This document shows positions 1-64,000 of a DNA stretch of 64,000 nt, piece after piece. Each line of letters starts with the position of its first letter. Position 1 is the stretch's first letter. The notes below the pieces were generated by a model, which saw only the letters and a program-made list of their open reading frames with translations, was not told the DNA's origin and ran no database searches. Source of the stretch: Mucilaginibacter aquariorum (GTDB lineage: Bacteria; Bacteroidota; Bacteroidia; Sphingobacteriales; Sphingobacteriaceae); contig NZ_JANHOH010000001.1 in NCBI RefSeq assembly GCF_024498135.1, positions 620,001-684,000 on the forward strand. The letters run 5' to 3'. The position numbers were made by a program, and so were the translations under genes.

Positions 1-1
1 T

Positions 2-346
2 ATATATTTAGGATCGACAGGTATCACACATGACAAATTTGTTTGGGTATGTTTCTTTATGGGCTGTACTGTGGGTTACTGGGCAACATTTGTAACTATA
101 GCGGCCGAGCAATTTGGCACAAACATTCGTTCAACCGTAACTACCACCGTACCTAACTTTGTGCGTGGTTCACTAATACCTATCAATATAGCTTTTAACG
201 CCTTTGTAGTGCATTACGGCATGGTTACAAGCGGTTATATTATGATGGTGATATTAACGCTTATATCGCTATTTTCGTTAAGTCAGCTAAAAGAAACATT
301 TGGCAAAGATTTAAATTACATTGAAGAAGAAGCAGGGATCAGTTAA
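2..346 (+). CDS. MFS transporter, C-terminal fragment (cut by window start)
   Basis: The reading frame is open from base 2 to the TAA at 344-346, so only the last 114 residues of a longer gene are present. The fragment has the hydrophobic rhythm of the last helices of a major facilitator permease: one helix contains GCTVGYWATFVTIAAEQFG, and the next runs through IPINIAFNAFVVHYGMVTSGY into a final helix ending LFSLSQLKETF. The E-x-FGTNIR segment in a late loop is usual for MFS carriers of the metabolite/proton symport type. The substrate cannot be told from this piece. The first in-frame ATG at 59 is internal, not the start. Confidence 0.8.
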   Translation: MYLGSTGITHDKFVWVCFFMGCTVGYWATFVTIAAEQFGTNIRSTVTTTVPNFVRGSLIPINIAFNAFVVHYGMVTSGYIMMVILTLISLFSLSQLKETFGKDLNYIEEEAGIS

Positions 347-356
347 GACAATTAAT

Positions 357-489
357 GAATTATTGATTTACTGAATTAGCGATTGAAGATTTAATGCCTT
401 AACTTGTACTTGATCATTAAATCAATAATTCTCTAAATCAGTAAATAAATTTAGTTTTGTCGTTCCTTAATCACTAATTCAGTAAATCA
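357..489. repeat. Inverted, word-like repeat between MFS gene and hemF
   Basis: Directly after the MFS stop, TGATTTACTGAATTAG (364-379) is matched by its exact reverse complement at 474-489. Further degenerate copies of the same 7-8 base words (AATCA, ATTCA, GTAAAT) fill the space between and after the arms. The layout resembles the other stop-codon-proximal hairpins in this window. It may act as a transcription end or mRNA 3' stabiliser; this is inference. Confidence 0.6.
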
Positions 490-508
490 CTAATTCAATA
501 ATTAGTTA

Positions 509-1423
509 ATGATAAGCAAGGAACAAATAGCTTCAGATTACAAACAGATACAGGACGAGATATGTGCCGCGCTTGAAACTACAGATGGCATATCAACCTT
601 TGAGGAAGAACTTTGGGAGCGTGAAGGTGGCGGCGGCGGTCGTACACGTATCATCCAGAACGGTAATATATTTGAAAAAGGCGGCGTAAACTTTTCGGCT
701 GTGCATGGGCAATTGCCGCATACTGTTAAAAAAGCCCTGAATGTAGAGCAGGACGATTTTTTTGCTACCGGTATATCTATCGTTATCCATCCAAACCACC
801 CGCTGGTGCCTATCATTCACATGAATATCAGGTATTTTGAAATGCCGTCGTCATTTAATACCGATATCCCACCAGTACGCTGGTTTGGGGGTGGGATAGA
901 TCTTACACCGCATTATGTGGTAGAGGATGATGCCCGGTATTTTCATCAACAGCTAAAACAAGTTTGTGACCAGTTTAACCACGATTTTTACGAGCGTTTT
1001 AAAACCTGGGCCGATAATTACTTCTACATAAAACACCGCGACGAAACACGGGGCATTGGTGGCATATTTTATGATCGTTTAACAGCTACGGATGAAATTA
1101 CATGGGAAACCGTTTTTGAATTCTCAAAAGCATTAGGGCGCTCATTCATTCCTATTTATACCGAGCTCGTAAATCGCAGCCGCAACAAACAATTCACGCC
1201 AGATCAGCAGCAATGGCAATACCAGCGCCGTAGCCGCTACACCGAGTTTAATTTGGTGTATGATGCCGGCACTAAATTTGGGCTGGAAACTAACGGCCGT
1301 ATCGAATCGATATTAATGAGCCTGCCGCCCACAGCCAAATGGGTGTATAACTACCATGCACAACCGGGCAGCGAAGAAGAAAAAACCTTGTCCTTATTAA
1401 AAAAAGGCATTAACTGGGTTTAG
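509..1423 (+). CDS. hemF: Oxygen-dependent coproporphyrinogen III oxidase
   Basis: Cytoplasmic enzyme of haem synthesis that uses O2 to decarboxylate two propionates of coproporphyrinogen III, giving protoporphyrinogen IX. The 304-residue length is normal for HemF. Family signatures are present in order: WEREGGGGGRTRII (about 36-49), GVNFSAVHG (59-67), a conserved HMNIRYF segment near 104-110, WFGGGIDLTPHYV (125-137), HRDETRGIGGIFYD (about 176-189) and the C-terminal EFNLVYDAGTKFGLETNGR block. The start is the ATG at 509, just after the repeat-rich gap. A small gene follows after 2 bases, so the two are probably co-transcribed. Confidence 0.97.
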   Translation: MISKEQIASDYKQIQDEICAALETTDGISTFEEELWEREGGGGGRTRIIQNGNIFEKGGVNFSAVHGQLPHTVKKALNVEQDDFFATGISIVIHPNHPLVPIIHMNIRYFEMPSSFNTDIPPVRWFGGGIDLTPHYVVEDDARYFHQQLKQVCDQFNHDFYERFKTWADNYFYIKHRDETRGIGGIFYDRLTATDEITWETVFEFSKALGRSFIPIYTELVNRSRNKQFTPDQQQWQYQRRSRYTEFNLVYDAGTKFGLETNGRIESILMSLPPTAKWVYNYHAQPGSEEEKTLSLLKKGINWV

Positions 1424-1425
1424 TT

Positions 1426-1824
1426 ATGATTAAAAAGATATTACCGGCACTTTTGCTGTTAATAGCATTGTGCGCATTCAACATAGAAGATTCTTTTAAG
1501 GGCACCTGGGAATATAGCGGGGGTATATATAATGGCAAGGCCGTATCTGCATCAAAAGATTATACACTGCAACGAAAATACGACGCGGAGCACTATGATG
1601 CCTTATTTATTGAAAAGGGGGCTGAGCCTATTCCGTATGAGCGGGGTAATTATGTATTAAAGCAAGATACCTGTTTTGAAACGCAAACATTTAGTGCAGA
1701 ACCTTCCAAACTGCTCAATATCACGCTAAAATATCATTACCAACTTAAAAACGATACGCTAACATTTAACGGCATTTTACCTAATGGCACCACGGTGCAG
1801 GAGTATTGGAAAAGAGTTAAATAA
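1426..1824 (+). CDS. Small secreted or anchored protein, function unknown
   Basis: A 132-residue protein starting 2 bases after the hemF stop. Residues 1-19 (MIKKILPALLLLIALCAFN) look like a signal peptide; a Cys at 16 lacks a convincing lipobox. The rest (FKGTWEYSGG near the start, YWKRVK at the end, alternating polar/hydrophobic strands between) resembles the small lipocalin-like beta-barrel proteins common in Bacteroidota, where a GTWxYxGG strand opens the barrel. No catalytic motif is visible and the role is unknown. The tight spacing to hemF is the only functional hint. Confidence 0.75.
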   Translation: MIKKILPALLLLIALCAFNIEDSFKGTWEYSGGIYNGKAVSASKDYTLQRKYDAEHYDALFIEKGAEPIPYERGNYVLKQDTCFETQTFSAEPSKLLNITLKYHYQLKNDTLTFNGILPNGTTVQEYWKRVK

Positions 1825-2003
1825 TCTCCGGCTTTCCACATTGTAACATTAGTATTGTTTTATAGTAAAAAAGGTGGAAAACAAGTATAAATGTTAGCAA
1901 AAACATGCCTCAAAAACCATATAAATTCATAACTTCGCAGGTCATATAAAAGCACTTTTTTATATACGCATTTACTGTTAAGATTTTCCACTAAGAAAAA
2001 CCA

Positions 2004-4643
2004 ATGGCTGAAGAAACAGAAGATAATTCGAACCAAGAAGACAGAATAATTTCGATAAATATTGATGAAGAGATGCGGGCAGCTTACATTGATTATTCAA
2101 TGTCAGTTATCGTATCAAGGGCATTGCCCGATGTACGCGACGGTTTAAAACCCGTTCACAGACGCGTGTTGTACGGCATGCTTGATCTGGGTTTGGCAAA
2201 TAACAAACCGTACAAAAAATCGGCCCGTATTGTAGGCGAGGTATTAGGTAAGTATCACCCACATGGCGATACATCTGTATACGATGCCATGGTACGTATG
2301 GCGCAAGACTGGAGCTTAAGATACCCATTTGTTGAAGGACAAGGTAACTACGGCTCTATAGACGGCGATCAACCGGCAGCTATGCGTTATACTGAAGCTA
2401 AACTGCAAAAGATAGCCGAAGAGATGCTAGCCGATATCAATAAGGATACAATTGATTTCCAGCTGAACTTTGACGATTCGTTACAGGAGCCAACCGTATT
2501 GCCTGCAAAATTCCCTAACCTTTTGGTTAACGGTGCATCGGGTATCGCGGTAGGTATGGCCACCAACATGGCGCCGCATAACCTAACAGAAATTGTTAAT
2601 GCTACCATCGCCCTTATAGACAACCGCCAGATTGAAATAAGCGAACTGATGACCTATGTTAAAGGACCGGATTTCCCTACCGGAGGTATAATATATGGTT
2701 ACGAAGGGCCACGCCAGGCACTGGAAACAGGCCGCGGACGTATTGTAATACGTGCAAGGGCAGAAATTGAAACTTACGGCAGCGACCGCGAACGGATAAT
2801 AGTGAGCGAAATACCTTACCAGGTAAACAAAGCGCTAATGATTGAGCGTACTGCCGAGCTGGTTAACGAAAAGAAAATTGAAGGAATCACCGCCATTCGC
2901 GATGAATCTAACCGCGAAGGGATCCGTGTTGTTTATGAGATAAAACGCGACTCGAACGCGGCTATCGTATTAAACAACCTTTACAAATATACAGCACTGC
3001 AAACATCATTCAGTGTAAATAACATTGCGCTGGTACATGGCCGCCCAATGCTGCTTAACCTGAGAGACCTGATCCATCATTTTGTTGAGCACAGGCACGA
3101 GGTTGTTATTCGCCGTACCAAATACGAGTTATCTGAGGCTGAAAAGCGTGCGCACATATTAGAAGGTTTATTAATTGCGCTCGACCATATCGAAGAGGTT
3201 ATTAAACTGATCCGTGCATCGTCAACACCTGATGAGGCAAGAGAAGGTTTAATAAGTCAGTTCGGCTTAAGCGATATACAGGCCCGTGCTATTCTGGATA
3301 TGACCTTAAGGCGTTTAACCGGACTGGAGCGTGATAAGATCCGCGACGAGTTTGATGCTTTAATGAAAACTATCGAATACTTAAAATCTATCCTTGCTGA
3401 TGAAGGGCTGCGTATGCAGATCATCAAAGACGAACTGATAGAGATAAGAGAAAAATACGGTGATGAGCGAAAAACCGAAATGGTACACTCATCTGCAGAA
3501 ATGCAAACCGAAGACTTTATTGAAGATGAAGATGTTGTGATCACCATCTCACGCGAAGGGTATATCAAACGTACTTCGCTTACCGAGTACCGCAGACAGG
3601 GCAGGGGTGGTAAAGGATCTTTAGGCAGTAACAGCCGCGATGCCGACTTTATCGAGCATTTATTGATAGCAAGTAATCACAATTACATGCTGTTCTTTAC
3701 CGAATCGGGCCAGTGTTTCTGGCTAAGGGTTTTTGAAATTCCCGAAGGCACACGTACTTCTAAAGGTCGTGCTATCCAGAACATCATCAACATTCCTAAG
3801 GAAGAAAACATTAAGGCTTACATCAAGCTTAAATCGCTTAAGGATAAAGAATACCTGGAGAACAACTTTATTATTATGTGTACCCGCAAAGGTGTTATCA
3901 AAAAAACATCTTTAGAGGCATATTCACGTCCGCGCGCAAATGGTATCAATGCCATCAACATAAACGAGGGCGATTCATTACTGGAAGCAACGCTAACAAC
4001 CGGAAGCAGCGAAATTGTTATGGCACTGCAATCGGGCCGTGCAATACGTTTCAACGAATCTACTGTTAGGCCAATGGGGCGTACAGCTACCGGTGTGCGT
4101 GGTATTAGCTTAGATAGCGATAACGATGAAGTTGTTGGTATGATCAGTATTGACGATAAGGAAACAACCGTACTGGTAGTATCTGAAAAAGGCTATGGTA
4201 AACGTACCGATATTGACGACTATAGGGTAACAAATCGTGGTGGTAAAGGTGTAAAAACACTTAATATTACTGAAAAAACCGGAAAACTTGTTGCCATAAA
4301 AGGTGTTACTGATAAAGAGGATCTGATGATCATCAATAAATCGGGTATCATTATTCGTATTGCAATTAGCGAATTGCGTACAATGGGCCGTGCCACGCAA
4401 GGGGTGAGGTTAATTACCCTGAAAGGTAATGATGAGATAGCATCGGTTGCTAAAATTGAGCATGATGAAGAGGAAGAACTGGATGAAGCTGTATTAGCAG
4501 AAGCGGCGGAAGATAAAGCAATTGCCGACGAAACAGATGCTGATGTACTTTCAAAAACTCCGGATGCTGAAATAAAGTCAGACACAGATATTGATACAAC
4601 TAACGCAGATGATGAATCTGCTGATGATGACCAAACTGAATAA
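2004..4643 (+). CDS. gyrA: DNA gyrase subunit A
   Basis: Type II topoisomerase breakage-reunion subunit that works with GyrB to introduce negative supercoils. The 879-residue protein has the winged-helix domain with the catalytic tyrosine in [10 protein letters not shown] (Y129) and the quinolone-resistance region [12 protein letters not shown], where Thr90 sits at the place of E. coli Ser83 and D94 at Asp87. A coiled-coil tower follows. The C-terminal beta-pinwheel carries a GyrA-box-like [12 protein letters not shown] (gyrase rather than topo IV) and repeated RGGKG/GR-x-T-x-GV blades. The tail after about residue 815 is acidic and low-complexity ([18 protein letters not shown]). A possible -7 box TAACTTCG lies at 1930-1937. 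A TPR gene starts 3 bases after the stop. Confidence 0.98.
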
Positions 4644-4646
4644 ATA

Positions 4647-5756
4647 ATGCAAAGCCGAAAAATCAGATTATTGATTTTAGCATTGTTTACCGCATCTTTT
4701 GCCTTTGGCCAATCCGAAGCGTTAAAAGTTGTGGTAAACAACCTTGCTTTTTATAAGCAAAAGGGAGATCTGAAATTCTTAAGTAACGCCAAGAAATCCG
4801 CCGATAGTTTAGTAGTGACCCGCAAAGATTCTGCGGACCTGGAGAAGAATGTTTACCGCATTATTGTAAACTCCAGTATCTTATACACCGATTCACTGAA
4901 CCAATTAAATCAGCCGGAAATGTTTCTTGACCAAACCGCTGCCTTACTTGATAAGTTTTCTGAAAAGGGCAAAATATATAAATACCAGCCCGAAATTGAT
5001 TACGCAAAACGTTGTTTGGCAAATGTTTATATCAGAAAAGGTTTTGCCTTAACTAAAAACAACGATTTTAAAAATGCTGTTAATGCTTTTCAAAAAGCAA
5101 AGAAATATGCACCTGCCCACAAACAGATAAATGCATATATAGCATACACCAGCAATAAATTAGGCAACCTGCAGGATGCTGCAAATTATTATTCAAATCT
5201 TATTAGTACCGATAGCACCAAAATAGAATACCTGGAAACCGCATCTACCATTTATAAATCACTTGGTGATACCGCAAAAGCCCTGCAAATAGTAAAGAAG
5301 GGAAGGCGTCTGCTTCCTCAAAACAAGCAATTATTGCATGATGAGGCTAATATTTATAATAACAAAAAAGACTATAAAGCGTTAGAACCTTTATTAATAC
5401 CCTTAATTGATAATAACATCAATAATCCCGATATTACTTTTGTAGCCGCAAATTGTTATGATAATTTAAACCAATATGACAAGGCCGAATCATTATACCT
5501 TCGTGCAATTGAGTTAAACGGAACAGCTTATGAACCTGTATTCAATTTAGGCTTATTATACTTTAAGAAAAGCGTCCAAAAAAATAATAATAACGATAAA
5601 AATATAACAAGTGCTATATTGTGGCTTGAAAAAGCAAACGAAATGGTGCCCCAGGATAAAAAATGCCTGGAACTTTTGCAGTTAGCTTACACAAAAACCG
5701 GCAATCAAAATCAGCTGGATAGGGTTAACAATAAATTAGAACAGTTAACAAATTAA
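4647..5756 (+). CDS. Secreted TPR-repeat protein
   Basis: A 369-residue protein with a signal peptide (about residues 1-21, ending AFG-QS), so probably periplasmic. Helical repeats of TPR type follow, for example NDFKNAVNAFQKAKKYAP, GNLQDAANYYSNLIS, GDTAKALQIVKKGRRLLP and NQYDKAESLYLRAIELN, covering roughly residues 135-360. No enzyme domain is seen. It begins 3 bases after gyrA, so translation is probably coupled to it, and a second secreted TPR gene follows 79 bases later. TPR proteins usually serve as protein-protein scaffolds; the partner is unknown. Confidence 0.85.
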   Translation: MQSRKIRLLILALFTASFAFGQSEALKVVVNNLAFYKQKGDLKFLSNAKKSADSLVVTRKDSADLEKNVYRIIVNSSILYTDSLNQLNQPEMFLDQTAALLDKFSEKGKIYKYQPEIDYAKRCLANVYIRKGFALTKNNDFKNAVNAFQKAKKYAPAHKQINAYIAYTSNKLGNLQDAANYYSNLISTDSTKIEYLETASTIYKSLGDTAKALQIVKKGRRLLPQNKQLLHDEANIYNNKKDYKALEPLLIPLIDNNINNPDITFVAANCYDNLNQYDKAESLYLRAIELNGTAYEPVFNLGLLYFKKSVQKNNNNDKNITSAILWLEKANEMVPQDKKCLELLQLAYTKTGNQNQLDRVNNKLEQLTN

Positions 5757-5835
5757 TAAACTATAATTAATTATTATAGGCTGTAACTAAGCACACAAAC
5801 GGCCATAATATCATTACCAATTTAAAACTTACCAA

Positions 5836-7083
5836 ATGAAAATTAAATTCTTAATGTTAGGCCTGTTAGGTCTCATTTCTACAACAGCCTTTGCGCAAAA
5901 AGGGGAGTTGAACAATGCACAATCAGAATTCGAAAAATATGAGGGCTTAAAAACGCAGCCGGCTTTAAGTTTGCCAAGTCTTAATAAGGCCAAAGAGTCT
6001 ATTGATAAAGCTGCTGCTAATCAAAAAACAGCCAATTTACCGCAAACCTATGCAGTAAAAGCTAATATATACGGTTCCCTGGCTCAGCTTGATACGGTAG
6101 CAACCACTTCATTGCCATTGTTTACTACTGCAGAGGAAGCCCTAAAAAAAGCTAAAGAGCTTGATACCAAAGGTGAAAACAAAAAGCTTATTGATAATGC
6201 CAATGGTATTTTAGCTCAATATCAATTAAATAAAGGGGTGAAGGAGTATCAGTCTGGTAAGTATGATTTAGCTTACAAGTCGTTTGATTTTTACCGTAGT
6301 GTAATGCCTGAAGATACTAACGCAATACTTTATACCGGTTTAGCAGCATTAAATGCCAAAAACTACCCGGCTGCAATTACAAATTACAATAAGCTGGTTA
6401 CAACTAAATATTCTAAAGTAGAGAGTGTTTATGGTGAGCTGGCTGGTATATATTTAGCTAATAAGGATACAACTGGTGCACTAAAAACCGTAACAGATGG
6501 TTTGGCAAAATATCCTAACAGTGCTGAGTTAAGAAGAACTGAAATTGAAATAAGCCTGCAACAAGGCAAGCAAAAGGAAGTGCTTGATAAAATTTTAAGT
6601 GCTATATCAAATGATCCCAAAAACAAAAACCTGTATTATTATGCTGGTTTAGTTTATTCACAAGTTGCTGATGCGGCCACACAAAAAATAGCTAAAGCAC
6701 CTGCCGCTACTAAAGCAACTTTACAAGCAGAAAAAGCACAAAACTTCCAAAAAGCCGCCGATATGTACAAAAAGGCGATTGAAATTGACCCTAATTATTT
6801 TGAAGCCAATTTAAACATGGGTTATGTAATTATTGCACCGGCAATTGATAGCTACAACGCGGCTAATAAGTTACCTGCTAACCAGCAGAAAGCTTATGAC
6901 GCAGCTATGGCTAAAGCTACAGCGCAATTTGATCTGGCAAAACCATATTTGCTAAAAGCAGTTGAGTTGAACCCAAAATCGCCAGATGCATTAAATAACT
7001 TGCTTACTTATTATAAAGGCAAAAAAGATGATGCTAATATTGCTAAGATAACAGCACAAATAAACGCACTACCTAAAAATTAA
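5836..7083 (+). CDS. Secreted TPR-repeat protein
   Basis: A 415-residue protein with a clear signal peptide (MKIKFLMLGLLGLISTTAFA, cleavage before QKGE). TPR-like helix pairs run through the mature part: EYQSGKYDLAYKSFDFYRSVMP, NAKNYPAAITNYNKLV, ANKDTTGALKTVTDGLAKYP and FQKAADMYKKAIEIDPNYFEANLNMGYV. The sequence between the repeats is rich in Ala/Lys. It resembles the gene before it in plan but is not a close copy. A perfect 12-bp hairpin follows the stop, closing what is probably a gyrA-TPR-TPR transcript. The function is unknown. Confidence 0.85.
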   Translation: MKIKFLMLGLLGLISTTAFAQKGELNNAQSEFEKYEGLKTQPALSLPSLNKAKESIDKAAANQKTANLPQTYAVKANIYGSLAQLDTVATTSLPLFTTAEEALKKAKELDTKGENKKLIDNANGILAQYQLNKGVKEYQSGKYDLAYKSFDFYRSVMPEDTNAILYTGLAALNAKNYPAAITNYNKLVTTKYSKVESVYGELAGIYLANKDTTGALKTVTDGLAKYPNSAELRRTEIEISLQQGKQKEVLDKILSAISNDPKNKNLYYYAGLVYSQVADAATQKIAKAPAATKATLQAEKAQNFQKAADMYKKAIEIDPNYFEANLNMGYVIIAPAIDSYNAANKLPANQQKAYDAAMAKATAQFDLAKPYLLKAVELNPKSPDALNNLLTYYKGKKDDANIAKITAQINALPKN

Positions 7084-7101
7084 TACAATAGGAGATACTA
7101 T

Positions 7102-7136
7102 ATTTTAAAGCCCGCTGGATAGGTGGGCTTTAAAAT
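7102..7136 (+). terminator. Hairpin after second TPR gene
   Basis: ATTTTAAAGCCC (7102-7113) pairs perfectly with GGGCTTTAAAAT (7125-7136) across an 11-base loop, 18 bases after the stop codon. The 3' arm itself is U-rich in RNA, but no long U run follows. Confidence 0.7.
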
Positions 7137-7319
7137 AGAATTATTACTTAACATAATGTTAATTATGAGATTTATTCCTATATTATGTTATTCAACGGTT
7201 CACTACGACCTAAAATTGGTTCTATCATACTTCATTTACAATTATTTGTTATAAGGCGCAACAAACAGAAAGTTGGTTGAGTTAAGTAGTTTATAGGTTG
7301 TAATTTAAAACATAAATAA

Positions 7320-8072
7320 ATGAAGACAACAGATAACCTCATCCTTATTACCGGCGGCAGTGCGGGCATTGGATTCGAAATAGCAAAATTATTTTCGGAA
7401 AACGGCAATCAGGTCATCATTACCGGCCGTAATCAGGAAAGAATGGCAAAAGCCATTTCCAAACTAAAAAACACCTGTGCTATAGTAAGCGATGTAAATA
7501 ACGCCGAAGACGTAGAAAAACTGGTAGCGCAACTAAACAAAGATTTTCCCAAGCTTAATGTAGTCATCAACAATGCAGGCAGCGCTAATTATTACGACAT
7601 GACCGTACCGGGCATTAACGCGTTCGACAAAGCCAGTGAAGAAATATTAACCAATTACCTATCTATTATCCGCCTTAACGAATTGCTGTTGCCCCTGCTT
7701 AAACAACAGCCCGAAGCAGCCATTGTCAATGTATCATCTATAGTGGCATTTGCAGCAAGGGCCAATAGCCTGCCAACTTATGGTGCCAGCAAAGCCGCAC
7801 TGCACTCGTACACCAATAGTTTGCGCATTATGATGGAAGATACTTCGGTAAAAGTATTCGAGCTGATGCCACCATTGGTAGATACCGAGTTCTCGGCTGC
7901 AATTGGTGGTGCGGCCAACGGTATCCCTCCAAAACAAGTGGCCGACGACCTGCTTACAGCTATGCAGAACGACGAATTTGAGATACATGTAGGCCGTACA
8001 GCAGAAATATTTAACAACTTTTTTCCGCTATCACCCAAGGCCGTACTAGCAATGAACGGAAAAACCGAATAA
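7320..8072 (+). CDS. Short-chain dehydrogenase/reductase (DltE-like)
   Basis: A 250-residue classical SDR oxidoreductase using NAD(P)H. The Rossmann motif is TGGSAGIG (11-18), NNAG is at 84-87, and the catalytic set is Ser139/140 in VNVSSIVAF, Tyr154 and Lys158 in YGASK. A basic residue soon after the first beta strand (TGR, 35-37) would fit NADPH. The overall sequence resembles the DltE/YqjQ branch annotated as SDR oxidoreductases. The substrate is not predictable. The gene stands alone, with a 236-base gap upstream and a terminator downstream. Confidence 0.9.
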   Translation: MKTTDNLILITGGSAGIGFEIAKLFSENGNQVIITGRNQERMAKAISKLKNTCAIVSDVNNAEDVEKLVAQLNKDFPKLNVVINNAGSANYYDMTVPGINAFDKASEEILTNYLSIIRLNELLLPLLKQQPEAAIVNVSSIVAFAARANSLPTYGASKAALHSYTNSLRIMMEDTSVKVFELMPPLVDTEFSAAIGGAANGIPPKQVADDLLTAMQNDEFEIHVGRTAEIFNNFFPLSPKAVLAMNGKTE

Positions 8073-8158
8073 ATGAGCGGCCCATGGAAGAAGAACAAAT
8101 ACGCGGAGTCCCGAATGCGCATTGGCACGCGTCGGCAGTTGGCGATGCAAACAAAAAC

Positions 8159-8190
8159 AAAAGCCCGGCTAAAATAGTCCGGGCTTTTAT
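8159..8190. terminator. Bidirectional intrinsic terminator
   Basis: AAAAGCCCGG (8159-8168) pairs perfectly with CCGGGCTTTT (8179-8188), with A-rich sequence on one side and T-rich on the other. It lies between the convergent SDR gene (plus) and the small lipoprotein gene (minus) and can serve both. Confidence 0.85.
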
Positions 8191-8207
8191 CAGACATAAA
8201 AAACCTA

Positions 8208-8405
8208 TTACATTGGTTTTTGAGTAGTATCTTTTTTAGTGGTGTCCGTTTTAGTAGTATCAGTTGTTGGAGCCGGGGCCACTGTTGCTGCAGAGTCGGT
8301 TTTTGTACTGTCAGAACCGTCAGTTGATTTTGTTGAACTACAGCCTGCTATTATTGAACCAACCATCGTCGCGACTAACGCGAAACTTAAAAAGTGCTTT
8401 TTCAT
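8208..8405 (-). CDS. Small Thr/Asp/Lys-rich lipoprotein
   Basis: A 65-residue protein with a lipoprotein signal peptide (MKKHFLSFALVATMVGSIIAG-C) and lipobox IIAGC at about 18-22. The mature part is about 43 residues of low complexity made of Thr, Ser, Asp, Lys and Ala (repeats such as TTDTTKTDTTKKDTT) and is likely unstructured. Small lipoproteins of this sort are frequent in Sphingobacteriaceae, with no known task. It is convergent to the SDR gene and shares its terminator. Confidence 0.75.
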   Translation of the reverse strand: MKKHFLSFALVATMVGSIIAGCSSTKSTDGSDSTKTDSAATVAPAPTTDTTKTDTTKKDTTQKPM

Positions 8406-8605
8406 AGATATAAATTTAATAGTGATGTTAACAAAAATGCTTTCAGGTTATAAACCCCGAAACATCAAAGTTGTTTAATAAACTTCAATTATTATTTAAT
8501 GAGTGTTTCAAATCACACATTTGCAGCTGCTTTAAGATCAAAAAAATATCAACAAAGTGGTTTCAACTCATAAAATAAATAATATTATGCTGATATTTAA
8601 CGCTA

Positions 8606-9082
8606 ATGGTAGTATCAGAAAACACCCTTAAGTGGATAATGCGCCTCTACCCTCCCCTTTTATTTCAACGGATTTGGGTGAGGGAGTTTAATAAAGGTTT
8701 TAAGGGGGTTAGCGTTACGATAATAAAAAGCATTTTCAATAAAAACTATAACGGATCTATATTTGGCGGCACCATTTTCGCCGCGGCAGACCCGTTTTAT
8801 CCCGTATTGTTTGACAGGGTGTTAAATACGGGCGACAGAAAACTGAAGATCTGGTCTAAATCATCAAATATAAATTTCTTAAAACCTGCACTATCCAACC
8901 TGTCGTTCCAAATAATTTTGAGCGATGCCGATATTGAACTGGCCATCCATACGTTAAATACCACCGGAAAGTATGAAAATTCGTTTCCGATAGATATATA
9001 CAATAACAACAACGAAGTATGCGTATCGCTTATGAATGAAGTATACATACGCGACCTTAATTTTACACAAACTGCTATTTAA
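8606..9082 (+). CDS. DUF4442 hot-dog-fold protein
   Basis: A 158-residue protein matching the DUF4442 family (thioesterase-like, hot-dog fold related to YiiD C-terminal domains). The conserved start KWIMRLYPPLLFQRIWV is followed by the hallmark NYNGSIFGGTIFAAADPFYP, which forms the central helix region. Some hot-dog proteins hydrolyse acyl-CoA, but no activity has been fixed for this family as far as I know. An acetyltransferase remnant begins 4 bases after the stop, then an AlbA_2 gene, suggesting one transcript of unrelated small genes. Confidence 0.8.
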   Translation: MVVSENTLKWIMRLYPPLLFQRIWVREFNKGFKGVSVTIIKSIFNKNYNGSIFGGTIFAAADPFYPVLFDRVLNTGDRKLKIWSKSSNINFLKPALSNLSFQIILSDADIELAIHTLNTTGKYENSFPIDIYNNNNEVCVSLMNEVYIRDLNFTQTAI

Positions 9083-9086
9083 CACG

Positions 9087-9353
9087 ATGCCTGTATTTAT
9101 GAATGACGAAGCTTTTACTAAAAAAGGCTATCAAATATCAACCGATAAAACTTTGCTCAGTTTTGATGTGATATTTAATTATCTTGACCAGCAATCATAT
9201 TGGGCCAAAGATATACCCCCCGAAAAGCTAAAGAAAGCCATAGACAACTCTTTATGCTTTGGCGTATACAAAGATGGTATACAAGCCGGTTTTACGGAGA
9301 TAACTAACCCGGAGCGATGGATGCAGATTTTCACGCCTTACATAGCAGAATAA
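9087..9353 (+). pseudogene. GNAT N-acetyltransferase with an internal in-frame deletion
   Basis: The 88-residue frame begins like a GNAT acetyltransferase of about 135-140 residues (GYQISTDKTLLSFDVIFNYL, then SYWAKDIPPEKLKKAIDNS, then LCFGVYKDGIQAGF). It then jumps straight to the family's C-terminal end, TEITNPERWMQIFTPY. The middle of the domain, including the acetyl-CoA loop (R-G-x-G-L/K) and the usual ADVF strand, is missing. The jump falls at GGTTTT (9288-9293), a Gly-Phe pair that in full-length relatives occurs on both sides of the missing part. Start chosen at the ATG at 9087, 4 bases after the DUF4442 stop; ATG 9099 is also possible. It cannot be an active GNAT enzyme. Confidence 0.75.
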
Positions 9354-9367
9354 TGAAGATTTGACAA

Positions 9368-9991
9368 ATGAATTTAAAGCGACAGATTTTTGAAGGCGAA
9401 GGTGTATCACTTGATTTTAAGAAAACAATTACAAGCTGCGAAAAAATAGCCAGAACAATGGTGTCATTTGCCAATAACATTGGCGGCAGGTTGCTTATTG
9501 GTGTATTGGATGATGGCACCATAAAAGGCGTAAAAGCCGAAGATGAAGAGCGATATATGATCACCAAAGCAGCACATTTTTTTACCCGCCCTGCCCTTGA
9601 ACCCGTTTTTGAGGAAGTTTATTTTGATGATAAACTGGTGCTGATCGTAGACATTCCGGAGAGTGACGAAAAACCTCATTACTCCCTGGCCGAAGATGGT
9701 AAATGGTGGGTTTATATCCGCGTAAAAGATAAAAGCGTACTGGCTAGTAAAGTGGTTGTTGATGTGCTTAAGCGCTCGGCCGACGATAAAGGTGTACTTA
9801 TTGAATACTCTTCCAAAGAAAAAGCACTGCTGGAGCATTTAGATAAAGAGGAACGCATTACTGTAAAAGAATTTTGTACGCTGCTAAACATTGGACGGCG
9901 GCGTGCCCAACGTATAATAGTAGATCTGGTACTCTCGGGGATACTTCGTGTGCATACTACCGAAAAAGAAGAGTTTTACACAGCTTCCTGA
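9368..9991 (+). CDS. AlbA_2 (Schlafen-type) domain protein with C-terminal winged helix
   Basis: A 207-residue protein. Residues 5-125 match the AlbA_2 domain (formerly called divergent AAA-4): EGEGVSLDFKKTI, then ARTMVSFANNIGGRLLIGV and DDGTIKGV, and later KPHYSLAEDGKWWVYIRVKDKS. Residues about 140-205 look like a winged helix-turn-helix (TVKEFCTLLNIGRRRAQRIIVDLVLSGILRVH). Such pairs are seen in putative transcription regulators, and Schlafen-group AlbA_2 domains can bind or cut nucleic acid. The protein lacks the long C-terminal ATPase-like part of larger family members. Target unknown. Confidence 0.8.
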   Translation: MNLKRQIFEGEGVSLDFKKTITSCEKIARTMVSFANNIGGRLLIGVLDDGTIKGVKAEDEERYMITKAAHFFTRPALEPVFEEVYFDDKLVLIVDIPESDEKPHYSLAEDGKWWVYIRVKDKSVLASKVVVDVLKRSADDKGVLIEYSSKEKALLEHLDKEERITVKEFCTLLNIGRRRAQRIIVDLVLSGILRVHTTEKEEFYTAS

Positions 9992-10009
9992 TTTAACAGG
10001 GCTATTCAT

Positions 10010-10017
10010 TACTTTTG
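10010..10017 (+). promoter_or_regulatory. Possible -7 box for the MATE gene
   Basis: TACTTTTG matches the Bacteroidota -7 consensus TAnnTTTG exactly and lies 13 bases before the MATE start codon. The -33 position (CCTG at 9987-9990) matches poorly, so this is a weak call. Confidence 0.35.
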
Positions 10018-10030
10018 CCTCCCCACAGTA

Positions 10031-11413
10031 ATGAAAGCCTTTTACCAAAAATATAAGTTCTACTATCGTGACAGTTTAAAGCTGGCTATACCGGTTGTGA
10101 TATCGCAATTGGGCCATACGCTTGTACAAACTTCCGATTCTATTATTGTAGGGCATTTTGCCGGGACTACGGCATTAGCCGCAGTATCATTAGTGAACAG
10201 TATTTTCCTTGTCCCGTTAGTGATAGGTATGGGTATTAGTTATGGTATTACTCCGCTGATAGCCCAGAATAACGGCCGAAAGAATTTTGCGGAATGCGGC
10301 CGCCTGCTTTCCAATAGTTTCTTTTTAAATGTTATCACCAGTATAGTTTTGTTTTGCGCCATCTATTTTGGGGTGATACTATTTATAGACAAACTTCATC
10401 AATCGCCAGAAGTGGTTATTCAGGCTAAGCCATATTTACTACTGTTAAGTTTATCGATTATCCCGCTGCTTGTATTTAATACATTTAAGCAGTTTGCCGA
10501 AGGATTAGGCTTTACCAAACAAGCCATGCTGATATCCATCTGGGGTAACGTACTTAATATTTGCCTGGGGATAATATTTGTAAAAGGATTGTTTGGCGTT
10601 AGCCCAATGGGGATAAAAGGTGTGGGATATAGCACGCTTATCGATCGTACGGTGATGGCTATTGTAATGGCCATTTACGTTTTCCGCTCCCCCATCTTTA
10701 AAAAATATTTAAAGGATTTTGCTATCAGGAATATAGACCGGGTGCGAGGATTACAACTCCTGAAAATTGGTGCACCGGTTGCTATGCAATATACTTTTGA
10801 AGTGGGCGCATTTGGCGGCGCGGCATTAATTATAGGCAGTATTGGTATGATAGAACAGGCTGCACACCAGGTAGCAATCAGCCTTGCTGCTATGACTTAC
10901 ATGATGGCCAGCGGGGTTTCATCTGCAGCTGCTATCCGGTCGGGCAATTATTTTGGATCGGGGAACCACAAGCAACTTCGCTTATCAGCTATCTCAAATT
11001 ATCATATTGTAATAGCATTTATGAGCTGCACGGCAATAGTTTTTACATTATTTAACCACTTGCTACCATGGATATATACTTCAGATAAAAGCGTTATTCT
11101 AATTGCAGAACAACTACTTATAGTTGCGGCATTTTTTCAATTGTTCGATGGTACACAGGTTGTAGGTCTCGGGGTGCTGCGTGGCATGGGCGATGTAAAT
11201 GTGCCTACGCTAATCACTTTCATCTCTTACTGGATTATAGGTTTGCCTGTTGCTTACCTACTGGGCATTCACTTAAATCTTGGGGTTATGGGTGTGTGGT
11301 ATGGTTTGGTTTGCGGCTTAATGGCATCATCTGTAATGCTGTTCCTGCGGTTTCAGAGTATCAGTAAAAGCAACAACCTCATAATTGTAGACGATATTAC
11401 AACAAGCAACTAA
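10031..11413 (+). CDS. MATE family multidrug/cation exporter
   Basis: A 460-residue inner-membrane antiporter with the 12-helix plan of the MATE family, moving organic cations or drugs out in exchange for Na+ or H+. Two homologous halves are visible: ISQLGHTLVQTSDSIIVGHFAG near the start and AMQYTFEVGAFGGAALIIG at about 255-273, each opening a six-helix bundle. DGTQVVGLGVLRGMGD near residue 380 is typical of the NorM branch. The C-terminal tail is short. The last 4 bases overlap the 3' end of the convergent deacetylase gene. Confidence 0.93.
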   Translation: MKAFYQKYKFYYRDSLKLAIPVVISQLGHTLVQTSDSIIVGHFAGTTALAAVSLVNSIFLVPLVIGMGISYGITPLIAQNNGRKNFAECGRLLSNSFFLNVITSIVLFCAIYFGVILFIDKLHQSPEVVIQAKPYLLLLSLSIIPLLVFNTFKQFAEGLGFTKQAMLISIWGNVLNICLGIIFVKGLFGVSPMGIKGVGYSTLIDRTVMAIVMAIYVFRSPIFKKYLKDFAIRNIDRVRGLQLLKIGAPVAMQYTFEVGAFGGAALIIGSIGMIEQAAHQVAISLAAMTYMMASGVSSAAAIRSGNYFGSGNHKQLRLSAISNYHIVIAFMSCTAIVFTLFNHLLPWIYTSDKSVILIAEQLLIVAAFFQLFDGTQVVGLGVLRGMGDVNVPTLITFISYWIIGLPVAYLLGIHLNLGVMGVWYGLVCGLMASSVMLFLRFQSISKSNNLIIVDDITTSN

Positions 11414-12312
11414 AAGTATAAATCGTTAGCTACACGATAAGTATTGCAATGCGCCTCTACAATATCTTTTATTTGCGGCGAGTAGCCACCTCCCATACTC
11501 ACCTGCACAGGTATGCCCCTTGATCTGCATTGCTCAAATACAAACCGGTCGCGCTCTTTACAGGCCTCTTTTGACAGGGAGAGTTTACCCAATTTGTCTG
11601 ACTCCAGTATATCTACCCCTGCCAGATAAAATATAAAATCGGGCTGATGGGTATTTATTAAGCTGGGCAAAGTATCTTTTAACAAAGCAAGGTATTCCTC
11701 ATCACCTACGCCATCAGGCAATGGAATATCCAGATCCGACTGCTCTTTCCTAAACGGGAAATTCTTATCGCCATGCATCGAAAAAGTAAATACACTTGGC
11801 TCATTTTTAAATATCTGGGCTGTGCCATTCCCTTGGTGCACATCTAAATCAATAACTAAGATAGATTTAGATAAGTTGTTATTTAATAAATAATTAGCAG
11901 CTATTGCTTGGTCATTCAGCAAGCAGAAACCTTCGCCCCAATTGGCGCCGGCATGGTGTGTACCACCGGCAACATTAAAGGCAATACCATATTTAAAAGC
12001 ATACCGGCAACCATCGATAGTGCCTTGCGCAATTCGTACTTCGCGTTCTACTAATTGTGCAGACAGCGGGAAACCAATGCGCCTTTGCTCCTTGGGCGGC
12101 AGGGTTAAGTCACGAAGTTGCTGCCAGTAACCCGCATCATGCGTAAGCAGAATAGTTTCTTCATCAACTGCATTAGGCGAGAAAATATTTTCCGGGGTGA
12201 TGATACCTTCATACAGCAGTTGTGCCGGAATTAGCTCATACTTCAACATAGGGAAACGGTGGCCTGGTGGTAAAGGATGCGCATATATGGGGTCGCAAGC
12301 AATTTTAAGCAT
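11410..12312 (-). CDS. Histone deacetylase-family amidohydrolase
   Basis: A 300-residue zinc hydrolase of the HDAC/acetoin-utilisation/acetylpolyamine amidohydrolase superfamily, close in plan to the class IV (HDAC11-like) bacterial proteins. The active-site pair is His119-His120 in GGTHHA. The predicted zinc ligands are Asp157 and His159 in DLDVHQGNG and Asp234 in LAGVDILESD. SMHGDKNFPFRKEQSDLDIPL follows the zinc site as in class IV proteins. The substrate (acetyl-lysine or acetylpolyamine) is open. It is the last gene of a kynU-bestrophin-HDAC run with gaps of 6 and 5 bases, so it is surely co-transcribed. Confidence 0.92.
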   Translation of the reverse strand: MLKIACDPIYAHPLPPGHRFPMLKYELIPAQLLYEGIITPENIFSPNAVDEETILLTHDAGYWQQLRDLTLPPKEQRRIGFPLSAQLVEREVRIAQGTIDGCRYAFKYGIAFNVAGGTHHAGANWGEGFCLLNDQAIAANYLLNNNLSKSILVIDLDVHQGNGTAQIFKNEPSVFTFSMHGDKNFPFRKEQSDLDIPLPDGVGDEEYLALLKDTLPSLINTHQPDFIFYLAGVDILESDKLGKLSLSKEACKERDRFVFEQCRSRGIPVQVSMGGGYSPQIKDIVEAHCNTYRVANDLYF

Positions 12313-12317
12313 ACGGC

Positions 12318-13175
12318 TTATTCGGTAAAGATCTCTGCAACGTGTTTTTGGATATTATCGCAAATGTTATCAAGCGGCAAATCGTTTGCATCATTACCAA
12401 AAGGATCTTCAATTTCTTCTGCTATCAGCTCGATACTGGCAAACACAAACAGGATAAAACCAATTATCGGCATGATAAAATACTTCAGATCAAAAGCCCA
12501 GGTAAAGGGCAGCGTCATGATATAAGTAAAGATGAACTTTTTAATAAAAACGCTGTAGGAGAACGGTATAGGTGTTTTCTTTATCCGTTCGCAACCGCCG
12601 CAAATATCTGTAAATGAAGTTATTTCATTGGTTATACTAATCAATTGCTCCGGGTTGATCTGCCCTTCTTTATTTAAACGATAAACGTTTTTGATAATGG
12701 CGGATGCTACCTGATTGGGGACGTGCTTATTACCATCGGTAGCTAAAAGCGCCTGGTCTTCCCGCACATATTCATCACGCAGATGGTTTTTTAGTGATCT
12801 TGCATATAATGGGATGGCATAGCTAAAAAATGCCGCATCTTTATCGCTAACCAAATGTTTTAGCTTAATGGCCAGGTTGCGACTGTTATTTGTAAGGCTG
12901 CCCCAAATTTTACGCCCTTCCCACCAACGATCATATGCCGAATTTATACGGAAGGCCAGCAACAAGGAAAACACAAACCCAATAGTTTGGTGTACATAGA
13001 TAACCTTCCGCAGTATGCTGGTTTCAGGAATGTGCCAATAATCTATTAGTAAAAAAGTTACCACACCTGCATAAACGCTAACCGATAACATCAGCGGAAA
13101 TAATTCGCGCAGGGTATCGGCCTTGTTAAACCTGAATGTAAGCAAGAACCATTGCCTTGGATTGTAGTATATCAT
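12318..13175 (-). CDS. Bestrophin-like anion channel
   Basis: A 285-residue membrane protein of the bestrophin/UPF0187 family. The family hallmark FRINSAYDRWWEGRKIWGSLTNNSRNLA (in two conserved parts) lies near residues 70-97, after two N-terminal helices (TLRELFPLMLSVSVYAGVVTFLL and a second at about 55-75). TLPFTWAFDLKYFIMPIIGF forms the later helices, and the acidic IELIAEEIEDPFGNDANDLPL is the usual Ca2+-clasp region in animal relatives. Prokaryotic members are pentameric ion channels, some cation-selective. It sits between kynU (6 bases) and the deacetylase gene (5 bases). A tie to kynurenine metabolism is not evident. Confidence 0.92.
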   Translation of the reverse strand: MIYYNPRQWFLLTFRFNKADTLRELFPLMLSVSVYAGVVTFLLIDYWHIPETSILRKVIYVHQTIGFVFSLLLAFRINSAYDRWWEGRKIWGSLTNNSRNLAIKLKHLVSDKDAAFFSYAIPLYARSLKNHLRDEYVREDQALLATDGNKHVPNQVASAIIKNVYRLNKEGQINPEQLISITNEITSFTDICGGCERIKKTPIPFSYSVFIKKFIFTYIMTLPFTWAFDLKYFIMPIIGFILFVFASIELIAEEIEDPFGNDANDLPLDNICDNIQKHVAEIFTE

Positions 13176-13181
13176 TTTATA

Positions 13182-14468
13182 TTATTTAACAGCTTCAAGG
13201 GCCTTAAAAAGGCTTTGTGAGGCTTTATAGACATCGGCGTAAGAGTTATAAAGCGGCACAGGGCTCAAACGGATCACATCCGGCTCGCGCCAGTCGCCAA
13301 TAACGCCATTATCGGCCAGGTAATTGAATATCGCTTTAGCATTGCGTTTACATACTACCGATAACTGGCAGCCGCGCTCGTTTTTATTTGCCGGGGTAAT
13401 GATCTGGTATACATCCTCACCATATTTTTTATTTACCTCGTTTATTTTGTATTCCAGATACCCGGTCAGGGCTTCGCTTTTTTGGCGTAATGCGGGTAAC
13501 CCACCTGCTTTTTCAAATATATCCAAAGATGCATGGTGCAGCGCCATCAGCAAAATCGGACTGGTACTTACGTTCCATCCTTCTGCCCCATTTTCGGCTT
13601 CAAAACCGGGTGCCATCAGGAATTGCTTATCACGCCTGTAGCCCCACCATCCCGCAAAACGGTTAAGGCTTTTATCGGAAAAATGTTTTTCATGTACAAA
13701 TATTCCGCTTATGCCACCCGGCCCCGAATTTATATACTTGTATGAACACCAGCAGGCAAAATCTGCATCCCAATCGTGCAGCTTAACAGGGACGTTTCCG
13801 GCTGCATGTGCCAGATCAAAACCTACTATAGCACCTGTGGCATGACCAGCCTTAGCGATAGCTTCCATATCAAAGAACTGACCGGTATAATAATTTATCC
13901 CGCTAAACAGCACCAATGCCAGTTCATCGGCATTATCGGCAATTTGTTTCAGGATATCTTCGGTACGTAAAGTGGCTTCGCCGGCGCGTGGGGCAACTTC
14001 AATAACGGCATCTTTAGGATCGAAACCATGGAAACGTGCCTGACTTTCAACCGCATATTGATCTGACGGAAAAGCACCTGCTTCCATTAATATTTTATAC
14101 CTTTTACTTGTTGGTTTATAGAAACTTACCATTAATAAGTGAAGGTTTACTGTAAGTGAGTTCATTACTGTTATCTCGGCTTCCTTAGCACCCAATATAC
14201 TTGCCAACGGACTAAGTAGTTGCTTATGATAATTAAGCCATGGTTCGTTACCCACAAACCAACCCTCCACAGCATTATCTTCCCATGCATTTAATTGGTC
14301 TTGTATATACTTTTTAGCTGAGCGGGGCTGTAAGCCTAAAGAGTTACCACATAAATAAACAGCATCATGCCCATTATGCTTTGGTATCAAAAACTCATTT
14401 CGGAAATTTCTTAGCGGATCCTGCTGATCCAGTTGATTGGCAAATTCTAAAGTATCCTGGTAAATCAT
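13182..14468 (-). CDS. kynU: Kynureninase
   Basis: PLP-dependent hydrolase that cleaves kynurenine or 3-hydroxykynurenine to (hydroxy)anthranilate and alanine in tryptophan breakdown. The 428-residue length is normal. The N-terminal YLCGNSLGLQPRSAKKYI, WEDNAVEGWFVG and FDLAHAAGN motifs are present, and CSYKYINSGPGG holds the Schiff-base Lys244. RLSPVPLYNSYADVYKA ends the small domain. No other pathway genes (tdo, kmo) lie nearby, so the wider pathway is outside the window or incomplete. It is the first gene of a three-gene operon. Confidence 0.97.
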   Translation of the reverse strand: MIYQDTLEFANQLDQQDPLRNFRNEFLIPKHNGHDAVYLCGNSLGLQPRSAKKYIQDQLNAWEDNAVEGWFVGNEPWLNYHKQLLSPLASILGAKEAEITVMNSLTVNLHLLMVSFYKPTSKRYKILMEAGAFPSDQYAVESQARFHGFDPKDAVIEVAPRAGEATLRTEDILKQIADNADELALVLFSGINYYTGQFFDMEAIAKAGHATGAIVGFDLAHAAGNVPVKLHDWDADFACWCSYKYINSGPGGISGIFVHEKHFSDKSLNRFAGWWGYRRDKQFLMAPGFEAENGAEGWNVSTSPILLMALHHASLDIFEKAGGLPALRQKSEALTGYLEYKINEVNKKYGEDVYQIITPANKNERGCQLSVVCKRNAKAIFNYLADNGVIGDWREPDVIRLSPVPLYNSYADVYKASQSLFKALEAVK

Positions 14469-14510
14469 TAGCCAATATTACAAAAAAGAGATTTCTTAAA
14501 GTGATTTAAT

Positions 14511-14544
14511 TAAAACAAAAGCCACAAAGATCTGTCTCTGTGGC
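14511..14544 (-). terminator. Hairpin terminator after the flavin-oxidase-like gene
   Basis: GCCACAAAGA (14521-14530) pairs with TCTCTGTGGC (14535-14544) with one mismatch. On the minus strand it is followed by a T-rich run (A-rich TAAAACAAAA at 14511-14520). It lies about 40 bases after the minus-strand stop at 14585. Confidence 0.7.
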
Positions 14545-14584
14545 CTAATCAAAATTTCATGACATTACTGATGACTTCAGCAAC

Positions 14585-15082
14585 TTATACGGCTATTTTT
14601 CCGTGTTGACCTTCGTCGTATTGCTTACCTGCAAAGGTAGCTTTAAGCATATTGATCAGCACCACCATACTGCTGCTCTTGCTATCCCAGTACTCGGCAT
14701 CTGTAGGGGTAACTTTTAGTAAAGTTAATTTAGGGTCGTCCAATCCTTCGGGAAAGAATGCCTCGACAAAGGGGTTCCATAACTCTTTCATTTTGGCTTT
14801 ATCGTTAACCAATGCCGCTTCGGCTACAATACTTAAATAGGTGTGGTTTTTTATATCGGAATAGGTTAAAGAAACTGTATTTTCTACTGATATCTCACTC
14901 ACCTTTTGTGAATATTCATTTGTAAAAAACCATATATTCCCCTCACTATCTACATCCGCAGTGCCCATTGGCCTGCTGTTAAAGCCATTTTCTGCACTAT
15001 AAGTTGTCAGCATAGCTGTTTTAACTTCATTTACTTTGTCCCGAAAATACTTCAGGCTCTCTGTTTTTGACCAATCGCTCAT
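14585..15082 (-). CDS. Pyridoxamine-phosphate-oxidase-like, general stress protein 26 family
   Basis: A split-barrel flavin-binding protein of about 165 residues. Typical family features are TAMLTTYSAENGFNSRPMGT near the start, NIWFFTNEYSQKVSEI, and the later KVTPTDAEYWDSKSSSMVVLINMLKATFAG, where the PTDAEYWD/SxSS segment is characteristic of the general stress protein 26 branch. Members bind FMN or F420, and some bind haem; activity is not predictable. The frame extends to a TTG at 15106, but ATG 15082 (MSDWSK) is the better start. Last gene of the msrC operon, with a terminator behind it. Confidence 0.88.
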   Translation of the reverse strand: MSDWSKTESLKYFRDKVNEVKTAMLTTYSAENGFNSRPMGTADVDSEGNIWFFTNEYSQKVSEISVENTVSLTYSDIKNHTYLSIVAEAALVNDKAKMKELWNPFVEAFFPEGLDDPKLTLLKVTPTDAEYWDSKSSSMVVLINMLKATFAGKQYDEGQHGKIAV

Positions 15083-15122
15083 AGTAATTAATGTATAACT
15101 GACCAATAAACCAACAAGTAAA

Positions 15123-15725
15123 TTATTTGTTGGGCTTGCTCACATAAATATTTCCTTTAACATAAAAACGATAAGGCAGTAAAGCATCATCGCCTGCATA
15201 GTCAACACCAATACGTGGTCCTGCAGCCACTTCGGCATCCGGGAAAGTAAGCCCCCTATCCTCTATCCAGATCACATCACTTTGTAAGCTCAGCGCATTT
15301 ATTTTGCGGGATATCCCCAACGCCTTGGCAACAGAACCCGGTCCTTTTGTAATATTAGGTTTTAGTGTATCTAAGTTACGCCTTAGCATCATAATATCCA
15401 AACCTTCAGTAGGTTGTATGGCCCTAATTAAAATAGCATGTGGCTGGCCCTCTTCTGATACAACCACATTAAACATTTCGTGAATACCATAACACAGGTA
15501 AACATATGATACCCCGCCCTGCATATACATAGTTTGAGTACGTGGCGTCATCCTACCTCCAAATGAGTGCGCTGCCTTATCAATAACTCCTGCATAAGCC
15601 TCTGTTTCAACAATGTACCCACCGGTAAGTTCACCATCAATGCAGGTAAAAAGGTACTTGCCTATCAAGTCGCGGCTTATAGCAACCACATCGGGGCTAT
15701 GATAATAAGTTTCGGGTAATTTCAT
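15123..15725 (-). CDS. DNA-3-methyladenine glycosylase, AAG/MPG family
   Basis: A 200-residue base-excision repair enzyme that removes alkylated or deaminated purines. Family signatures are LIGKYLF at the start, IVETEAYAG (catalytic Glu region), DKAAHSFGGRMTPRT, MYMQGGVSYVYLCYGIHEMFNVV, and AILIRAIQPTEG followed by GPGSVAKALGI. This is the single-domain MPG fold, not the AlkA/Tag helix-hairpin-helix type. The gene begins exactly where the upstream hydrolase ends (no intergenic base), so translation is probably coupled. Confidence 0.95.
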   Translation of the reverse strand: MKLPETYYHSPDVVAISRDLIGKYLFTCIDGELTGGYIVETEAYAGVIDKAAHSFGGRMTPRTQTMYMQGGVSYVYLCYGIHEMFNVVVSEEGQPHAILIRAIQPTEGLDIMMLRRNLDTLKPNITKGPGSVAKALGISRKINALSLQSDVIWIEDRGLTFPDAEVAAGPRIGVDYAGDDALLPYRFYVKGNIYVSKPNK

Positions 15726-16379
15726 TTATTTTTTCAGAATATCGGCCAGTAGCACATTAATTTCGGCAGCCTTATCAAACACCATGATATGTGTACCGCC
15801 CTTAATAACGGCTGTGGGGTTTTTAATGTTTTGGTATGGGAAAACAAGATCTTTATTGCCGATGATGTGATATAGGTTAGAAAATTCAACATCGTTTTTC
15901 CAGTACAGCGCTGCGCGCATGGCCCATTTTAAGAATACTGGCGACGAATTTTGCAACATACTTTTAAATAAAGCCAGGTCATCCGGGTTCATCTGGCCAA
16001 ACATGGGCTTTACCAGGAAACCCAAATGTGTCATTAATTTACCCGGAATAGCTTTATAAACCGGCAGGCTCCGGAAGAACTTAAAATACAGGGGAGCTTC
16101 GTTACTTGACTTAATACTTGATATCAGGATCACCTTATTTAGCTTTATCTGTTTAGCAATTTCTACCGAGATCATTCCGCCCAACGACACCCCTATTACA
16201 ACAGAACTACCACTGATATTGTATTGACTTGCAAGTTTTTGTGAGTAACTTGTTAAAGTATCAGTTTCGTTAGGAATAAGCCAATCAACCAGCACAATAT
16301 CATATCCGGCAGGGAGCTGAATATTCTTAAACAACCTACTATCCGCACCCAAACCGGGAATCAAATAAACCTTAGTCAT
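15726..16379 (-). CDS. Alpha/beta hydrolase, substrate unknown
   Basis: A 217-residue alpha/beta-hydrolase. VYLIPGLGADSRLF gives the oxyanion-hole strand, GVSLGGM (around residue 64) is the nucleophile elbow with Ser, and a late Asp (NKDLVFPY) and His (GGTHIMV) complete a catalytic triad. There is no lid domain beyond a short helical insert with aromatic and basic residues. Its start overlaps the msrC stop by 8 bases and its stop abuts the glycosylase gene. A partner function in repair of oxidised or alkylated molecules is only suggested by context. Confidence 0.85.
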   Translation of the reverse strand: MTKVYLIPGLGADSRLFKNIQLPAGYDIVLVDWLIPNETDTLTSYSQKLASQYNISGSSVVIGVSLGGMISVEIAKQIKLNKVILISSIKSSNEAPLYFKFFRSLPVYKAIPGKLMTHLGFLVKPMFGQMNPDDLALFKSMLQNSSPVFLKWAMRAALYWKNDVEFSNLYHIIGNKDLVFPYQNIKNPTAVIKGGTHIMVFDKAAEINVLLADILKK

Positions 16380-16854
16380 TAAAGTTTATCAGGTTAACAA
16401 TTTGGGTAAGGTATTTGGCATCGATCTCGTCAAACTCATTCAGTTCTGAACTATCCACATCCAATACTCCCACCACCTCGTTGTTGTGAAATAACGGCAA
16501 TACGATTTCTGAACGGGATAACGAACTACAGGCAATATGGCCGGGAAACTTATCTACATCGGGCACTATCAGGGTTTCGGCCTGCTGCCATGCCGAACCG
16601 CAAACGCCCCTGCCTTTGGCTATTCGTGTACATGCAACCGGCCCCTGAAATGGGCCTAAAACCAATTCGTTCTGTTTCACCAGGTAAAACCCAACCCAAA
16701 ACCATTTAAATTGCTCTTTTAAGGCCGCGGCTATATTAGCCAGGTTAGCCACCAGGTCGGGTTCGCCGTAAAGTAAAGCTTCTATTTGAGGGATGAGCGA
16801 TTGGTATTGCTCTTCTTTATTTGCCGATGTTGTTATTTGTAAATCCTCTGCCAT
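16372..16854 (-). CDS. msrC: Free methionine-(R)-sulfoxide reductase (GAF domain)
   Basis: A 160-residue single-GAF enzyme that reduces free Met-R-sulfoxide. FKWFWVGFYLV and ELVLGPFQGPVACTRIAKGRGVCGSAW match the fRMsr family, with Cys75 and Cys85. Cys109 lies in GHIACSSLSRSEIVLP. The three cysteines stand where the catalytic and resolving residues of fRMsr occur. VVGVLDVDSSELNEFDEIDAKYL ends the domain. First gene of a four-gene stress/repair operon (reductase, hydrolase, glycosylase, split-barrel protein), with only 73 bases to the divergent CrtA-like gene. Confidence 0.93.
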   Translation of the reverse strand: MAEDLQITTSANKEEQYQSLIPQIEALLYGEPDLVANLANIAAALKEQFKWFWVGFYLVKQNELVLGPFQGPVACTRIAKGRGVCGSAWQQAETLIVPDVDKFPGHIACSSLSRSEIVLPLFHNNEVVGVLDVDSSELNEFDEIDAKYLTQIVNLINFND

Positions 16855-16927
16855 AAAGCAAATGTAATAATGCCCTGTGGAAACTAAATAAGCTAAATCT
16901 CATATTTAATATTTTATTTTCGCAGTA

Positions 16928-17641
16928 ATGATCGTTAGCCTTACTATAGTCCGTTACCGTAAAGCGTTTGTACCATTTGCCCTGCTTGCAATGGCTATAC
17001 ACCGCCTGCCCATGTGGTTGCAGGATGGTTGTAGCTTCTGGAAACTGCTTGGCAGCGGACGTAACGGTACTTTTGACCTGCAACCCGACTGGCAACAGTG
17101 GGGATTATTAGCCGTATGGGACGGCAGGGACGATTACGAGCGCTTCGTCGAATCATCTTTTGTAAGTAAATGGTGGAGATTATTGGGCTCCGAAAGCTGG
17201 ACATTATTATGCGAACCTATGCAAAGCCATGGTAAATGGGACGGCAAGGAACCATTCGGTAAACCAAACAATATTACTATTGACGGCCCTATAGCTGTAC
17301 TTACCCGGGCTACCATAAGAATAAGCCGACTGAAAAACTTTTGGTCGCATGTAGATGAGGTGGCTAATCTTATGGTTGGTGCACCTGGCTACATTACATC
17401 TTTTTGGGTTGGCGAAGCGCCTGTTTATCGGCAGGCCACCTTTTCGGTTTGGGAGAGCATGAAGGATATGAAAGCCTTTGCTTACGGCAGCAAACAGCAC
17501 GCGGAAGTGATCAAAAAAACACGTAGCGAAGGCTGGTATAGTGAGGAGCTTTTTGCACGGTTCAGTATCATTGAAAGCAAGGGAACAATTAACGGAAAAG
17601 ACCCATTAAAAGAATTGATAAAAACAGATTTTACATCATGA
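16928..17641 (+). CDS. CrtA-like (spheroidene monooxygenase family) protein
   Basis: A 237-residue protein resembling spheroidene monooxygenase CrtA: SLTIVRYRKAFVPFALLAMAIHRLP at the start, FWKLLGSGRNGTFDLQPDWQQWGLLAVW, GAPGYITSFWVGEAPVYRQATFSVW, and near the end SKQHAEVIKKTRSEGWYSEELFARF. CrtA enzymes oxidise acyclic carotenoids, but CrtA-like proteins are common in bacteria with no such pathway, and no carotenoid gene lies nearby. The start overlaps a plausible promoter (TATTTTCG at 16915-16922), so the leader would be very short. A small gene overlaps its stop by 4 bases (ATGA). Confidence 0.8.
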   Translation: MIVSLTIVRYRKAFVPFALLAMAIHRLPMWLQDGCSFWKLLGSGRNGTFDLQPDWQQWGLLAVWDGRDDYERFVESSFVSKWWRLLGSESWTLLCEPMQSHGKWDGKEPFGKPNNITIDGPIAVLTRATIRISRLKNFWSHVDEVANLMVGAPGYITSFWVGEAPVYRQATFSVWESMKDMKAFAYGSKQHAEVIKKTRSEGWYSEELFARFSIIESKGTINGKDPLKELIKTDFTS

Positions 17642-17886
17642 GAATAATTGCAGAGCTACCCCATCCGGAGTTTAAAATATCTATCTTAAACATGAACCAA
17701 AAATTTATTGTGAAGATAGAAAAAGGCACCCTGGAGCAGAGTTATAAAATACCGGAAATGGATTTAACAGAAGGCGTAAACAGCGTGTTTGAATTGCTCG
17801 ATGAGGAGTTTTTAAAGACAGTTTCGGCCCGCTTCGCCGAAATGGGAAAGGATTTTAGAGAGAGCTATTATAGGTACAACTATTAG
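17638..17886 (+). CDS. Conserved-looking 82-residue hypothetical protein
   Basis: The start codon overlaps the stop of the CrtA-like gene (ATGA), which argues for a real, translationally coupled gene. The protein begins MRIIAELPHPEFKISILNMNQKFIVKIEKGTLEQSYKI and ends FAEMGKDFRESYYRYNY. It has an alternating strand pattern with a helical end and no signal peptide or known motif. The function is unknown; pairing with the CrtA-like protein is the only clue. Confidence 0.7.
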   Translation: MRIIAELPHPEFKISILNMNQKFIVKIEKGTLEQSYKIPEMDLTEGVNSVFELLDEEFLKTVSARFAEMGKDFRESYYRYNY

Positions 17887-18209
17887 TTCAATTAAAATAC
17901 ATAACTATCTGTAAAATAGTTGGTTATTTTTATTAAACTTATCACGCCAAATTTTATTTGGTAATGTTTTAAGTATAAACATATACATTTAGCTTTTATC
18001 TGTTAAATTACCTGCGAATATTATTACGATATGAACAATATAAAATACTGATAGTTAATTAGTTATCTAAAATAAAAAGTTCAAACAAAATTATATTTGG
18101 CAGCCTTTTTATAGGAAAATAAGAGCAATTATATACATGCAGTGCCCACTTTAAACATTATTTGAACCCTCTTAAAATGATGTTTGAAATATTAAAAACA
18201 TAGAGAATT
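17887..18209. other. A+T-rich convergent gap without a gene
   Basis: This stretch lies between two converging genes. A weak 6-bp hairpin (AACTAT/ATAGTT, 17903-17921) followed by T-rich sequence may end the plus-strand transcript. No credible reading frame, RNA gene or strong repeat was seen in the rest. Confidence 0.6.
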
Positions 18210-18926
18210 TTAAGCTGGCAAAAGATCGCAATACCAAAAGCCGGATAATGTTTTATCAGTGCCTTCTCCGCAAGTATCATCTGATTTTTTGGGCGCTTTA
18301 TATTCCTTAAATACCTTCTCCCCTGTTTTATATTTCACCTTGTTTTTAAAGATGGGGCCCTTAAAAGCGAAGGTGTGAAACTCGCCATTTTCACCGCACA
18401 CATCTACATTTTCCGGCAGGTTTTTTATAAGCTCCGGGTCTATTTCCTTCCCTACTATTTCTTCCAGATGATCTTGAACGCAGGCTATAACTGTACCAAA
18501 TCCAAGCGATAAAAATTCATTTATCAGTTCGCCGGTGTCGCGTTTCCAAAGCGGATAGATCCCTGTCATTCCCACTTCAGCTAAACGTTTATCGCGATAG
18601 TTTCTGAGGTCTTCCAAAAAGATATCACCAAAAATAGAATGTGTAATGCCTTCATTTTTAAAATGTGTTAGGTGACCGGTCATCACCTTATCGTAAGTAG
18701 CCATATCGGGCATTTCGGGCAAACGTATTTGATAAAGCGGTATACCTATGCTTTCGGCCTGCTGTATCAGCAACTCTGTACGAACGCCGTGCATAGAGAT
18801 CCGATCTACAGCATCATTAATAGTAGTAACGAGGTAACGGATATCCAGTTCGGGGTTTTGAAGGCAATGGTAAAGCGCTAAGGCACTATCCTTACCACCG
18901 CTCCAATTAAATATACAAGAAGTCAT
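18210..18926 (-). CDS. Dph6-like ATP pyrophosphatase (adenylating ligase)
   Basis: A 238-residue PP-loop enzyme. The N-terminal FNWSGGKDSALALYHC holds the SGGKDS ATP-binding loop (9-14). MHGVRTELLIQQAESIGIPLYQIRLP and THSIFGDIFLEDLRNYRDKRL follow as in the diphthine-ammonia-ligase/adenosine-nucleotide-hydrolase group (COG2102), and CGENGEFHTFAFKGPIF is the family's C-terminal signature. Eukaryotic and archaeal relatives amidate diphthine on EF2; bacteria lack diphthamide, so the bacterial target is unknown. It sits 29 bases downstream of the sirtuin gene on the same strand. Confidence 0.9.
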   Translation of the reverse strand: MTSCIFNWSGGKDSALALYHCLQNPELDIRYLVTTINDAVDRISMHGVRTELLIQQAESIGIPLYQIRLPEMPDMATYDKVMTGHLTHFKNEGITHSIFGDIFLEDLRNYRDKRLAEVGMTGIYPLWKRDTGELINEFLSLGFGTVIACVQDHLEEIVGKEIDPELIKNLPENVDVCGENGEFHTFAFKGPIFKNKVKYKTGEKVFKEYKAPKKSDDTCGEGTDKTLSGFWYCDLLPA

Positions 18927-18955
18927 TTTAATTACTGAATTAATGAGTTAGTGAA

Positions 18956-19642
18956 TTAAGAATTTCCTATCAATTCATTTACCAGCATGGGTACACCTAC
19001 AGTAGCCTTGTAAGGCATTTCTACGATATGCCTGTTAGCAATGGTTGGTATATTAGGGTCGATAATGTATTTGGTTACATCCCTAGGTACATAGTTGATT
19101 AGTCCAGCTGCGGGATATACTGCCAGTGATGTTCCAACCAAAATAAACAGTTCGGCTTTTGAACAAAGTTGTGCCGCGGTTTCTATCATGGGCACTGCTT
19201 CGCCAAACCAAACTACATACGCACGTAATTGCGAGCCCAGTTCGCAGGTCTCTCCCATTTTTAATTCCCATCCATCAATGGGATAAGTAAGGTTCGCTTT
19301 GATACTCGATTGGGAACGGGTGATAATTCCATGCAGGTGCACCACATTTGTTGAACCGGCCCTTTCGTGCAGGTCATCTATATTTTGGGTGATAATGGTA
19401 ACATCGTATTGTTCTTCCAGCTTGGCCAATGCATAATGGGCAGCATTTGGCTCAGCGGCTAAAACCGACTTACGCCGCTCGTTATAAAAATCCTGCACCA
19501 GTACCGGGTTACATTCCCAGGCTTCGGGCGTGGCTACATCCTCTATATTATATCCCTCCCATAGCCCATCGCTATCCCTGAAGGTTTTTAAGCCACTCTC
19601 AGCGCTTATTCCCGCGCCGGTAAGCACCACTACTCTTTTCAT
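18956..19642 (-). CDS. Sir2-family NAD-dependent protein deacylase
   Basis: A 228-residue sirtuin. VVVLTGAGISAESGLKTFR binds NAD, followed by TQNIDDLHERAGS and the catalytic His in VVHLHG. FYNERR carries the Tyr-x-x-Arg pair that in class III sirtuins (CobB, SIRT5) favours succinyl/malonyl-lysine. The zinc module is degenerate: where two CxxC pairs are expected there is SQSSIKANLTYPIDGW and a lone Cys in GETCELGSQLRA. The frame extends to a TTG at 19663, but that codon lies in an upstream terminator, so ATG 19642 (MKRVV) is chosen. The gene may be co-transcribed with the ATP pyrophosphatase gene. Confidence 0.93.
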   Translation of the reverse strand: MKRVVVLTGAGISAESGLKTFRDSDGLWEGYNIEDVATPEAWECNPVLVQDFYNERRKSVLAAEPNAAHYALAKLEEQYDVTIITQNIDDLHERAGSTNVVHLHGIITRSQSSIKANLTYPIDGWELKMGETCELGSQLRAYVVWFGEAVPMIETAAQLCSKAELFILVGTSLAVYPAAGLINYVPRDVTKYIIDPNIPTIANRHIVEMPYKATVGVPMLVNELIGNS

Positions 19643-19661
19643 ATTATAGTTCAACAGATAC

Positions 19662-19694
19662 AAAAAAAGCGGCTATGTAAACACAACCGCTTTT
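19662..19694 (-). terminator. Intrinsic terminator of the btuB-DUF6580 unit
   Basis: On the minus strand AAAAGCGG and CCGCTTTT (plus arms 19665-19672 and 19687-19694) form a GC stem followed directly by seven T residues. It lies 19 bases after the DUF6580 stop and just before the sirtuin start, so it separates the two transcripts. Confidence 0.85.
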
Positions 19695-19712
19695 CTCTAA
19701 ATTTCATTAAGC

Positions 19713-20285
19713 TTATAAAGCCAGTTGTCTTTTTGTTTGCAATGCAGTGTATTTGCTTTTTGCCAGTTCAAAACCACCAAATAAGATAGCTCCAAACAGT
19801 ATATCGCCTAATATCATATTTTTTTCGAAAGGGATAGCAGCTACAAGCGAAGCGCCATAACCGGCCAATGTATGTGAATATAAACTTCCGTACAACCACG
19901 GCAGATCCATTATTAACCAATGCACTAATACACCGGCAAATGAAGCCAGGGTAACATTAACAATATTTACCTTTTTAATAAAGGTACCTATCAGTACCAT
20001 TATAGCGAAGCAAATGTACATGTAGATAGATCCGCTATACATCAGCACCCACTTAGAAGTGTACATATAATTGATAAATATATCGCTTACAAAAAGCGCT
20101 AATAAAGGCACCATGTAAGCTTTCCATTTATCGGTAAAATAAGCACCGCCAAACAGGGCAATAGCACCTACCGGTGTAAAGTTGCTCATAAGTGGGAACT
20201 TATAACTTACAAAACGCATTGCTGTAGCAGCAAGTATCATTAATATAAGTACAATGGTACGGGTGTTGATCTTTTGTAATGACAT
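19713..20285 (-). CDS. DUF6580 membrane protein, candidate S-component-like vitamin transporter
   Basis: A 190-residue protein with about six hydrophobic segments: TIVLILMILAATAMRFV, then GAIALFGGAYF and AYMVPLLALFVSDIFI, IYMYICFAIMVLIGTFI, VTLASFAGVLVHWLIM, and MILGDILFGAILFGGF near the end. Conserved charged or polar positions lie near FTPVGAIALFGG and HWLIMDLPWLYG. Size and topology recall ECF-type S-components. It follows the BtuB-like receptor by 54 bases under the same cobalamin riboswitch and is closed by a terminator, so inner-membrane uptake of cobalamin, a precursor or cobalt is a reasonable inference but unproven. Confidence 0.8.
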   Translation of the reverse strand: MSLQKINTRTIVLILMILAATAMRFVSYKFPLMSNFTPVGAIALFGGAYFTDKWKAYMVPLLALFVSDIFINYMYTSKWVLMYSGSIYMYICFAIMVLIGTFIKKVNIVNVTLASFAGVLVHWLIMDLPWLYGSLYSHTLAGYGASLVAAIPFEKNMILGDILFGAILFGGFELAKSKYTALQTKRQLAL

Positions 20286-20339
20286 AGTTAAAAATATGAT
20301 ACAAATTTATTGATAATACACTGTAATATAAAATGCTAT

Positions 20340-22265
20340 TTAAAACTGATATTTTGCACCAAGTGTAAAGTTGATTCCCCGGGTGTTATATCCTAACCAA
20401 TCAATATACTTCTCATCAAGCAAATTATTCAGGTCACCAAAAACACTAAGCTTTTTAGTAGCGTTTGCCTGGATATGGAAGTCGACCAAATTATAATGTT
20501 TTAACACAGTAAAAATGGCATTGTCGAATGTTTGCTCGCTCCTATCCCCGGTATATTTATAATTTACACCTACTGAAACATCATTTAGAACCTGATAGTT
20601 AACATTTGCTCCGAATGTGTTTTTGGGTCTGCGGTATAAATTAGCAGTTTGTTTACCTGTTTGGTCTGTTTGCTTGCCGGTTACATAAGCATACCAGGCA
20701 GCCGCAGAAAACTTTTTATCGGTATATTTCAACTCACTCTCAAAACCTTTATCTTTTTGGAAGGCGCCATTTTTATAAACACCAAAAGGAGGAGCTGATA
20801 GGTCTGCAAAATAAATTACATCCTTAACATTCCTTTTATAAAATGAAGTACTAAGGGATACTGTATTTTTAATTATCTCCCAATCAAAACCTGCCTCGTA
20901 TGAATTGGTAGACTCGGGCTTTAAGTTTGAATTACCATATTGTGATGATAATTGATATAACGTAGGCGCCTTAAACGCAGATGCTATTGTACCAAAAATC
21001 TTAAACTGATCTGCCAGCAATAATGATGGATTAACAGTATAGGTGAATTTGTCGCCAAATAAACTATGATTATTATAACGGCCACCTAACTCCATATGAA
21101 ATATGCCCGATTTAAAAAATAGAGATGTATAAACACTCGCAATACTATTATTAGCTGTATCCTTATTTATTATACTTGGCCCCGGGTTATAACCAGGCTG
21201 TTCAAACAGGCTGTACTGGCTGGTATTGCTGTATTTGTACCCAGCCCCGCTGGTAATATCAAAGTATTTACCCAGGTTATAATTCAGCACCGCCTCGGCA
21301 TTTGTTATACGCCCGGTATTCTTAGTTTCCTGATGCGTCCCACTGTTATCCGGTGGTAAATTCTTAAAGTTATTCTTAACCGTATTTTGGGTAACGTTGA
21401 AATTTAAAAGTCCTTTTGGTAATTTAACCTTAGCACCTAAACCACCAAATAAAAACGTATTATTATAATCGTAATTTTTATCGTCGGTAAATGTACCGTA
21501 GGGTAAATTACCTTTATTATAAGTGGCTTGTAAGTTTCCTGTTAATGAAAAACCTTCTGATATCTGCTGATCAATGTTTATACTGGCAGAACGCTGATGA
21601 AAGCCATCTTTTTTAAATTGGCCTGTATTCAGTGTATCTGTAGCGGCAGCAAAACCTCTGGAATCGGTATTAGAAAGGTTTATAGCTAAACCTGTTTTAT
21701 TGATTTTTCCATTTATCCCTACAGATTCTTTAAAAGTATTATAGCTACCGCTGGTTAATTGCACGTTTGCCTTTAACCCATTTTGCTGCGAATGTTTGGT
21801 TATAATGTTTATTACTCCGGCCACTGCATCAGACCCATATAGTGTAGAACCGCTTCCCTTTAATATTTCTATACGCTCTATTTGATCCATTGGGAATGCG
21901 TTAAGATCATAACTTCCATCAATTGATGATGCATTATTAACAGGGAACCCGTCAATCAATATTAGCGTATTGCCATTTGAAGCACCCTGCAAAAATACAG
22001 AGGTACTAATACCAGGGGCATTTTGCGCGCCAGAGAATGTAATTCCGGGTATGGTATTTAATAACTGAGGCAAGGTTTTCCCCTGTGAGCGATTGATCTG
22101 CTCGGCAGAGATGATCGTCACTACCCGTCCGATCTCATTAAGTTTTTTGGGCGATCGTGTTGCAGTTACCACTACATCATTTAGGACTCGAACGGAGTCC
22201 TGACTGTAAGCTTGCAGCGAAATCAAAAATAAAATTATAATAATGTATGTAGAATTCTTATTCAT
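20340..22265 (-). CDS. btuB: TonB-dependent cobalamin receptor, BtuB-like
   Basis: A 641-residue outer-membrane receptor. A signal peptide (about 1-21, ending AYS-Q) is followed by the TonB-box-like VVVTATR, a plug domain (VTIISAEQINRSQGKTLPQLLNTI, then ILIDGFPVNN, then IERIEILKGSGSTLYGSDAVAGVINI) and a 22-strand barrel ending in the aromatic NFTLGAKYQF. There is no carboxypeptidase-like N-terminal extension or SusD partner, which fits a BtuB/CirA-type receptor rather than a SusC. The cobalamin riboswitch upstream is the main evidence for the substrate. A DUF6580 membrane gene follows 54 bases later. Confidence 0.92.
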   Translation of the reverse strand: MNKNSTYIIIILFLISLQAYSQDSVRVLNDVVVTATRSPKKLNEIGRVVTIISAEQINRSQGKTLPQLLNTIPGITFSGAQNAPGISTSVFLQGASNGNTLILIDGFPVNNASSIDGSYDLNAFPMDQIERIEILKGSGSTLYGSDAVAGVINIITKHSQQNGLKANVQLTSGSYNTFKESVGINGKINKTGLAINLSNTDSRGFAAATDTLNTGQFKKDGFHQRSASINIDQQISEGFSLTGNLQATYNKGNLPYGTFTDDKNYDYNNTFLFGGLGAKVKLPKGLLNFNVTQNTVKNNFKNLPPDNSGTHQETKNTGRITNAEAVLNYNLGKYFDITSGAGYKYSNTSQYSLFEQPGYNPGPSIINKDTANNSIASVYTSLFFKSGIFHMELGGRYNNHSLFGDKFTYTVNPSLLLADQFKIFGTIASAFKAPTLYQLSSQYGNSNLKPESTNSYEAGFDWEIIKNTVSLSTSFYKRNVKDVIYFADLSAPPFGVYKNGAFQKDKGFESELKYTDKKFSAAAWYAYVTGKQTDQTGKQTANLYRRPKNTFGANVNYQVLNDVSVGVNYKYTGDRSEQTFDNAIFTVLKHYNLVDFHIQANATKKLSVFGDLNNLLDEKYIDWLGYNTRGINFTLGAKYQF

Positions 22266-22290
22266 TGTGAGAGTTTAAAAGTGAAATAAA

Positions 22291-22389
22291 TTAAAAATTG
22301 CAGTTACAGATATTGCACATCAGGACCGGCAATAAGCGTTTAAAAATTGATGTGGATGCTAAAAGAAGCGGGACTAACTTTTTTTTCAT
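22291..22389 (-). CDS. Putative 32-residue Cys-rich leader peptide
   Basis: Between the riboswitch and btuB there is a short frame with an ATG at 22389 and a TAA ending 25 bases before the btuB start. The peptide opens MKKKLVPLLLASTSIFKRLL and ends in a Cys/Asn cluster, MCNICNCNF. It has a basic start and a hydrophobic core like a truncated secretion signal. It could be a translational leader, a tiny secreted or metal-binding peptide, or a chance frame. Only position and composition support it. Confidence 0.35.
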   Translation of the reverse strand: MKKKLVPLLLASTSIFKRLLPVLMCNICNCNF

Positions 22390-22526
22390 GTTTGGTATAT
22401 AAATTTATATTAATAAATGCTTGTAAACATTTTCATAACAAAAAGATATACACAGGAATGGAAATACACTGCAATGAAGAGCATTTACACCCAAGCTTCA
22501 ATCCCCGAAAGCTATGAATAATATAG

Positions 22527-22699
22527 TGCTGAGGCAGGTATTCTGACTTACTCCCCTTTGCCCGGCCTTCCCACCCAAATACGGGCAGTGACTGTTGATT
22601 GGACATTAGTTAACGGAGCTTACAGCTGCGGGACAGTTATGGATTTACACCATATTCCCTTTTAATTCCATCGGGAAACATTCCCGGCAGAAACCTAAA
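22527..22699 (-). ncRNA. Cobalamin riboswitch
   Basis: Read on the minus strand, the segment carries the conserved parts of the cobalamin aptamer in order: GGTTTCTGCC near the 5' end, AAAGGGAATATGGTGTAAATCC, the core ACTGTCCCGCAGCTGTAA, CACTG, GGGAAGGC, and the B12 box AGTCAGAATACCTGCC (plus 22533-22548). It begins about one turn after the promoter boxes and ends 261 bases before the btuB start codon. It should lower btuB and DUF6580 expression when cobalamin is plentiful. The expression platform is not obvious, and the short Cys-rich frame lies in it. Confidence 0.92.
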
Positions 22700-22705
22700 G
22701 CGCTG

Positions 22706-22736
22706 CAAATGTAGCATTAGAATTGCTAACTGCAAA
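22706..22736 (-). promoter_or_regulatory. Bacteroidota-type promoter of the cobalamin unit
   Basis: On the minus strand TTTG (22736-22733), a 19-base spacer and TACATTTG (22713-22706) match the Bacteroidota -33/-7 consensus (TTTG, TAnnTTTG) exactly. Transcription would start near 22699, right at the 5' edge of the riboswitch. Confidence 0.75.
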
Positions 22737-22824
22737 AGGTAAATATGGCCCATGGTTAAATTAATTTCAATAAAAGAAAACCCGCTGTTTATTAAGGTGT
22801 TTAATAGATACATAACATACAACC

Positions 22825-23670
22825 ATGGCAACAGCAACATTAGAAAATAGATGGAGAGAAACCTCTGCTTCGCAGGCAGAGAAAGGTTCATTAAGTAATA
22901 ATTTATCATCTGCGGAGCGCACTGTTTCTATAGCAGCCGGTGCTAAACTGGCCTTATCCGGATTTAAAGGTTTATTTAAAAGCCCCTTTTCGAGCATTAT
23001 AAAGCTTGGCGCGGGCGGATATCTTTTAAATCGCGGCATTACCGGGCATTGCGAACTATACTCGCGAATGGGCCGAAATACTACCGAGCCTATAAATGTG
23101 AACATACGTTCATCATATCTGATAGATAAGCCGCGACAGGAAGTCTATGATTTTTGGCGTAAGCTGGATAACCTGCCTTTGTTTATGAAACACTTGGAAA
23201 GTGTAGAACTAATAGATGATAAACGCTCTCATTGGGTTTTAAAATTGCCAACCGGTGTAGCCAAAGTAAGCTGGGATGCCGAGATTGTTAGCGATGAGCC
23301 GGGTTACAGCATTGGCTGGAGCTCGCTTCCCGATTCGCTGATCGACAATGCAGGTAAGGTACGCTTTCAGGATAGCACTGATGGTAATGGCACTTTGGTA
23401 GATGTGGTTATCTCCTACCGCCCGCCTGCAGGTGGTTTTGGCGGCGGCATTGCCCATATATTAAACCCGGTATTTAAAAACATGGTTGATAATGATGTTC
23501 GCAACTTTAAGCAATATATGGATATTGACGGCGGCGAACCAACTGCACCGGACGAACCCGTTGCAATTGTGATTGAACAAACCATTATTGAAGATGCGCC
23601 CCGCTTCCGTTCACATATTGAGCCTGTTGATGAGGAGCAGAAGCCAGGTTCGGAGAATGCAGTTATGTAA
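22825..23670 (+). CDS. SRPBCC (cyclase/dehydrase) protein with N-terminal DUF2892-like hairpin
   Basis: A 281-residue protein. Residues about 28-75 (LSSAERTVSIAAGAKLALSGFKGL, later IKLGAGGYLLNRGITGHC) look like the YgaP/DUF2892 two-helix membrane segment. Residues about 90-225 form a START/SRPBCC fold (IDKPRQEVYDFWRKLDNLPLFMKHLESV, then GWSSLPDSLIDNAGKVRFQD), as in polyketide-cyclase-like Pfam PF03364 proteins. The C-terminal 40 residues are acidic and probably disordered. This fusion is common in Bacteroidota and Proteobacteria and often stress-linked; its ligand is unknown. It diverges from the riboswitch unit. Confidence 0.85.
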   Translation: MATATLENRWRETSASQAEKGSLSNNLSSAERTVSIAAGAKLALSGFKGLFKSPFSSIIKLGAGGYLLNRGITGHCELYSRMGRNTTEPINVNIRSSYLIDKPRQEVYDFWRKLDNLPLFMKHLESVELIDDKRSHWVLKLPTGVAKVSWDAEIVSDEPGYSIGWSSLPDSLIDNAGKVRFQDSTDGNGTLVDVVISYRPPAGGFGGGIAHILNPVFKNMVDNDVRNFKQYMDIDGGEPTAPDEPVAIVIEQTIIEDAPRFRSHIEPVDEEQKPGSENAVM

Positions 23671-23725
23671 AAAACCATCCGTTATTGTGAGCTTGTTGAA
23701 CCTTTTTTTGTAAATGGCGTGAGAA

Positions 23726-23763
23726 GTGTTCACGTTCATGGCCGTGAACACCATCGTGAACAC
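23726..23763. repeat. Triple GTGAACAC-type inverted/direct repeat
   Basis: GTGTTCACG (23726-23734) faces CGTGAACAC (23743-23751) across 8 bases, and a third copy (CGTGAACAC, 23755-23763) follows directly. It lies 56 bases after the SRPBCC stop in a 300-base gap without genes. It could be a transcript-end hairpin or a protein-binding palindrome; nothing else is seen in the gap except the terminator at its far end. Confidence 0.5.
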
Positions 23764-23941
23764 ATAAATAACTGACAATAAGAAGCTTATAAAAACAGGT
23801 ACTGACAATATAACGTCACCATTAAATCCAAACTAAGCACAGGCAAAATGCACTATAATATAGGCGGCTACATTGCACGGTTTCGTAAAAAATAGTATTT
23901 ATTTCGCCCTAAATAGGCCCCGAGGATTTTATAACATAACA

Positions 23942-23970
23942 AACAGGCCCCGAAATTCGGGGCCTGTTGT
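23942..23970. terminator. Strong intrinsic terminator
   Basis: AACAGGCCCCGAA and TTCGGGGCCTGTT form a perfect 13-bp stem with a single-base centre (23942-23968). It abuts the stop codon of the minus-strand gene at 23971 and can also end plus-strand transcription from the SRPBCC gene. On the minus strand only a short T stretch follows. Confidence 0.8.
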
Positions 23971-24357
23971 TTAATGTGCCGGGCTAATATCCCGGATCTT
24001 ATCATATCTGAAAACCCTTGCCGGGTCCGGATTACCTTTTCCCGGGTGATAATTTTTGGGGTAACCTTTTCCTTTATAAAAACGCCCGGTTATTTTGATC
24101 CTCACAATGTGACTACCATCTACCAGCGAATCAGCATCAACTAATTTGTTGTTTGCCGGCTCCAGGTAAATGTGCTCCCTATTTATCGTTTTGGCATAGC
24201 GGTTATTAATGATCCATTCCGCGCACGGGCAACCAATATACCCGTAAGTAACAATAATGGTCGACGGCTTTTTATCAAGGGTTGTTTGCGCCTGTGTAAA
24301 TTGGCGGTTAGCACAAAGGGTTATGATGAGTAGTATAATGATCCTTACAGGTTTCAT
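23971..24357 (-). CDS. Secreted 128-residue protein with a GCPCAEW motif
   Basis: The frame reaches back to a TTG at 24390, but ATG 24357 gives a clean signal peptide (MKPVRIIILLIITLCANRQF, then TQA-Q). The mature part contains TYGYIGCPCAEWIINNRY, IYLEPAN and FYKGKGYPKNYHPGKGNPDPARVFRYD. The Cys-Pro-Cys pair followed by Ala-Glu-Trp is striking and could bind metal or act in thiol chemistry in the periplasm, but no known thioredoxin fold is evident. Function unknown; proteins with this motif appear restricted to Bacteroidota in my recollection. Confidence 0.75.
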   Translation of the reverse strand: MKPVRIIILLIITLCANRQFTQAQTTLDKKPSTIIVTYGYIGCPCAEWIINNRYAKTINREHIYLEPANNKLVDADSLVDGSHIVRIKITGRFYKGKGYPKNYHPGKGNPDPARVFRYDKIRDISPAH

Positions 24358-24404
24358 GGGTTCAAAATTGTGATACAATATACTTAGCAAAAACTTTTAA
24401 AACA

Positions 24405-24438
24405 AAAAAGGCCTTCTGATTAAACAGAAGGCCTTTTC
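24405..24438 (-). terminator. Intrinsic terminator of the thrS-rplT operon
   Basis: AAGGCCTTCTG and CAGAAGGCCTT form a perfect 11-bp stem with a 6-base loop (24408-24435), with A/T-rich flanks giving a T run on the minus strand. It lies about 20 bases after the rplT stop codon. Confidence 0.9.
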
Positions 24439-24456
24439 TTATAAAGTATGCTCTAA

Positions 24457-24801
24457 TTATTTTACAGCATCAATGATAGCTTTGAAAGCATCAGGGTGGT
24501 TCATCGCTAAATCAGCTAATACCTTACGGTTTAAACCAATTTCTTTAGCGGCTAACTTACCTATTAATTGAGAGTAAGAGATGCCGTGTTGGCGTGCACC
24601 AGCATTGATACGTTGTATCCATAATGCTCTGAATTCTCTTTTCTTGGTTTTACGGTCACGATACGCGTACTGTAAACCTTTTTCTACTGTGTTTTTTGCA
24701 ACGGTATAAACCTTGCTTCTTGAACCCCAATAACCTTTGGCGAGGTTCATGATCCTTTTCCGGCGTCTTCTCGACGCGACTGCGTTAACTGAACGTGGCA
24801 T
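24457..24801 (-). CDS. rplT: 50S ribosomal protein L20
   Basis: A 114-residue, very basic protein of the large subunit, needed early in assembly and known in E. coli and B. subtilis to repress its own operon by binding m[32 protein letters not shown] opens the extended rRNA-binding tail, and [22 protein letters not shown] plus [10 protein letters not shown] mark the globular domain. It lies 76 bases after rpmI and ends the thrS-infC-rpmI-rplT operon. Confidence 0.98.
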
Positions 24802-24877
24802 TTTGTGTTGTTTTTGGTAGTGAGTGTTCCTTTCGGAAGCTTCTGTACTCTAATACCTGGTTAAAAAATTTGTTTAA

Positions 24878-25078
24878 TTACTTGCCTATGCAAAGCATAC
24901 GTTTTACGTTGCCCATGTCTGCAGCAGATACTAAGCTGGTATGACTAAGGTTACGCTTGCGTTTAGTCGACATCTTGGTTAAGATGTGGCTTTTGAATGC
25001 GTTTTTTCTGGCAATTTTACCGGTTCCAGTAAGCTTAAAACGCTTTTTTGCACTGGAATTGGTTTTCATTTTTGGCAT
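24878..25078 (-). CDS. rpmI: 50S ribosomal protein L35
   Basis: A 66-residue basic protein: [33 protein letters not shown] with the conserved K-T-x-S-AKKRF start, then [18 protein letters not shown]. Normal size for L35. It is placed between infC and rplT as in most bacteria. The 149-base gap upstream to infC contains an inverted repeat rather than a second promoter that I can see. Confidence 0.97.
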
Positions 25079-25100
25079 AACTCTATTATTTATTTAGATA

Positions 25101-25230
25101 TAAGATTTGAGATGTGAGATATGAGAAAACTTCTCAATAGCACACCTCATTTCTTGTGATTGCAATTTAATATTTCAAAGATCTAAGTTAGAGAATGTCT
25201 CAAATCTCAAATCTAACGTCTCAAATCTTA
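25101..25230. repeat. Inverted word-like repeat between infC and rpmI
   Basis: TAAGATTTGAGATGTGAGAT (25101-25120) is matched, 17 of 20 positions, by the reverse complement of 25211-25230, and short words (TCTCAAA, GAGAT) recur several times between the arms. The right arm covers the infC stop codon. It could shape processing between infC and the ribosomal genes, where L20 control acts in other phyla; the link is speculative. Confidence 0.55.
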
Positions 25231-25794
25231 CTTTTTCTGTGCCTTTGAAGCAACCGTTAAAAACATACGTTTACCTTCCAGCTTTGGTAATTGCTCTACT
25301 TTACCTAAATCTTCAAGCGCCTGTGCAAAACGCAGCAATAATATCTCGCCTTGTTCTTTGTATACAATTGCACGGCCTTTAAAGTGTACGTAAGCCCTTA
25401 CTTTTTCGCCGGCTTCCAAAAACTTTTGCGCATGCTTTAATTTAAATTCAAAGTCATGATCATCGGTATTCGGTCCGAAACGGATCTCTTTAATTACGGT
25501 TTGCTTGGCATTGCTCTTAATCTCTTTAAGCTTCTTCTTTTGTTCGTAAACGAATTTGTTATAATCGGTTACTTTACAAACGGGAGGTACAGCGTTTGGA
25601 GATATCTCAACCAGGTCAAGTTCTTGTTCCTGTGCGATGGCCAAAGCATCTCTTAACGAGAATATGCCTTGCTCAACGTTATCACCTACAAGGCGCACTT
25701 CCTGTGCCCTTATGAACTGATTGATATTATGTTCGGCTTCTTTTTTCTTAAATGGAAGCCTTGGTCCTCTGTTGAAAGGTTTGTTTAAAGCCAA
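25228..25794 (-). CDS. infC: Translation initiation factor IF-3 (TTG start)
   Basis: A 188-residue factor that binds the 30S subunit and checks the start codon-initiator tRNA pair. [24 protein letters not shown] begins the N domain, [23 protein letters not shown] ends it, and [39 protein letters not shown] belongs to the C domain. The start codon is TTG (25794-25792), one base after the thrS stop; the frame upstream is closed by a stop and no ATG or GTG fits. In E. coli infC also uses a rare start (ATT) for self-control, though TTG is not in the strongly rejected class there. Confidence 0.97.
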
Positions 25795-25795
25795 G

Positions 25796-27721
25796 TTATA
25801 CTGTTATTTCTTTAATTATTTGTTGTTTAAAATCTTCAATGCTCATACTTCCCAAATCGCCTGTACCATGTTTACGAACAGATACTAACCCTTCGGTTGC
25901 CTCTTTTTCGCCCACTATAAGCATATAAGGGATCTTTTTAACTTCAGCGTCGCGTATTTTACGCCCGATTTTCTCGTCTCTAAAGTCAATCAGCCCGCAA
26001 ATATCGGAATCTTTTAACTCATCTGAAAGTTTTTTTGCATATTCTTCATACTTTTCGGATATAGGCAGGATAATAAATTGTTCGGGAGACAGCCACAGCG
26101 GGAAATTACCGGCACAATGCTCTATTAATACGGCCACAAAACGCTCCAATGAACCAAACGGTGCCCTGTGTATCATCACGGGGCGATGTTTCTGGTTATC
26201 GCTACCAGTATATTCCAGCTCAAAACGTTCCGGTAAATTATAATCTACCTGAATAGTACCCAACTGCCATTTACGACCTAAAGCATCCTTCACCATAAAA
26301 TCAAGCTTAGGGCCATAGAAAGCCGCTTCGCCGTATTCTACAACAGTGCGCAAGCCTTTTTCTTCGGCAGCTTCAATAATAGCAGATTCGGCTAATGCCC
26401 AATTCTCGTCGGTACCAATGTACTTGGTTTTGTTATTAGGGTCGCGCAGGGAAACCTGTGCAGTATAATCGTCAAAACCTAAAGCACCGAATACGTAAAG
26501 CACCAGGTCAATAACTTTCTTAAATTCCTCTTTAACCTGATCGGGGCGACAGAATAAGTGCGCGTCATCCTGAGTAAAGCCACGTACACGGGTTAAGCCA
26601 TGCAGCTCGCCGCTTTGCTCGTAACGGTAAACAGTGCCAAACTCTGCCAAACGAACCGGAAGATCCTTGTAAGAGCGTGGTTTAGTTTTATAGATCTCGC
26701 AGTGGTGCGGGCAGTTCATCGGTTTTAAGAAAAACTCCTCTCCCTCCTGTGGGGTTTTTATCGGCTGAAACGAATCGGCACCATATTTTTCATAATGGCC
26801 TGATGTTACATACAGGTTTTTATGGCCAATGTGCGGCGTAATAACCTGCTCGTAGCCAGATTTCACCTGTGCTTTCTGTAAAAAATTAGTCAAACGTTCG
26901 CGTAAGGCAGTACCTTTGGGTAACCACAATGGTAAACCCGCTCCCACTTTTTCAGAAAATGCAAACAGTTCCAGCTCTTTGCCCAATTTACGGTGATCAC
27001 GTTTTTTTGCTTCCTCTATCAGGTGCAGGTAATCAGTAAGCTCGCTTGCCTTAGGGAAGGTAACGCCATAGATACGTGTAAGCTGTTTGCGGCTCTCGTC
27101 ACCACGCCAGTATGCACCGGCAACGCTCATTAGCTTTACAGCCTTTATAGCGCCTGTATTAGGGATATGCGGGCCACGGCAAAGGTCGGTAAAGTTACCT
27201 TGTGTGTAAAAAGTAATACCGCCATCTGGCAGGTCCTTCAAAAGGTCGAGTTTATACTCATCCCCTTTTTCGGTAAAATATGCAATAGCATCGGCTTTGC
27301 TAACCGGTTTGCGAATGTATTCGTTTTTGGTTTTTGCCAGCTCGATAACCTTGTCTTCAATTTTCTTGAACTCGTCAGACGAGAACTCGCGGTCACCAAA
27401 GTCAACATCATAATAAAAGCCTGTTTCAATAGCCGGGCCTATACCAAATTTGGTACCCGGGTATAAAGCCTCTAAAGCTTCGGCCAATAAGTGGGCGGAT
27501 GAATGCCAATAGGTTGATTTGCCCTTTGCATCGTTCCAGGTTAATAATTTAACGCTCGAATCTTCTTCAATGGGGCGGCTTGCATCCCAAACCTCGCCGT
27601 TTACTTCGGCAGCTAATACGTTACGTGCTAAACCTTCAGAGATAGACAACGCTATCTGCATGGAAGTGATCCCTTTGTCGTATTCACGAACGGAACCATC
27701 AGGAAGTGTAATACTAATCAT
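25796..27721 (-). CDS. thrS: Threonyl-tRNA synthetase
   Basis: A 641-residue class II aminoacyl-tRNA synthetase. The N-terminal TGS domain (about 1-62) is followed by the editing domain with [11 protein letters not shown], which carries the HxxxH site, and [14 protein letters not shown]. The catalytic core has motif 2 near [24 protein letters not shown] and the zinc Cys in [11 protein letters not shown]. The anticodon-binding domain ends the protein ([19 protein letters not shown] and [21 protein letters not shown]). First gene of the operon with infC, rpmI and rplT. Confidence 0.98.
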
Positions 27722-27798
27722 CTACAACTATGATTTAAATTTTAATAAAATAATGAATTATAAAACGAATCACATACTAACGTGATTTGAACTTATCG

Positions 27799-27828
27799 CA
27801 AAAATAGGATTTTATTTATACAAGGAAA
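27799..27828 (-). promoter_or_regulatory. Bacteroidota-type promoter of the thrS operon
   Basis: On the minus strand TTTC (27828-27825), 18 bases, then TATTTTTG (27806-27799), an exact TAnnTTTG -7 box. Transcription would start near 27792, leaving a leader of about 70 bases before thrS. No T-box or other RNA switch is visible in that leader. Confidence 0.5.
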
Positions 27829-27855
27829 GTAAATATTAAAATACGCAATAATGAT

Positions 27856-28100
27856 GTAGAGACGCGATACTTCGCGTCTTATTGAATTGTGCAGGATTTG
27901 CATATGGGAGACGCGAAGTACCGCGTCTCTACGGCGAACTTTGTCAGTCTGAGCTTGTCGAAGACCTATACAATTTGCTAATGGTTCGACAAGCTCACCA
28001 TGACAATTCATATCCGGGCGTTGCCTTCGGCCGGGCTTTCCGCTCATACTACACAGGCATTAGCCACAAGGCCGGTATCCGCTGCAATTCCTAACGCAGA
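27856..28100. repeat. Cluster of dispersed palindromic repeats
   Basis: A gene-free stretch packed with symmetric elements. GTAGAGACGCGATACTTCGC and following bases (27856-27879) are repeated inverted at 27909-27932 with one mismatch, and each arm is itself palindromic. Next, GAGCTTGTCGAA (27951-27962) faces TTCGACAAGCTC (27983-27994), a word found as a dispersed repeat in many genomes. The segment to about 28100 (GGGCTTTCCGCTC, later GCCGGTATCCGCTGC) looks like another repeat piece. No transposase is present. These look like REP-type elements stacked in one gap. Confidence 0.7.
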
Positions 28101-28179
28101 AAGCCGGTTGTAGTGCGAAAATAATATAAAGCCATCGGTTTTTTAAGTATTTTCATAGCTGTTAAATTTCGCACATAAA

Positions 28180-28704
28180 ATGAGGTCGATATATTACTTT
28201 TCAATGCTCTTAGTTTTAAGTCTTTTTTTTCAATATGCACAAGCACAACGCTTATCGCAGGTTAAGGTTAACAAAGCACAGAGCAACACAAATCTTCACG
28301 TAAACATCAAACTGATTAAACCCACATTTGAAACAAGTGATAGTATTAAAATCCATGTCACTATTTCCAACGTATTAAATAGGGTATTATATATCCAGTA
28401 CGATAAATCAAATCATTATCGTCCTATAAATACATCAGCACATGTTACTGATGAACATGAAACATCAGTAACAGAAGTATCTAATCTTGATATGTTATCT
28501 TCACATATACCGACAAACGAAGAATCAGAAAAGACACAGTATACAATGTTTCCATTAGAGTCGGTATCTCAAACTTACTATTTGAAAGATATATTGGTGT
28601 TTAATTATAAGCGATTTAACCGGTTGTTACCAGGGAAATATAATCTAATAATTAAGTCTAATGGAAGCTTATCTAACAAAGTAAGCTTTACAATTTTACA
28701 TTAA
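28180..28704 (+). CDS. Secreted hypothetical protein
   Basis: A 174-residue protein with a signal peptide (MRSIYYFSMLLVLSLFFQYA, then QAQ). The mature part is beta-rich: VNIKLIKPTFETSDSIKIHVTISNVLNRVLYIQYDKSN, and near the end LPGKYNLIIKSNGSLSNKVSFTIL. The D-x-I-x-I-x-VTI-x-N pattern recalls the immunoglobulin-like intracellular proteinase inhibitor or DUF-type Ig domains that compare a ligand with an Asn-rich loop. No known family is certain. Its last 4 bases overlap the convergent DinB-like gene. Confidence 0.7.
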   Translation: MRSIYYFSMLLVLSLFFQYAQAQRLSQVKVNKAQSNTNLHVNIKLIKPTFETSDSIKIHVTISNVLNRVLYIQYDKSNHYRPINTSAHVTDEHETSVTEVSNLDMLSSHIPTNEESEKTQYTMFPLESVSQTYYLKDILVFNYKRFNRLLPGKYNLIIKSNGSLSNKVSFTILH

Positions 28705-29234
28705 ATAGTCAAATACTTAGCCCTTATCAAATTATAATGATGCATTTCATGCCCGGCAATATGGTAAGCCAATGCCCTTACGGTAGCATCATTAGCCGTG
28801 CCAGTACCATGCCCCATCCTGTCAAAAGATTCCTCGGGCAGGCCATTAAATAAGGCTATAGTTGAGCGCCTCACGGCTTCGTACTCTTCAAATATGTTAT
28901 CCAGGTCGCGGTTATCGGCATCCGAGTATTTGGCGTAGCTATCCTGATCAAAGCCAATTAAATTTTGCTGCTCGTTACGGGCAAAGCGTAGCGCGCGGTA
29001 GGCAAATATGCGTTCGTCATCAATAATGTGCACCAGTACTTCTTTAATACTCCATTTGCCCGGTGCATAACGGCGTAGCAAGGTAGTTTCGGGCAGGGAA
29101 TAAATCAGCTCTTTCACCCTATAAAAGTTATTCTGCAGATACTTTAATATCAAGCCATCTGTTGGTATCAACTTCATATACATTATAGCATATGGCGGAT
29201 AATCGCCGGGTTTGGGTGGATGAATTATTCTCAT
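28701..29234 (-). CDS. DinB-like four-helix metalloenzyme (DinB_2)
   Basis: A 177-residue protein of the DinB/YfiT superfamily, which binds a divalent metal through three histidines. KYLQNNFYRVKELIYSLPETTLLRRYAPGKWSIKEVLVHIIDDERIFAYRALRFAR contains the first His (VHIIDDE), and AYHIAGHEMHHYNLIRAKYL holds the paired His at the end. Family members include mycothiol- or bacillithiol-dependent S-transferases and maleylpyruvate isomerases; for this one the reaction is unknown. The ATG at 29234 gives a Pro-rich start; no better start is seen. Confidence 0.88.
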   Translation of the reverse strand: MRIIHPPKPGDYPPYAIMYMKLIPTDGLILKYLQNNFYRVKELIYSLPETTLLRRYAPGKWSIKEVLVHIIDDERIFAYRALRFARNEQQNLIGFDQDSYAKYSDADNRDLDNIFEEYEAVRRSTIALFNGLPEESFDRMGHGTGTANDATVRALAYHIAGHEMHHYNLIRAKYLTI

Positions 29235-29318
29235 AGTAATACCTTTATTTGTAATAAATAATTATAGTGATGCAACGTTTTACAGCCGTTTATAGTCTTG
29301 CATAAAAATATCAATTAA

Positions 29319-30572
29319 ATGAAAATCAAACTGATACTTGTTTTCACTTTTTTATTGTACATATCTATCTGTTTTGCTCAAACTGATAAAGCAAAAGTCG
29401 ATTACCTAATCAAAAACTCGGCAACCTGGAATGATGGTTTCAAGAACATGGAACAGGTATTTACTCCCGAAGTATTAAAGAATCAATTATTCATGATCGG
29501 CGAAGGCCATGGCATAGCTTATTCTTACGATATGCAGTATGACCTGGTGGCCTATCTGCAAAAAAAAGCTGGTGTAAAATACCTGTTTATGGAGCTTGGT
29601 TATCTTGATGGAATATTGTTGAATGATTACTTAAAAACCGGCAATGACTCGGCATATATCGCTGGTTTTGAAAAATATAATGGCACTTACTATTACAACA
29701 AAAGCGTACACCAGCTTTTTCAGAAACTATACCGGTTAAACAAAACATTGCCCGAAGGCAAGAAAATGGTAATACTGCCGGTTGATATTGAGCATGGTTA
29801 CCGCAAAGCCATCAAATATTTGCAGGCCAAACTGTTTAGCGGAGCTAATGCAAACACATATGTGGGTTTAGCTATTAATAAAATTGATAGTGAAAAAGGC
29901 GTAGGGAAAGAAATTGCTGCCGAAATAGTGAAGATATACCCAATATACAAAGCCGATATTGATACTTATAAGAAAGCCTTAGGCAGCCAATTTAACGATG
30001 CCGACTTCCTGATGCGTAATACTTACGAAATGCTGAACATAGCCCTTAAAAAGGCTGCAGATACCCGCCGCGATAGTGTAATGTTAGAGAATTTCAACAT
30101 CTACAAACAGCGTTATCATTTGGAGAATGAAAAACTTGTGGGGCTTTTCGGTGGCTTTCATGTTAAACAAACCGATCAGCCAAACGATATTCGGTTTGCT
30201 GCATTACTTAAACGTTCGGGTCTTGTTAAAGGGATTTGCTCGGCACTAATGGTTTACAACGATGGTTTTATTATGATGCCAAAGCGAAGCAGCGATACAA
30301 CAAAAACCGGTAATCGTTATAAGCAGGTAGCCAATACATACGATTATTTTACAGGAAGTTTTACGGATGGCGAACTGCTTACACCATTTGGCAGAAGTGC
30401 TAAAGGAGTATTGTTTAACCTCACCGCCAAAGGCACACCTTTTACAGGCCAGAAAAGCTTTTTAATGGATAAAGACCAATACGCCAATGTGGATGAAATG
30501 TTCCAATTGCTGATATTAATAAACAACTCCCCTGCTACTGAACCGCTCACTGGTGACATGGACCGGGATTAA
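29319..30572 (+). CDS. Secreted EreA/ChaN-like fold protein
   Basis: A 417-residue protein with a signal peptide (MKIKLILVFTFLLYISICFA-Q). LFMIGEGHGIAYSYDMQYDLVAYL contains the GE-x-HG motif shared by erythromycin-esterase-like and ChaN/TraB-like proteins, and VKYLFMELGYLDG, MVILPVDIEHGYRKAIKYL and LVGLFGGFHVKQT carry the other conserved Glu/His positions of that fold. It resembles secreted Bacteroidota proteins annotated as hypothetical or erythromycin esterase. No hydrolase activity should be assumed. It stands alone, with a strong terminator 80 bases downstream. Confidence 0.65.
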   Translation: MKIKLILVFTFLLYISICFAQTDKAKVDYLIKNSATWNDGFKNMEQVFTPEVLKNQLFMIGEGHGIAYSYDMQYDLVAYLQKKAGVKYLFMELGYLDGILLNDYLKTGNDSAYIAGFEKYNGTYYYNKSVHQLFQKLYRLNKTLPEGKKMVILPVDIEHGYRKAIKYLQAKLFSGANANTYVGLAINKIDSEKGVGKEIAAEIVKIYPIYKADIDTYKKALGSQFNDADFLMRNTYEMLNIALKKAADTRRDSVMLENFNIYKQRYHLENEKLVGLFGGFHVKQTDQPNDIRFAALLKRSGLVKGICSALMVYNDGFIMMPKRSSDTTKTGNRYKQVANTYDYFTGSFTDGELLTPFGRSAKGVLFNLTAKGTPFTGQKSFLMDKDQYANVDEMFQLLILINNSPATEPLTGDMDRD

Positions 30573-30611
30573 GCGGATTTTAAGATTTAGCATGGGATTT
30601 CCACTCACAAC

Positions 30612-30640
30612 ACCGTCATTTCGAGGAACAAAGCAATGAC
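30612..30640. repeat. Half-copy of a dispersed CGTCATTGCGAGG-type repeat
   Basis: The 29-base segment containing CGTCATTTCGAGGAAC and AAGCAATGAC matches one arm of the 27-bp inverted repeat found between the CoA-transferase genes at 34428-34510. Only one arm is present, with three differences. It marks this as a dispersed element. Confidence 0.6.
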
Positions 30641-30651
30641 ATTTTCTAACT

Positions 30652-30688
30652 AAAAACGCCCCTGCTATTCACAAGGGGCGTTTTTTCA
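30652..30688. terminator. Bidirectional intrinsic terminator
   Basis: AAAAACGCCCC and GGGGCGTTTTTT form a perfect stem around a 10-base loop, with A and T runs on the two flanks. It lies between the convergent secreted protein gene (plus) and serA (minus). Confidence 0.9.
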
Positions 30689-30703
30689 TGAAGTAATATT
30701 AAA

Positions 30704-31657
30704 TTATTTGCTAAAATGACCTATAATTAAGCTGGCCAGTTCAACACCTATACGCTCCTGGGCTTCGTTTGTGGCGGCGCCAATGTGCGGGGTTAATGAA
30801 ATTTTTGGATGAGATAAGATCTCCTGACGAGGGGTTGGCTCGTTATCAAATACGTCTAATGCAGCGTATGATACCTGGCCGCTATTTAATGCATCTATTA
30901 ATGCCAGTTCGTCAATTAATCCACCGCGTGAAATATTGATTAGTTGAACACCTTTTTTCATTTGCGCTAATTCTTCAGCACCAATTAAGGCTTTGTCAAT
31001 AAATGGTGTGTGCAAGGTTATAAAATCAGCAGTTTTAATGATCTCGTTAAGCGTTGCTTTTTTAACAGTTACATTAACTTTTGTACCACCTGTACCTAAA
31101 ACAACCTCAACTTCGGGGTTAAACTCGAACAGATCGTAAGCAATTACATCCATCCCAACACCTATCGCAATTTTGGCAACCTCGCGGCCAATACGGCCAA
31201 AGCCAACAATACCCAATGTTTTGCCACGCAGCTCAACACCTTTGGCATAAGCCTTTTTCAGATCGTTAAATTTGGTACCACCTTCAACCGGCATTTTGCG
31301 GTTACTATCATGCAGGAAACGCACACCGGTAAAAAGTTGCGCGAAAACCAGTTCGGCAACAGATAGTGATGAAGAAGCAGGTGTATTGTATACGCCTATG
31401 CCTTTTGCTTTGGCATAGTCAACATCAATATTATCAACACCTACACCACCGCGGCCAATAAGCTTAAGATTTGGGCAGGCATCAATTAAAGCAGCGCGCA
31501 CTTTAGTAGCACTACGTACAGTTATAGCATCAAATTCCTGTAAACGTACAGGCAATTCATCCTGTGGGATGTTATTGGTTTCTACAAAGAACCCGGCATC
31601 TTCCAACATTTTTTTACCAATTGGATCGATACCATCGTTAGCTAATATTTTGATCAT
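30704..31657 (-). CDS. serA: D-3-phosphoglycerate dehydrogenase, short form
   Basis: A 317-residue NAD-dependent enzyme oxidising 3-phosphoglycerate, the first step of serine synthesis. The N-terminal MIKILANDGIDPIGKKML is followed by the NAD loop LGIVGFGRIGREVAK, INISRGGLIDE (substrate/cofactor binding) and the catalytic-His region SLTPHIGAATNEAQERIG. It lacks the C-terminal ACT and intervening domains of the E. coli type, so feedback control by serine is not expected. It follows serC by 91 bases in the same direction; the two steps are adjacent in the pathway. Confidence 0.95.
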   Translation of the reverse strand: MIKILANDGIDPIGKKMLEDAGFFVETNNIPQDELPVRLQEFDAITVRSATKVRAALIDACPNLKLIGRGGVGVDNIDVDYAKAKGIGVYNTPASSSLSVAELVFAQLFTGVRFLHDSNRKMPVEGGTKFNDLKKAYAKGVELRGKTLGIVGFGRIGREVAKIAIGVGMDVIAYDLFEFNPEVEVVLGTGGTKVNVTVKKATLNEIIKTADFITLHTPFIDKALIGAEELAQMKKGVQLINISRGGLIDELALIDALNSGQVSYAALDVFDNEPTPRQEILSHPKISLTPHIGAATNEAQERIGVELASLIIGHFSK

Positions 31658-31691
31658 GATTTTATATATTCATTAGTTCATTTGCTCATTA

Positions 31692-31736
31692 GTTCATTGG
31701 TCTGCTTTGTTACTAATAAACAAAGAACCAGTGAAC
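31692..31736. repeat. Inverted word-like repeat between serC and serA
   Basis: GTTCATTGGTCTGCTTTGTT (31692-31711) is roughly mirrored by 31719-31736 (AACAAAGAACCAGTGAAC), and further copies of GTTCATT/GAACCA lie on both sides. It sits directly after the serC stop codon (31749), like other 3' hairpins in the window. With loop bases between, it could form an mRNA hairpin. Confidence 0.55.
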
Positions 31737-31748
31737 CAATAAACTAAC

Positions 31749-32816
31749 CTATTTATTTTTCTCAGCAAACTCGCGCATGGCATCAATCAGCACATAAACG
31801 CTGGTTATTGGCAATGCATTGTATATAGAAGCACGGAAACCGCCAACACTTCTGTGGCCTTTTAAGCCAACTATGCCTTTTTCGTCGCATAGTTTCAGGA
31901 ATGGTTTTTCCAGTTCCGGGTTTTCAGCAACAAAGCAAACATTCATGCGTGAACGGTCTTCAGGTGCGGCAACGGCTTTAAATAATGGGTTACGGTCAAT
32001 TTCCTCGTAAAGCACTTTTGCTTTTTCGTTATTCTCTGCCTCGATAGCCGGAACGCCGCCTTTTGCTTTTAACCATTTAAGGGTAAGCATAGATACGTAG
32101 ATAGCAAAACAAGGAGGCGTATTGTACATAGATCCGCCCTCAATTTGTACCTGGTAGTTAAACATAGCCGGTATTTTACGGCCTGTTTTACCTAACAGGT
32201 CATCTTTAACAATTACCAGGGTAACACCTGCAGGGCCCATGTTTTTCTGAGCGCCGGCATAGATCAAACCAAAATCGGCTACGTTTACTGTGCGGCTAAA
32301 TATATCTGACGACATATCGCAAACCACCGGTATTGGCGATTTAGGGAACTCCTGTAATTGCGTACCGTAAATGGTATTGTTTGATGTAATGTGGAAATAC
32401 GCCGCATCAGCAGGTACGGTATAATCTTTAGGGATATAAGTAAAGTTGCTTTCTTTTGATGTGGCAACAATCTCTACATCACCAAAAAACTTAGCTTCTT
32501 TTATGGCTTTGTTTGCCCAAACACCTGTTTCCAGGTAAGCAGCTTTGCCCCCGTCCGGTAAAAGGTTATAAGGCGCTAATGCAAACTGTGTGCTTGCACC
32601 ACCTTGTAAAAACAAAACAGAATAACCTTCAGGAACGCTGAAAAGTTCTTTCACAAGTTTTACGGCTTCATCTAATACTGCTTCAAATTCCGATGAACGG
32701 TGTGAAATTTCCAGCAGGGAAAGACCGGTTCCGTTAAAATCAATTACTGCAGCAGCAGCCTGTTTTAAAACTTCGTGAGGTAATATGCCGGGGCCGGCAC
32801 CGAAATTATGTTTCAT
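31749..32816 (-). CDS. serC: Phosphoserine aminotransferase
   Basis: A 355-residue PLP enzyme making phosphoserine from 3-phosphohydroxypyruvate and glutamate. [17 protein letters not shown] is the family start, EISHRSSEF and [19 protein letters not shown] follow, and [21 protein letters not shown] holds the PLP lysine. [18 protein letters not shown] ends the protein. Normal length. With serA behind it, the pair covers the first two steps of serine synthesis; serB is not in the window. Confidence 0.96.
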
Positions 32817-33013
32817 AATGTTGAACTATATTTGACTAATAACTAATTATCAACTTTTTATTAAGAAAGGCCGAAGTTAATAAATTCGACAAAGTTTATA
32901 GACTATTTTTTACAATTTTATAAACAGATAGAATTTAACAAAGAAAAGGCCCTTCATTTGCATTTATACCATTACAAGGCTTTTATAAAGACTTAAAATT
33001 ATCAAACTGATAA

Positions 33014-33664
33014 TCACGATCGCTTTAGTTGCGCGATTTCTGCAATTTGATCTGTTGCCGAGAATACTGAATTGCCCGCTACAAAAACATTGGCACCAGC
33101 TTCTATAAGCTTTGCTATATTCTGATTGCTTACTCCGCCATCAACCTCAATATATAGGTTTGGATTGGAGTTAGCGCTCATGGCTTTAACCTCGGCTATT
33201 TTAGTGTAGGTATGTTCAATAAATTTTTGTCCGCCAAAACCGGGGTTAACAGACATTACCAGCACCATATCCAAATCGGCAATAATATCTTTTAACATTG
33301 CGGTAGGCGTAGCGGGGTTAATAGCTACCCCTGCCCTGCAGCCTAATTGCTTTATTACCTGTACCGTACGGTGCAAATGCGGGCAAGCCTCGAAATGCAC
33401 GGTAATGCTATCCGCGCCGGCTTCTGCAAAGTCTTTCAGATAGCGGTCGGGATCAACAATCATCAGGTGCACATCCAGTGGTTTGGTGGCATGTTGTTTT
33501 GTAGCCTTTACTATGGGGAAACCAAATGAGATATTAGGTACAAACATGCCATCCATCACATCCACATGAAACCAATCTGCCTCGCTGTTATTGATCATTT
33601 CAATATCGCGTTGCAAGTTGGCAAAATCGGCAGCTAATATAGATGGGGCTATCAAATGGTTCAT
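33014..33664 (-). CDS. rpe: Ribulose-phosphate 3-epimerase
   Basis: A 216-residue TIM-barrel enzyme interconverting ribulose 5-phosphate and xylulose 5-phosphate in the pentose phosphate pathway. IAPSILAADFANLQRDIEMI begins the barrel, WFHVDVMDGMFVPNISFG carries the catalytic Asp and metal His, LDMVLVMSVNPGFGGQKFIE holds another conserved strand, and YIEVDGGVSNQNIAKL holds the second Asp. Standard length. It lies 92 bases downstream of the CoA-transferase B gene, with an inverted repeat in the gap. Confidence 0.96.
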   Translation of the reverse strand: MNHLIAPSILAADFANLQRDIEMINNSEADWFHVDVMDGMFVPNISFGFPIVKATKQHATKPLDVHLMIVDPDRYLKDFAEAGADSITVHFEACPHLHRTVQVIKQLGCRAGVAINPATPTAMLKDIIADLDMVLVMSVNPGFGGQKFIEHTYTKIAEVKAMSANSNPNLYIEVDGGVSNQNIAKLIEAGANVFVAGNSVFSATDQIAEIAQLKRS

Positions 33665-33713
33665 GACGGTAAATATAGGGGAATTTGTTTAATGCAGTTA
33701 GCAGTTGATAGTT

Positions 33714-33750
33714 GGCAGTTGGCATTTTTTTTTGCAAACTGCCGACTGCA
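33714..33750. repeat. Inverted word-like repeat after the CoA-transferase B gene
   Basis: GGCAGTTGGCA (33714-33724) faces TGCCGACTGCA (33740-33750) with one mismatch in the stem, and more copies of GCAGTT lie just upstream (from 33695). It sits a few bases beyond the stop codon of the minus-strand gene at 33757. Confidence 0.55.
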
Positions 33751-33756
33751 AACTCC

Positions 33757-34413
33757 TTATATCACCATCTCCGGGATCTCGCCTTCAATGATCAACTTAC
33801 CTGCGGTAGCATTCTTAATTTCCTCCACGCTTACCCCCGGTGCACGTTCCAATAGCCTGAAACCACCTTCGGGCAATACATCAAGTACAGCCAGCTCGGT
33901 CACTATTTTTTTAACGCAATTAATACCGGTTAATGGCAATGTACATTTTGGCAATAGCTTTGATTCGCCGGCTTTATTAACGTGCTGCATGGCCACGATA
34001 ATGTTTTCTGCGGATGCTACCAAGTCCATAGCGCCGCCCATACCTTTTACCATTTTACCGGGGATTTTCCAGTTGGCTATGTCGCCGTTTTCGGATACTT
34101 CCATGGCGCCTAAAATGGTTAGGTTAACCTTTTTGGCACGGATCATACCAAAACTCATGGCCGAATCAAATATCGCGGAACCGGCTAATTTGGTAATGGT
34201 TTGTTTACCTGCATTTATGGTATCGGCATCCTCTTCACCTTCGAACGGGAAAGGGCCCATACCAAGCAAACCATTCTCTGATTGCAGGATAACATCCACA
34301 TCATCCGGGATATAATTGGCTACCAGTGTTGGAATCCCAATACCCAGGTTAACGTAGTAACCGTCTTTTATTTCTTTAGCTATTCGCTTTGCGATGCCTT
34401 GTTTGTCTAACAT
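33757..34413 (-). CDS. scoB: 3-oxoacid CoA-transferase subunit B
   Basis: A 218-residue subunit of a heterodimeric CoA-transferase that passes CoA from succinyl-CoA to acetoacetate or related 3-oxoacids. GYYVNLGIGIPTLVANYI is the family start. The catalytic Glu lies in VILQSENGLLGMG, with NWKIPGKMVKGMGGAMDL and the end FRLLERAPGVSVEEIKNAT also typical. Subunit A lies upstream at 34527-35228, separated by a 27-bp inverted repeat that forms most of the 113-base gap. Confidence 0.94.
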   Translation of the reverse strand: MLDKQGIAKRIAKEIKDGYYVNLGIGIPTLVANYIPDDVDVILQSENGLLGMGPFPFEGEEDADTINAGKQTITKLAGSAIFDSAMSFGMIRAKKVNLTILGAMEVSENGDIANWKIPGKMVKGMGGAMDLVASAENIIVAMQHVNKAGESKLLPKCTLPLTGINCVKKIVTELAVLDVLPEGGFRLLERAPGVSVEEIKNATAGKLIIEGEIPEMVI

Positions 34414-34427
34414 ATATTCTACTTAAC

Positions 34428-34510
34428 CGTCATTGCGAGGAACGAAGCAATCTCAGAACTTTGCATAGCCGATAGTCTATCGGGAGATTGCTTCGTTCCT
34501 CGCAATGACG
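34428..34510. repeat. Perfect 27-bp inverted repeat between scoA and scoB
   Basis: Bases 34428-34454 (CGTCATTGCGAGGAACGAAG and onward to TC) and 34484-34510 are exact reverse complements. The 29-base loop holds a nested palindrome CCGATAG/CTATCGG (34469-34483). A diverged half-copy lies at 30612-30640. This is a dispersed REP-like element of the Sphingobacteriaceae type. It sits in the gap between two genes whose products form one enzyme, so it may tune their ratio by mRNA stability. Confidence 0.8.
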
Positions 34511-34526
34511 CGTGGGTTTATCGTGA

Positions 34527-35228
34527 TTAATTATCTCTCTTCCTAACCGTTCTCTGTTCTATCCTTTTCTCGTAATTCTCGCCCTGAAAAATGCGGTGCA
34601 CGTAAATGCCGGGGGTATGGATGTTGTCCGGGTCAAGTTCTCCGGGTTCTACCAGCTCTTCTACCTCGGCGATGGTTACCTTACCGGCCATGGCCATAAC
34701 CGGGTTAAAGTTTCGCGCGGTGGAACGATAGACAAGGTTACCCAGCCTATCCCCTTTCCAAGCTTTTACAATGGCGAAATCGGCATCAAAAGCCATCTCC
34801 ATCAAGTAATCTTTACCATTAAAATTGCGGACTTCCTTCCCTTCAGCCACCTCAGTACCTATACCGGCCGGGGTAAATATAGCGGGCATACCATAACCAG
34901 CAGCCATGCAGCGGGTAGCCAGCGTACCTTGCGGTATCAGCTCCACTTCCAGTTCACCGCTAAGCAGTTGGCGCTCAAACTCGGCGTTTTCGCCAACGTA
35001 TGAGGAGATCATTTTTTTAACCTGGTGCTGGTGCAGTAACAGCCCAATGCCAAAGTCATCTACCCCGGCATTGTTAGATATACAGGTCAGGTCCTTCACC
35101 CCTTTTTTAACAAGGGCTAAAATGCTTTTTTCGGGGAGGCCGCACATGCCAAACCCGCCAAGCATGAGGGTCATGCCGTCTTCTATATCGCGTATGGCCT
35201 CGTCGGCACCGCTCACAACTTTATTCAT
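34527..35228 (-). CDS. scoA: 3-oxoacid CoA-transferase subunit A
   Basis: A 233-residue partner of the gene at 33757. GMTLMLGGFGMCGLPEKSILAL carries the glycine-rich CoA-binding region, followed by LTCISNNAGVDDFGIGLLL and ELIPQGTLATRCMAAGYGMPAIFTPAGIGT, typical of SCOT subunit A. The ATG at 35228 has no other gene close upstream (156-base gap to the permease at 35385). Substrate: an acyl-CoA/3-oxoacid pair, most likely acetoacetate. Confidence 0.95.
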   Translation of the reverse strand: MNKVVSGADEAIRDIEDGMTLMLGGFGMCGLPEKSILALVKKGVKDLTCISNNAGVDDFGIGLLLHQHQVKKMISSYVGENAEFERQLLSGELEVELIPQGTLATRCMAAGYGMPAIFTPAGIGTEVAEGKEVRNFNGKDYLMEMAFDADFAIVKAWKGDRLGNLVYRSTARNFNPVMAMAGKVTIAEVEELVEPGELDPDNIHTPGIYVHRIFQGENYEKRIEQRTVRKRDN

Positions 35229-35384
35229 GTTATATAATTGGTTGCGGTAAAATTAGGCATTTTGGATGAAGCTTCCCAGTAAAAATACTATGCATGCATA
35301 ATATTTTTTTATTCCCTATTTATCGGATCTTGTTCCGTTTGTTTCGCCCTTATTAATTTAATAAAAACTCTTGAGCGTCGCTCC

Positions 35385-37748
35385 TTACTCGCTTCTTAAA
35401 CTTTTTATGGGGTTTACCCAGGCTGCTTTTATGGCCTGCCAACTAACGGCTATCAAACATAAAATAATACTTAAAAACAATGTTGCCACAAACACCCAAA
35501 CACTAAACGTTGTGTGATAGGTATACGTGTTAAGCCATTGGTTTATATTATACCAGCTTATAGCTGCCCCTATTACAAATGATACAAATACCAGTTTAAG
35601 AAATTCCTGCGATAGCTTTAACCAGAGCCCGGCGGTGCCTGCACCCAATATTTTACGGATACTTATCTCTTTTCCACGCCGCTCGGCTGAGAATGAAGCT
35701 AAGCCAAACAGACCGAGACAGGATATAATAATAGCTAAAAAGGTGAACATTACAGCCATTGTGCCAAGTTGCTGTTCGGCTTTAAACTTGTTGCTGAAAC
35801 TTTCGTCAGTAAATTTATAATCAAAGGGATAATATGGGTTATATCTTTTGTAGATCTCCTGCAAAAGCCCGATGTTTTTTGATATGGAATTTGCCGGATT
35901 AAGCCGCAGGCCTATATTACCTATCCAATCTTTTGAAAACCCTATTATAGTGGGTTTAACCGCTTCATACGGCGATCCCCATACAAAATCCTTTACCACG
36001 CCAATAATTGTGCGCTCGGCATTCATCCACGCAATTTTTTGTCCGATAGGGTCTTTCAAACGCATTAGTTTTACGGCAGCCTCGTTTAAAACAACTGCTG
36101 TTGAATCTGAAGGTCGATCTTTGGCAAAATCGCGGCCTTGTATTATCTTTATCTGATAGGTATCAAACATATGATAGGTAGCCGCTATACAATCTATAGG
36201 CAACTTATCTTCACCGGGTAACTGGCCCGGCCATTTATTTTTCCATGTAGCGCCGGTTATGGTGGTTATGGGCTCGGATATAATGGCGCCATCTGTAATT
36301 GCACCCGCGCTGATAGCATCCTGCCTGAAGCTTTCAAACTTATCATACATAGCGCCGTCTATCGGTAGTTCAATAAGCCCGCTACGGTTATACCCAATGG
36401 GGAGGTCTTTGATATAATTGATCTGCTTATAAACAAAAATGCTTGATATAACCAGGCAAATAGCAAAGGTAAATTGTATAACAACCAAAACCTGGCGAGG
36501 CCTGATAGTTGATCTTGTATTAACAAATTGCCCTTTTAAAACTTTAACAGGATTAAAGGACGACATAAACAACGCCGGGTAACTACCCGCGAACAAGCCC
36601 GTAATGACCGTTATTATAAATGTTATTAACCATACCCATATGTTGCTGTAAGGAATGTTTAACTGAATGCCAATAATGTTTCCAAATACAGGCAACAGTG
36701 TAATAATCAATACTAATGATAGCATTAACGCCACCAAAGCCATCAGCAGCGATTCGCCCATGAATTGTTTTATCAATGTGATGCGGCGGGCACCAATAGC
36801 TTTGCGGATACCCACCTCCCTGGCGCGACGTTCTGACCGGGCGGTAGATAAGTTCATGAAATTTATACAGGCGATAACCAATATACCGATAGCCATAAAG
36901 AGGAACAGGCGCACATAATCAATCCGCCCGCCCGCATTAACACCGTTTTTAAAATCGCCGCGTAAATGCAGATCAGTAAAAGGGTAAATAAATAATTTAA
37001 CTTCTTTATCAGGCGCAAAATGTTCACCTATAAGGTTCTTTATCTTTACATTAACAGTGTTGCTTGATGTACCGGGCTTTAAAAGCACGTAGGTGGCATA
37101 TGAATAGTTGTCCCAGTTTTCGCCCTTTAACCAGGGTTGCTGTGACAAAAATGCTTCCCACGAAATGATGACCTTAAAGTTAAAACTGGAATTTGGGTTA
37201 TCCTTTATAACCGCGCCAACCTTCATCGGGAACTGATTACCAAATTTTATAACCTGGCCTACCGGGTTTATATTGCCAAAAATTGCTTTAGCAGTCGATT
37301 CTGTAAATATGATGGAAGATGGATCGGACAAAGCGCTGCCCTTGTTGCCCTGTACAAAGTTAAAGCTGAACATGTTTAATATATCAGGGTCAACAGCCAC
37401 AGTATTAAATTTCAGCCCTTTGTCTTTGTAAAATATCACCACATCTTTCGGCTCGTTTATGCGGGCGGCATTGGCTATCTCAGGGATATCTTTCTTTAAT
37501 GCACCGGCAAGCAACTGCGGTGTAAACCATTTGGTGCGTATCCCGCCATAAGTTGGCTGATTTTTAAACACTTGGTATAAGCGGTCGCCATTTGTGTGGA
37601 ATTTATCAAAAATATACTCGTTGTAAACATAAAGGAGAAGCATGAAACTTACCGCCATACCGATAGCTAACCCGCCAATGTTTATCAGGGACGAGATCTT
37701 GTTTCTAGTAAGGTTTCTCCATGCTATTTTGAAGTAGTTTTTTATCAT
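35385..37748 (-). CDS. Double FtsX/MacB-type permease (most downstream of the array)
   Basis: A 787-residue inner-membrane protein. Layout: TM1 about 20-42; MacB periplasmic core 45-275; TM2-4 at 280-300, 330-354 and 370-392, with the coupling-loop motif EVGIRKAIG at 311-319; TM5 about 418-440; second periplasmic core 445-655; TM6-8 in the last 120 residues with KEISIRKILGAG. Two such halves in one chain equal a fused MacB dimer, so an ATPase subunit must come from elsewhere. Nearest sibling is the gene at 40469 (shared motifs WPGQLPGEDK and GVVKDFVWG). It has its own upstream palindrome and follows a terminator, so it is likely transcribed alone. Confidence 0.92.
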   Translation of the reverse strand: MIKNYFKIAWRNLTRNKISSLINIGGLAIGMAVSFMLLLYVYNEYIFDKFHTNGDRLYQVFKNQPTYGGIRTKWFTPQLLAGALKKDIPEIANAARINEPKDVVIFYKDKGLKFNTVAVDPDILNMFSFNFVQGNKGSALSDPSSIIFTESTAKAIFGNINPVGQVIKFGNQFPMKVGAVIKDNPNSSFNFKVIISWEAFLSQQPWLKGENWDNYSYATYVLLKPGTSSNTVNVKIKNLIGEHFAPDKEVKLFIYPFTDLHLRGDFKNGVNAGGRIDYVRLFLFMAIGILVIACINFMNLSTARSERRAREVGIRKAIGARRITLIKQFMGESLLMALVALMLSLVLIITLLPVFGNIIGIQLNIPYSNIWVWLITFIITVITGLFAGSYPALFMSSFNPVKVLKGQFVNTRSTIRPRQVLVVIQFTFAICLVISSIFVYKQINYIKDLPIGYNRSGLIELPIDGAMYDKFESFRQDAISAGAITDGAIISEPITTITGATWKNKWPGQLPGEDKLPIDCIAATYHMFDTYQIKIIQGRDFAKDRPSDSTAVVLNEAAVKLMRLKDPIGQKIAWMNAERTIIGVVKDFVWGSPYEAVKPTIIGFSKDWIGNIGLRLNPANSISKNIGLLQEIYKRYNPYYPFDYKFTDESFSNKFKAEQQLGTMAVMFTFLAIIISCLGLFGLASFSAERRGKEISIRKILGAGTAGLWLKLSQEFLKLVFVSFVIGAAISWYNINQWLNTYTYHTTFSVWVFVATLFLSIILCLIAVSWQAIKAAWVNPIKSLRSE

Positions 37749-37793
37749 GATTTAGGCATCGCTTATTTGTTTAATACTACAATATCAGCACTA

Positions 37794-37824
37794 TAGATGT
37801 TAAATTACAATTTTTAACATCTAT
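37794..37824. promoter_or_regulatory. 11-bp perfect inverted repeat, possible operator
   Basis: TAGATGTTAAA (37794-37804) and TTTAACATCTA (37814-37824) are exact reverse complements separated by 9 bases, 46 bases upstream of the start codon of the permease at 35385 and downstream of the terminator of the unit before it. The position suits an operator or a leader hairpin. No GC stem or U run, so a terminator is unlikely. Confidence 0.45.
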
Positions 37825-37834
37825 TAACTAAACA

Positions 37835-37864
37835 AAAAAGCGATGAGTTAAACCCATCGCTTTA
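37835..37864 (-). terminator. Intrinsic terminator inside the permease array
   Basis: On the minus strand AAAGCGATG and CATCGCTTT pair (plus arms 37839-37846 and 37856-37864) and are followed by TTTTTTG. It lies 38 bases after the stop of the permease at 37903 and ends the transcript that begins upstream of the gene at 45367. Confidence 0.75.
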
Positions 37865-37902
37865 TAAATCTTGATTCTTGTGTCTTTCCTCTTGATTCTC
37901 TT

Positions 37903-40377
37903 TTACTCGCTTCTTAAACTTCTAACCGGGTTGGCAACTGCCGCCTTTACGGTTTGGAAACTTAGGGTAACAAGGGCTGCCAGGAGCATACCGGACCCAC
38001 TCAGGGCGAAGATCCACCAGCTTATGGTGGTACGATCGGCAAAGTTTTCCATCCACTTGTGCATTGCCCAGTATGCAAGGGGTGTTACCAGTACAAAGGC
38101 CAGTACAATCAGCCATATTAGTTCGGTTGATAACAGGGTGACTATTTGCGCTACAGATGCCCCTAATACCTTACGCACGCCAATTTCTTTGGTGCGTTGC
38201 GTAGTGGTATAAATAGCCAGGCCCAATAATCCAAGGCAACTGATAAAGATAGACAAGCCCGTTGCCCATGTTAGCAGCTTTGATGTATTTTGCTCGGCAG
38301 TGTAAAACTTGGCAATGTTTTCATCATAAAAATTATATTCAAAATCATCTTCAGGATAAATGGCTTTCCAGGCTTTCTCTACACCGGCAATAGCTTTTTT
38401 CCACTCATCGCCACCCGCGGTTTGCGCTTTTAGGGCAATGTGGAAAGTGCGGTTGTTCCATTTATTTTTTACAGGTATTAAAATAGCCAAAGGTTTAATA
38501 GCTGAGTGTAACGATTTTTGGTAAAAATCTGCAGTAACCCCTATAATTTCCCTTTTCTTTTCATTGTAATCAAGCACTTTCCCGATGGCATCATCAGGGC
38601 TACGGAAGCCTAAAATTTTAGCATAAGTATTATTGATAACTACACCACCGCCGCCTACGGTATCTGTTGATTTTAAATTACGCCCGGCCAGCAGTTTTAT
38701 CTGGTAAACTTTCAGGTAGTTTTCATCGGCAAATTTTTGTTGCAGGTCGGTTTTAACTTCCTTTTTACCATCGTTATAAGTAACCATTGTGCTGTTTGTA
38801 TTACCAGATGATGGCGGGGCACCGCCAACGCTTATCATTTCAATTTGAGGGATGGCGCTTAACTTATTCATAAACACCTGCTGTTTGTTGGTATTTATTT
38901 GTTTAAATGGGGTTGATATATTTACTATGGCATCTTTTTTAAAGCCCAGATCTTTATGCAACGCGTAATATATTTGCTTGCTTACCAGTATAGTTGCCAT
39001 TATAAAAAACTGGGCTATAACAAACTGGGTTACCGTTAACGATTTACGCAACCATGCACTGCGAGATTTACTACCACCACTTTGCACCTGATTTTTAAGT
39101 ACCTGCGCCGGCTTATAGCCCGATAGCATAAGCGCCGGATAAAAACCGGATAATACGCTTACTACTGCAACCAGTATGAACAGGAATATAAACAGATCTG
39201 GCTGTTGCAGATAGTTTACTTTAACACCTTCGGGTATAAAACTGGAAAAAAGTTTTAATATAACCGGGGCTAAGGCTACAGATACAATAACCGCGAAAAG
39301 GGTAATAAGGAAGGTTTCGCTTAAAAATTGCATGATAAGCTGCCCACGGGTGCTTCCCATTGTTTTACGGATACCAATTTCTTTGGCGCGTTGCGATGCC
39401 TGCGCGGTTGTAAGATTAATAAAGTTGATACATCCCAATATCAACAGGAACGCGGCAATAATTAACAGGCCGTATAAGGTGGTTTTATTGGCCGTTCTAA
39501 CACCATCCATGCCGCCGTAAACCTGGTCAAAGTGGATACTCTCAAGCGGCTGCAAATGAAAACCCTGCGTATTTCCCTTATTTTCGGGCTTTGGCGGGTC
39601 ATGTTTTTTTAACATCACATTCAATTGCTTTTCAACCTGCGCGGCAGAGGCTTTGGGCGAAAGCTTTATAAATAGCTGTGATGCAGAGTTAGTATTTCCC
39701 CATTGCGACAACTCGAAATTATTTTTCAGGTAGCTATCGGTACTCCCGCTTATGTACGATATAAAATCATGGTAAGCAAAGTCCGTTCTCTCCTTTAAAG
39801 GCTCAACAATCCCGCTAACCGTGGTTTTAACCGAGTCGTCATATATCACTTGCTTGCCTATCATATCCTCATAATTTAATTTGGGGAAATAGATTTTGGC
39901 CTGGGTAGATGTAAGTACCACCTGGTTAGGTGCTTTCAAAGATGTTTTTGCCGATCCGCTGATCCACTTATAGTTGATCAGGTTAAAATACTGCTCATCG
40001 GTAAATATTACCCCCTCCTGCTTTTTAATTTTGTTATCGGCAGCCGTACCGTTAGGGATCAAAACGGTTGTTTCTCCGTAAATATAAAAAGGTGCAACTA
40101 TATCAATTCCGGTAGCCTCTGTTCTTGCCGCAGCGGGCAGGGCCATAGTTACCCCGCTGTTATGACCAACCTCGCCGGCAAACGAATAATCGGTTGTTAC
40201 ACGATAGATGCGGTCGCTGTCTTTATGAAATTTATCAAACGTAAAATCAAAGTGGACGATGAGATAAATTACCAACGCGGCACTAATGCCAATTGATAAA
40301 CCAACAATGTTGATCAGGGTAAAAAGCTTGTGCTTACGAAAACCCCGAAATGCGATTTTAAAATAATTTTTGATCAT
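37903..40377 (-). CDS. Double FtsX/MacB-type permease, divergent long member
   Basis: At 824 residues this is the longest of the array. It differs from its neighbours in the approach to TM2: VYGGMDGVRTANKTTLYGLLIIAAFLLIL instead of the GGxIEYVRLF type. The coupling motifs are KEIGIRKTMGSTRG and, near the C terminus, KEIGVRKVLGASVAQIV. The extra residues lie in the first periplasmic domain (ATGIDIVAPFYIYGETTVLIP). The C-terminal end is AAVANPVRSLRSE. It follows the gene at 40469 with 91 bases between, filled by copies of CTTGATTCTT, and ends in front of the terminator at 37835-37864. Confidence 0.9.
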   Translation of the reverse strand: MIKNYFKIAFRGFRKHKLFTLINIVGLSIGISAALVIYLIVHFDFTFDKFHKDSDRIYRVTTDYSFAGEVGHNSGVTMALPAAARTEATGIDIVAPFYIYGETTVLIPNGTAADNKIKKQEGVIFTDEQYFNLINYKWISGSAKTSLKAPNQVVLTSTQAKIYFPKLNYEDMIGKQVIYDDSVKTTVSGIVEPLKERTDFAYHDFISYISGSTDSYLKNNFELSQWGNTNSASQLFIKLSPKASAAQVEKQLNVMLKKHDPPKPENKGNTQGFHLQPLESIHFDQVYGGMDGVRTANKTTLYGLLIIAAFLLILGCINFINLTTAQASQRAKEIGIRKTMGSTRGQLIMQFLSETFLITLFAVIVSVALAPVILKLFSSFIPEGVKVNYLQQPDLFIFLFILVAVVSVLSGFYPALMLSGYKPAQVLKNQVQSGGSKSRSAWLRKSLTVTQFVIAQFFIMATILVSKQIYYALHKDLGFKKDAIVNISTPFKQINTNKQQVFMNKLSAIPQIEMISVGGAPPSSGNTNSTMVTYNDGKKEVKTDLQQKFADENYLKVYQIKLLAGRNLKSTDTVGGGGVVINNTYAKILGFRSPDDAIGKVLDYNEKKREIIGVTADFYQKSLHSAIKPLAILIPVKNKWNNRTFHIALKAQTAGGDEWKKAIAGVEKAWKAIYPEDDFEYNFYDENIAKFYTAEQNTSKLLTWATGLSIFISCLGLLGLAIYTTTQRTKEIGVRKVLGASVAQIVTLLSTELIWLIVLAFVLVTPLAYWAMHKWMENFADRTTISWWIFALSGSGMLLAALVTLSFQTVKAAVANPVRSLRSE

Positions 40378-40468
40378 ACACTGTTGATTTAATGTTGTGT
40401 TTATCTATCTCACACTTCCCTATTATCCTGATTCTTATATCTTGATTCTTACTTCTTGACTCTATTCC

Positions 40469-42835
40469 TTACTCACTCTTCAAGCTCTTCACCGGATTTG
40501 CCAACGCGGCCTTTATGGCCTGCCAGCTTACCGTACTTAAAGTTACCAGTAAACTTATAAATATGGTTGCGGCAAAAACCCATACACTTATATCGGTATG
40601 ATAGGTATAGTTTTTCAGCCATTCGCTCATAAAATACCAGCTGAGCGCCGCGCCGATAAAAAACGCTATTAACACCAGTTGTATAAACTCTTTTGACAGG
40701 TTATACCACAGGGCTCTTGTTGAGGCACCCAATACCTTACGGATCCCTATCTCTTTACGGCGCTGCTCGGCACTGAATGATGCCAGTCCGAATAAGCCCA
40801 GGCAGGATATCACAATGGCCAGTATCGTAAACGAATTTGCAAGCGTGCCCAATAGCTGTTCAGTACGGAACTTATTATTGAAAAGCTCGTCAACAAACTT
40901 GTATTCGAACGGGTATTCGGGGTTGTATTGTTTGTAAACCGATTCTAACTTGGTCATCGCGTTTGATACAGACAGCGCGGGATTTAAGCGCATGGTGGCA
41001 GTACCGGCCCAGTATTTCATATAACCCACTATTACCGGTTTTACAGGCTCGCCGGGGGCACCCCAATAAAAGTCTTTTATTACACCTACTACGGTACGCT
41101 TTTGCCCCTGCCAGGTAATGATCTGCCCAAGTGGGTTTTTCAGGCGCATTAATTTAACCGCCGATTGGTTCAGCATAACAGCTGTAGAATCTGACGGGCG
41201 GCCCGGGTCAAAATCGCGACCCTCTGCCATCTTAACACCAAATGTGCTGGTAAAGTGGTAAGTGGTAACCATCTGGTCAATTGGTATCTTATCCTCGCCG
41301 GGCAGTTGGCCGGGCCATAATACCCCCCACGATGCACCATCGGCATTGGCAATGGTATTTGAGGTGGCAGAGCCTTCTATAACTGCCCCGGTAGCAATGG
41401 CATCCCTCCGGAAATTCTCAAACTGATCGTATATTTTACCATCCTGCGAAATTTCTACCAGTCCGTTCTTATCGTATCCTAAAGGCCTGTTTTTAATGTA
41501 ATTAAGCTGTTTGTATATCAATATGGTTGACAGGATAAGGCAGGTTGCAAACACAAACTGCACAATAACAAGCACCTGCCTTGGCCGAAGCGTTGATGAG
41601 CCGGTTTTAAACACCCCTTTTAAAACCTTAACCGGTTTAAATGATGACAGGTACAGTGCCGGGTAACTACCCGCTATGATACCGGTAAGCACGGTTATAC
41701 CCAAACTTACCACCCAAAAATAAGGTTGGTTATAAGGGATAACCAGGTTTTTATGAATGATACTGTTAAAGTTTGACAGCAGCAGCGTAGTTATTACCAG
41801 GGATAACAAAAAGGATATAATCGCCATAAATAACGATTCGCCCATAAACTGCTGGATGATAGAAAAACGCCCGGCCCCTACAACCTTACGCACCCCAACT
41901 TCGCGGGCGCGGCTTTCAGATCGCGCTGTAGACAGGTTCATGAAATTGATGCAGGCTATCAGCAAAATGCCTATGGCTAAAAACATAAACAAACGAACGT
42001 ATTCGATAGCGCCGCCTGTGTTTACCCCGTTTTTGAACTGGCTGTAAAGATGTATGCGTTTATAAGGGAACAGGAACAATTTATTGTCTTTACTCTCGGG
42101 ATCATATCGGGGTATAATATTTTGCACTTTGGCGTTTAGCTCCTTAATATTGGCTCCTTCCTTTACCAAGGCATAATTTTTAAAGGCATAATTCCCCCAA
42201 CCAGAGTTTTTTACCCATGGCTGATCAGCTTCAACCATGGCCCACTGCCCCATTATTTTAAACTTAATGGTAGAGTTTTCGGGCATATCCTTAATAACGC
42301 CTGTAACGGTTACCAGGCGTTTATTATTTAGCTTAAAGGTTTTACCCATAGGGTCTTCATCACCAAATATGGCCTTAGCGCCCGATTCTGTAACTATAAC
42401 CGATGCCAGGTCTTTAAAAACTGTTTTTTTGTCGCCTTTTATAAACGTGTAGGAGAATATGTCCAGTATACCCGGGTCGGCAGATAGCATTGACACATTA
42501 AGCGACTTATCCTTATAATTTACAAGGTTATCACTCCCACCATTGGCACGAGCTGTTTTTTCAATCTCGGGGAAATCCTTTTTTAAAACCGCGGCAACCT
42601 GTACCGGCGTACTGTTACCTGTATTAATATTACCATCCGATTTTTGATTACACCAAACCTGGTAGATCCTGTCAATATTTGTGTGATTGTTATCATAGGT
42701 AAATTCGTTGTAAACATATAACAACAGCATAAAGCTAACGGCCATACCTACCGCCAGGCCGCCTACGTTTATAAAACTGAAAAGCTTGTGCTTGGCCAAA
42801 TTACGCCAGGCAATTTTAAAATAGTTTTTTATCAT
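40469..42835 (-). CDS. Double FtsX/MacB-type permease
   Basis: A 788-residue protein. Coupling motifs: REVGVRKVVGAGR after TM2 and KEIGIRKVLGAS near the end. The stretch NTGGAIEYVRLFMFLAIGIL puts it with the genes at 35385, 47991, 54175 and 59066, and the second periplasmic domain (WPGQLPGEDKIPIDQ, then GVIKDFYWG) is nearly the same as in 35385, so these two look like the youngest duplicate pair in the array. It is transcribed 28 bases after the gene at 42864 and ends NPVKSLKSE. Confidence 0.9.
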   Translation of the reverse strand: MIKNYFKIAWRNLAKHKLFSFINVGGLAVGMAVSFMLLLYVYNEFTYDNNHTNIDRIYQVWCNQKSDGNINTGNSTPVQVAAVLKKDFPEIEKTARANGGSDNLVNYKDKSLNVSMLSADPGILDIFSYTFIKGDKKTVFKDLASVIVTESGAKAIFGDEDPMGKTFKLNNKRLVTVTGVIKDMPENSTIKFKIMGQWAMVEADQPWVKNSGWGNYAFKNYALVKEGANIKELNAKVQNIIPRYDPESKDNKLFLFPYKRIHLYSQFKNGVNTGGAIEYVRLFMFLAIGILLIACINFMNLSTARSESRAREVGVRKVVGAGRFSIIQQFMGESLFMAIISFLLSLVITTLLLSNFNSIIHKNLVIPYNQPYFWVVSLGITVLTGIIAGSYPALYLSSFKPVKVLKGVFKTGSSTLRPRQVLVIVQFVFATCLILSTILIYKQLNYIKNRPLGYDKNGLVEISQDGKIYDQFENFRRDAIATGAVIEGSATSNTIANADGASWGVLWPGQLPGEDKIPIDQMVTTYHFTSTFGVKMAEGRDFDPGRPSDSTAVMLNQSAVKLMRLKNPLGQIITWQGQKRTVVGVIKDFYWGAPGEPVKPVIVGYMKYWAGTATMRLNPALSVSNAMTKLESVYKQYNPEYPFEYKFVDELFNNKFRTEQLLGTLANSFTILAIVISCLGLFGLASFSAEQRRKEIGIRKVLGASTRALWYNLSKEFIQLVLIAFFIGAALSWYFMSEWLKNYTYHTDISVWVFAATIFISLLVTLSTVSWQAIKAALANPVKSLKSE

Positions 42836-42863
42836 ACATTCAAATCTCCTGTCATACCTTATC

Positions 42864-45287
42864 TTATTCGCTCTTTAAGCTTTTAACCGGGTTAACCAAC
42901 GCGGCTTTAACAGATTGAAAGCTGATGGTTATAAATGCTATTGCCATTGCTCCACCACCTGCCACGGCTATTATCCACCATTTTATACCATCGCGGTAAG
43001 CAAAACCCTGCAACCATTTCTGCATAACTAACCATGCTATTGGCGATGCTATCAGGATAGCTATAATAACCAATTTTATAAAATCTTTGGAAAGCATTCC
43101 CACTATAATAGAAATACTGGCACCCAACACCTTACGGATACTTATTTCTTTAGTACGCTGCTCGGCAGCGTAAGCGGCAAGGCCAAACAGGCCAAGGCAT
43201 GCAATAACAATAGCCATGGTGGTAAAGGCAATAAAAATGTTCCCCATGCGCTGCTCGGTGCGGTAAGTATTTTCAAAATCTTCATCCATAAAGGAATAAT
43301 CCATTTGCTGGTTGGGCGATAGGGTGCGCCATTTTTCTTTCACCTGCGCTAATAAAGCGGTGGTTTTAGCGGTATTGATACGTACGGCGATGCTCCCCCT
43401 GCTCTCGTTCAAAGAAAATAGTACAGGTGTAATATTCTCGCGAAGCGTATTAAAGTTAAAATCTTTTACAACCCCTATAATATGAAGAACTTTGAACTTT
43501 TTCCCGCTGTTATCTATAGATTGATACAACTCTTTGTTAAGTGGATCTTTAAACCCTAAAATTTTAGCAGCAGCCTCGTTAATTATTAGGGCTGATGAAT
43601 CGCTTTTCATGGCTTTTGAGAAAGCACGACCGGCTATTATTTTCATGCCCATGGTACTTACATAATCCTCATCAATATCCCAGATCTGGCTGGAAAGGGC
43701 CTTTTTGATATCCAGCGTAGCATCCTGGAAGAAAGTGGTACTGTTGCGCCAATTACTGGTTGGTACAAAACCCGTCATGGTGGTGTTTACTACGCCCGGC
43801 AGTCGTTTTAATTCTTCTTTAAACACTTTTGATTGATTGCCTAAAATTTCGATATCATTTATGAGCATTACCTGTTCGCGGTTATAGCCCAGGTCTTTAC
43901 TTTGAATAAATTTAAGCTGATGATAGATAACCAATGTACCTATGATCAGAAAGATGGATATAGAGAATTGGAACACCACTAAAAAGCTGCGCAAAAAGCC
44001 ACCTTTAAAGCCGCTTGATAATTTGCCCTTTAAAACATCAATAGGCTGGAATGCGGAAAGGAAAAATGCGGGATATGAGCCTGCCAAACAACCTATTACC
44101 ACTACGGTAATAAGCAATGCCGGCAATAACCATACAAAGGTTGTTGCGGTAAAGGCAAGCTCTTTATCTGCCATTTGATTAAATACGGGCAATAACAACC
44201 AGGCCCCTATCACAGATATAACCGTAGCGATGAACGTTACCATTACAGACTCTGAAAGGAACTGTATGATAAGGTATTTACGCGGCGAGCCCAGCACCTT
44301 GCGCACACCAACTTCGCGGGCGCGATTGGATGAACGGGCAGTGCTTAGGTTCATAAAATTTACGCAGGCTATCAACAGAATAAATATCGCGATAGCAGAA
44401 AATATATAAACATATTGAATATTACCGTTTGCCCTTAACTCGGCCACACGGTTTGATTTAAGGTGAATGTCTCTTAGCGGAATTACACTTAACCTAAAAT
44501 AGTTCCCTCCCTTTTCAAGTTGCTCATAGCTCATATGAATGGCTGCCTGGATCTGCCCACCAACATACTTACTCACTAATACAGGGAGCTTTGCTTTAAG
44601 TTTTTCAATATCGGTGCCTTGTTTTAATAAAATATAGGTGTTAAAGTTATTGCTTAACCAGGCATCCTCTTTGCTCTCATCCAATCCTTTCATCGAAAGC
44701 AGGAAATCAAAATTAATGTGCGATTGTTTCGGGATATCTTTTATAACACCTGTAACCTTGTAAAACAGGGTATCGTTAAAAGTCAGCGTTTTGCCAACCG
44801 CGTCATCTGTATTAAAATATTTTCTCGCAGTAGTTTCGTTTATTACTACACTTTTTTCGTCGTTTAAAGCGGTTTTAGGGTCACCATGCAGCATAGGGAA
44901 TGTAAACACATCAAATACTTGCGGGTCGGCATATAAAAAATTATGCTCCTGTACGTTTTGGTCGCCTTTGCGTACCTTAAAGTTACCGCGCTCCCTAAAC
45001 CTTACTGCTTTTTCAACCTCGGGGAAATCGTTTAACATGGTTTGCGCCAATGGTGCCGGCGATACGGCATAACTGTTGGTATTGCCCCCAAACTTAATTT
45101 CGTTGTTGAGGCGGTAAACACGGTCGGCTTTTTTATTGTAAGCATCGTAGCCCAACTCATCTATCACATAAAAAATAATGAGCATACAAACGCATAAGCC
45201 CAAAGCAAGGCCCAATACGTTAATGATGGTAAAGCCCTTATTCTTTTTTAAACTCCTGAAGGCTGTTTTGATATAATTTTTAAACAT
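42864..45287 (-). CDS. Double FtsX/MacB-type permease
   Basis: An 807-residue protein that begins MFKNYIKTAFRSLKKNKGFT, a variant of the array's usual start. Before TM2 it reads ANGNIQYVYIFSAIAIFIL, grouping it with 45367 and 51558. Coupling motifs are REVGVRKVLGSPRKYL and KEISIRKVLGASISII. The second periplasmic part contains VLHIIGVVKDFNFNTL. The start lies 79 bases after the upstream gene at 45367, with no clear promoter boxes in the gap. The end is AALVNPVKSLKSE. Confidence 0.9.
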   Translation of the reverse strand: MFKNYIKTAFRSLKKNKGFTIINVLGLALGLCVCMLIIFYVIDELGYDAYNKKADRVYRLNNEIKFGGNTNSYAVSPAPLAQTMLNDFPEVEKAVRFRERGNFKVRKGDQNVQEHNFLYADPQVFDVFTFPMLHGDPKTALNDEKSVVINETTARKYFNTDDAVGKTLTFNDTLFYKVTGVIKDIPKQSHINFDFLLSMKGLDESKEDAWLSNNFNTYILLKQGTDIEKLKAKLPVLVSKYVGGQIQAAIHMSYEQLEKGGNYFRLSVIPLRDIHLKSNRVAELRANGNIQYVYIFSAIAIFILLIACVNFMNLSTARSSNRAREVGVRKVLGSPRKYLIIQFLSESVMVTFIATVISVIGAWLLLPVFNQMADKELAFTATTFVWLLPALLITVVVIGCLAGSYPAFFLSAFQPIDVLKGKLSSGFKGGFLRSFLVVFQFSISIFLIIGTLVIYHQLKFIQSKDLGYNREQVMLINDIEILGNQSKVFKEELKRLPGVVNTTMTGFVPTSNWRNSTTFFQDATLDIKKALSSQIWDIDEDYVSTMGMKIIAGRAFSKAMKSDSSALIINEAAAKILGFKDPLNKELYQSIDNSGKKFKVLHIIGVVKDFNFNTLRENITPVLFSLNESRGSIAVRINTAKTTALLAQVKEKWRTLSPNQQMDYSFMDEDFENTYRTEQRMGNIFIAFTTMAIVIACLGLFGLAAYAAEQRTKEISIRKVLGASISIIVGMLSKDFIKLVIIAILIASPIAWLVMQKWLQGFAYRDGIKWWIIAVAGGGAMAIAFITISFQSVKAALVNPVKSLKSE

Positions 45288-45366
45288 GACGTAAATTATT
45301 AATGTAAATCAATATCCCGGGCAGGTCTTCTGCTTAGGCTATATGACAACCTATAAAGCAAACAGG

Positions 45367-47778
45367 TTACTCACTTCGTAAACTTTTTACCGGGTTGGCC
45401 AGTGCGGCTTTAACCGATTGAAAGCTTACTGTTATAAAGGCTACCATTAATGCAAGGGCACCTGCTAACAGGAACACCCACAACGATATATCAATACGAT
45501 AGGCAAAGCCTTGCAGCCACTTATGCATGGCAAACCAGGTGAGCGGGAACGATATAACAATGGCAATAGTAACCAACTTTAAAAACTCTTTTGATAGCAT
45601 ACCGGTAATACTCACCTCTGATGCACCCAGTACCTTTCTGATGCCTATTTCTTTTACCCTTTGGCGGATGGTAAATGCAGCCAGGCCAAACAAGCCTAAG
45701 CTGGCTATAATAACCGCCAGAACGCTAAATGCCGTGAATATTTTACCGGTACGCTGTTCGGCAGTGTAGAGTATAGCAAACTGATCGTCGAGGAAGGTGT
45801 AGCTGAAAGGCCCGCTTGCATGGAAGCCGTCCCATTTTGTTTTAAGGTCAGCTAAAAACGGTTGCATATCGGCTGTTTTAACCTTTACAATTATTGATCC
45901 GTTGCTGTGCCCGTATAACATCATCAATGGGGCAATTGCTTCTTTAGCCGATGAGTAATGGAAATCTTTAACCACACCAATTATAGTAAACTCGTGCTGG
46001 CCCGAGCGCACAATGGTTTTACCTATAGCATCGGTTTTGCTTAAACCCAGATCGCGTACAGCGGCTTCGTTTATAACAACAGCAGATGAATCGCCGGGGG
46101 ATGCCGGTAAAAAGTTACGACCCAAAGCCATCTTCATACCCATGGTTGGTACATAACTTTCATCAACATGATAAATGTTGGCGTGGATCTCGTTATGCGG
46201 CTGGTTCATAGCCGTGGGCTTCAAATATATTTGTGTACCATCGTTAACCCGTACAGGTACATCGCTGGATATGGTGGCGTTTAATACTCGTTTATCCTGC
46301 AATAAGGTTTGCTTAAAAGGCTCGATATTATTCCCAAGTGTATAAGTATCATTTACCACTACTACCTGGTCTTTATCATAACCCAGCTTTTGGTTCTGCA
46401 TAAAACTTAATTGCTGATAAACAACCATGGTAGCTATAATAAAGCCTGTTGATATAGCAAACTGGAAAACTATTAACCCGCTGCGCAATAAGCTACGGTT
46501 GCTTTGTGTATTGCTATTCCCTTTTAATACGCTCAGTATTTTAAATGATGAGATAAAGAATGCCGGGTAAATTCCTGCGGCAGTACCTACAAATAAGGCT
46601 ACCAGTAATTCAATAGCAATAGCTTTATAACTTAAATAAAACGCCATGGTAAGATGTTTGCCGGCAACATCATTAAAGTAAGGCAATAACAGGTAAACTA
46701 ACCCTAAGGCCAGCGCCATTGCAAACCCGGTAAGCAGGATAGATTCTGCCAAAAACTGCGATACGAGGTTGCTTTTTAATGAACCCAGCACTTTACGGAT
46801 CCCCACCTCCTTTGACCGCTTTGCCGAAGCCGCGGTAGATAAGTTAGTAAAGTTGATACAGGCCAGTATTAATATAAATGCCGCTAATGCCCCAAATATG
46901 TAAATGTATTGCATATCGCCATTTGCCTCGCGCTCGTATTTGGTGTGCGATTTTAAGTGGATATCTGTAACTGGCTGTAGAGTAAAAAGAAACGTGTTTA
47001 CCGATTTTTGCGCCTCGGCAAGGCTCACACCCATATCCTGCTGAATTTCGGGCACTACATATTTAGCTACAAGATCGGGGAAGTGGGCTTGCAGTTTCTT
47101 TGGATCGGTGTTTTTATTTAATAGCAGGTAGGTATAATAACCCAGATTGCTCCAGGTTGCCCGCCTACCGGTAATGTAGGTTATAATGCTTACAAAACCA
47201 TCGGCATGGAAGTGTGAGTTATCCGGTACTTTATTAATAATGCCGGTAACTTTCATTGATTTATCGCCCACAGTAAGCATTTTGCCCATTGCAGTTGCAT
47301 CGCCAAAGTATTTTTTGGCCATATCTTTAGTGATCACAATACTATTAGGCTCGGTCATGCAGCTTTTTGCATCGCCCTCAAGTAATGGGATAGAGAACAA
47401 TTCTAAAAAATTGGCGTCAGCCATAGCAATATTGGCCTCTTTAAACTGACGATCATCATATTTAACAAACTGAGGCGAAAGGCTCCCCAGGCGGGTTGAC
47501 GCGATGATTTCGGGATAGGCATTTTTCATACCCTCGCCTACCGCGATATCAACCATAGGGTAAACAGTGCTGCCGCCATTTTCGGCAACGCCCAGGTTTA
47601 CCCGGTACAACTGATCTGCATTTGCCGAATAGGTATCATAGGTTAATTCCTGATACAAAAAGCCACTGATGAGCATGCAACAGGCAAGCCCAATAGCCAA
47701 GCCAGACATATTAATGAACGAAAATACCTTGTTTTTAGTGAGGCTTCTCCAGGCAATTGTAAAATGGTTCTTTATCAT
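45367..47778 (-). CDS. Double FtsX/MacB-type permease, first gene of a regulated unit
   Basis: An 803-residue protein that follows the shared promoter/distal element at 47788-47903, so it should be the first gene of the run 45367-42864-40469-37903. Coupling motifs: KEVGIRKVLGSLKSNL and KEIGIRKVLGASEVSI. Pre-TM2 stretch ANGDMQYIYIFGALAAFIL. A Cys pair occurs in TM1 (GLACCMLISGFLY). The second periplasmic domain has FTIIGVVKDFHYSS. The C-terminal region KWLQGFAYRIDISLWVF matches those of 54175 and 56587. Confidence 0.9.
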   Translation of the reverse strand: MIKNHFTIAWRSLTKNKVFSFINMSGLAIGLACCMLISGFLYQELTYDTYSANADQLYRVNLGVAENGGSTVYPMVDIAVGEGMKNAYPEIIASTRLGSLSPQFVKYDDRQFKEANIAMADANFLELFSIPLLEGDAKSCMTEPNSIVITKDMAKKYFGDATAMGKMLTVGDKSMKVTGIINKVPDNSHFHADGFVSIITYITGRRATWSNLGYYTYLLLNKNTDPKKLQAHFPDLVAKYVVPEIQQDMGVSLAEAQKSVNTFLFTLQPVTDIHLKSHTKYEREANGDMQYIYIFGALAAFILILACINFTNLSTAASAKRSKEVGIRKVLGSLKSNLVSQFLAESILLTGFAMALALGLVYLLLPYFNDVAGKHLTMAFYLSYKAIAIELLVALFVGTAAGIYPAFFISSFKILSVLKGNSNTQSNRSLLRSGLIVFQFAISTGFIIATMVVYQQLSFMQNQKLGYDKDQVVVVNDTYTLGNNIEPFKQTLLQDKRVLNATISSDVPVRVNDGTQIYLKPTAMNQPHNEIHANIYHVDESYVPTMGMKMALGRNFLPASPGDSSAVVINEAAVRDLGLSKTDAIGKTIVRSGQHEFTIIGVVKDFHYSSAKEAIAPLMMLYGHSNGSIIVKVKTADMQPFLADLKTKWDGFHASGPFSYTFLDDQFAILYTAEQRTGKIFTAFSVLAVIIASLGLFGLAAFTIRQRVKEIGIRKVLGASEVSITGMLSKEFLKLVTIAIVISFPLTWFAMHKWLQGFAYRIDISLWVFLLAGALALMVAFITVSFQSVKAALANPVKSLRSE

Positions 47779-47787
47779 GATAAATAT

Positions 47788-47903
47788 GATATACTTAAAA
47801 CTAATACCAATTATTTAACTAATTTATTTTCAAATAGTTAGTTAGATAAGAAAGCGTTCCTATGTACGTTAACGTAACAGGGATTGTTCGGTAATGATAC
47901 AGT
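47788..47903 (-). promoter_or_regulatory. Shared control region A (promoter-like box plus distal element)
   Basis: On the minus strand the proximal box TTGGTATTAGTTTTAAGTAT (47810-47791) lies near the start codon of 45367. The distal element ACTGTATCATTACCGAACA (47903-47885), four bases, CTGTTAC (47880-47874) lies upstream of it. Region B (53979-54095) has the same parts with the same inner spacing and 64-65 bases between box and element. The box resembles a sigma-54 -24 element (TTGGCA) but lacks the GC of the -12 element. I read the pair as a promoter with an activator site; no regulator gene is in the window. Confidence 0.6.
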
Positions 47904-47920
47904 GTTTGAGGAAGATGTAA

Positions 47921-47978
47921 GAGATAAGAGTCAAGAACCAAGACTTAAAAAGCATTCTTGATTCTTGACTCTCATCTC
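47921..47978. repeat. 24-bp inverted repeat after the permease at 47991
   Basis: GAGATAAGAGTCAAGAACCA and the next four bases (47921-47944) match the reverse complement of 47955-47978 at 21 of 24 positions. It lies 13 bases beyond the stop codon and just upstream of control region A, so it may end the upstream transcript. Same word family (AGAGTCAAGAATC) as at 54123-54170. Confidence 0.7.
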
Positions 47979-47990
47979 TTTATTCTAAAT

Positions 47991-50360
47991 CTATTCTGAC
48001 CGTAAACTTTTTACCGGGTTTGCCAGCGCTGCTTTTATGGCCTGGTAACTTACCGTTGTAATGGCAATAATTATTGTAATTAAACCCGCTAATGCCAGCA
48101 TCCACCAGCTTAGGGTAATACGGTACTCAAACTTTTGCAGCCATTTGTTCATAGCCCAAATAGACACAGGTACGGCTAATACTATGGCAATACCTACAAG
48201 TTTTAAAAAGTCTTTTGATAACAGGGCAGTAAGGTTAAATACCGTTGCACCAAGTACTTTACGTACACCTATCTCTTTAACGCGCTGTTCGGCCGCATAA
48301 GCCGCTAAACCAAACAAGCCCAGGCATGATATAACAATGGCCAAACCACCAAAAAGATTAGACAGTGTAGCCAGTAACTTTTCGTTCTGGAACTTCTTCT
48401 CAAAATCGCTGTCAACAAATTTTACGGTTGGCGGGTAAGCCGGGTTAAATGTTTTAAGGGCTTTGTTTATAGCTTCTATATTGGTACTGATGCTTTTGTT
48501 TTGGTTTAAGCGAAGGTCGATAGTTGCACCGTTACTGCCGCCATAACTGGTTAACATAGGACGTGTTTTTTCGTAAGGGGAGCCCCAAACAAAATCTTTA
48601 TACACACCAACTATAGTAAGTTGCGTATCGCCCCATTTTATCAGCGCGCCTATCGGATTTTTAAGTTTCATCACTTTTGCGGCTGATTCATTCACCATAA
48701 CTGATTTGCCCGAAGTATCAGCCGGATAATCAGGTGAAAATTCACGTCCGTCTATTAACTTAACACCCGCTGTTTTGGTGAAATCTGTACCTGCGCTAAA
48801 CACGTCAAACAATATGGTTTCATCATCCCGTTTGCCCGGCCAGCTTACACCCCATGTATTATTGCCATTTTCGGTAATACTTTGCGAAAATATGGTAGCG
48901 TTAGTAATTGTACCCGAGCTTTTTAGCTCGTTTATCAACACGGCGCTATTTTTTTGCAGGTCGCCTTCTATGGGTATCTCTACAAGGTTGTTTTTATCAA
49001 ACCCTGCAGATTTTTCCTGCACAAATTTTATCTGGCGGTAAATACATATGGTAGCGGTTATCAGGAACACAGCAAAACCAAATTGCACTACAACCAATAC
49101 TTTGCGTAAAGGCAATGCGGAACTATCGCCTTTAAATATTCCCTTTAAAACTTTAATAGGCTCGAATGATGATAGATAGAATGCCGGGTAACTGCCCGCG
49201 AGTATGCCTGTAAACAGACCAATGCCTAATATGGCTATCCATGTAAACAAGCTACTGTATGGTAATGCCAATTGTATCCCCAACAGATTATTAAAATAAG
49301 GTAAGGAAACGATCACTATAACAATTGCGAGCGCCGTAGAGAGCAGTGAAAGAATGATTGATTCGGTAATAAACTGACTAACCAAAGATGCCCTGCTTGA
49401 ACCAATAGCTTTGCGGATACCCACCTCTTTGGCACGCTCTTCTGACCGGGCCGTGCTCAGGTTCATGAAGTTTACACAGGCAACCAGCAAAATACAGATA
49501 GCCAGGGTGATGAATAGTTTTATCTGATCTATCATCCCTCCCACAGGTTTGCCTTCAACAAATTCCGAATACAGGTGCAATTTGCTGAACGGGTAAAGAA
49601 AAAGCTGATTCTTGTTACCATCATTATGCCTTTCCACCATGTTTTTCATGATGCTATTGGCACGCGTTAATGCTGATGGGTCTTTCAGTTGTACAACAGT
49701 ACGGGCAAAATTGCTACCCCAATCGGCATTTTTTGCCCACGCGTTCGAATCCTCAAACATCACCCATGGTAAAACAAATTCAAACTGAAATGTGGCGTTT
49801 GCAGGTACATTCTCAATAACACCGGTAACCTTTAACGGCAACTGGTTATTACGTTTAACTATCTTATTCATGGGGTCTTCATCACCAAAAAGTGTTTTAG
49901 CCAGCTTTTGGGTGATGATGATAGAATTTGGCGATTTTAACGCGCTCGACGCTGTGCCTTTTATAAAATGGTAGGAGAATATATCAAAGAAGCCATCGTC
50001 AGCAAACAAGCCCGATTTTTTAAAGCTGTTGTTTTTATAGGTAAGCAAGCCCTCGGCAGTATAGCTAATAACCCTTACCGCGCGTACGGCATCCGGTATT
50101 TCGGTTTTAATAGTTGCCGCTGCCAGGCGTGGCGTGGCCGCGAAGGTATAGATCTTACCATCGCCGGGCTGGTTATTTTCTACAAGGTATATGTTATCGA
50201 TATTTTTAAACTGCTTATCATAATTAAGGTGATAGGCTACATATAAAAGCAAAAGCAGGCAACTTGCCATACCCAATGCTAACCCGCCCGAATTAATTAA
50301 TGAAAATCCTTTGTGCTTGATGATATTACGCCAGGCAATTTTGAAATAATTCTTTAACAT
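47991..50360 (-). CDS. Double FtsX/MacB-type permease, paired with the DUF4097 gene
   Basis: A 789-residue protein starting 26 bases after the DUF4097 gene, so the two should be co-expressed. Coupling motifs KEVGIRKAIGSSRASL and KEIGVRKVLGATVFNL. Pre-TM2 stretch KPVGGMIDQIKLFITLAICIL groups it with 35385, 40469, 54175 and 59066. The first periplasmic domain begins with a distinctive NYDKQFKNIDNIYLVENNQPGDGK. The second contains LTIVGVYKDFVWGSPYEKTRP, the same form as in 35385. The end is ALANPVKSLRSE, and a 24-bp hairpin follows. Confidence 0.9.
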   Translation of the reverse strand: MLKNYFKIAWRNIIKHKGFSLINSGGLALGMASCLLLLLYVAYHLNYDKQFKNIDNIYLVENNQPGDGKIYTFAATPRLAAATIKTEIPDAVRAVRVISYTAEGLLTYKNNSFKKSGLFADDGFFDIFSYHFIKGTASSALKSPNSIIITQKLAKTLFGDEDPMNKIVKRNNQLPLKVTGVIENVPANATFQFEFVLPWVMFEDSNAWAKNADWGSNFARTVVQLKDPSALTRANSIMKNMVERHNDGNKNQLFLYPFSKLHLYSEFVEGKPVGGMIDQIKLFITLAICILLVACVNFMNLSTARSEERAKEVGIRKAIGSSRASLVSQFITESIILSLLSTALAIVIVIVSLPYFNNLLGIQLALPYSSLFTWIAILGIGLFTGILAGSYPAFYLSSFEPIKVLKGIFKGDSSALPLRKVLVVVQFGFAVFLITATICIYRQIKFVQEKSAGFDKNNLVEIPIEGDLQKNSAVLINELKSSGTITNATIFSQSITENGNNTWGVSWPGKRDDETILFDVFSAGTDFTKTAGVKLIDGREFSPDYPADTSGKSVMVNESAAKVMKLKNPIGALIKWGDTQLTIVGVYKDFVWGSPYEKTRPMLTSYGGSNGATIDLRLNQNKSISTNIEAINKALKTFNPAYPPTVKFVDSDFEKKFQNEKLLATLSNLFGGLAIVISCLGLFGLAAYAAEQRVKEIGVRKVLGATVFNLTALLSKDFLKLVGIAIVLAVPVSIWAMNKWLQKFEYRITLSWWMLALAGLITIIIAITTVSYQAIKAALANPVKSLRSE

Positions 50361-50386
50361 ATACCTCTTATTTTTATTGTGATATT

Positions 50387-51415
50387 TTATTTTGCTGATA
50401 CATTAACGGTTCCATCGCCACGTACTTCAACCAGTGAACCACCGCCGTTAAGCTTGCCAGTTACCCGTTCTTTTTCTTTGTGGCCTTCAAACTTACCACT
50501 GATGTTAAAATTAACGTTGTTACCTCTTAGGTCAACATCTACGCCCTGGCTGGTTGGTAATTCCAGATCTACGTGGCCCGAGTTTGCATCAATTTTTACA
50601 TATTTACCTACACGCAGCATTTGTACATGCATGCTGCCAGCACTGGTTGAAGCATCTACACTGCCAGACATGGCCGATAAATTTACGCTACCGCCAGAAG
50701 TACCGGTTACCAATTCCCCATCTATACTGCTGCCCCTAACACTGCCGCCGCTGGTTTGCGCGTTTATAGTTCCTTTCAGGTTGGTAAGGTTTAATGACCC
50801 ACCGCTGGTTTCCAGTTTTATACGGCCTTCGCAATTGTTTGCAGTTACGCTGCCACCACTGGTTTCCAGGTCAATATCCTGTTTTGAGTTTGAAACGTTG
50901 ATGCTGCCGCCAGATGTTTCGCCCTTTATTACACCGGTTAACCTGTCTACACTGATACTGCCGCCGCTGGTTTCAAAATTTTGGCTGCCTGTTAAATTAT
51001 CCAGGTGAAGGCTGCCACCGCTGGTGCTTAGGTTTGTAGTGGTTTGTTTATTCACATAAACTTTAAAGCCAATGCTTAATGATCTTCTCCAGTTCATGTT
51101 ATTTCTGCGGCTTTTCGCGGTTGCATGCAGCTCGCCGTTCTGAATGTCGATATTCAGGATATAATCTTCCTCCAGGCGTTTTTTGATCTCTTCTTTGGTA
51201 AGGCTTTGGTTATTATTACCCACCACGTAAACATCAATATGGGGTTGTTGTGTACCCGCACCGCTTACCGAAATGCTGCCACCACTGGTGTTTACAAATA
51301 CGGCTTTAATACCGTCGTTAGTTAATGCACGGGTGTAATATGGCGTTTTGCTATCCTGCGCCGAGGCAAAGTAAACCGGCGATGCCATCAATAATAAAAG
51401 GAAATACTTTTTCAT
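50387..51415 (-). CDS. Secreted DUF4097 beta-helix protein with 18-residue repeats
   Basis: A 342-residue protein. The frame extends to an ATG at 51523, but ATG 51415 gives a clear signal peptide (MKKYFLLLLMASPVYFASA-Q). The core is seven consecutive repeats of exactly 18 residues starting TSGGS (as in TSGGSLHLDNLTG, TSGGSISVDRLTG, TSGGSLNLTNLKG) and an eighth starting TSAGS, at about 50640-51025. This is the DUF4097 right-handed beta-helix seen in LiaG/YvlB-like envelope-stress proteins. It has no membrane anchor. It is the only non-permease gene in the array and directly precedes the permease at 47991. Confidence 0.9.
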   Translation of the reverse strand: MKKYFLLLLMASPVYFASAQDSKTPYYTRALTNDGIKAVFVNTSGGSISVSGAGTQQPHIDVYVVGNNNQSLTKEEIKKRLEEDYILNIDIQNGELHATAKSRRNNMNWRRSLSIGFKVYVNKQTTTNLSTSGGSLHLDNLTGSQNFETSGGSISVDRLTGVIKGETSGGSINVSNSKQDIDLETSGGSVTANNCEGRIKLETSGGSLNLTNLKGTINAQTSGGSVRGSSIDGELVTGTSGGSVNLSAMSGSVDASTSAGSMHVQMLRVGKYVKIDANSGHVDLELPTSQGVDVDLRGNNVNFNISGKFEGHKEKERVTGKLNGGGSLVEVRGDGTVNVSAK

Positions 51416-51477
51416 AATGTTTAAGTTTATTAGAAGACCACTTTTTAGTGGCATTGGTTGCATGTGTTTAAAAAAAA

Positions 51478-51539
51478 GTCGATAGTCCATGGACCATGTC
51501 GATAGCTTTTGATTGCCGCGCATTCCATGGACTATCGAC
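51478..51539. repeat. 16-bp perfect inverted repeat after the permease at 51558
   Basis: GTCGATAGTCCATGGA (51478-51493) and TCCATGGACTATCGAC (51524-51539) are exact reverse complements. Extra copies of GTCGATAG (51498-51505), ATGGTC and ATGGAC surround them. It lies about 20 bases beyond the permease stop codon and upstream of the DUF4097 start; a transcript-end or processing hairpin is plausible. Confidence 0.65.
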
Positions 51540-51557
51540 TATGGTCTATGGACTAAA

Positions 51558-53960
51558 TCATTCACTTCTTAAGCTCTTCACCGGGTTTGTTAATGCCGCT
51601 TTTATTGATTGTATACTTACTGTGGCAAAGGCTATAAGCGCCGCGCCCCCACCAGCCAGCAGAAACACCCACCAGTTAATGGTAATTTTATAGGCAAAAT
51701 CCTGCAGCCATTTATCCATGGCAAACCAGGCTATCGGGCTGGCAATAAGTATGGCTATTACTACTAAACGCATCAGATCTGTTGATAGCAGGTTTACAAT
51801 GCTGCCCACACTTGCGCCTAATACCTTGCGGATACCTATCTCTTTAACACGCTGTTCTGCAGTAAAGGTTACCAGGCCAAACAAGCCGAGGCAAGCAATA
51901 CTAATAGCAAGAATGGTGAATATTAACAGGATAGTTCCTTGTTTTTGTTCTGTTTGATATTGTGCTGCAAAGTTCTGGTCAAGGAAGTGAAATTCAGCTT
52001 TATTCTCAATATCAAAAGTGCTATAAACTTTAAAGATATAATCTAACGATGCCTGTACATTCCCCCTGCTAATGCGCACATATACATTGTCTTTATCTTT
52101 TGCTTCGGCAGGTAGCCCCATGGTCATTGGTGCTATTTTGTGCTGTAACGAATAGGTATTAAAGTCTTTTACTACGCCAACTATAGTTTGCTCAATAACT
52201 TTGCCTTGCTCATCAACGCCGGTGCGCACGCGTTTGCCAACAGCATTTTTCCAGCCCAGTTCTTTAACCAGGGTTTCATTTACGATGATAGCGTCTTTAA
52301 CATCGCTTGTAATGGCTTTTGAGAAGTTACGGCCATCGGCCATTTTTATCTGCAGGGTTGGGATAAAATCTTCATCTATCTGCAGGTTTTGAACGATCTT
52401 TGATTCGGAAGTTGCCTTGCCATCGGGGCCAAGGTTAAAATCGCCGCCGCCTATATTGTTGTTGCCGATAGGGTTACCCGCTACACCAACGCTTTCAATA
52501 GCCGGGTTCAACAGTAATTGTTGCTTTAATGCATCTACCTTACCCCGTACCTCGCGGTTATTAATATGAAAGGTAAGTGTTTGTGCTTTGTTAAAACCCA
52601 GGTCTCTTTTCTGAAAGTAGTTTAATTGCTGGTAGATAATACAGGAACCGGCTATCATTACAATGGTAATAACAAACTGAAATACGACTAATGATTTCCT
52701 GAAAAGTATGGTTGATAATTGGCTACCCAACTGCCCCTTCATGGCCGGTATGGTTTTAAACCCTGACAGGAACAATGCAGGATAAATACCGCTTAATATG
52801 CCTGTTAATAAGGCGAACCCAATAAATATAGCAACTGTTGGTATAGTGCCGAATTGCAGCAGTATTAAACTTTTACCAGATAGCTGATTGAAGTATGGCA
52901 ACACAAACTGGATAATAACTGCAGCCAATAAGGTAGAAATAAAGGTAAGCAGGATACACTCGGAGAAAAACATTAACATTAGCTGTGCCCTGTCAGAGCC
53001 GATTACTTTGCGTACGCCAATTTCTTTGATGCGGATGGATGACCTTGCCGTAGTGAGGTTAACATAGTTGATAATAGCGATAACCAGTATCAGCAAAGCG
53101 GTAATGCTAAACACATACACATAAGTGATATTGCCGTTAGAGCCCAGTTCATAACTCAGGTTCGAACGCAGGTGGATATCTGTAAGCGGCTGTAGTTCCA
53201 TAGTAAACTTCATTGGCCCCAGGTCATTCTTAATATGCTTCTTAAAGAAAGCGTCTCCGGCTGCCTCTATTTGCTTATGATCATCATGGTCTTTAAGTAA
53301 CAGGTAGGTATATAAGTTTGAATTACCCCAGTTACCGCCATAGCCTTTAGTATAATCGGCGGGTATGGCGCGCAATGCTTTAAAGCTAAAGTGAGAGTTT
53401 ACAGGGACATCAGCTATAACACCAGTAACGGTTGCCGGCTGGTCGCCAAGTGTGACTGTTTTATTGAGGGCTTCGGCAGCATCACCAAAAATATTTTCGG
53501 CAAGTGTTTTTGTAAGTACAATGGTTTGCGGTTTTGATAAAGCGTCGTTAGCATCGCCATACAAAAACTGGTAACTGAATATGTTGAAGATACTATTATC
53601 GGTAAACAACATACTGCCTTCATTTATGGTTTTATTGCCATAAGTGATCTTGCTGCCACCTTCAGGGTCTATGCGGCAGGCATCAACCACTTGCGGGAAC
53701 TCGGCTTTTAAAGTTGGCGCGTATGGCGGCGAGGTAACCGCCAGATCAAACTTACCACCGTTCCATTGGCCATGCTGGGCAACACGGAAAATGCGGTCGG
53801 CTTTAGTATTATACCTGTCGTAGCTCCATTCGTCAGTAACATATAACGCGATCAACCAAAAGGCTGCTATACCCATAGCAAGGCCAAATATATTAATGAA
53901 CGAGAAGGCTTTGTGCTTCTGCAGGTTTCTCCAAGCAATTTTGAAATAATTCCTGATCAT
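51558..53960 (-). CDS. Double FtsX/MacB-type permease, first gene behind control region B
   Basis: An 800-residue protein whose start codon lies 19 bases from the proximal box of control region B. Coupling motifs KEIGVRKVIGSDRAQL and KEIGIRKVLGASVGSIV. Pre-TM2 stretch SNGNITYVYVFSITALLIL, group with 42864 and 45367. The second periplasmic domain has an unusual Gly/Asn-rich loop (AGNPIGNNNIGGGDFNLGPDG) and later TIVGVVKDFNTYS. TM6-8 end with DFAYKITINWWVFLLAGG, resembling the gene at 61441. A 142-base gap with an inverted repeat separates it from the DUF4097 gene. Confidence 0.9.
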   Translation of the reverse strand: MIRNYFKIAWRNLQKHKAFSFINIFGLAMGIAAFWLIALYVTDEWSYDRYNTKADRIFRVAQHGQWNGGKFDLAVTSPPYAPTLKAEFPQVVDACRIDPEGGSKITYGNKTINEGSMLFTDNSIFNIFSYQFLYGDANDALSKPQTIVLTKTLAENIFGDAAEALNKTVTLGDQPATVTGVIADVPVNSHFSFKALRAIPADYTKGYGGNWGNSNLYTYLLLKDHDDHKQIEAAGDAFFKKHIKNDLGPMKFTMELQPLTDIHLRSNLSYELGSNGNITYVYVFSITALLILVIAIINYVNLTTARSSIRIKEIGVRKVIGSDRAQLMLMFFSECILLTFISTLLAAVIIQFVLPYFNQLSGKSLILLQFGTIPTVAIFIGFALLTGILSGIYPALFLSGFKTIPAMKGQLGSQLSTILFRKSLVVFQFVITIVMIAGSCIIYQQLNYFQKRDLGFNKAQTLTFHINNREVRGKVDALKQQLLLNPAIESVGVAGNPIGNNNIGGGDFNLGPDGKATSESKIVQNLQIDEDFIPTLQIKMADGRNFSKAITSDVKDAIIVNETLVKELGWKNAVGKRVRTGVDEQGKVIEQTIVGVVKDFNTYSLQHKIAPMTMGLPAEAKDKDNVYVRISRGNVQASLDYIFKVYSTFDIENKAEFHFLDQNFAAQYQTEQKQGTILLIFTILAISIACLGLFGLVTFTAEQRVKEIGIRKVLGASVGSIVNLLSTDLMRLVVIAILIASPIAWFAMDKWLQDFAYKITINWWVFLLAGGGAALIAFATVSIQSIKAALTNPVKSLRSE

Positions 53961-53978
53961 GGCGATGTTGTTTGACTA

Positions 53979-54095
53979 GATAAACTTAAATAAAATGCCA
54001 AATATATAATAGTCTAATTATCAATTAATTAAATCAATTATATATTTGGCAATACGTTCGTAAGTGTAACAGTATATGTTCGGTTATGATACAGT
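53979..54095 (-). promoter_or_regulatory. Shared control region B (promoter-like box plus distal element)
   Basis: On the minus strand the box TTGGCATTTTATTTAAGTTT (54001-53982) is matched to region A, and the distal element ACTGTATCATAACCGAACA (54095-54077), four bases, CTGTTAC (54072-54066) differs from A at a single base. Box-to-start distance is about 20-40 bases and box-to-element 65. TTGGCA equals the sigma-54 -24 element, but the -12 GC is absent. The A+T-rich stretch between them (54002-54050) includes a TATATAATTGATTTAATTAA bend-like run. Confidence 0.6.
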
Positions 54096-54122
54096 CCGAA
54101 GCAGAAGCAAAATGTTAGAATC

Positions 54123-54170
54123 AAGAGTCAAGAATCGAAAAACTGTCTTATGTCTTGATTCTTGACTCTT
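54123..54170. repeat. 14-bp perfect inverted repeat after the permease at 54175
   Basis: AAGAGTCAAGAATC (54123-54136) and GATTCTTGACTCTT (54157-54170) are exact reverse complements around a 20-base loop, five bases after the stop codon. The same word is repeated at 47931-47967, 37868-37900 and 40430-40460, always after a permease stop codon. Confidence 0.75.
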
Positions 54171-54174
54171 AAAT

Positions 54175-56541
54175 CTATTCCGACCGTAAACTCTTCACCG
54201 GGTTGGCTATCGCTGCTTTAATAGCCTGAAAGCTAACCGTTAACAAGGTTATCACTACGATGGATACTATGGCGATGAAGAACACGCCTGCACCTATATC
54301 AATGCGGTAGGCAAAGCCCTGCAGCCATTGGCTCATGGCCCACCACGATAACGGGAAAGCTATTATGACTGCTATTATCACCAGTTTCAAGAAGTCTTTG
54401 GTAAGCATAACAGTTATGTTATTTACCGAGGCTCCAATCACCTTACGGATGCCTATTTCTTTTTGTCGTTTTTGCGCGGTGAACGCAACCAGCCCGAATA
54501 GACCGAGGCAGGATATGATGATGGCCAGTGCCGAAAAATATCCTGCTAAAACAGATACCCTGGTTTCGGTTTCATACTGTTTCTGATAAGCTTCGTCAAG
54601 ATAGTTAAAGGTGAAAGGAAAACCCGGGTTATAGGATTCGTACATTTTTTGAATCTGCGCGATGGTTTCCTTTTGCTGCGTGCCTTTTATTCTGACCATA
54701 ACTTTAAACCATGGGTTTACCCCCTGCCCCAACAGTATAAAGGTTGGTTTAACCACGTCGTGTAACGATTCGAAATGGAAATCTTTAACAATGCCAACAA
54801 CCTGGAACGGCGTATCGCCCCATTTGATGGTTTTACCAATAGGATTTTTAAGATTAGTAGCCTTTGCTGCCGTTTCATTGATGATAATCTTATTATTTTC
54901 GTCGCCAAAGCCCTTTGTAAAGTACCTGCCCGCAGCCATTTCCATGTCCATGGTCTTTATAAAGTTATAGCCGGCCCACATCCCCTCGAAATAAACATTT
55001 TGGCGTGGATTTTTGCCCTCCCAACTCAAATCTGCCGAACCAAAATTACGACCAATAAGGTTGTGCTGCGTAAAACTGGCATTTACCACACCAGGAATAG
55101 TTTTTAAAGCGGTAGTAAAATCCTCTTCATTACCCTGTAATTTACCTTCCGAATCAATCCTGATGACGTTATCTTTGTTATAACCCAGCTTGGTTGATTG
55201 TATGAATTGTATTTGCCTGTATACAACCAATACAGCAACTATCAGCATGGCCGATAGCGTAAACTGAAACACCACCAAACCTTTACGGGCAACAAGTTCG
55301 GCAAATGATGATTTAAGCTTCCCTTTTAAAATAGCTAAAGGTTTAAATTTGGATAGATATAACGCCGGATAGCTCCCTGATAAAAGACCTGTAAACAAGG
55401 TAATGCCTATCAACACCGCCGCCAGCGGCAAATCAAACTGCATTTTTATATTCTTACCTGTAAGCAGATTAAACTGCGGCAACAATAACCAGGCAACCGC
55501 AATAGCCACAATCATTGTGAATATCGCCATCAGCAATGATTCGGAAAGGAACTGGATAATGAGCTGACTACGTTCGGCACCTACAACTTTTTTAATACCC
55601 ACCTCTATCATTCTGCCCGATGCTTTGGCGGTACTCAGGTTCATAAAGTTGATACAGGCAATAACCAATATAAAAATGGCTATCAGCGAAAACAGCTTCA
55701 CATACTCGTAACGACCGCCTACCCTTGCACCGTGGTTAAATGTATTTTGCAGGTAGTTATCAGAAAACTTCATGGCAAAGGCGCTGCGTGTTGTATCACC
55801 GCTGTTTTTGGAAATAATGCCGGCAATGCGTTGGTTAAAAGCATTAACATCGGTGCCTTTTTTAAGCATGATAAAATTATGCGGACCGCCATTATTCCAT
55901 GTTTTAACCCAGCCCTGAACATCCGCCAGGTAATCAAACGATAATACAAAATCAAACTGCTGTGATGAATGAACAGGCAGCTTTTCAAATACACCCGATA
56001 CAAAGAAATCTTTATCATGCTGAAACTTAATGGCCTTACCTATAGCATTCTCGCTTGTGCCAAAAAGTTTTTTTGCAAGCTCGTCAGATATTACAATGGA
56101 GTTTTTATCGTTAAGCACCTTCCCCCGTTCGCCATCAAGCATTTTAAAGGAAAATATATTAAAGTAATCTTTACCGGCATACTGCCCCCATGCTTTAATA
56201 TTTTTATCTCCGGATGAAAGGGTAAACTTCTGATACCAATCTGCAGGTGCAACAGCCGCGGCATACAGCACTTCGGGGTTTTGTACTTTCAAAACTTCGC
56301 TAACCAAACCCGACGATTCATCTGTAAGACCCTGGTTTTCCCCGCCTTTTCGGTGTTCCATAACCTGATATACCTGGCTATCATTCTCAAAAAACTTGTC
56401 GTAGCTTACCTCATCGTGTACCCACAAATAAATGAGTAAAGTACAGGCAATACCCGCCGAAAGGCCAACCACATTCAATAAAGTAAACTGTTTATCCTTT
56501 ACCAGGTTGCGCCATGCAATTTTGAAATAGTTTCTTATCAT
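54175..56541 (-). CDS. Double FtsX/MacB-type permease
   Basis: A 788-residue protein. Its first coupling motif is unusual, IEVGIKKVVGAERSQL, with Ile and Lys in place of the usual K/R-E and R; the second is KEIGIRKVIGASVNNI. Pre-TM2 stretch RVGGRYEYVKLFSLIAIFIL. First periplasmic domain starts SYDKFFENDSQVYQVMEHRKGG. The second has FQVVGIVKDFHFESLHDVV. It lies 45 bases after the gene at 56587 and appears to be the last gene of its transcript, because a perfect hairpin and control region B follow. Confidence 0.9.
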   Translation of the reverse strand: MIRNYFKIAWRNLVKDKQFTLLNVVGLSAGIACTLLIYLWVHDEVSYDKFFENDSQVYQVMEHRKGGENQGLTDESSGLVSEVLKVQNPEVLYAAAVAPADWYQKFTLSSGDKNIKAWGQYAGKDYFNIFSFKMLDGERGKVLNDKNSIVISDELAKKLFGTSENAIGKAIKFQHDKDFFVSGVFEKLPVHSSQQFDFVLSFDYLADVQGWVKTWNNGGPHNFIMLKKGTDVNAFNQRIAGIISKNSGDTTRSAFAMKFSDNYLQNTFNHGARVGGRYEYVKLFSLIAIFILVIACINFMNLSTAKASGRMIEVGIKKVVGAERSQLIIQFLSESLLMAIFTMIVAIAVAWLLLPQFNLLTGKNIKMQFDLPLAAVLIGITLFTGLLSGSYPALYLSKFKPLAILKGKLKSSFAELVARKGLVVFQFTLSAMLIVAVLVVYRQIQFIQSTKLGYNKDNVIRIDSEGKLQGNEEDFTTALKTIPGVVNASFTQHNLIGRNFGSADLSWEGKNPRQNVYFEGMWAGYNFIKTMDMEMAAGRYFTKGFGDENNKIIINETAAKATNLKNPIGKTIKWGDTPFQVVGIVKDFHFESLHDVVKPTFILLGQGVNPWFKVMVRIKGTQQKETIAQIQKMYESYNPGFPFTFNYLDEAYQKQYETETRVSVLAGYFSALAIIISCLGLFGLVAFTAQKRQKEIGIRKVIGASVNNITVMLTKDFLKLVIIAVIIAFPLSWWAMSQWLQGFAYRIDIGAGVFFIAIVSIVVITLLTVSFQAIKAAIANPVKSLRSE

Positions 56542-56586
56542 GATATTGAAATTTTAAACCCTATATCTAACTCTAATCATAAATCC

Positions 56587-58989
56587 CTACTCGCTCCGTA
56601 AACTCTTAACGGGATTAGCCACCGCCGCTTTTATAGCCTGGAAACTGATGGTTGCAAAAGCTATAAGCACTGCTATAATACCGGCCAACAGGAATACCCA
56701 CCATTGCATATCAATGCGGTAGGCAAAGTTTTGCAGCCATATATTCATAAGCCACCATGCCAGCGGCGACGCTATCACCAAAGCCACAATAACTAAAACA
56801 ATAAAATCTACTGATATTAGAGATACAATGCCCGATACTGTCGCGCCTAATACTTTACGGATGCCTATCTCTTTGCCACGTTGCTCGGCGGTAAATGCGG
56901 CCAAACCAAACAGGCCAAGGCAGGAAATAATAACCGCCAACACAGCAAATACCGACATTAAACCAGATGATTTTGCATCGTTACGATAGATCTTATCAAA
57001 CTCCTGATCGAGGAAACTGTAACTGAACGGTTGCCCCGGAAAATTCTCTTTCCATACGGCCTCTACCAATTTTATGGTTTCAGCTTGTTTGTTGGGTGCA
57101 ACTTTTAACAAATAATTTGTACTGTATCCGGTATTATTTTTAAACACGACCGGGCCAATTTTATCATGCATGGTTCGATAGTTAAAATCTTTAACCATGC
57201 CTATTACCACACCTGTATCGCCCTGCGATATAAAGCGTTGCCCTATATAAGGTTTATGCAGATTAAGTTCTTTAGCAGCAGTTTCATTTAATATGGCATT
57301 GTGCTCATCTACCTTACCTTCCAAAAACCATCTGCCTGCGGTAAAATCCAGCTTTACCAGTTTGTTGTAATCACGGTCTACATCAAAATAGGAAATGGCG
57401 GGGTCAAAATCTTTGGGGCGGCCATCCCAATCTGCACTTCCCGATGAATAACTATTGTTGTCCTGGATAGACCCCAACCCTATTAATGATACCGCCTGTA
57501 TAGGTGCCTGCTGTAATAAACTTTGTTTAATGGTTGATTTTACAGCCACTTTTTTTGCATCATCTAAATGGCGCATCAGTTTCCACGGAATATTAAAAGA
57601 CATGATCTGCGAGCGATTGTAGCCCGGGTTTTGCGAGCGGATAAATGCCAGCTGACGGTAAATAGTTATTACACCTACTATCAGGAATATAGAGAACGTA
57701 AATTGCAGCACCACAAGGCCTTTACGCAGAACTGTGTCTTTCATTTTAAGTACACTGGCACCCCTAAAAGTATTTAACGGCTTAAATGACGATAATAATA
57801 GTGCAGGATATATACTATTTAAAACAATGGTTATCAGCAGCGTAGCTATCATAATAAACCACAGGTAGCCCGAACCCACAGTTAACGAGAAGTTGCGTTC
57901 GGTAAAACTGTTGAACGATGGTAAAAATACACTGATAATAAGCACCGTTAACGCCAGCGCCATTAAACTTACCAAAGCAGATTCTGATACAAACTGCGCA
58001 AACAGATGCTTACGCCCCGCCCCTACAATTTTTTTAATGCTTACTTCTTTTGCCCGTAAACTGGCCCTTGCGGTGGTAAGGTTTACATAGTTAATGCAGG
58101 CTATCACCAATAACAATACACCAAGTATCACAAAAATTAAAACAACTTTTTTGTCGCCATGCAAAATACTGGAGTTTTGCAGGTCGCTCTCAAAATGCAT
58201 ATCGGTTAACTTTGTTAAACCTACTGTAAGGTTTTTTTGGTCGCGGTGCTTTTCTAGGATGCCCTGTAATTTAGCGGCTGTTTTTTTGATCTCGGTACCC
58301 GGCCTAAGTTTTAAGAAGATTAGGTAATTAAAATTGCCCCACTGTAGCTCATTCTCTTTTTGTTTCACATCGGCGTGCCTTGCCGCCACCGGGATATATA
58401 CATCAAATTTAAAGCTGGAATTTGCTGGTGCATCCCTCACAATCGCCTGTACCTGGTAATCAATTGTATCAATGCGTATAATTTTACCAATTGCATCCTG
58501 GTTAGCAAAATATTTTTTTGCCTTAGTTTCTGATAGGATAATGCTAAATGGGTTTTGTTTAAATGCTATGGCGTTACCGCTTATAAAATCATTTTTGAAT
58601 ACATCAAACCAGGCATCGTCAACATAAGCCGCGGTAGTTTCAGGGAAAAATTCGCCCCTGATATTCAAGTAAAGCGGCTGGTAGCTTACAGGTTGCACAC
58701 GGGTAAGCGCCTCCACCTCGGGCATTTGTTTTTTTGCTTCCTCGCCTAAGTTATAGGGCGAATTTTCCCAAACCCAGGTGGTTACTTTATCTATGGCCAA
58801 ATAATCTTTAATTCGATATATATTTTGGGCATCAGGTTGGCTTTTATCAAAATTATACTCGTTTTGTACCCATATAAATATGAATACTGCCGCAGCCATA
58901 CCAACAGATAAACCAGCAATATTAATGAAGCCGGTTGTTCTGTGTTTCCAAAAGTTTCTCCACGCGGTTTTGAAGTGATTTTTTAGCAT
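56587..58989 (-). CDS. Double FtsX/MacB-type permease
   Basis: An 800-residue protein starting MLKNHFKTAWRNFWKHRTTG. Coupling motifs KEVSIKKIVGAGRKHL and KEIGIRKVLGATVSGI. The pre-TM2 stretch (HGDKKVVLIFVILGVLLL) and the KEVS coupling form set it and the gene at 61441 apart as a separate subgroup. The second periplasmic part has VVIGMVKDFNYRT. It is 76 bases downstream of the gene at 59066; the gap holds a 9-bp inverted repeat. Confidence 0.9.
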   Translation of the reverse strand: MLKNHFKTAWRNFWKHRTTGFINIAGLSVGMAAAVFIFIWVQNEYNFDKSQPDAQNIYRIKDYLAIDKVTTWVWENSPYNLGEEAKKQMPEVEALTRVQPVSYQPLYLNIRGEFFPETTAAYVDDAWFDVFKNDFISGNAIAFKQNPFSIILSETKAKKYFANQDAIGKIIRIDTIDYQVQAIVRDAPANSSFKFDVYIPVAARHADVKQKENELQWGNFNYLIFLKLRPGTEIKKTAAKLQGILEKHRDQKNLTVGLTKLTDMHFESDLQNSSILHGDKKVVLIFVILGVLLLVIACINYVNLTTARASLRAKEVSIKKIVGAGRKHLFAQFVSESALVSLMALALTVLIISVFLPSFNSFTERNFSLTVGSGYLWFIMIATLLITIVLNSIYPALLLSSFKPLNTFRGASVLKMKDTVLRKGLVVLQFTFSIFLIVGVITIYRQLAFIRSQNPGYNRSQIMSFNIPWKLMRHLDDAKKVAVKSTIKQSLLQQAPIQAVSLIGLGSIQDNNSYSSGSADWDGRPKDFDPAISYFDVDRDYNKLVKLDFTAGRWFLEGKVDEHNAILNETAAKELNLHKPYIGQRFISQGDTGVVIGMVKDFNYRTMHDKIGPVVFKNNTGYSTNYLLKVAPNKQAETIKLVEAVWKENFPGQPFSYSFLDQEFDKIYRNDAKSSGLMSVFAVLAVIISCLGLFGLAAFTAEQRGKEIGIRKVLGATVSGIVSLISVDFIVLVIVALVIASPLAWWLMNIWLQNFAYRIDMQWWVFLLAGIIAVLIAFATISFQAIKAAVANPVKSLRSE

Positions 58990-59018
58990 ATGATTTAGCG
59001 TTAGATTATTACGTTACC

Positions 59019-59049
59019 AGTCATTGGCCTGTTTAACTGACCAATGACT
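59019..59049. repeat. 9-bp inverted repeat after the permease at 59066
   Basis: AGTCATTGG (59019-59027) and CCAATGACT (59041-59049) are exact reverse complements around a 13-base loop, 17 bases after the stop codon of the upstream gene and 30 bases before the next start codon. A short hairpin of the type seen behind other genes here. Confidence 0.55.
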
Positions 59050-59065
59050 AATAATAAAAAGTGAT

Positions 59066-61420
59066 TTATTCCGAACGCAAGCTCTTAACCGGGTTAGCCA
59101 TCGCGGCTTTCATGGTGTTAAGGCTTACTACTATCATGGTTAAAAGCAATATCAACACCCCTACACACGCAAACAGCCAAATACTGATATTAATATGATA
59201 GGTGTATTTTTGCAGCCAGTTACTCATCAAATACCAGGTTAACGGTACCGCAATAACAAAAGCTACCAACACCAACTTTAAAAACTCGGTTGATATCAGC
59301 ATTAACAGTTGTTGTACCGATGCGCCCATTACCTTACGCACCCCAATTTCGCGGAAGCGTTTTTCGATAGTGAATGATGCCAATCCGGCTAAACCTATAC
59401 AGCAAATGAATATGGCCAGGCCTGCAAATATGTTGGTGATGCGGCTTATCAACTCTTCGGTTACAAACTTTTTACCAAACTCCTGGTCTACAAACTGGTA
59501 CTCGAACAGGTTTTGCGGATTGTATTGTTTAAAAATAGGCTCCATTGCCTTAATGCCGGCTTTTGGGTTAGTGCCATCCTTAAACCGCACGTTGATCATG
59601 CTGGAATTATTGGGATCGTAATAGATCATAAGTGGTTCCACCGGGTCATATGGCGATGCCATTACAACGTTATCTATAACGCCGGCAACGGTAAACTTCC
59701 TGCCGTAGCGCATTTCCATACCTATGGGGTTCTTCAGCTTCATGGCTTCAACAGCCGCTTTGTTTAGCAGCATTACTGATGTATCGCCGGGTGTTTTATT
59801 AAAATCGCGGCCCTGCAATATTTTAATACCCATCGTTTTTGTAAAGTCGGCATCGGCATTTAGTCCCGAAAAAATAATATCACCATTTGCGGTCTTACCG
59901 GCATAATCAGGCGAGCCAGATTTCCACCAAATTTGTGTGATAGGCGATGAGGTACGGGTCACCGCGCTTACCAACCCGGTATTCAGCAGGTCTTGCTTAA
60001 TGGCCGCGTAGTTCTTATCTATATCGCTTGACGATGGCACCATTACCAGGTTGTTAGGGTTATATCCAATGCTGCGGTCTTTGATATGCTGTATTTGCTG
60101 GTAAACAATAACCGTAGCCGATATTAACAGTATAGACATAACAAACTGCCCAACAACCAATATCCGCCTTGGTAATACAGCGCTTTTACCCGCCGCGAAT
60201 GTGCCCTTAAGTACCTTAACCGGATTAAACGATGACAGGTACAAGGCCGGATAACTGCCCGCCACCAAACCGGTGAACAGAATGATGATGAGCGCACCGA
60301 TCATAAAGTACGGCTCAAAAATGCTCAGATGGAGGTTCTTACTAACCAGTGTGTTAAAGAATGACATCAGCAGGTAAACAAAACCTACCGAAAGTACAAA
60401 CGCTATCAACGCCAGTATAATAGATTCAAAGAAGAACTGGGTAATTAGCTGCCTTTTATCAGAGCCTAAAGTTTTACGGATCCCTACCTCTTTGGCACGT
60501 TTCTCTGAGCGGGCGGTACTCAAATTCATGAAATTTACGCAAGCTATGAGCAATATGATGATAGCGATAACGGTAAACATACGCACATACTCTATCATTC
60601 CCCCCACATTTTTACCATCCTTCCACTCACTGTACAAATGCCATTTGTTCATGGGGAAGGTATAATAAGTGCTTATTTTATCCTTGGGCGCATTGTCGTG
60701 TTTTATCTTGTCGATATACTTATCTATAGCGGCCATATTTGCACCGGGTGTGGTTTCAACGAATACATTATGCGATGAATTGTACCATTCCTTCATGCGG
60801 TTCTTCACATAATCTGATGTGTAATCAAACGGCTGTATAAAATCAAATTTGAAGGTAGAATTACCCGGAGGATCAGCCACAACAGCTGCTATCTTATAAC
60901 TTAGCTGATTATCAAGCCTTACGGTTTTATACATAGGGTCATCACTCCCGAAGAATGATTTAGCCGCAGATTCTGTGATGATGATCGACTTAGGGTCTTT
61001 AAGCGCTTCGCTTGAGTTACCCTTAATTGTTTTCCAGGTAAACATGTTAAAGAACTGCTCACTCGCCTGGTAAAGATCTTTCTTAAGTTTGGTATTTTTA
61101 TACTCAATCAGGTGCGATTCCTGGTGCGAGGTAACTACTGTTCTTACAATTTGAGGATTACCACCTTCAAGGGCTTTAGCCAACGGCAGCGCCATATTTG
61201 GATCTGTGAAGATGGTGGGCTTAAAATCGCGCGTGGCCATTACCTGGTAGATATTGTCGTGATCTTTATGAAACTTATCAAATGCTATCTCATCTTTCAC
61301 CCATAAAAAAATGAAGATGGTGCAGATCATGCCAATAGTAAGCCCCAAAATGTTGGTTATAGCGAATCCCTTGTTCCTGACAAGGTTACGCCATGCAATT
61401 TTTATATAGTTCTTTATCAT
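59066..61420 (-). CDS. Double FtsX/MacB-type permease, shortest complete member
   Basis: A 784-residue protein with start MIKNYIKIAWRNLVRNKGFA. Coupling motifs KEVGIRKTLGSDKRQL and REIGVRKVMGASVQQL. Pre-TM2 stretch KNVGGMIEYVRMFTVIAIIIL; the C-terminal YTYHINISIWLFACVG links it with 35385 and 40469. It has a variant second periplasmic domain: FTVAGVIDNVVMASPYDPVEP, where the common GVVKDF motif is replaced by GVIDNV. It follows the gene at 61441 by only 20 bases, so the two are translated from one transcript. Confidence 0.9.
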   Translation of the reverse strand: MIKNYIKIAWRNLVRNKGFAITNILGLTIGMICTIFIFLWVKDEIAFDKFHKDHDNIYQVMATRDFKPTIFTDPNMALPLAKALEGGNPQIVRTVVTSHQESHLIEYKNTKLKKDLYQASEQFFNMFTWKTIKGNSSEALKDPKSIIITESAAKSFFGSDDPMYKTVRLDNQLSYKIAAVVADPPGNSTFKFDFIQPFDYTSDYVKNRMKEWYNSSHNVFVETTPGANMAAIDKYIDKIKHDNAPKDKISTYYTFPMNKWHLYSEWKDGKNVGGMIEYVRMFTVIAIIILLIACVNFMNLSTARSEKRAKEVGIRKTLGSDKRQLITQFFFESIILALIAFVLSVGFVYLLMSFFNTLVSKNLHLSIFEPYFMIGALIIILFTGLVAGSYPALYLSSFNPVKVLKGTFAAGKSAVLPRRILVVGQFVMSILLISATVIVYQQIQHIKDRSIGYNPNNLVMVPSSSDIDKNYAAIKQDLLNTGLVSAVTRTSSPITQIWWKSGSPDYAGKTANGDIIFSGLNADADFTKTMGIKILQGRDFNKTPGDTSVMLLNKAAVEAMKLKNPIGMEMRYGRKFTVAGVIDNVVMASPYDPVEPLMIYYDPNNSSMINVRFKDGTNPKAGIKAMEPIFKQYNPQNLFEYQFVDQEFGKKFVTEELISRITNIFAGLAIFICCIGLAGLASFTIEKRFREIGVRKVMGASVQQLLMLISTEFLKLVLVAFVIAVPLTWYLMSNWLQKYTYHINISIWLFACVGVLILLLTMIVVSLNTMKAAMANPVKSLRSE

Positions 61421-61440
61421 GATATTGGTGATTAGTCATT

Positions 61441-63831
61441 TTATTCGGAACGTAAACTTTTTACCGGATTAGCCAGCGCTGCTTTTATAGATTGTATGCT
61501 GATAGTTGCCAGTGCAATTAACGTTGCCCCGCCACCGGCAAACAAGAATACAACCCAGCCTATATTTATTTTGTAGGCATAATCCTGCAGCCAGCTATTC
61601 ATAGCAAACCAGGCAATAGGCATGGCTATTACTATGGCTATAATAATAAGTACCATAAACTCGGTAGCCAGCAGACTTATAATTTTGGCCACACTTGCGC
61701 CAAGCACCTTGCGAATGCCTATCTCCCTTGTTTTTACCTGTGCCGAATAAGTAGCCAGCCCAAACAAACCAAGGCAGGATATTACAATAGCAATGGTTGC
61801 AAACAGGTTAAATAACTCTCCCTGCTTTTGTTCTGTTGTATACAGCTTATTATAGCTTTCATCTAAAAAAGCGTAGTTGAACGGCACATCGTTGTTGTAT
61901 TGTTTCCACGAGGCCAATGCCGCGGCTATGGCTTTCTGTGCGTCGCGGCCGGTGGTTTTCACATATACACGCCAGGAATAGTCGGGCTGGTATTGAAAAA
62001 CAACGGGTTCTATTTTTTTATGAATTGTAGTATAGTGGAAATCTTTAACCACTCCAATGATAGTGCCGTTACGAGTTTGGATACGCAGGCGTTTACCAAC
62101 CGGATTTGTAAGCCCCATTTCTTTAACGGCTGTTTCGTTGATCAGGAAGTGCGCCGAATCGGCCACTGCACCTGTAAAATTAGCGCCGTCAAGTATCTTC
62201 ACTTTAAAGAACGGGATAAAGTCCTTATCAGAATAGATTTGGGTAAACCACATATTTGAATTTGTAGGTTTGCCATCCCAATCGTTATCACCTGTAGAAC
62301 TACCGCTTTGTATAATATCAGACCCGGCACGGGTTACTGATAACACAGCCGGATTTTTAAGCAATTCGGTTTTTACTACATCGTAATGTTTCTGCATTTC
62401 GTTACGCATATTGAAAGAGAACACGTTCTCTTTATCGTAACCCAGGTTTTTATTACGGATAAATTTGAGCTGATTGCCAATAACCAGCGTACCAATGATC
62501 AATATGATGGATGCGGAAAATTGCAAAACAACCAGGATCCTCCTGAATGCCACATTACCTATACTTACAGATATTTTGCCTTTCAGCGCTTTTAATGGTT
62601 CAAAAGATGATAATAGCAATGCCGGATAAATACTTGAAGCCGCAAGCGTACCCAACAAGGTTAGTATAATACAAAGCCAAATGTTATAGTTAGACAGATC
62701 TAAAGTGATCTGCTTACCCGAAAACTGATTGAAATTTGGCAGCAGGACAACCATTAATATAAAGGCAAATACAGCAGCTATCATAAACAGCAATGCGGTC
62801 TCCACCATAAACTGCATAAAAAGCTGGAATTTGCCCGCGCCAATTATTTTACGCATACTTACCTCTTTAGCACGCAGCATAGACCGAGCTGTAGACAAGT
62901 TCACATAGTTGATACAGGCGATTACCAATATCATTAAAGCTACAATGGCAAAGGTGCTCACGGTTGACATGCCTCCATCCGTTCCATCGGCTTTATAAAG
63001 GTGCATTTTAAGCAATGGTTGAGTCAGGTATGGTACTGGTGCATCCTCGGGTTTATTGCGCTCATGGATAGCCTGCAATTTTTTTTCGAGTGCGGTTGCA
63101 TCAACCCTATCACCTTTCATTAACAAATAGGTTTGAAACCTAAAGGCCGACCAGTCGGCATCTATTGATGAGACAACGGTTTTATTGTCATAACTGGTCT
63201 TACTTTTAACGTAGGCCAGGTAATTAAACCTCGACATTGGCATTAACACATGGTATTTGAGGCTTGAGTTAGCAGGGTAATCAGGTATCACTCCCGTAAC
63301 TTTGTTCTGTTCGTCCTGCCCAGTAATAACTACTTTACCTATTGGGTCCTCGGTGCCAAAATACTTTTTGGCTGTGCTTTCGGTAATTACAAGGGAGCTG
63401 TTATCAGGAAATGGATTATTTTTGTCGCCTTTAATCAAATTAAAATCAAACACCGTAAAGTATGACGGATCTACAAAGGCAAAATCGGGCTCGTAAAAAA
63501 TCTTGTTTTTATATTTAAACGGAGCCTCGCCAAGCGCTATAATACGTACAGCATCTTTAACCTCGGGTATCTCGTTTTTAGCGAAAGTGGCAACCGGCCC
63601 TATAATGTTATTAAATATTTGTTTACTGATGCCTGTACCGCCAACTATACCTATTTTATAAATGTTTTTGGCGTTTGAATTAAACTTATCATAGCTCAGC
63701 TCATCCTGCACCCAAAGCAGCATAAATAAGCCTACAACAAGGCCAACTGTTAGCCCGGCCACGTTAATGGTAGCGTAAAACTTATTTTGTAATATGTTAC
63801 GCCAGGCAGTTTTTATATAGTTTTTTATCAT
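61441..63831 (-). CDS. Double FtsX/MacB-type permease
   Basis: A 796-residue protein starting MIKNYIKTAWRNILQNKFYA. Coupling motifs KEVSMRKIIGAGKFQL and REIGIRKVLGASVAKI, same subgroup as 56587. The pre-TM2 stretch is DGGMSTVSTFAIVALMIL. The second periplasmic domain contains GTIIGVVKDFHYTTIHKKI. The C-terminal tail DYAYKINIGWVVFLFAGGG is like 51558. It begins 24 bases after the stop of the partial gene at the window edge, so the array continues beyond the window. Confidence 0.9.
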   Translation of the reverse strand: MIKNYIKTAWRNILQNKFYATINVAGLTVGLVVGLFMLLWVQDELSYDKFNSNAKNIYKIGIVGGTGISKQIFNNIIGPVATFAKNEIPEVKDAVRIIALGEAPFKYKNKIFYEPDFAFVDPSYFTVFDFNLIKGDKNNPFPDNSSLVITESTAKKYFGTEDPIGKVVITGQDEQNKVTGVIPDYPANSSLKYHVLMPMSRFNYLAYVKSKTSYDNKTVVSSIDADWSAFRFQTYLLMKGDRVDATALEKKLQAIHERNKPEDAPVPYLTQPLLKMHLYKADGTDGGMSTVSTFAIVALMILVIACINYVNLSTARSMLRAKEVSMRKIIGAGKFQLFMQFMVETALLFMIAAVFAFILMVVLLPNFNQFSGKQITLDLSNYNIWLCIILTLLGTLAASSIYPALLLSSFEPLKALKGKISVSIGNVAFRRILVVLQFSASIILIIGTLVIGNQLKFIRNKNLGYDKENVFSFNMRNEMQKHYDVVKTELLKNPAVLSVTRAGSDIIQSGSSTGDNDWDGKPTNSNMWFTQIYSDKDFIPFFKVKILDGANFTGAVADSAHFLINETAVKEMGLTNPVGKRLRIQTRNGTIIGVVKDFHYTTIHKKIEPVVFQYQPDYSWRVYVKTTGRDAQKAIAAALASWKQYNNDVPFNYAFLDESYNKLYTTEQKQGELFNLFATIAIVISCLGLFGLATYSAQVKTREIGIRKVLGASVAKIISLLATEFMVLIIIAIVIAMPIAWFAMNSWLQDYAYKINIGWVVFLFAGGGATLIALATISIQSIKAALANPVKSLRSE

Positions 63832-63855
63832 GATATTGATTTTTATAAATGGTAT

Positions 63856-64000
63856 TTATTCACTCCGTAAGCTATTCACCGGGTTTGCCAATGCAGCTTT
63901 TACAGCGTGATAACTTATAGTGACTATTGCTGTTATTAATGCCATTGAGCCTGCCAACGCAAACACCCACCATGGGATATTAATACGATAAGCAAAGTTT
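63856..64000 (-). CDS. Double FtsX/MacB-type permease, C-terminal fragment (cut by window end)
   Basis: The last 47 residues of another array member, ending in a TAA at 63858-63856: FAYRINIPWWVFALAGSMAL, later AVKAALANPVNSLRSE. This is the TM8 end of the FtsX domain, with the same closing motif (NPVxSLRSE) as the complete genes. The rest lies outside the window. It shows that the array has at least twelve members. Confidence 0.85.
   Translation of the reverse strand, partial: NFAYRINIPWWVFALAGSMALITAIVTISYHAVKAALANPVNSLRSE

Follow-up and report, generated by a model that had tools for sequence, protein, structure and literature searches.

Fifteen MacB/FtsX-type permease genes in a row in Mucilaginibacter aquariorum: the probable permease bank of a tripartite type VII ABC exporter

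The darobactin exporter has a single DarB permease, and ECF transporters are importers whose membrane subunits are unrelated to the array permeases described here. To our knowledge, ADOP genes are described as essentially never adjoining an ATPase. ADOP-like permeases belong to the large gene families that are still unexplained in Acidobacteria and Bacteroidota. In the available parts of two reports, 28 and 33 genes of two Dyadobacter genomes are labelled "acidobacterial duplicated orphan permease" by RAST annotation (PMC11573002), and an acidobacterial MAG has 102 such permease genes, 80 of them transcriptionally active (PMC10564751). The accessible text on MacB describes a helix between TM2 and TM3 and a C-terminal helix that touch the ATPase, and a protein that acts by mechanotransmission into its adaptor and TolC (PMC5985334). 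YbbP, according to the accessible part of its description, binds two YbbA ATPases via two coupling helices (PMC12646458).

The window, by which we mean the whole 64,000-nucleotide stretch of M. aquariorum DNA that was analysed, ends inside a long permease array (Table 1). Eleven complete permease ORFs of 784-824 residues lie on the minus strand at 35385-63831, and the 3' end of a twelfth follows at the edge; the ORFs bear out an earlier note on this DNA, which had described eleven complete and one partial look-alike permeases on one strand. Pfam likewise agrees with its view of a long array of MacB/FtsX-type permeases: two MacB_PCD and two FtsX stretches were found in each array permease scanned (9 of the 11 complete ones in the window). 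P13, P14 and P15 follow P12 past the window edge, and the full run comprises 15 permeases and one toastrack gene. Intergenic gaps, from the adaptor gene through P1, measure 20-236 nt. The toastrack protein, on which the earlier note is silent, has, by eye, a signal-peptide-like stretch near its start, and synteny places its gene within the permease array of many relatives too. Elsewhere in the window, two minus-strand ORFs about 3.5 kb apart (20340-22265 and 25796-27721) both encode exactly 641 residues and are possibly a duplicated gene.

Table 1. Positions of the permease array, its upstream genes and three solitary relatives. Positions without a prefix are those of the window; L001, L009, L010 and L011 are further stretches of the same genome.
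Feature	Position	Strand	Basis or remark
Permease P1, 787 aa	35385..37748	-	Ends the array; G004 and G013 have orthologues
Permease P2, 824 aa	37903..40377	-	ORF, family scan, Pfam, orthologue comparison
Permease P3, 788 aa	40469..42835	-	ORF, family scan, Pfam, orthologue comparison
Permease P4, 807 aa	42864..45287	-	ORF, family scan, Pfam, orthologue comparison
Permease P5, 803 aa	45367..47778	-	ORF, family scan, Pfam, orthologue comparison
Permease P6, 789 aa	47991..50360	-	ORF, family scan, Pfam, orthologue comparison
DUF4097 toastrack (LiaG-like) protein, between P7 and P6	50387..51523	-	Pfam PF13349; NCBIfam LiaG below cut-off
Permease P7, 800 aa	51558..53960	-	ORF, family scan, Pfam, orthologue comparison
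Permease P8, 788 aa	54175..56541	-	Consistent orthologue in none of six genomes compared
Permease P9, 800 aa	56587..58989	-	ORF, family scan, orthologue comparison
Permease P10, 784 aa	59066..61420	-	ORF, Pfam, orthologue comparison
Permease P11, 796 aa	61441..63831	-	ORF, alignment, orthologue comparison
Permease P12, 3' end	63856..64000	-	Complete gene 797 aa, window 63856-66249 = L001:357-2750
Permease P15, first of the run	L001:7692-10070		236 nt downstream of ATP1
ATP1, ATPase, 225 aa	L001:10307-10984		Directly upstream of the array; best family DarD
Adaptor, 418 aa, HlyD-type	L001:11124-12380		Best family DarC; exceeds RND adaptor cut-off
NtrC-class response regulator and kinase	L001:12682-15382		Divergent from the adaptor
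AraC-fused permeases	L009:5665-9186, L010:4470-7919, L011:4499-8185		Contigs C11 and C14 of the window's genome

The absence of an ATPase from the first array is an effect of the window edge. The part of the run inside the window contains no ATPase, adaptor or outer-membrane channel gene, as the earlier note had stated, but ATP1 and the adaptor gene stand just outside, about 10-12 kb past the window end. A search near the array ends for orphan ATPases and two-component genes, which that note had proposed, yielded ATP1, the adaptor, the regulator and the kinase. Its picture of a shared, distant ATPase survives in part: sharing among the permeases is our best inference, drawn mainly from gene counts and gene order, whereas the ATPase is not distant, ATP1 being the first gene upstream of the array. 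The opposite arrangement, an ATPase beside every permease, was not seen; each array has one. A second array of six permeases lies on the other strand at C1:352-369 kb, about 290 kb from the first; after its permeases come another DarD-like ATPase (ATP2) and a TolC-like protein, both found by family search. The window's genome therefore has 15 + 6 permeases, in a locus of two parts that encodes an HlyD/DarC-like adaptor, two DarD/LolD-type ATPases, a TolC-like duct and an NtrC-type regulator with its kinase.

Gene order in relatives joins the two parts. We collected 64 loci via the adaptor, the closest being Mucilaginibacter loci at 94-95% identity. The ATPase is the next sizeable gene after the adaptor in 59 of the 64, and a permease comes next in 57. 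A divergent regulator gene is present in 57 loci; the other seven are without one in the sequence examined, several of them lying at contig ends. The array was traced in 38 genomes, the window's own included, and two that have 89% of their 40-mers in common (G011 and G028) were counted once, leaving 37. Adaptor, ATP1, permeases, ATP2 and TolC form a single run, sometimes with a small extra ORF, in 17 of the 37 distinct genomes (G002, G003, G007, G010, G012, G024, G027, G028 = G011, G029-G036 and G039); where such a stretch started at ATP1, the adaptor was taken from the corresponding adaptor locus. What the window shows is thus a portion of a tripartite type VII ABC exporter locus that has been split.

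The genomes in which the run is interrupted suggest how the split arose. A block running from recR to trpB, as we name these genes from their protein sequences, parts array 1 from array 2 in seven of the 37 (G004, G013, G019, G021, G022, G023 and G025). G014 has the block and the second permeases, and its stretch stopped short of ATP2, which a separate search placed further on; for the other 12, the window's genome among them, the examined stretch did not extend to ATP2. Since the recR-trpB block still stands before array 2 in the window's genome, we infer that the two arrays derive from one ancestral locus and were parted by later rearrangement. Counting array size across related genomes, as had been proposed earlier, gave from 2 full-length permeases (>700 aa) per contiguous locus in G035, which has 2 short ones besides, to 21 in G010 and G012. 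In the wider phylum, 37 of 296 sampled genomes have a relative of ATP1 at E <= 1e-100 when nine candidates are scored in each.

The array probably serves as a bank of alternative permeases for a tripartite type VII (MacB/LolCDE/FtsX-class) ABC exporter, all of them sharing one ATPase/adaptor/duct set. Each 800-residue permease would be a fused pseudo-dimer like YbbP, docking two ATPases via two coupling helices, and the permeases would alternate on, or compete for, one small set of ATPases, adaptor and duct. A permease's own two periplasmic domains would choose the periplasmic or membrane-derived cargo to be driven into the adaptor and TolC. The locus would be turned on by the kinase and regulator via a sigma-54-type promoter, an envelope signal being the probable trigger.

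The array permeases have the marks of type VII ABC permeases, namely MacB_PCD and FtsX domains (Pfam, 9 of 15) and a coupling region between TM2 and TM3. Invariant residues occur in both putative coupling regions and in the C-terminal motif of all 89 aligned permeases, including 15 of 15 from the array; the invariant coupling columns are E325, K330 and G333 in the first region and E718, I719, R722, K723 and G726 in the second (P14 numbering). Conservation is high in the coupling regions, and the two periplasmic domains are among the least conserved parts. An AlphaFold model of P14 (pLDDT 83, pTM 0.77) has YbbP as its best structural match (Z 24.4, 658 residues aligned, rmsd 10.5) and also matches BceB, MacB and LolCDE chains, LolE included. 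Among solved sequences the best match is 3is6, a Porphyromonas gingivalis domain annotated as a permease. On the simplest reading of the model and its likeness to YbbP, each array permease would by itself form the whole membrane part for two ATPases of the ATP1/ATP2 type.

The same structural matches could point to the handling of lipids. The permeases might lift different lipids or lipoproteins off the inner membrane in the manner of LolCDE or YbbAP, with the adaptor and TolC serving only some of them; LolCDE and YbbP are both among the matches of the P14 model, and YbbAP is reported, in the accessible text, to extract hydrophobic compounds from the inner membrane (PMC12646458). However, the ORF lists contain no possible partner gene in the array other than that of the toastrack protein, and the linked adaptor and TolC suggest efflux. 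We regard lipid or lipoprotein handling as the main role of the array as distinctly unlikely.

Most permease lineages have been kept. Orthologues compared with G013, G014 and G004 give dN/dS of about 0.03-0.12 where computable, approximate values in that dS is mostly >1 and six saturated permease pairs were left out; the permeases thus stay under purifying selection. These values and the open frames contradict an array of silent pseudogenes, which had been raised earlier as an alternative and which we rejected. One consistent full-length best match in G004, in nearly the same order, was found for 13 of the 15 permeases, P8 and P14 being without one; judging by these matches, array slots are gained and lost and most permease lineages are retained. 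Best matches were mixed along the protein in 22 of 90 permease-by-genome comparisons. By our reading, 16 of the 22 concern permeases without a clear orthologue in the genome in question; the remainder are five cases in the related pair P4/P14 (G017, G022 and G026) and one in P1 (G017). The P4 and P14 cases, which come from three genomes, hint at possible exchange between the two.

Such matches would also fit a selfish or neutral tandem expansion, in which recombination inflates the array and most copies stand idle. The number of full-length copies ranges widely (2-21), and five relatives (G013, G019, G021, G025 and G035) have short permease ORFs that look broken, although sequencing errors are possible there. 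Idle copies nevertheless fit poorly with the low dN/dS, with 13 of 15 permeases each having a single consistent G004 orthologue and the order being nearly unchanged, and with the divergence within the array, where the other 14 permeases are only 31-45% identical to P13. An array inflated in this way is very improbable.

Solitary relatives of the array permeases raise a different role. Ten further full-length permeases of the array class lie in L004-L011 and L013, where no ATP1-like ATPase was found, L010 ending at a contig end. Three of the solitary permeases have an N-terminal AraC-type DNA-binding domain behind a hydrophobic start, looking as if the permease directly moved a transcription factor, and some relatives may thus be sensors, not pumps. 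Similar open frames of about 1150-1250 residues occur in other genus members. Another solitary permease (L013:5937-8618) has about 110 extra N-terminal residues, which matched no Pfam family, and a 359-residue half permease (L019:6946-8025), with one FtsX domain and the usual C-terminus, is probably a remnant.

If this role extended to the array, most of its permeases would signal inward as BceAB- or HAAS-permease-like sensors, each responding to a different envelope insult and passing its signal to the linked kinase or to other regulators. Besides the three AraC-type fusions, the toastrack gene inside the array and the kinase/regulator pair beside it fit such an arrangement, and the accessible text of one study on PSP systems describes FtsX/MacB_PCD proteins with a fused HAAS signalling domain, as well as toastrack genes adjoining ABC genes (PMC11237479). 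The array permeases themselves, however, have no such fusion, the longest of the 15 being 824 residues. Both coupling regions are kept in 15 of 15, and the locus encodes an adaptor and TolC, which sensors would not need. We consider it unlikely that the array is a set of sensors.

Permease numbers vary far more than ATPase numbers. At strict thresholds, 27 of 27 relatives have one copy of ATP1 and one of ATP2. The number of FtsX domains in 13 genomes of the genus runs from 8 to 98, and that of ATPase domains, which tracks genome size, from 42 to 72; with genome size allowed for, the slope is 0.014 ATPase per FtsX domain. The window's genome has one further ATPase, 72% identical to ATP1 (L162:8322-9002; G000:C3:269324-270001), which we examined as an additional partner; the surrounding 18 kb contained no permease that we recognised. 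This orphan ATPase, present in 8 of 149 genus genomes including the window's, might serve the solitary permeases.

ATP1 is unusually well conserved. It exceeded control type VII ATPases in 14 of 14 genomes (92-100% vs 81-94%), two controls being used, of which at least one was found in 14 of the 24 genomes searched. Its conservation also exceeds that of RecR, TrpB and HtpG wherever an identity could be compared. ATP1 is still 98% conserved in G015, which has only 4 permeases, and this weakens the reading that many partners constrain a hub. ATP2 is ordinary, being no better conserved than the best control in 5 of these 14 genomes. Within the shared-exporter reading we tentatively entertain a combinatorial form, in which a regulated ATP1/ATP2-adaptor-TolC chassis would serve a set of interchangeable pseudo-dimeric permeases, about twenty at most. 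ATP1 would perhaps sit on one half of each permease and ATP2 on the other half, and the export repertoire would grow by permeases only, much as the uptake repertoire of ECF transporters does.

Conserved elements precede the adaptor gene. Of 52 regions upstream of this gene, taken from 51 loci and the window's genome, 45 contain TGGCAY-N3-6-TTK, and the reverse strand gave 0. Shuffles had a mean of 0.64 and a highest count of 4, a test that overstates independence in that the regions are related; the pattern was also chosen after viewing the sequences. The count shows conservation more than it provides independent evidence for a putative sigma-54-like element. Strict patterns found no perfect -24/-12 sigma-54 site in the window's genome, which does have the relaxed conserved element and encodes RpoN. 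Further upstream of the adaptor, within L001:12381-12681, an element of about 40 nt hardly varies among 16 aligned sequences, those of the window's genome and of 15 close relatives out of the 51 regions, whereas its surroundings differ; it may be a binding site for the regulator.

Hairpins lie at two gene boundaries. A G+C-rich hairpin of 10 pairs, 8 of them G-C, occupies L001:10997-11020 inside the 139-nt gap between ATPase and adaptor genes and could set unequal amounts of the two proteins. Between P2 and P1, just upstream of P1, a terminator-like hairpin of 12 pairs with a T tract (window 37837-37863) means that P1 may be transcribed separately and that the array may not be one transcript. 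Scans for consensus promoters and terminators gave counts mostly near shuffle level. Two counts stood out: terminator-like sites in L001 numbered 27 (shuffle 18.4, sd 4.1), and promoter-like sites in window 34000-45500, mostly on the plus strand, numbered 43 (shuffle 29.2, sd 5.7).

By their family scores, the array permeases are relatives of the ADOP and DarB families that fall below the family cut-offs. They score 254-343 bits against 622 for ADOP (TIGR03434; 10 of 15 array permeases scanned) and 91-177 against 700 bits for DarB (array permeases scanned). The adaptor reaches 143 bits against DarC, with an equivalog cut-off of 450, and ATP1 303 bits against DarD, with one of 375. A literature search, with most subscription papers outside its reach, returned only mentions of orphan permeases and no description of the complete locus. 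The earlier note's remark that it knew of no description of such a set therefore holds for the complete locus and fails for the permeases, which resemble the ADOP family, large sets of which are published.

The locus differs from each of its closest counterparts in a definite way. Like ADOP permeases, the array permeases match over both halves and form large paralogous sets; unlike them, they have an ATPase 236 nt upstream of P15, an adaptor and regulators. The locus thereby gives ADOP relatives a testable set of partners and a likely role, beside ATPases, adaptor, duct and regulators. DarB-DarC-DarD likewise combines a double permease, an adaptor and a separate ATPase, but the array locus has many permeases instead of one. 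E. coli YbbAP pairs a single-chain double permease with a separate ATPase, two per permease, and YbbP is the best structural match to the P14 model; its partner, however, is TesA, not an adaptor or TolC, and the accessible text gives YbbP ten TM helices (PMC12646458), against eight hydrophobic peaks in the hydropathy profiles of the array permeases. The likeness to group II ECF transporters is functional only: there, in the part of the source available, several substrate-binding subunits are proposed to compete for one energising module (PMC7755397).

MacAB-TolC shares an adaptor, an ATPase, a MacB-like permease, a TolC-like duct and conserved coupling regions with the array locus, which encodes these components together, as one run in 17 of 37 genomes and in two parts in the window's genome. 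The array locus departs from MacAB-TolC in that the ATPase is a separate protein, the permease a probable fused pseudo-dimer and the permeases many per ATPase. Unusual as it is, the locus can be interpreted as a variant of the tripartite type VII exporter, and it offers a case in which shared energisation among such exporters could be tested.
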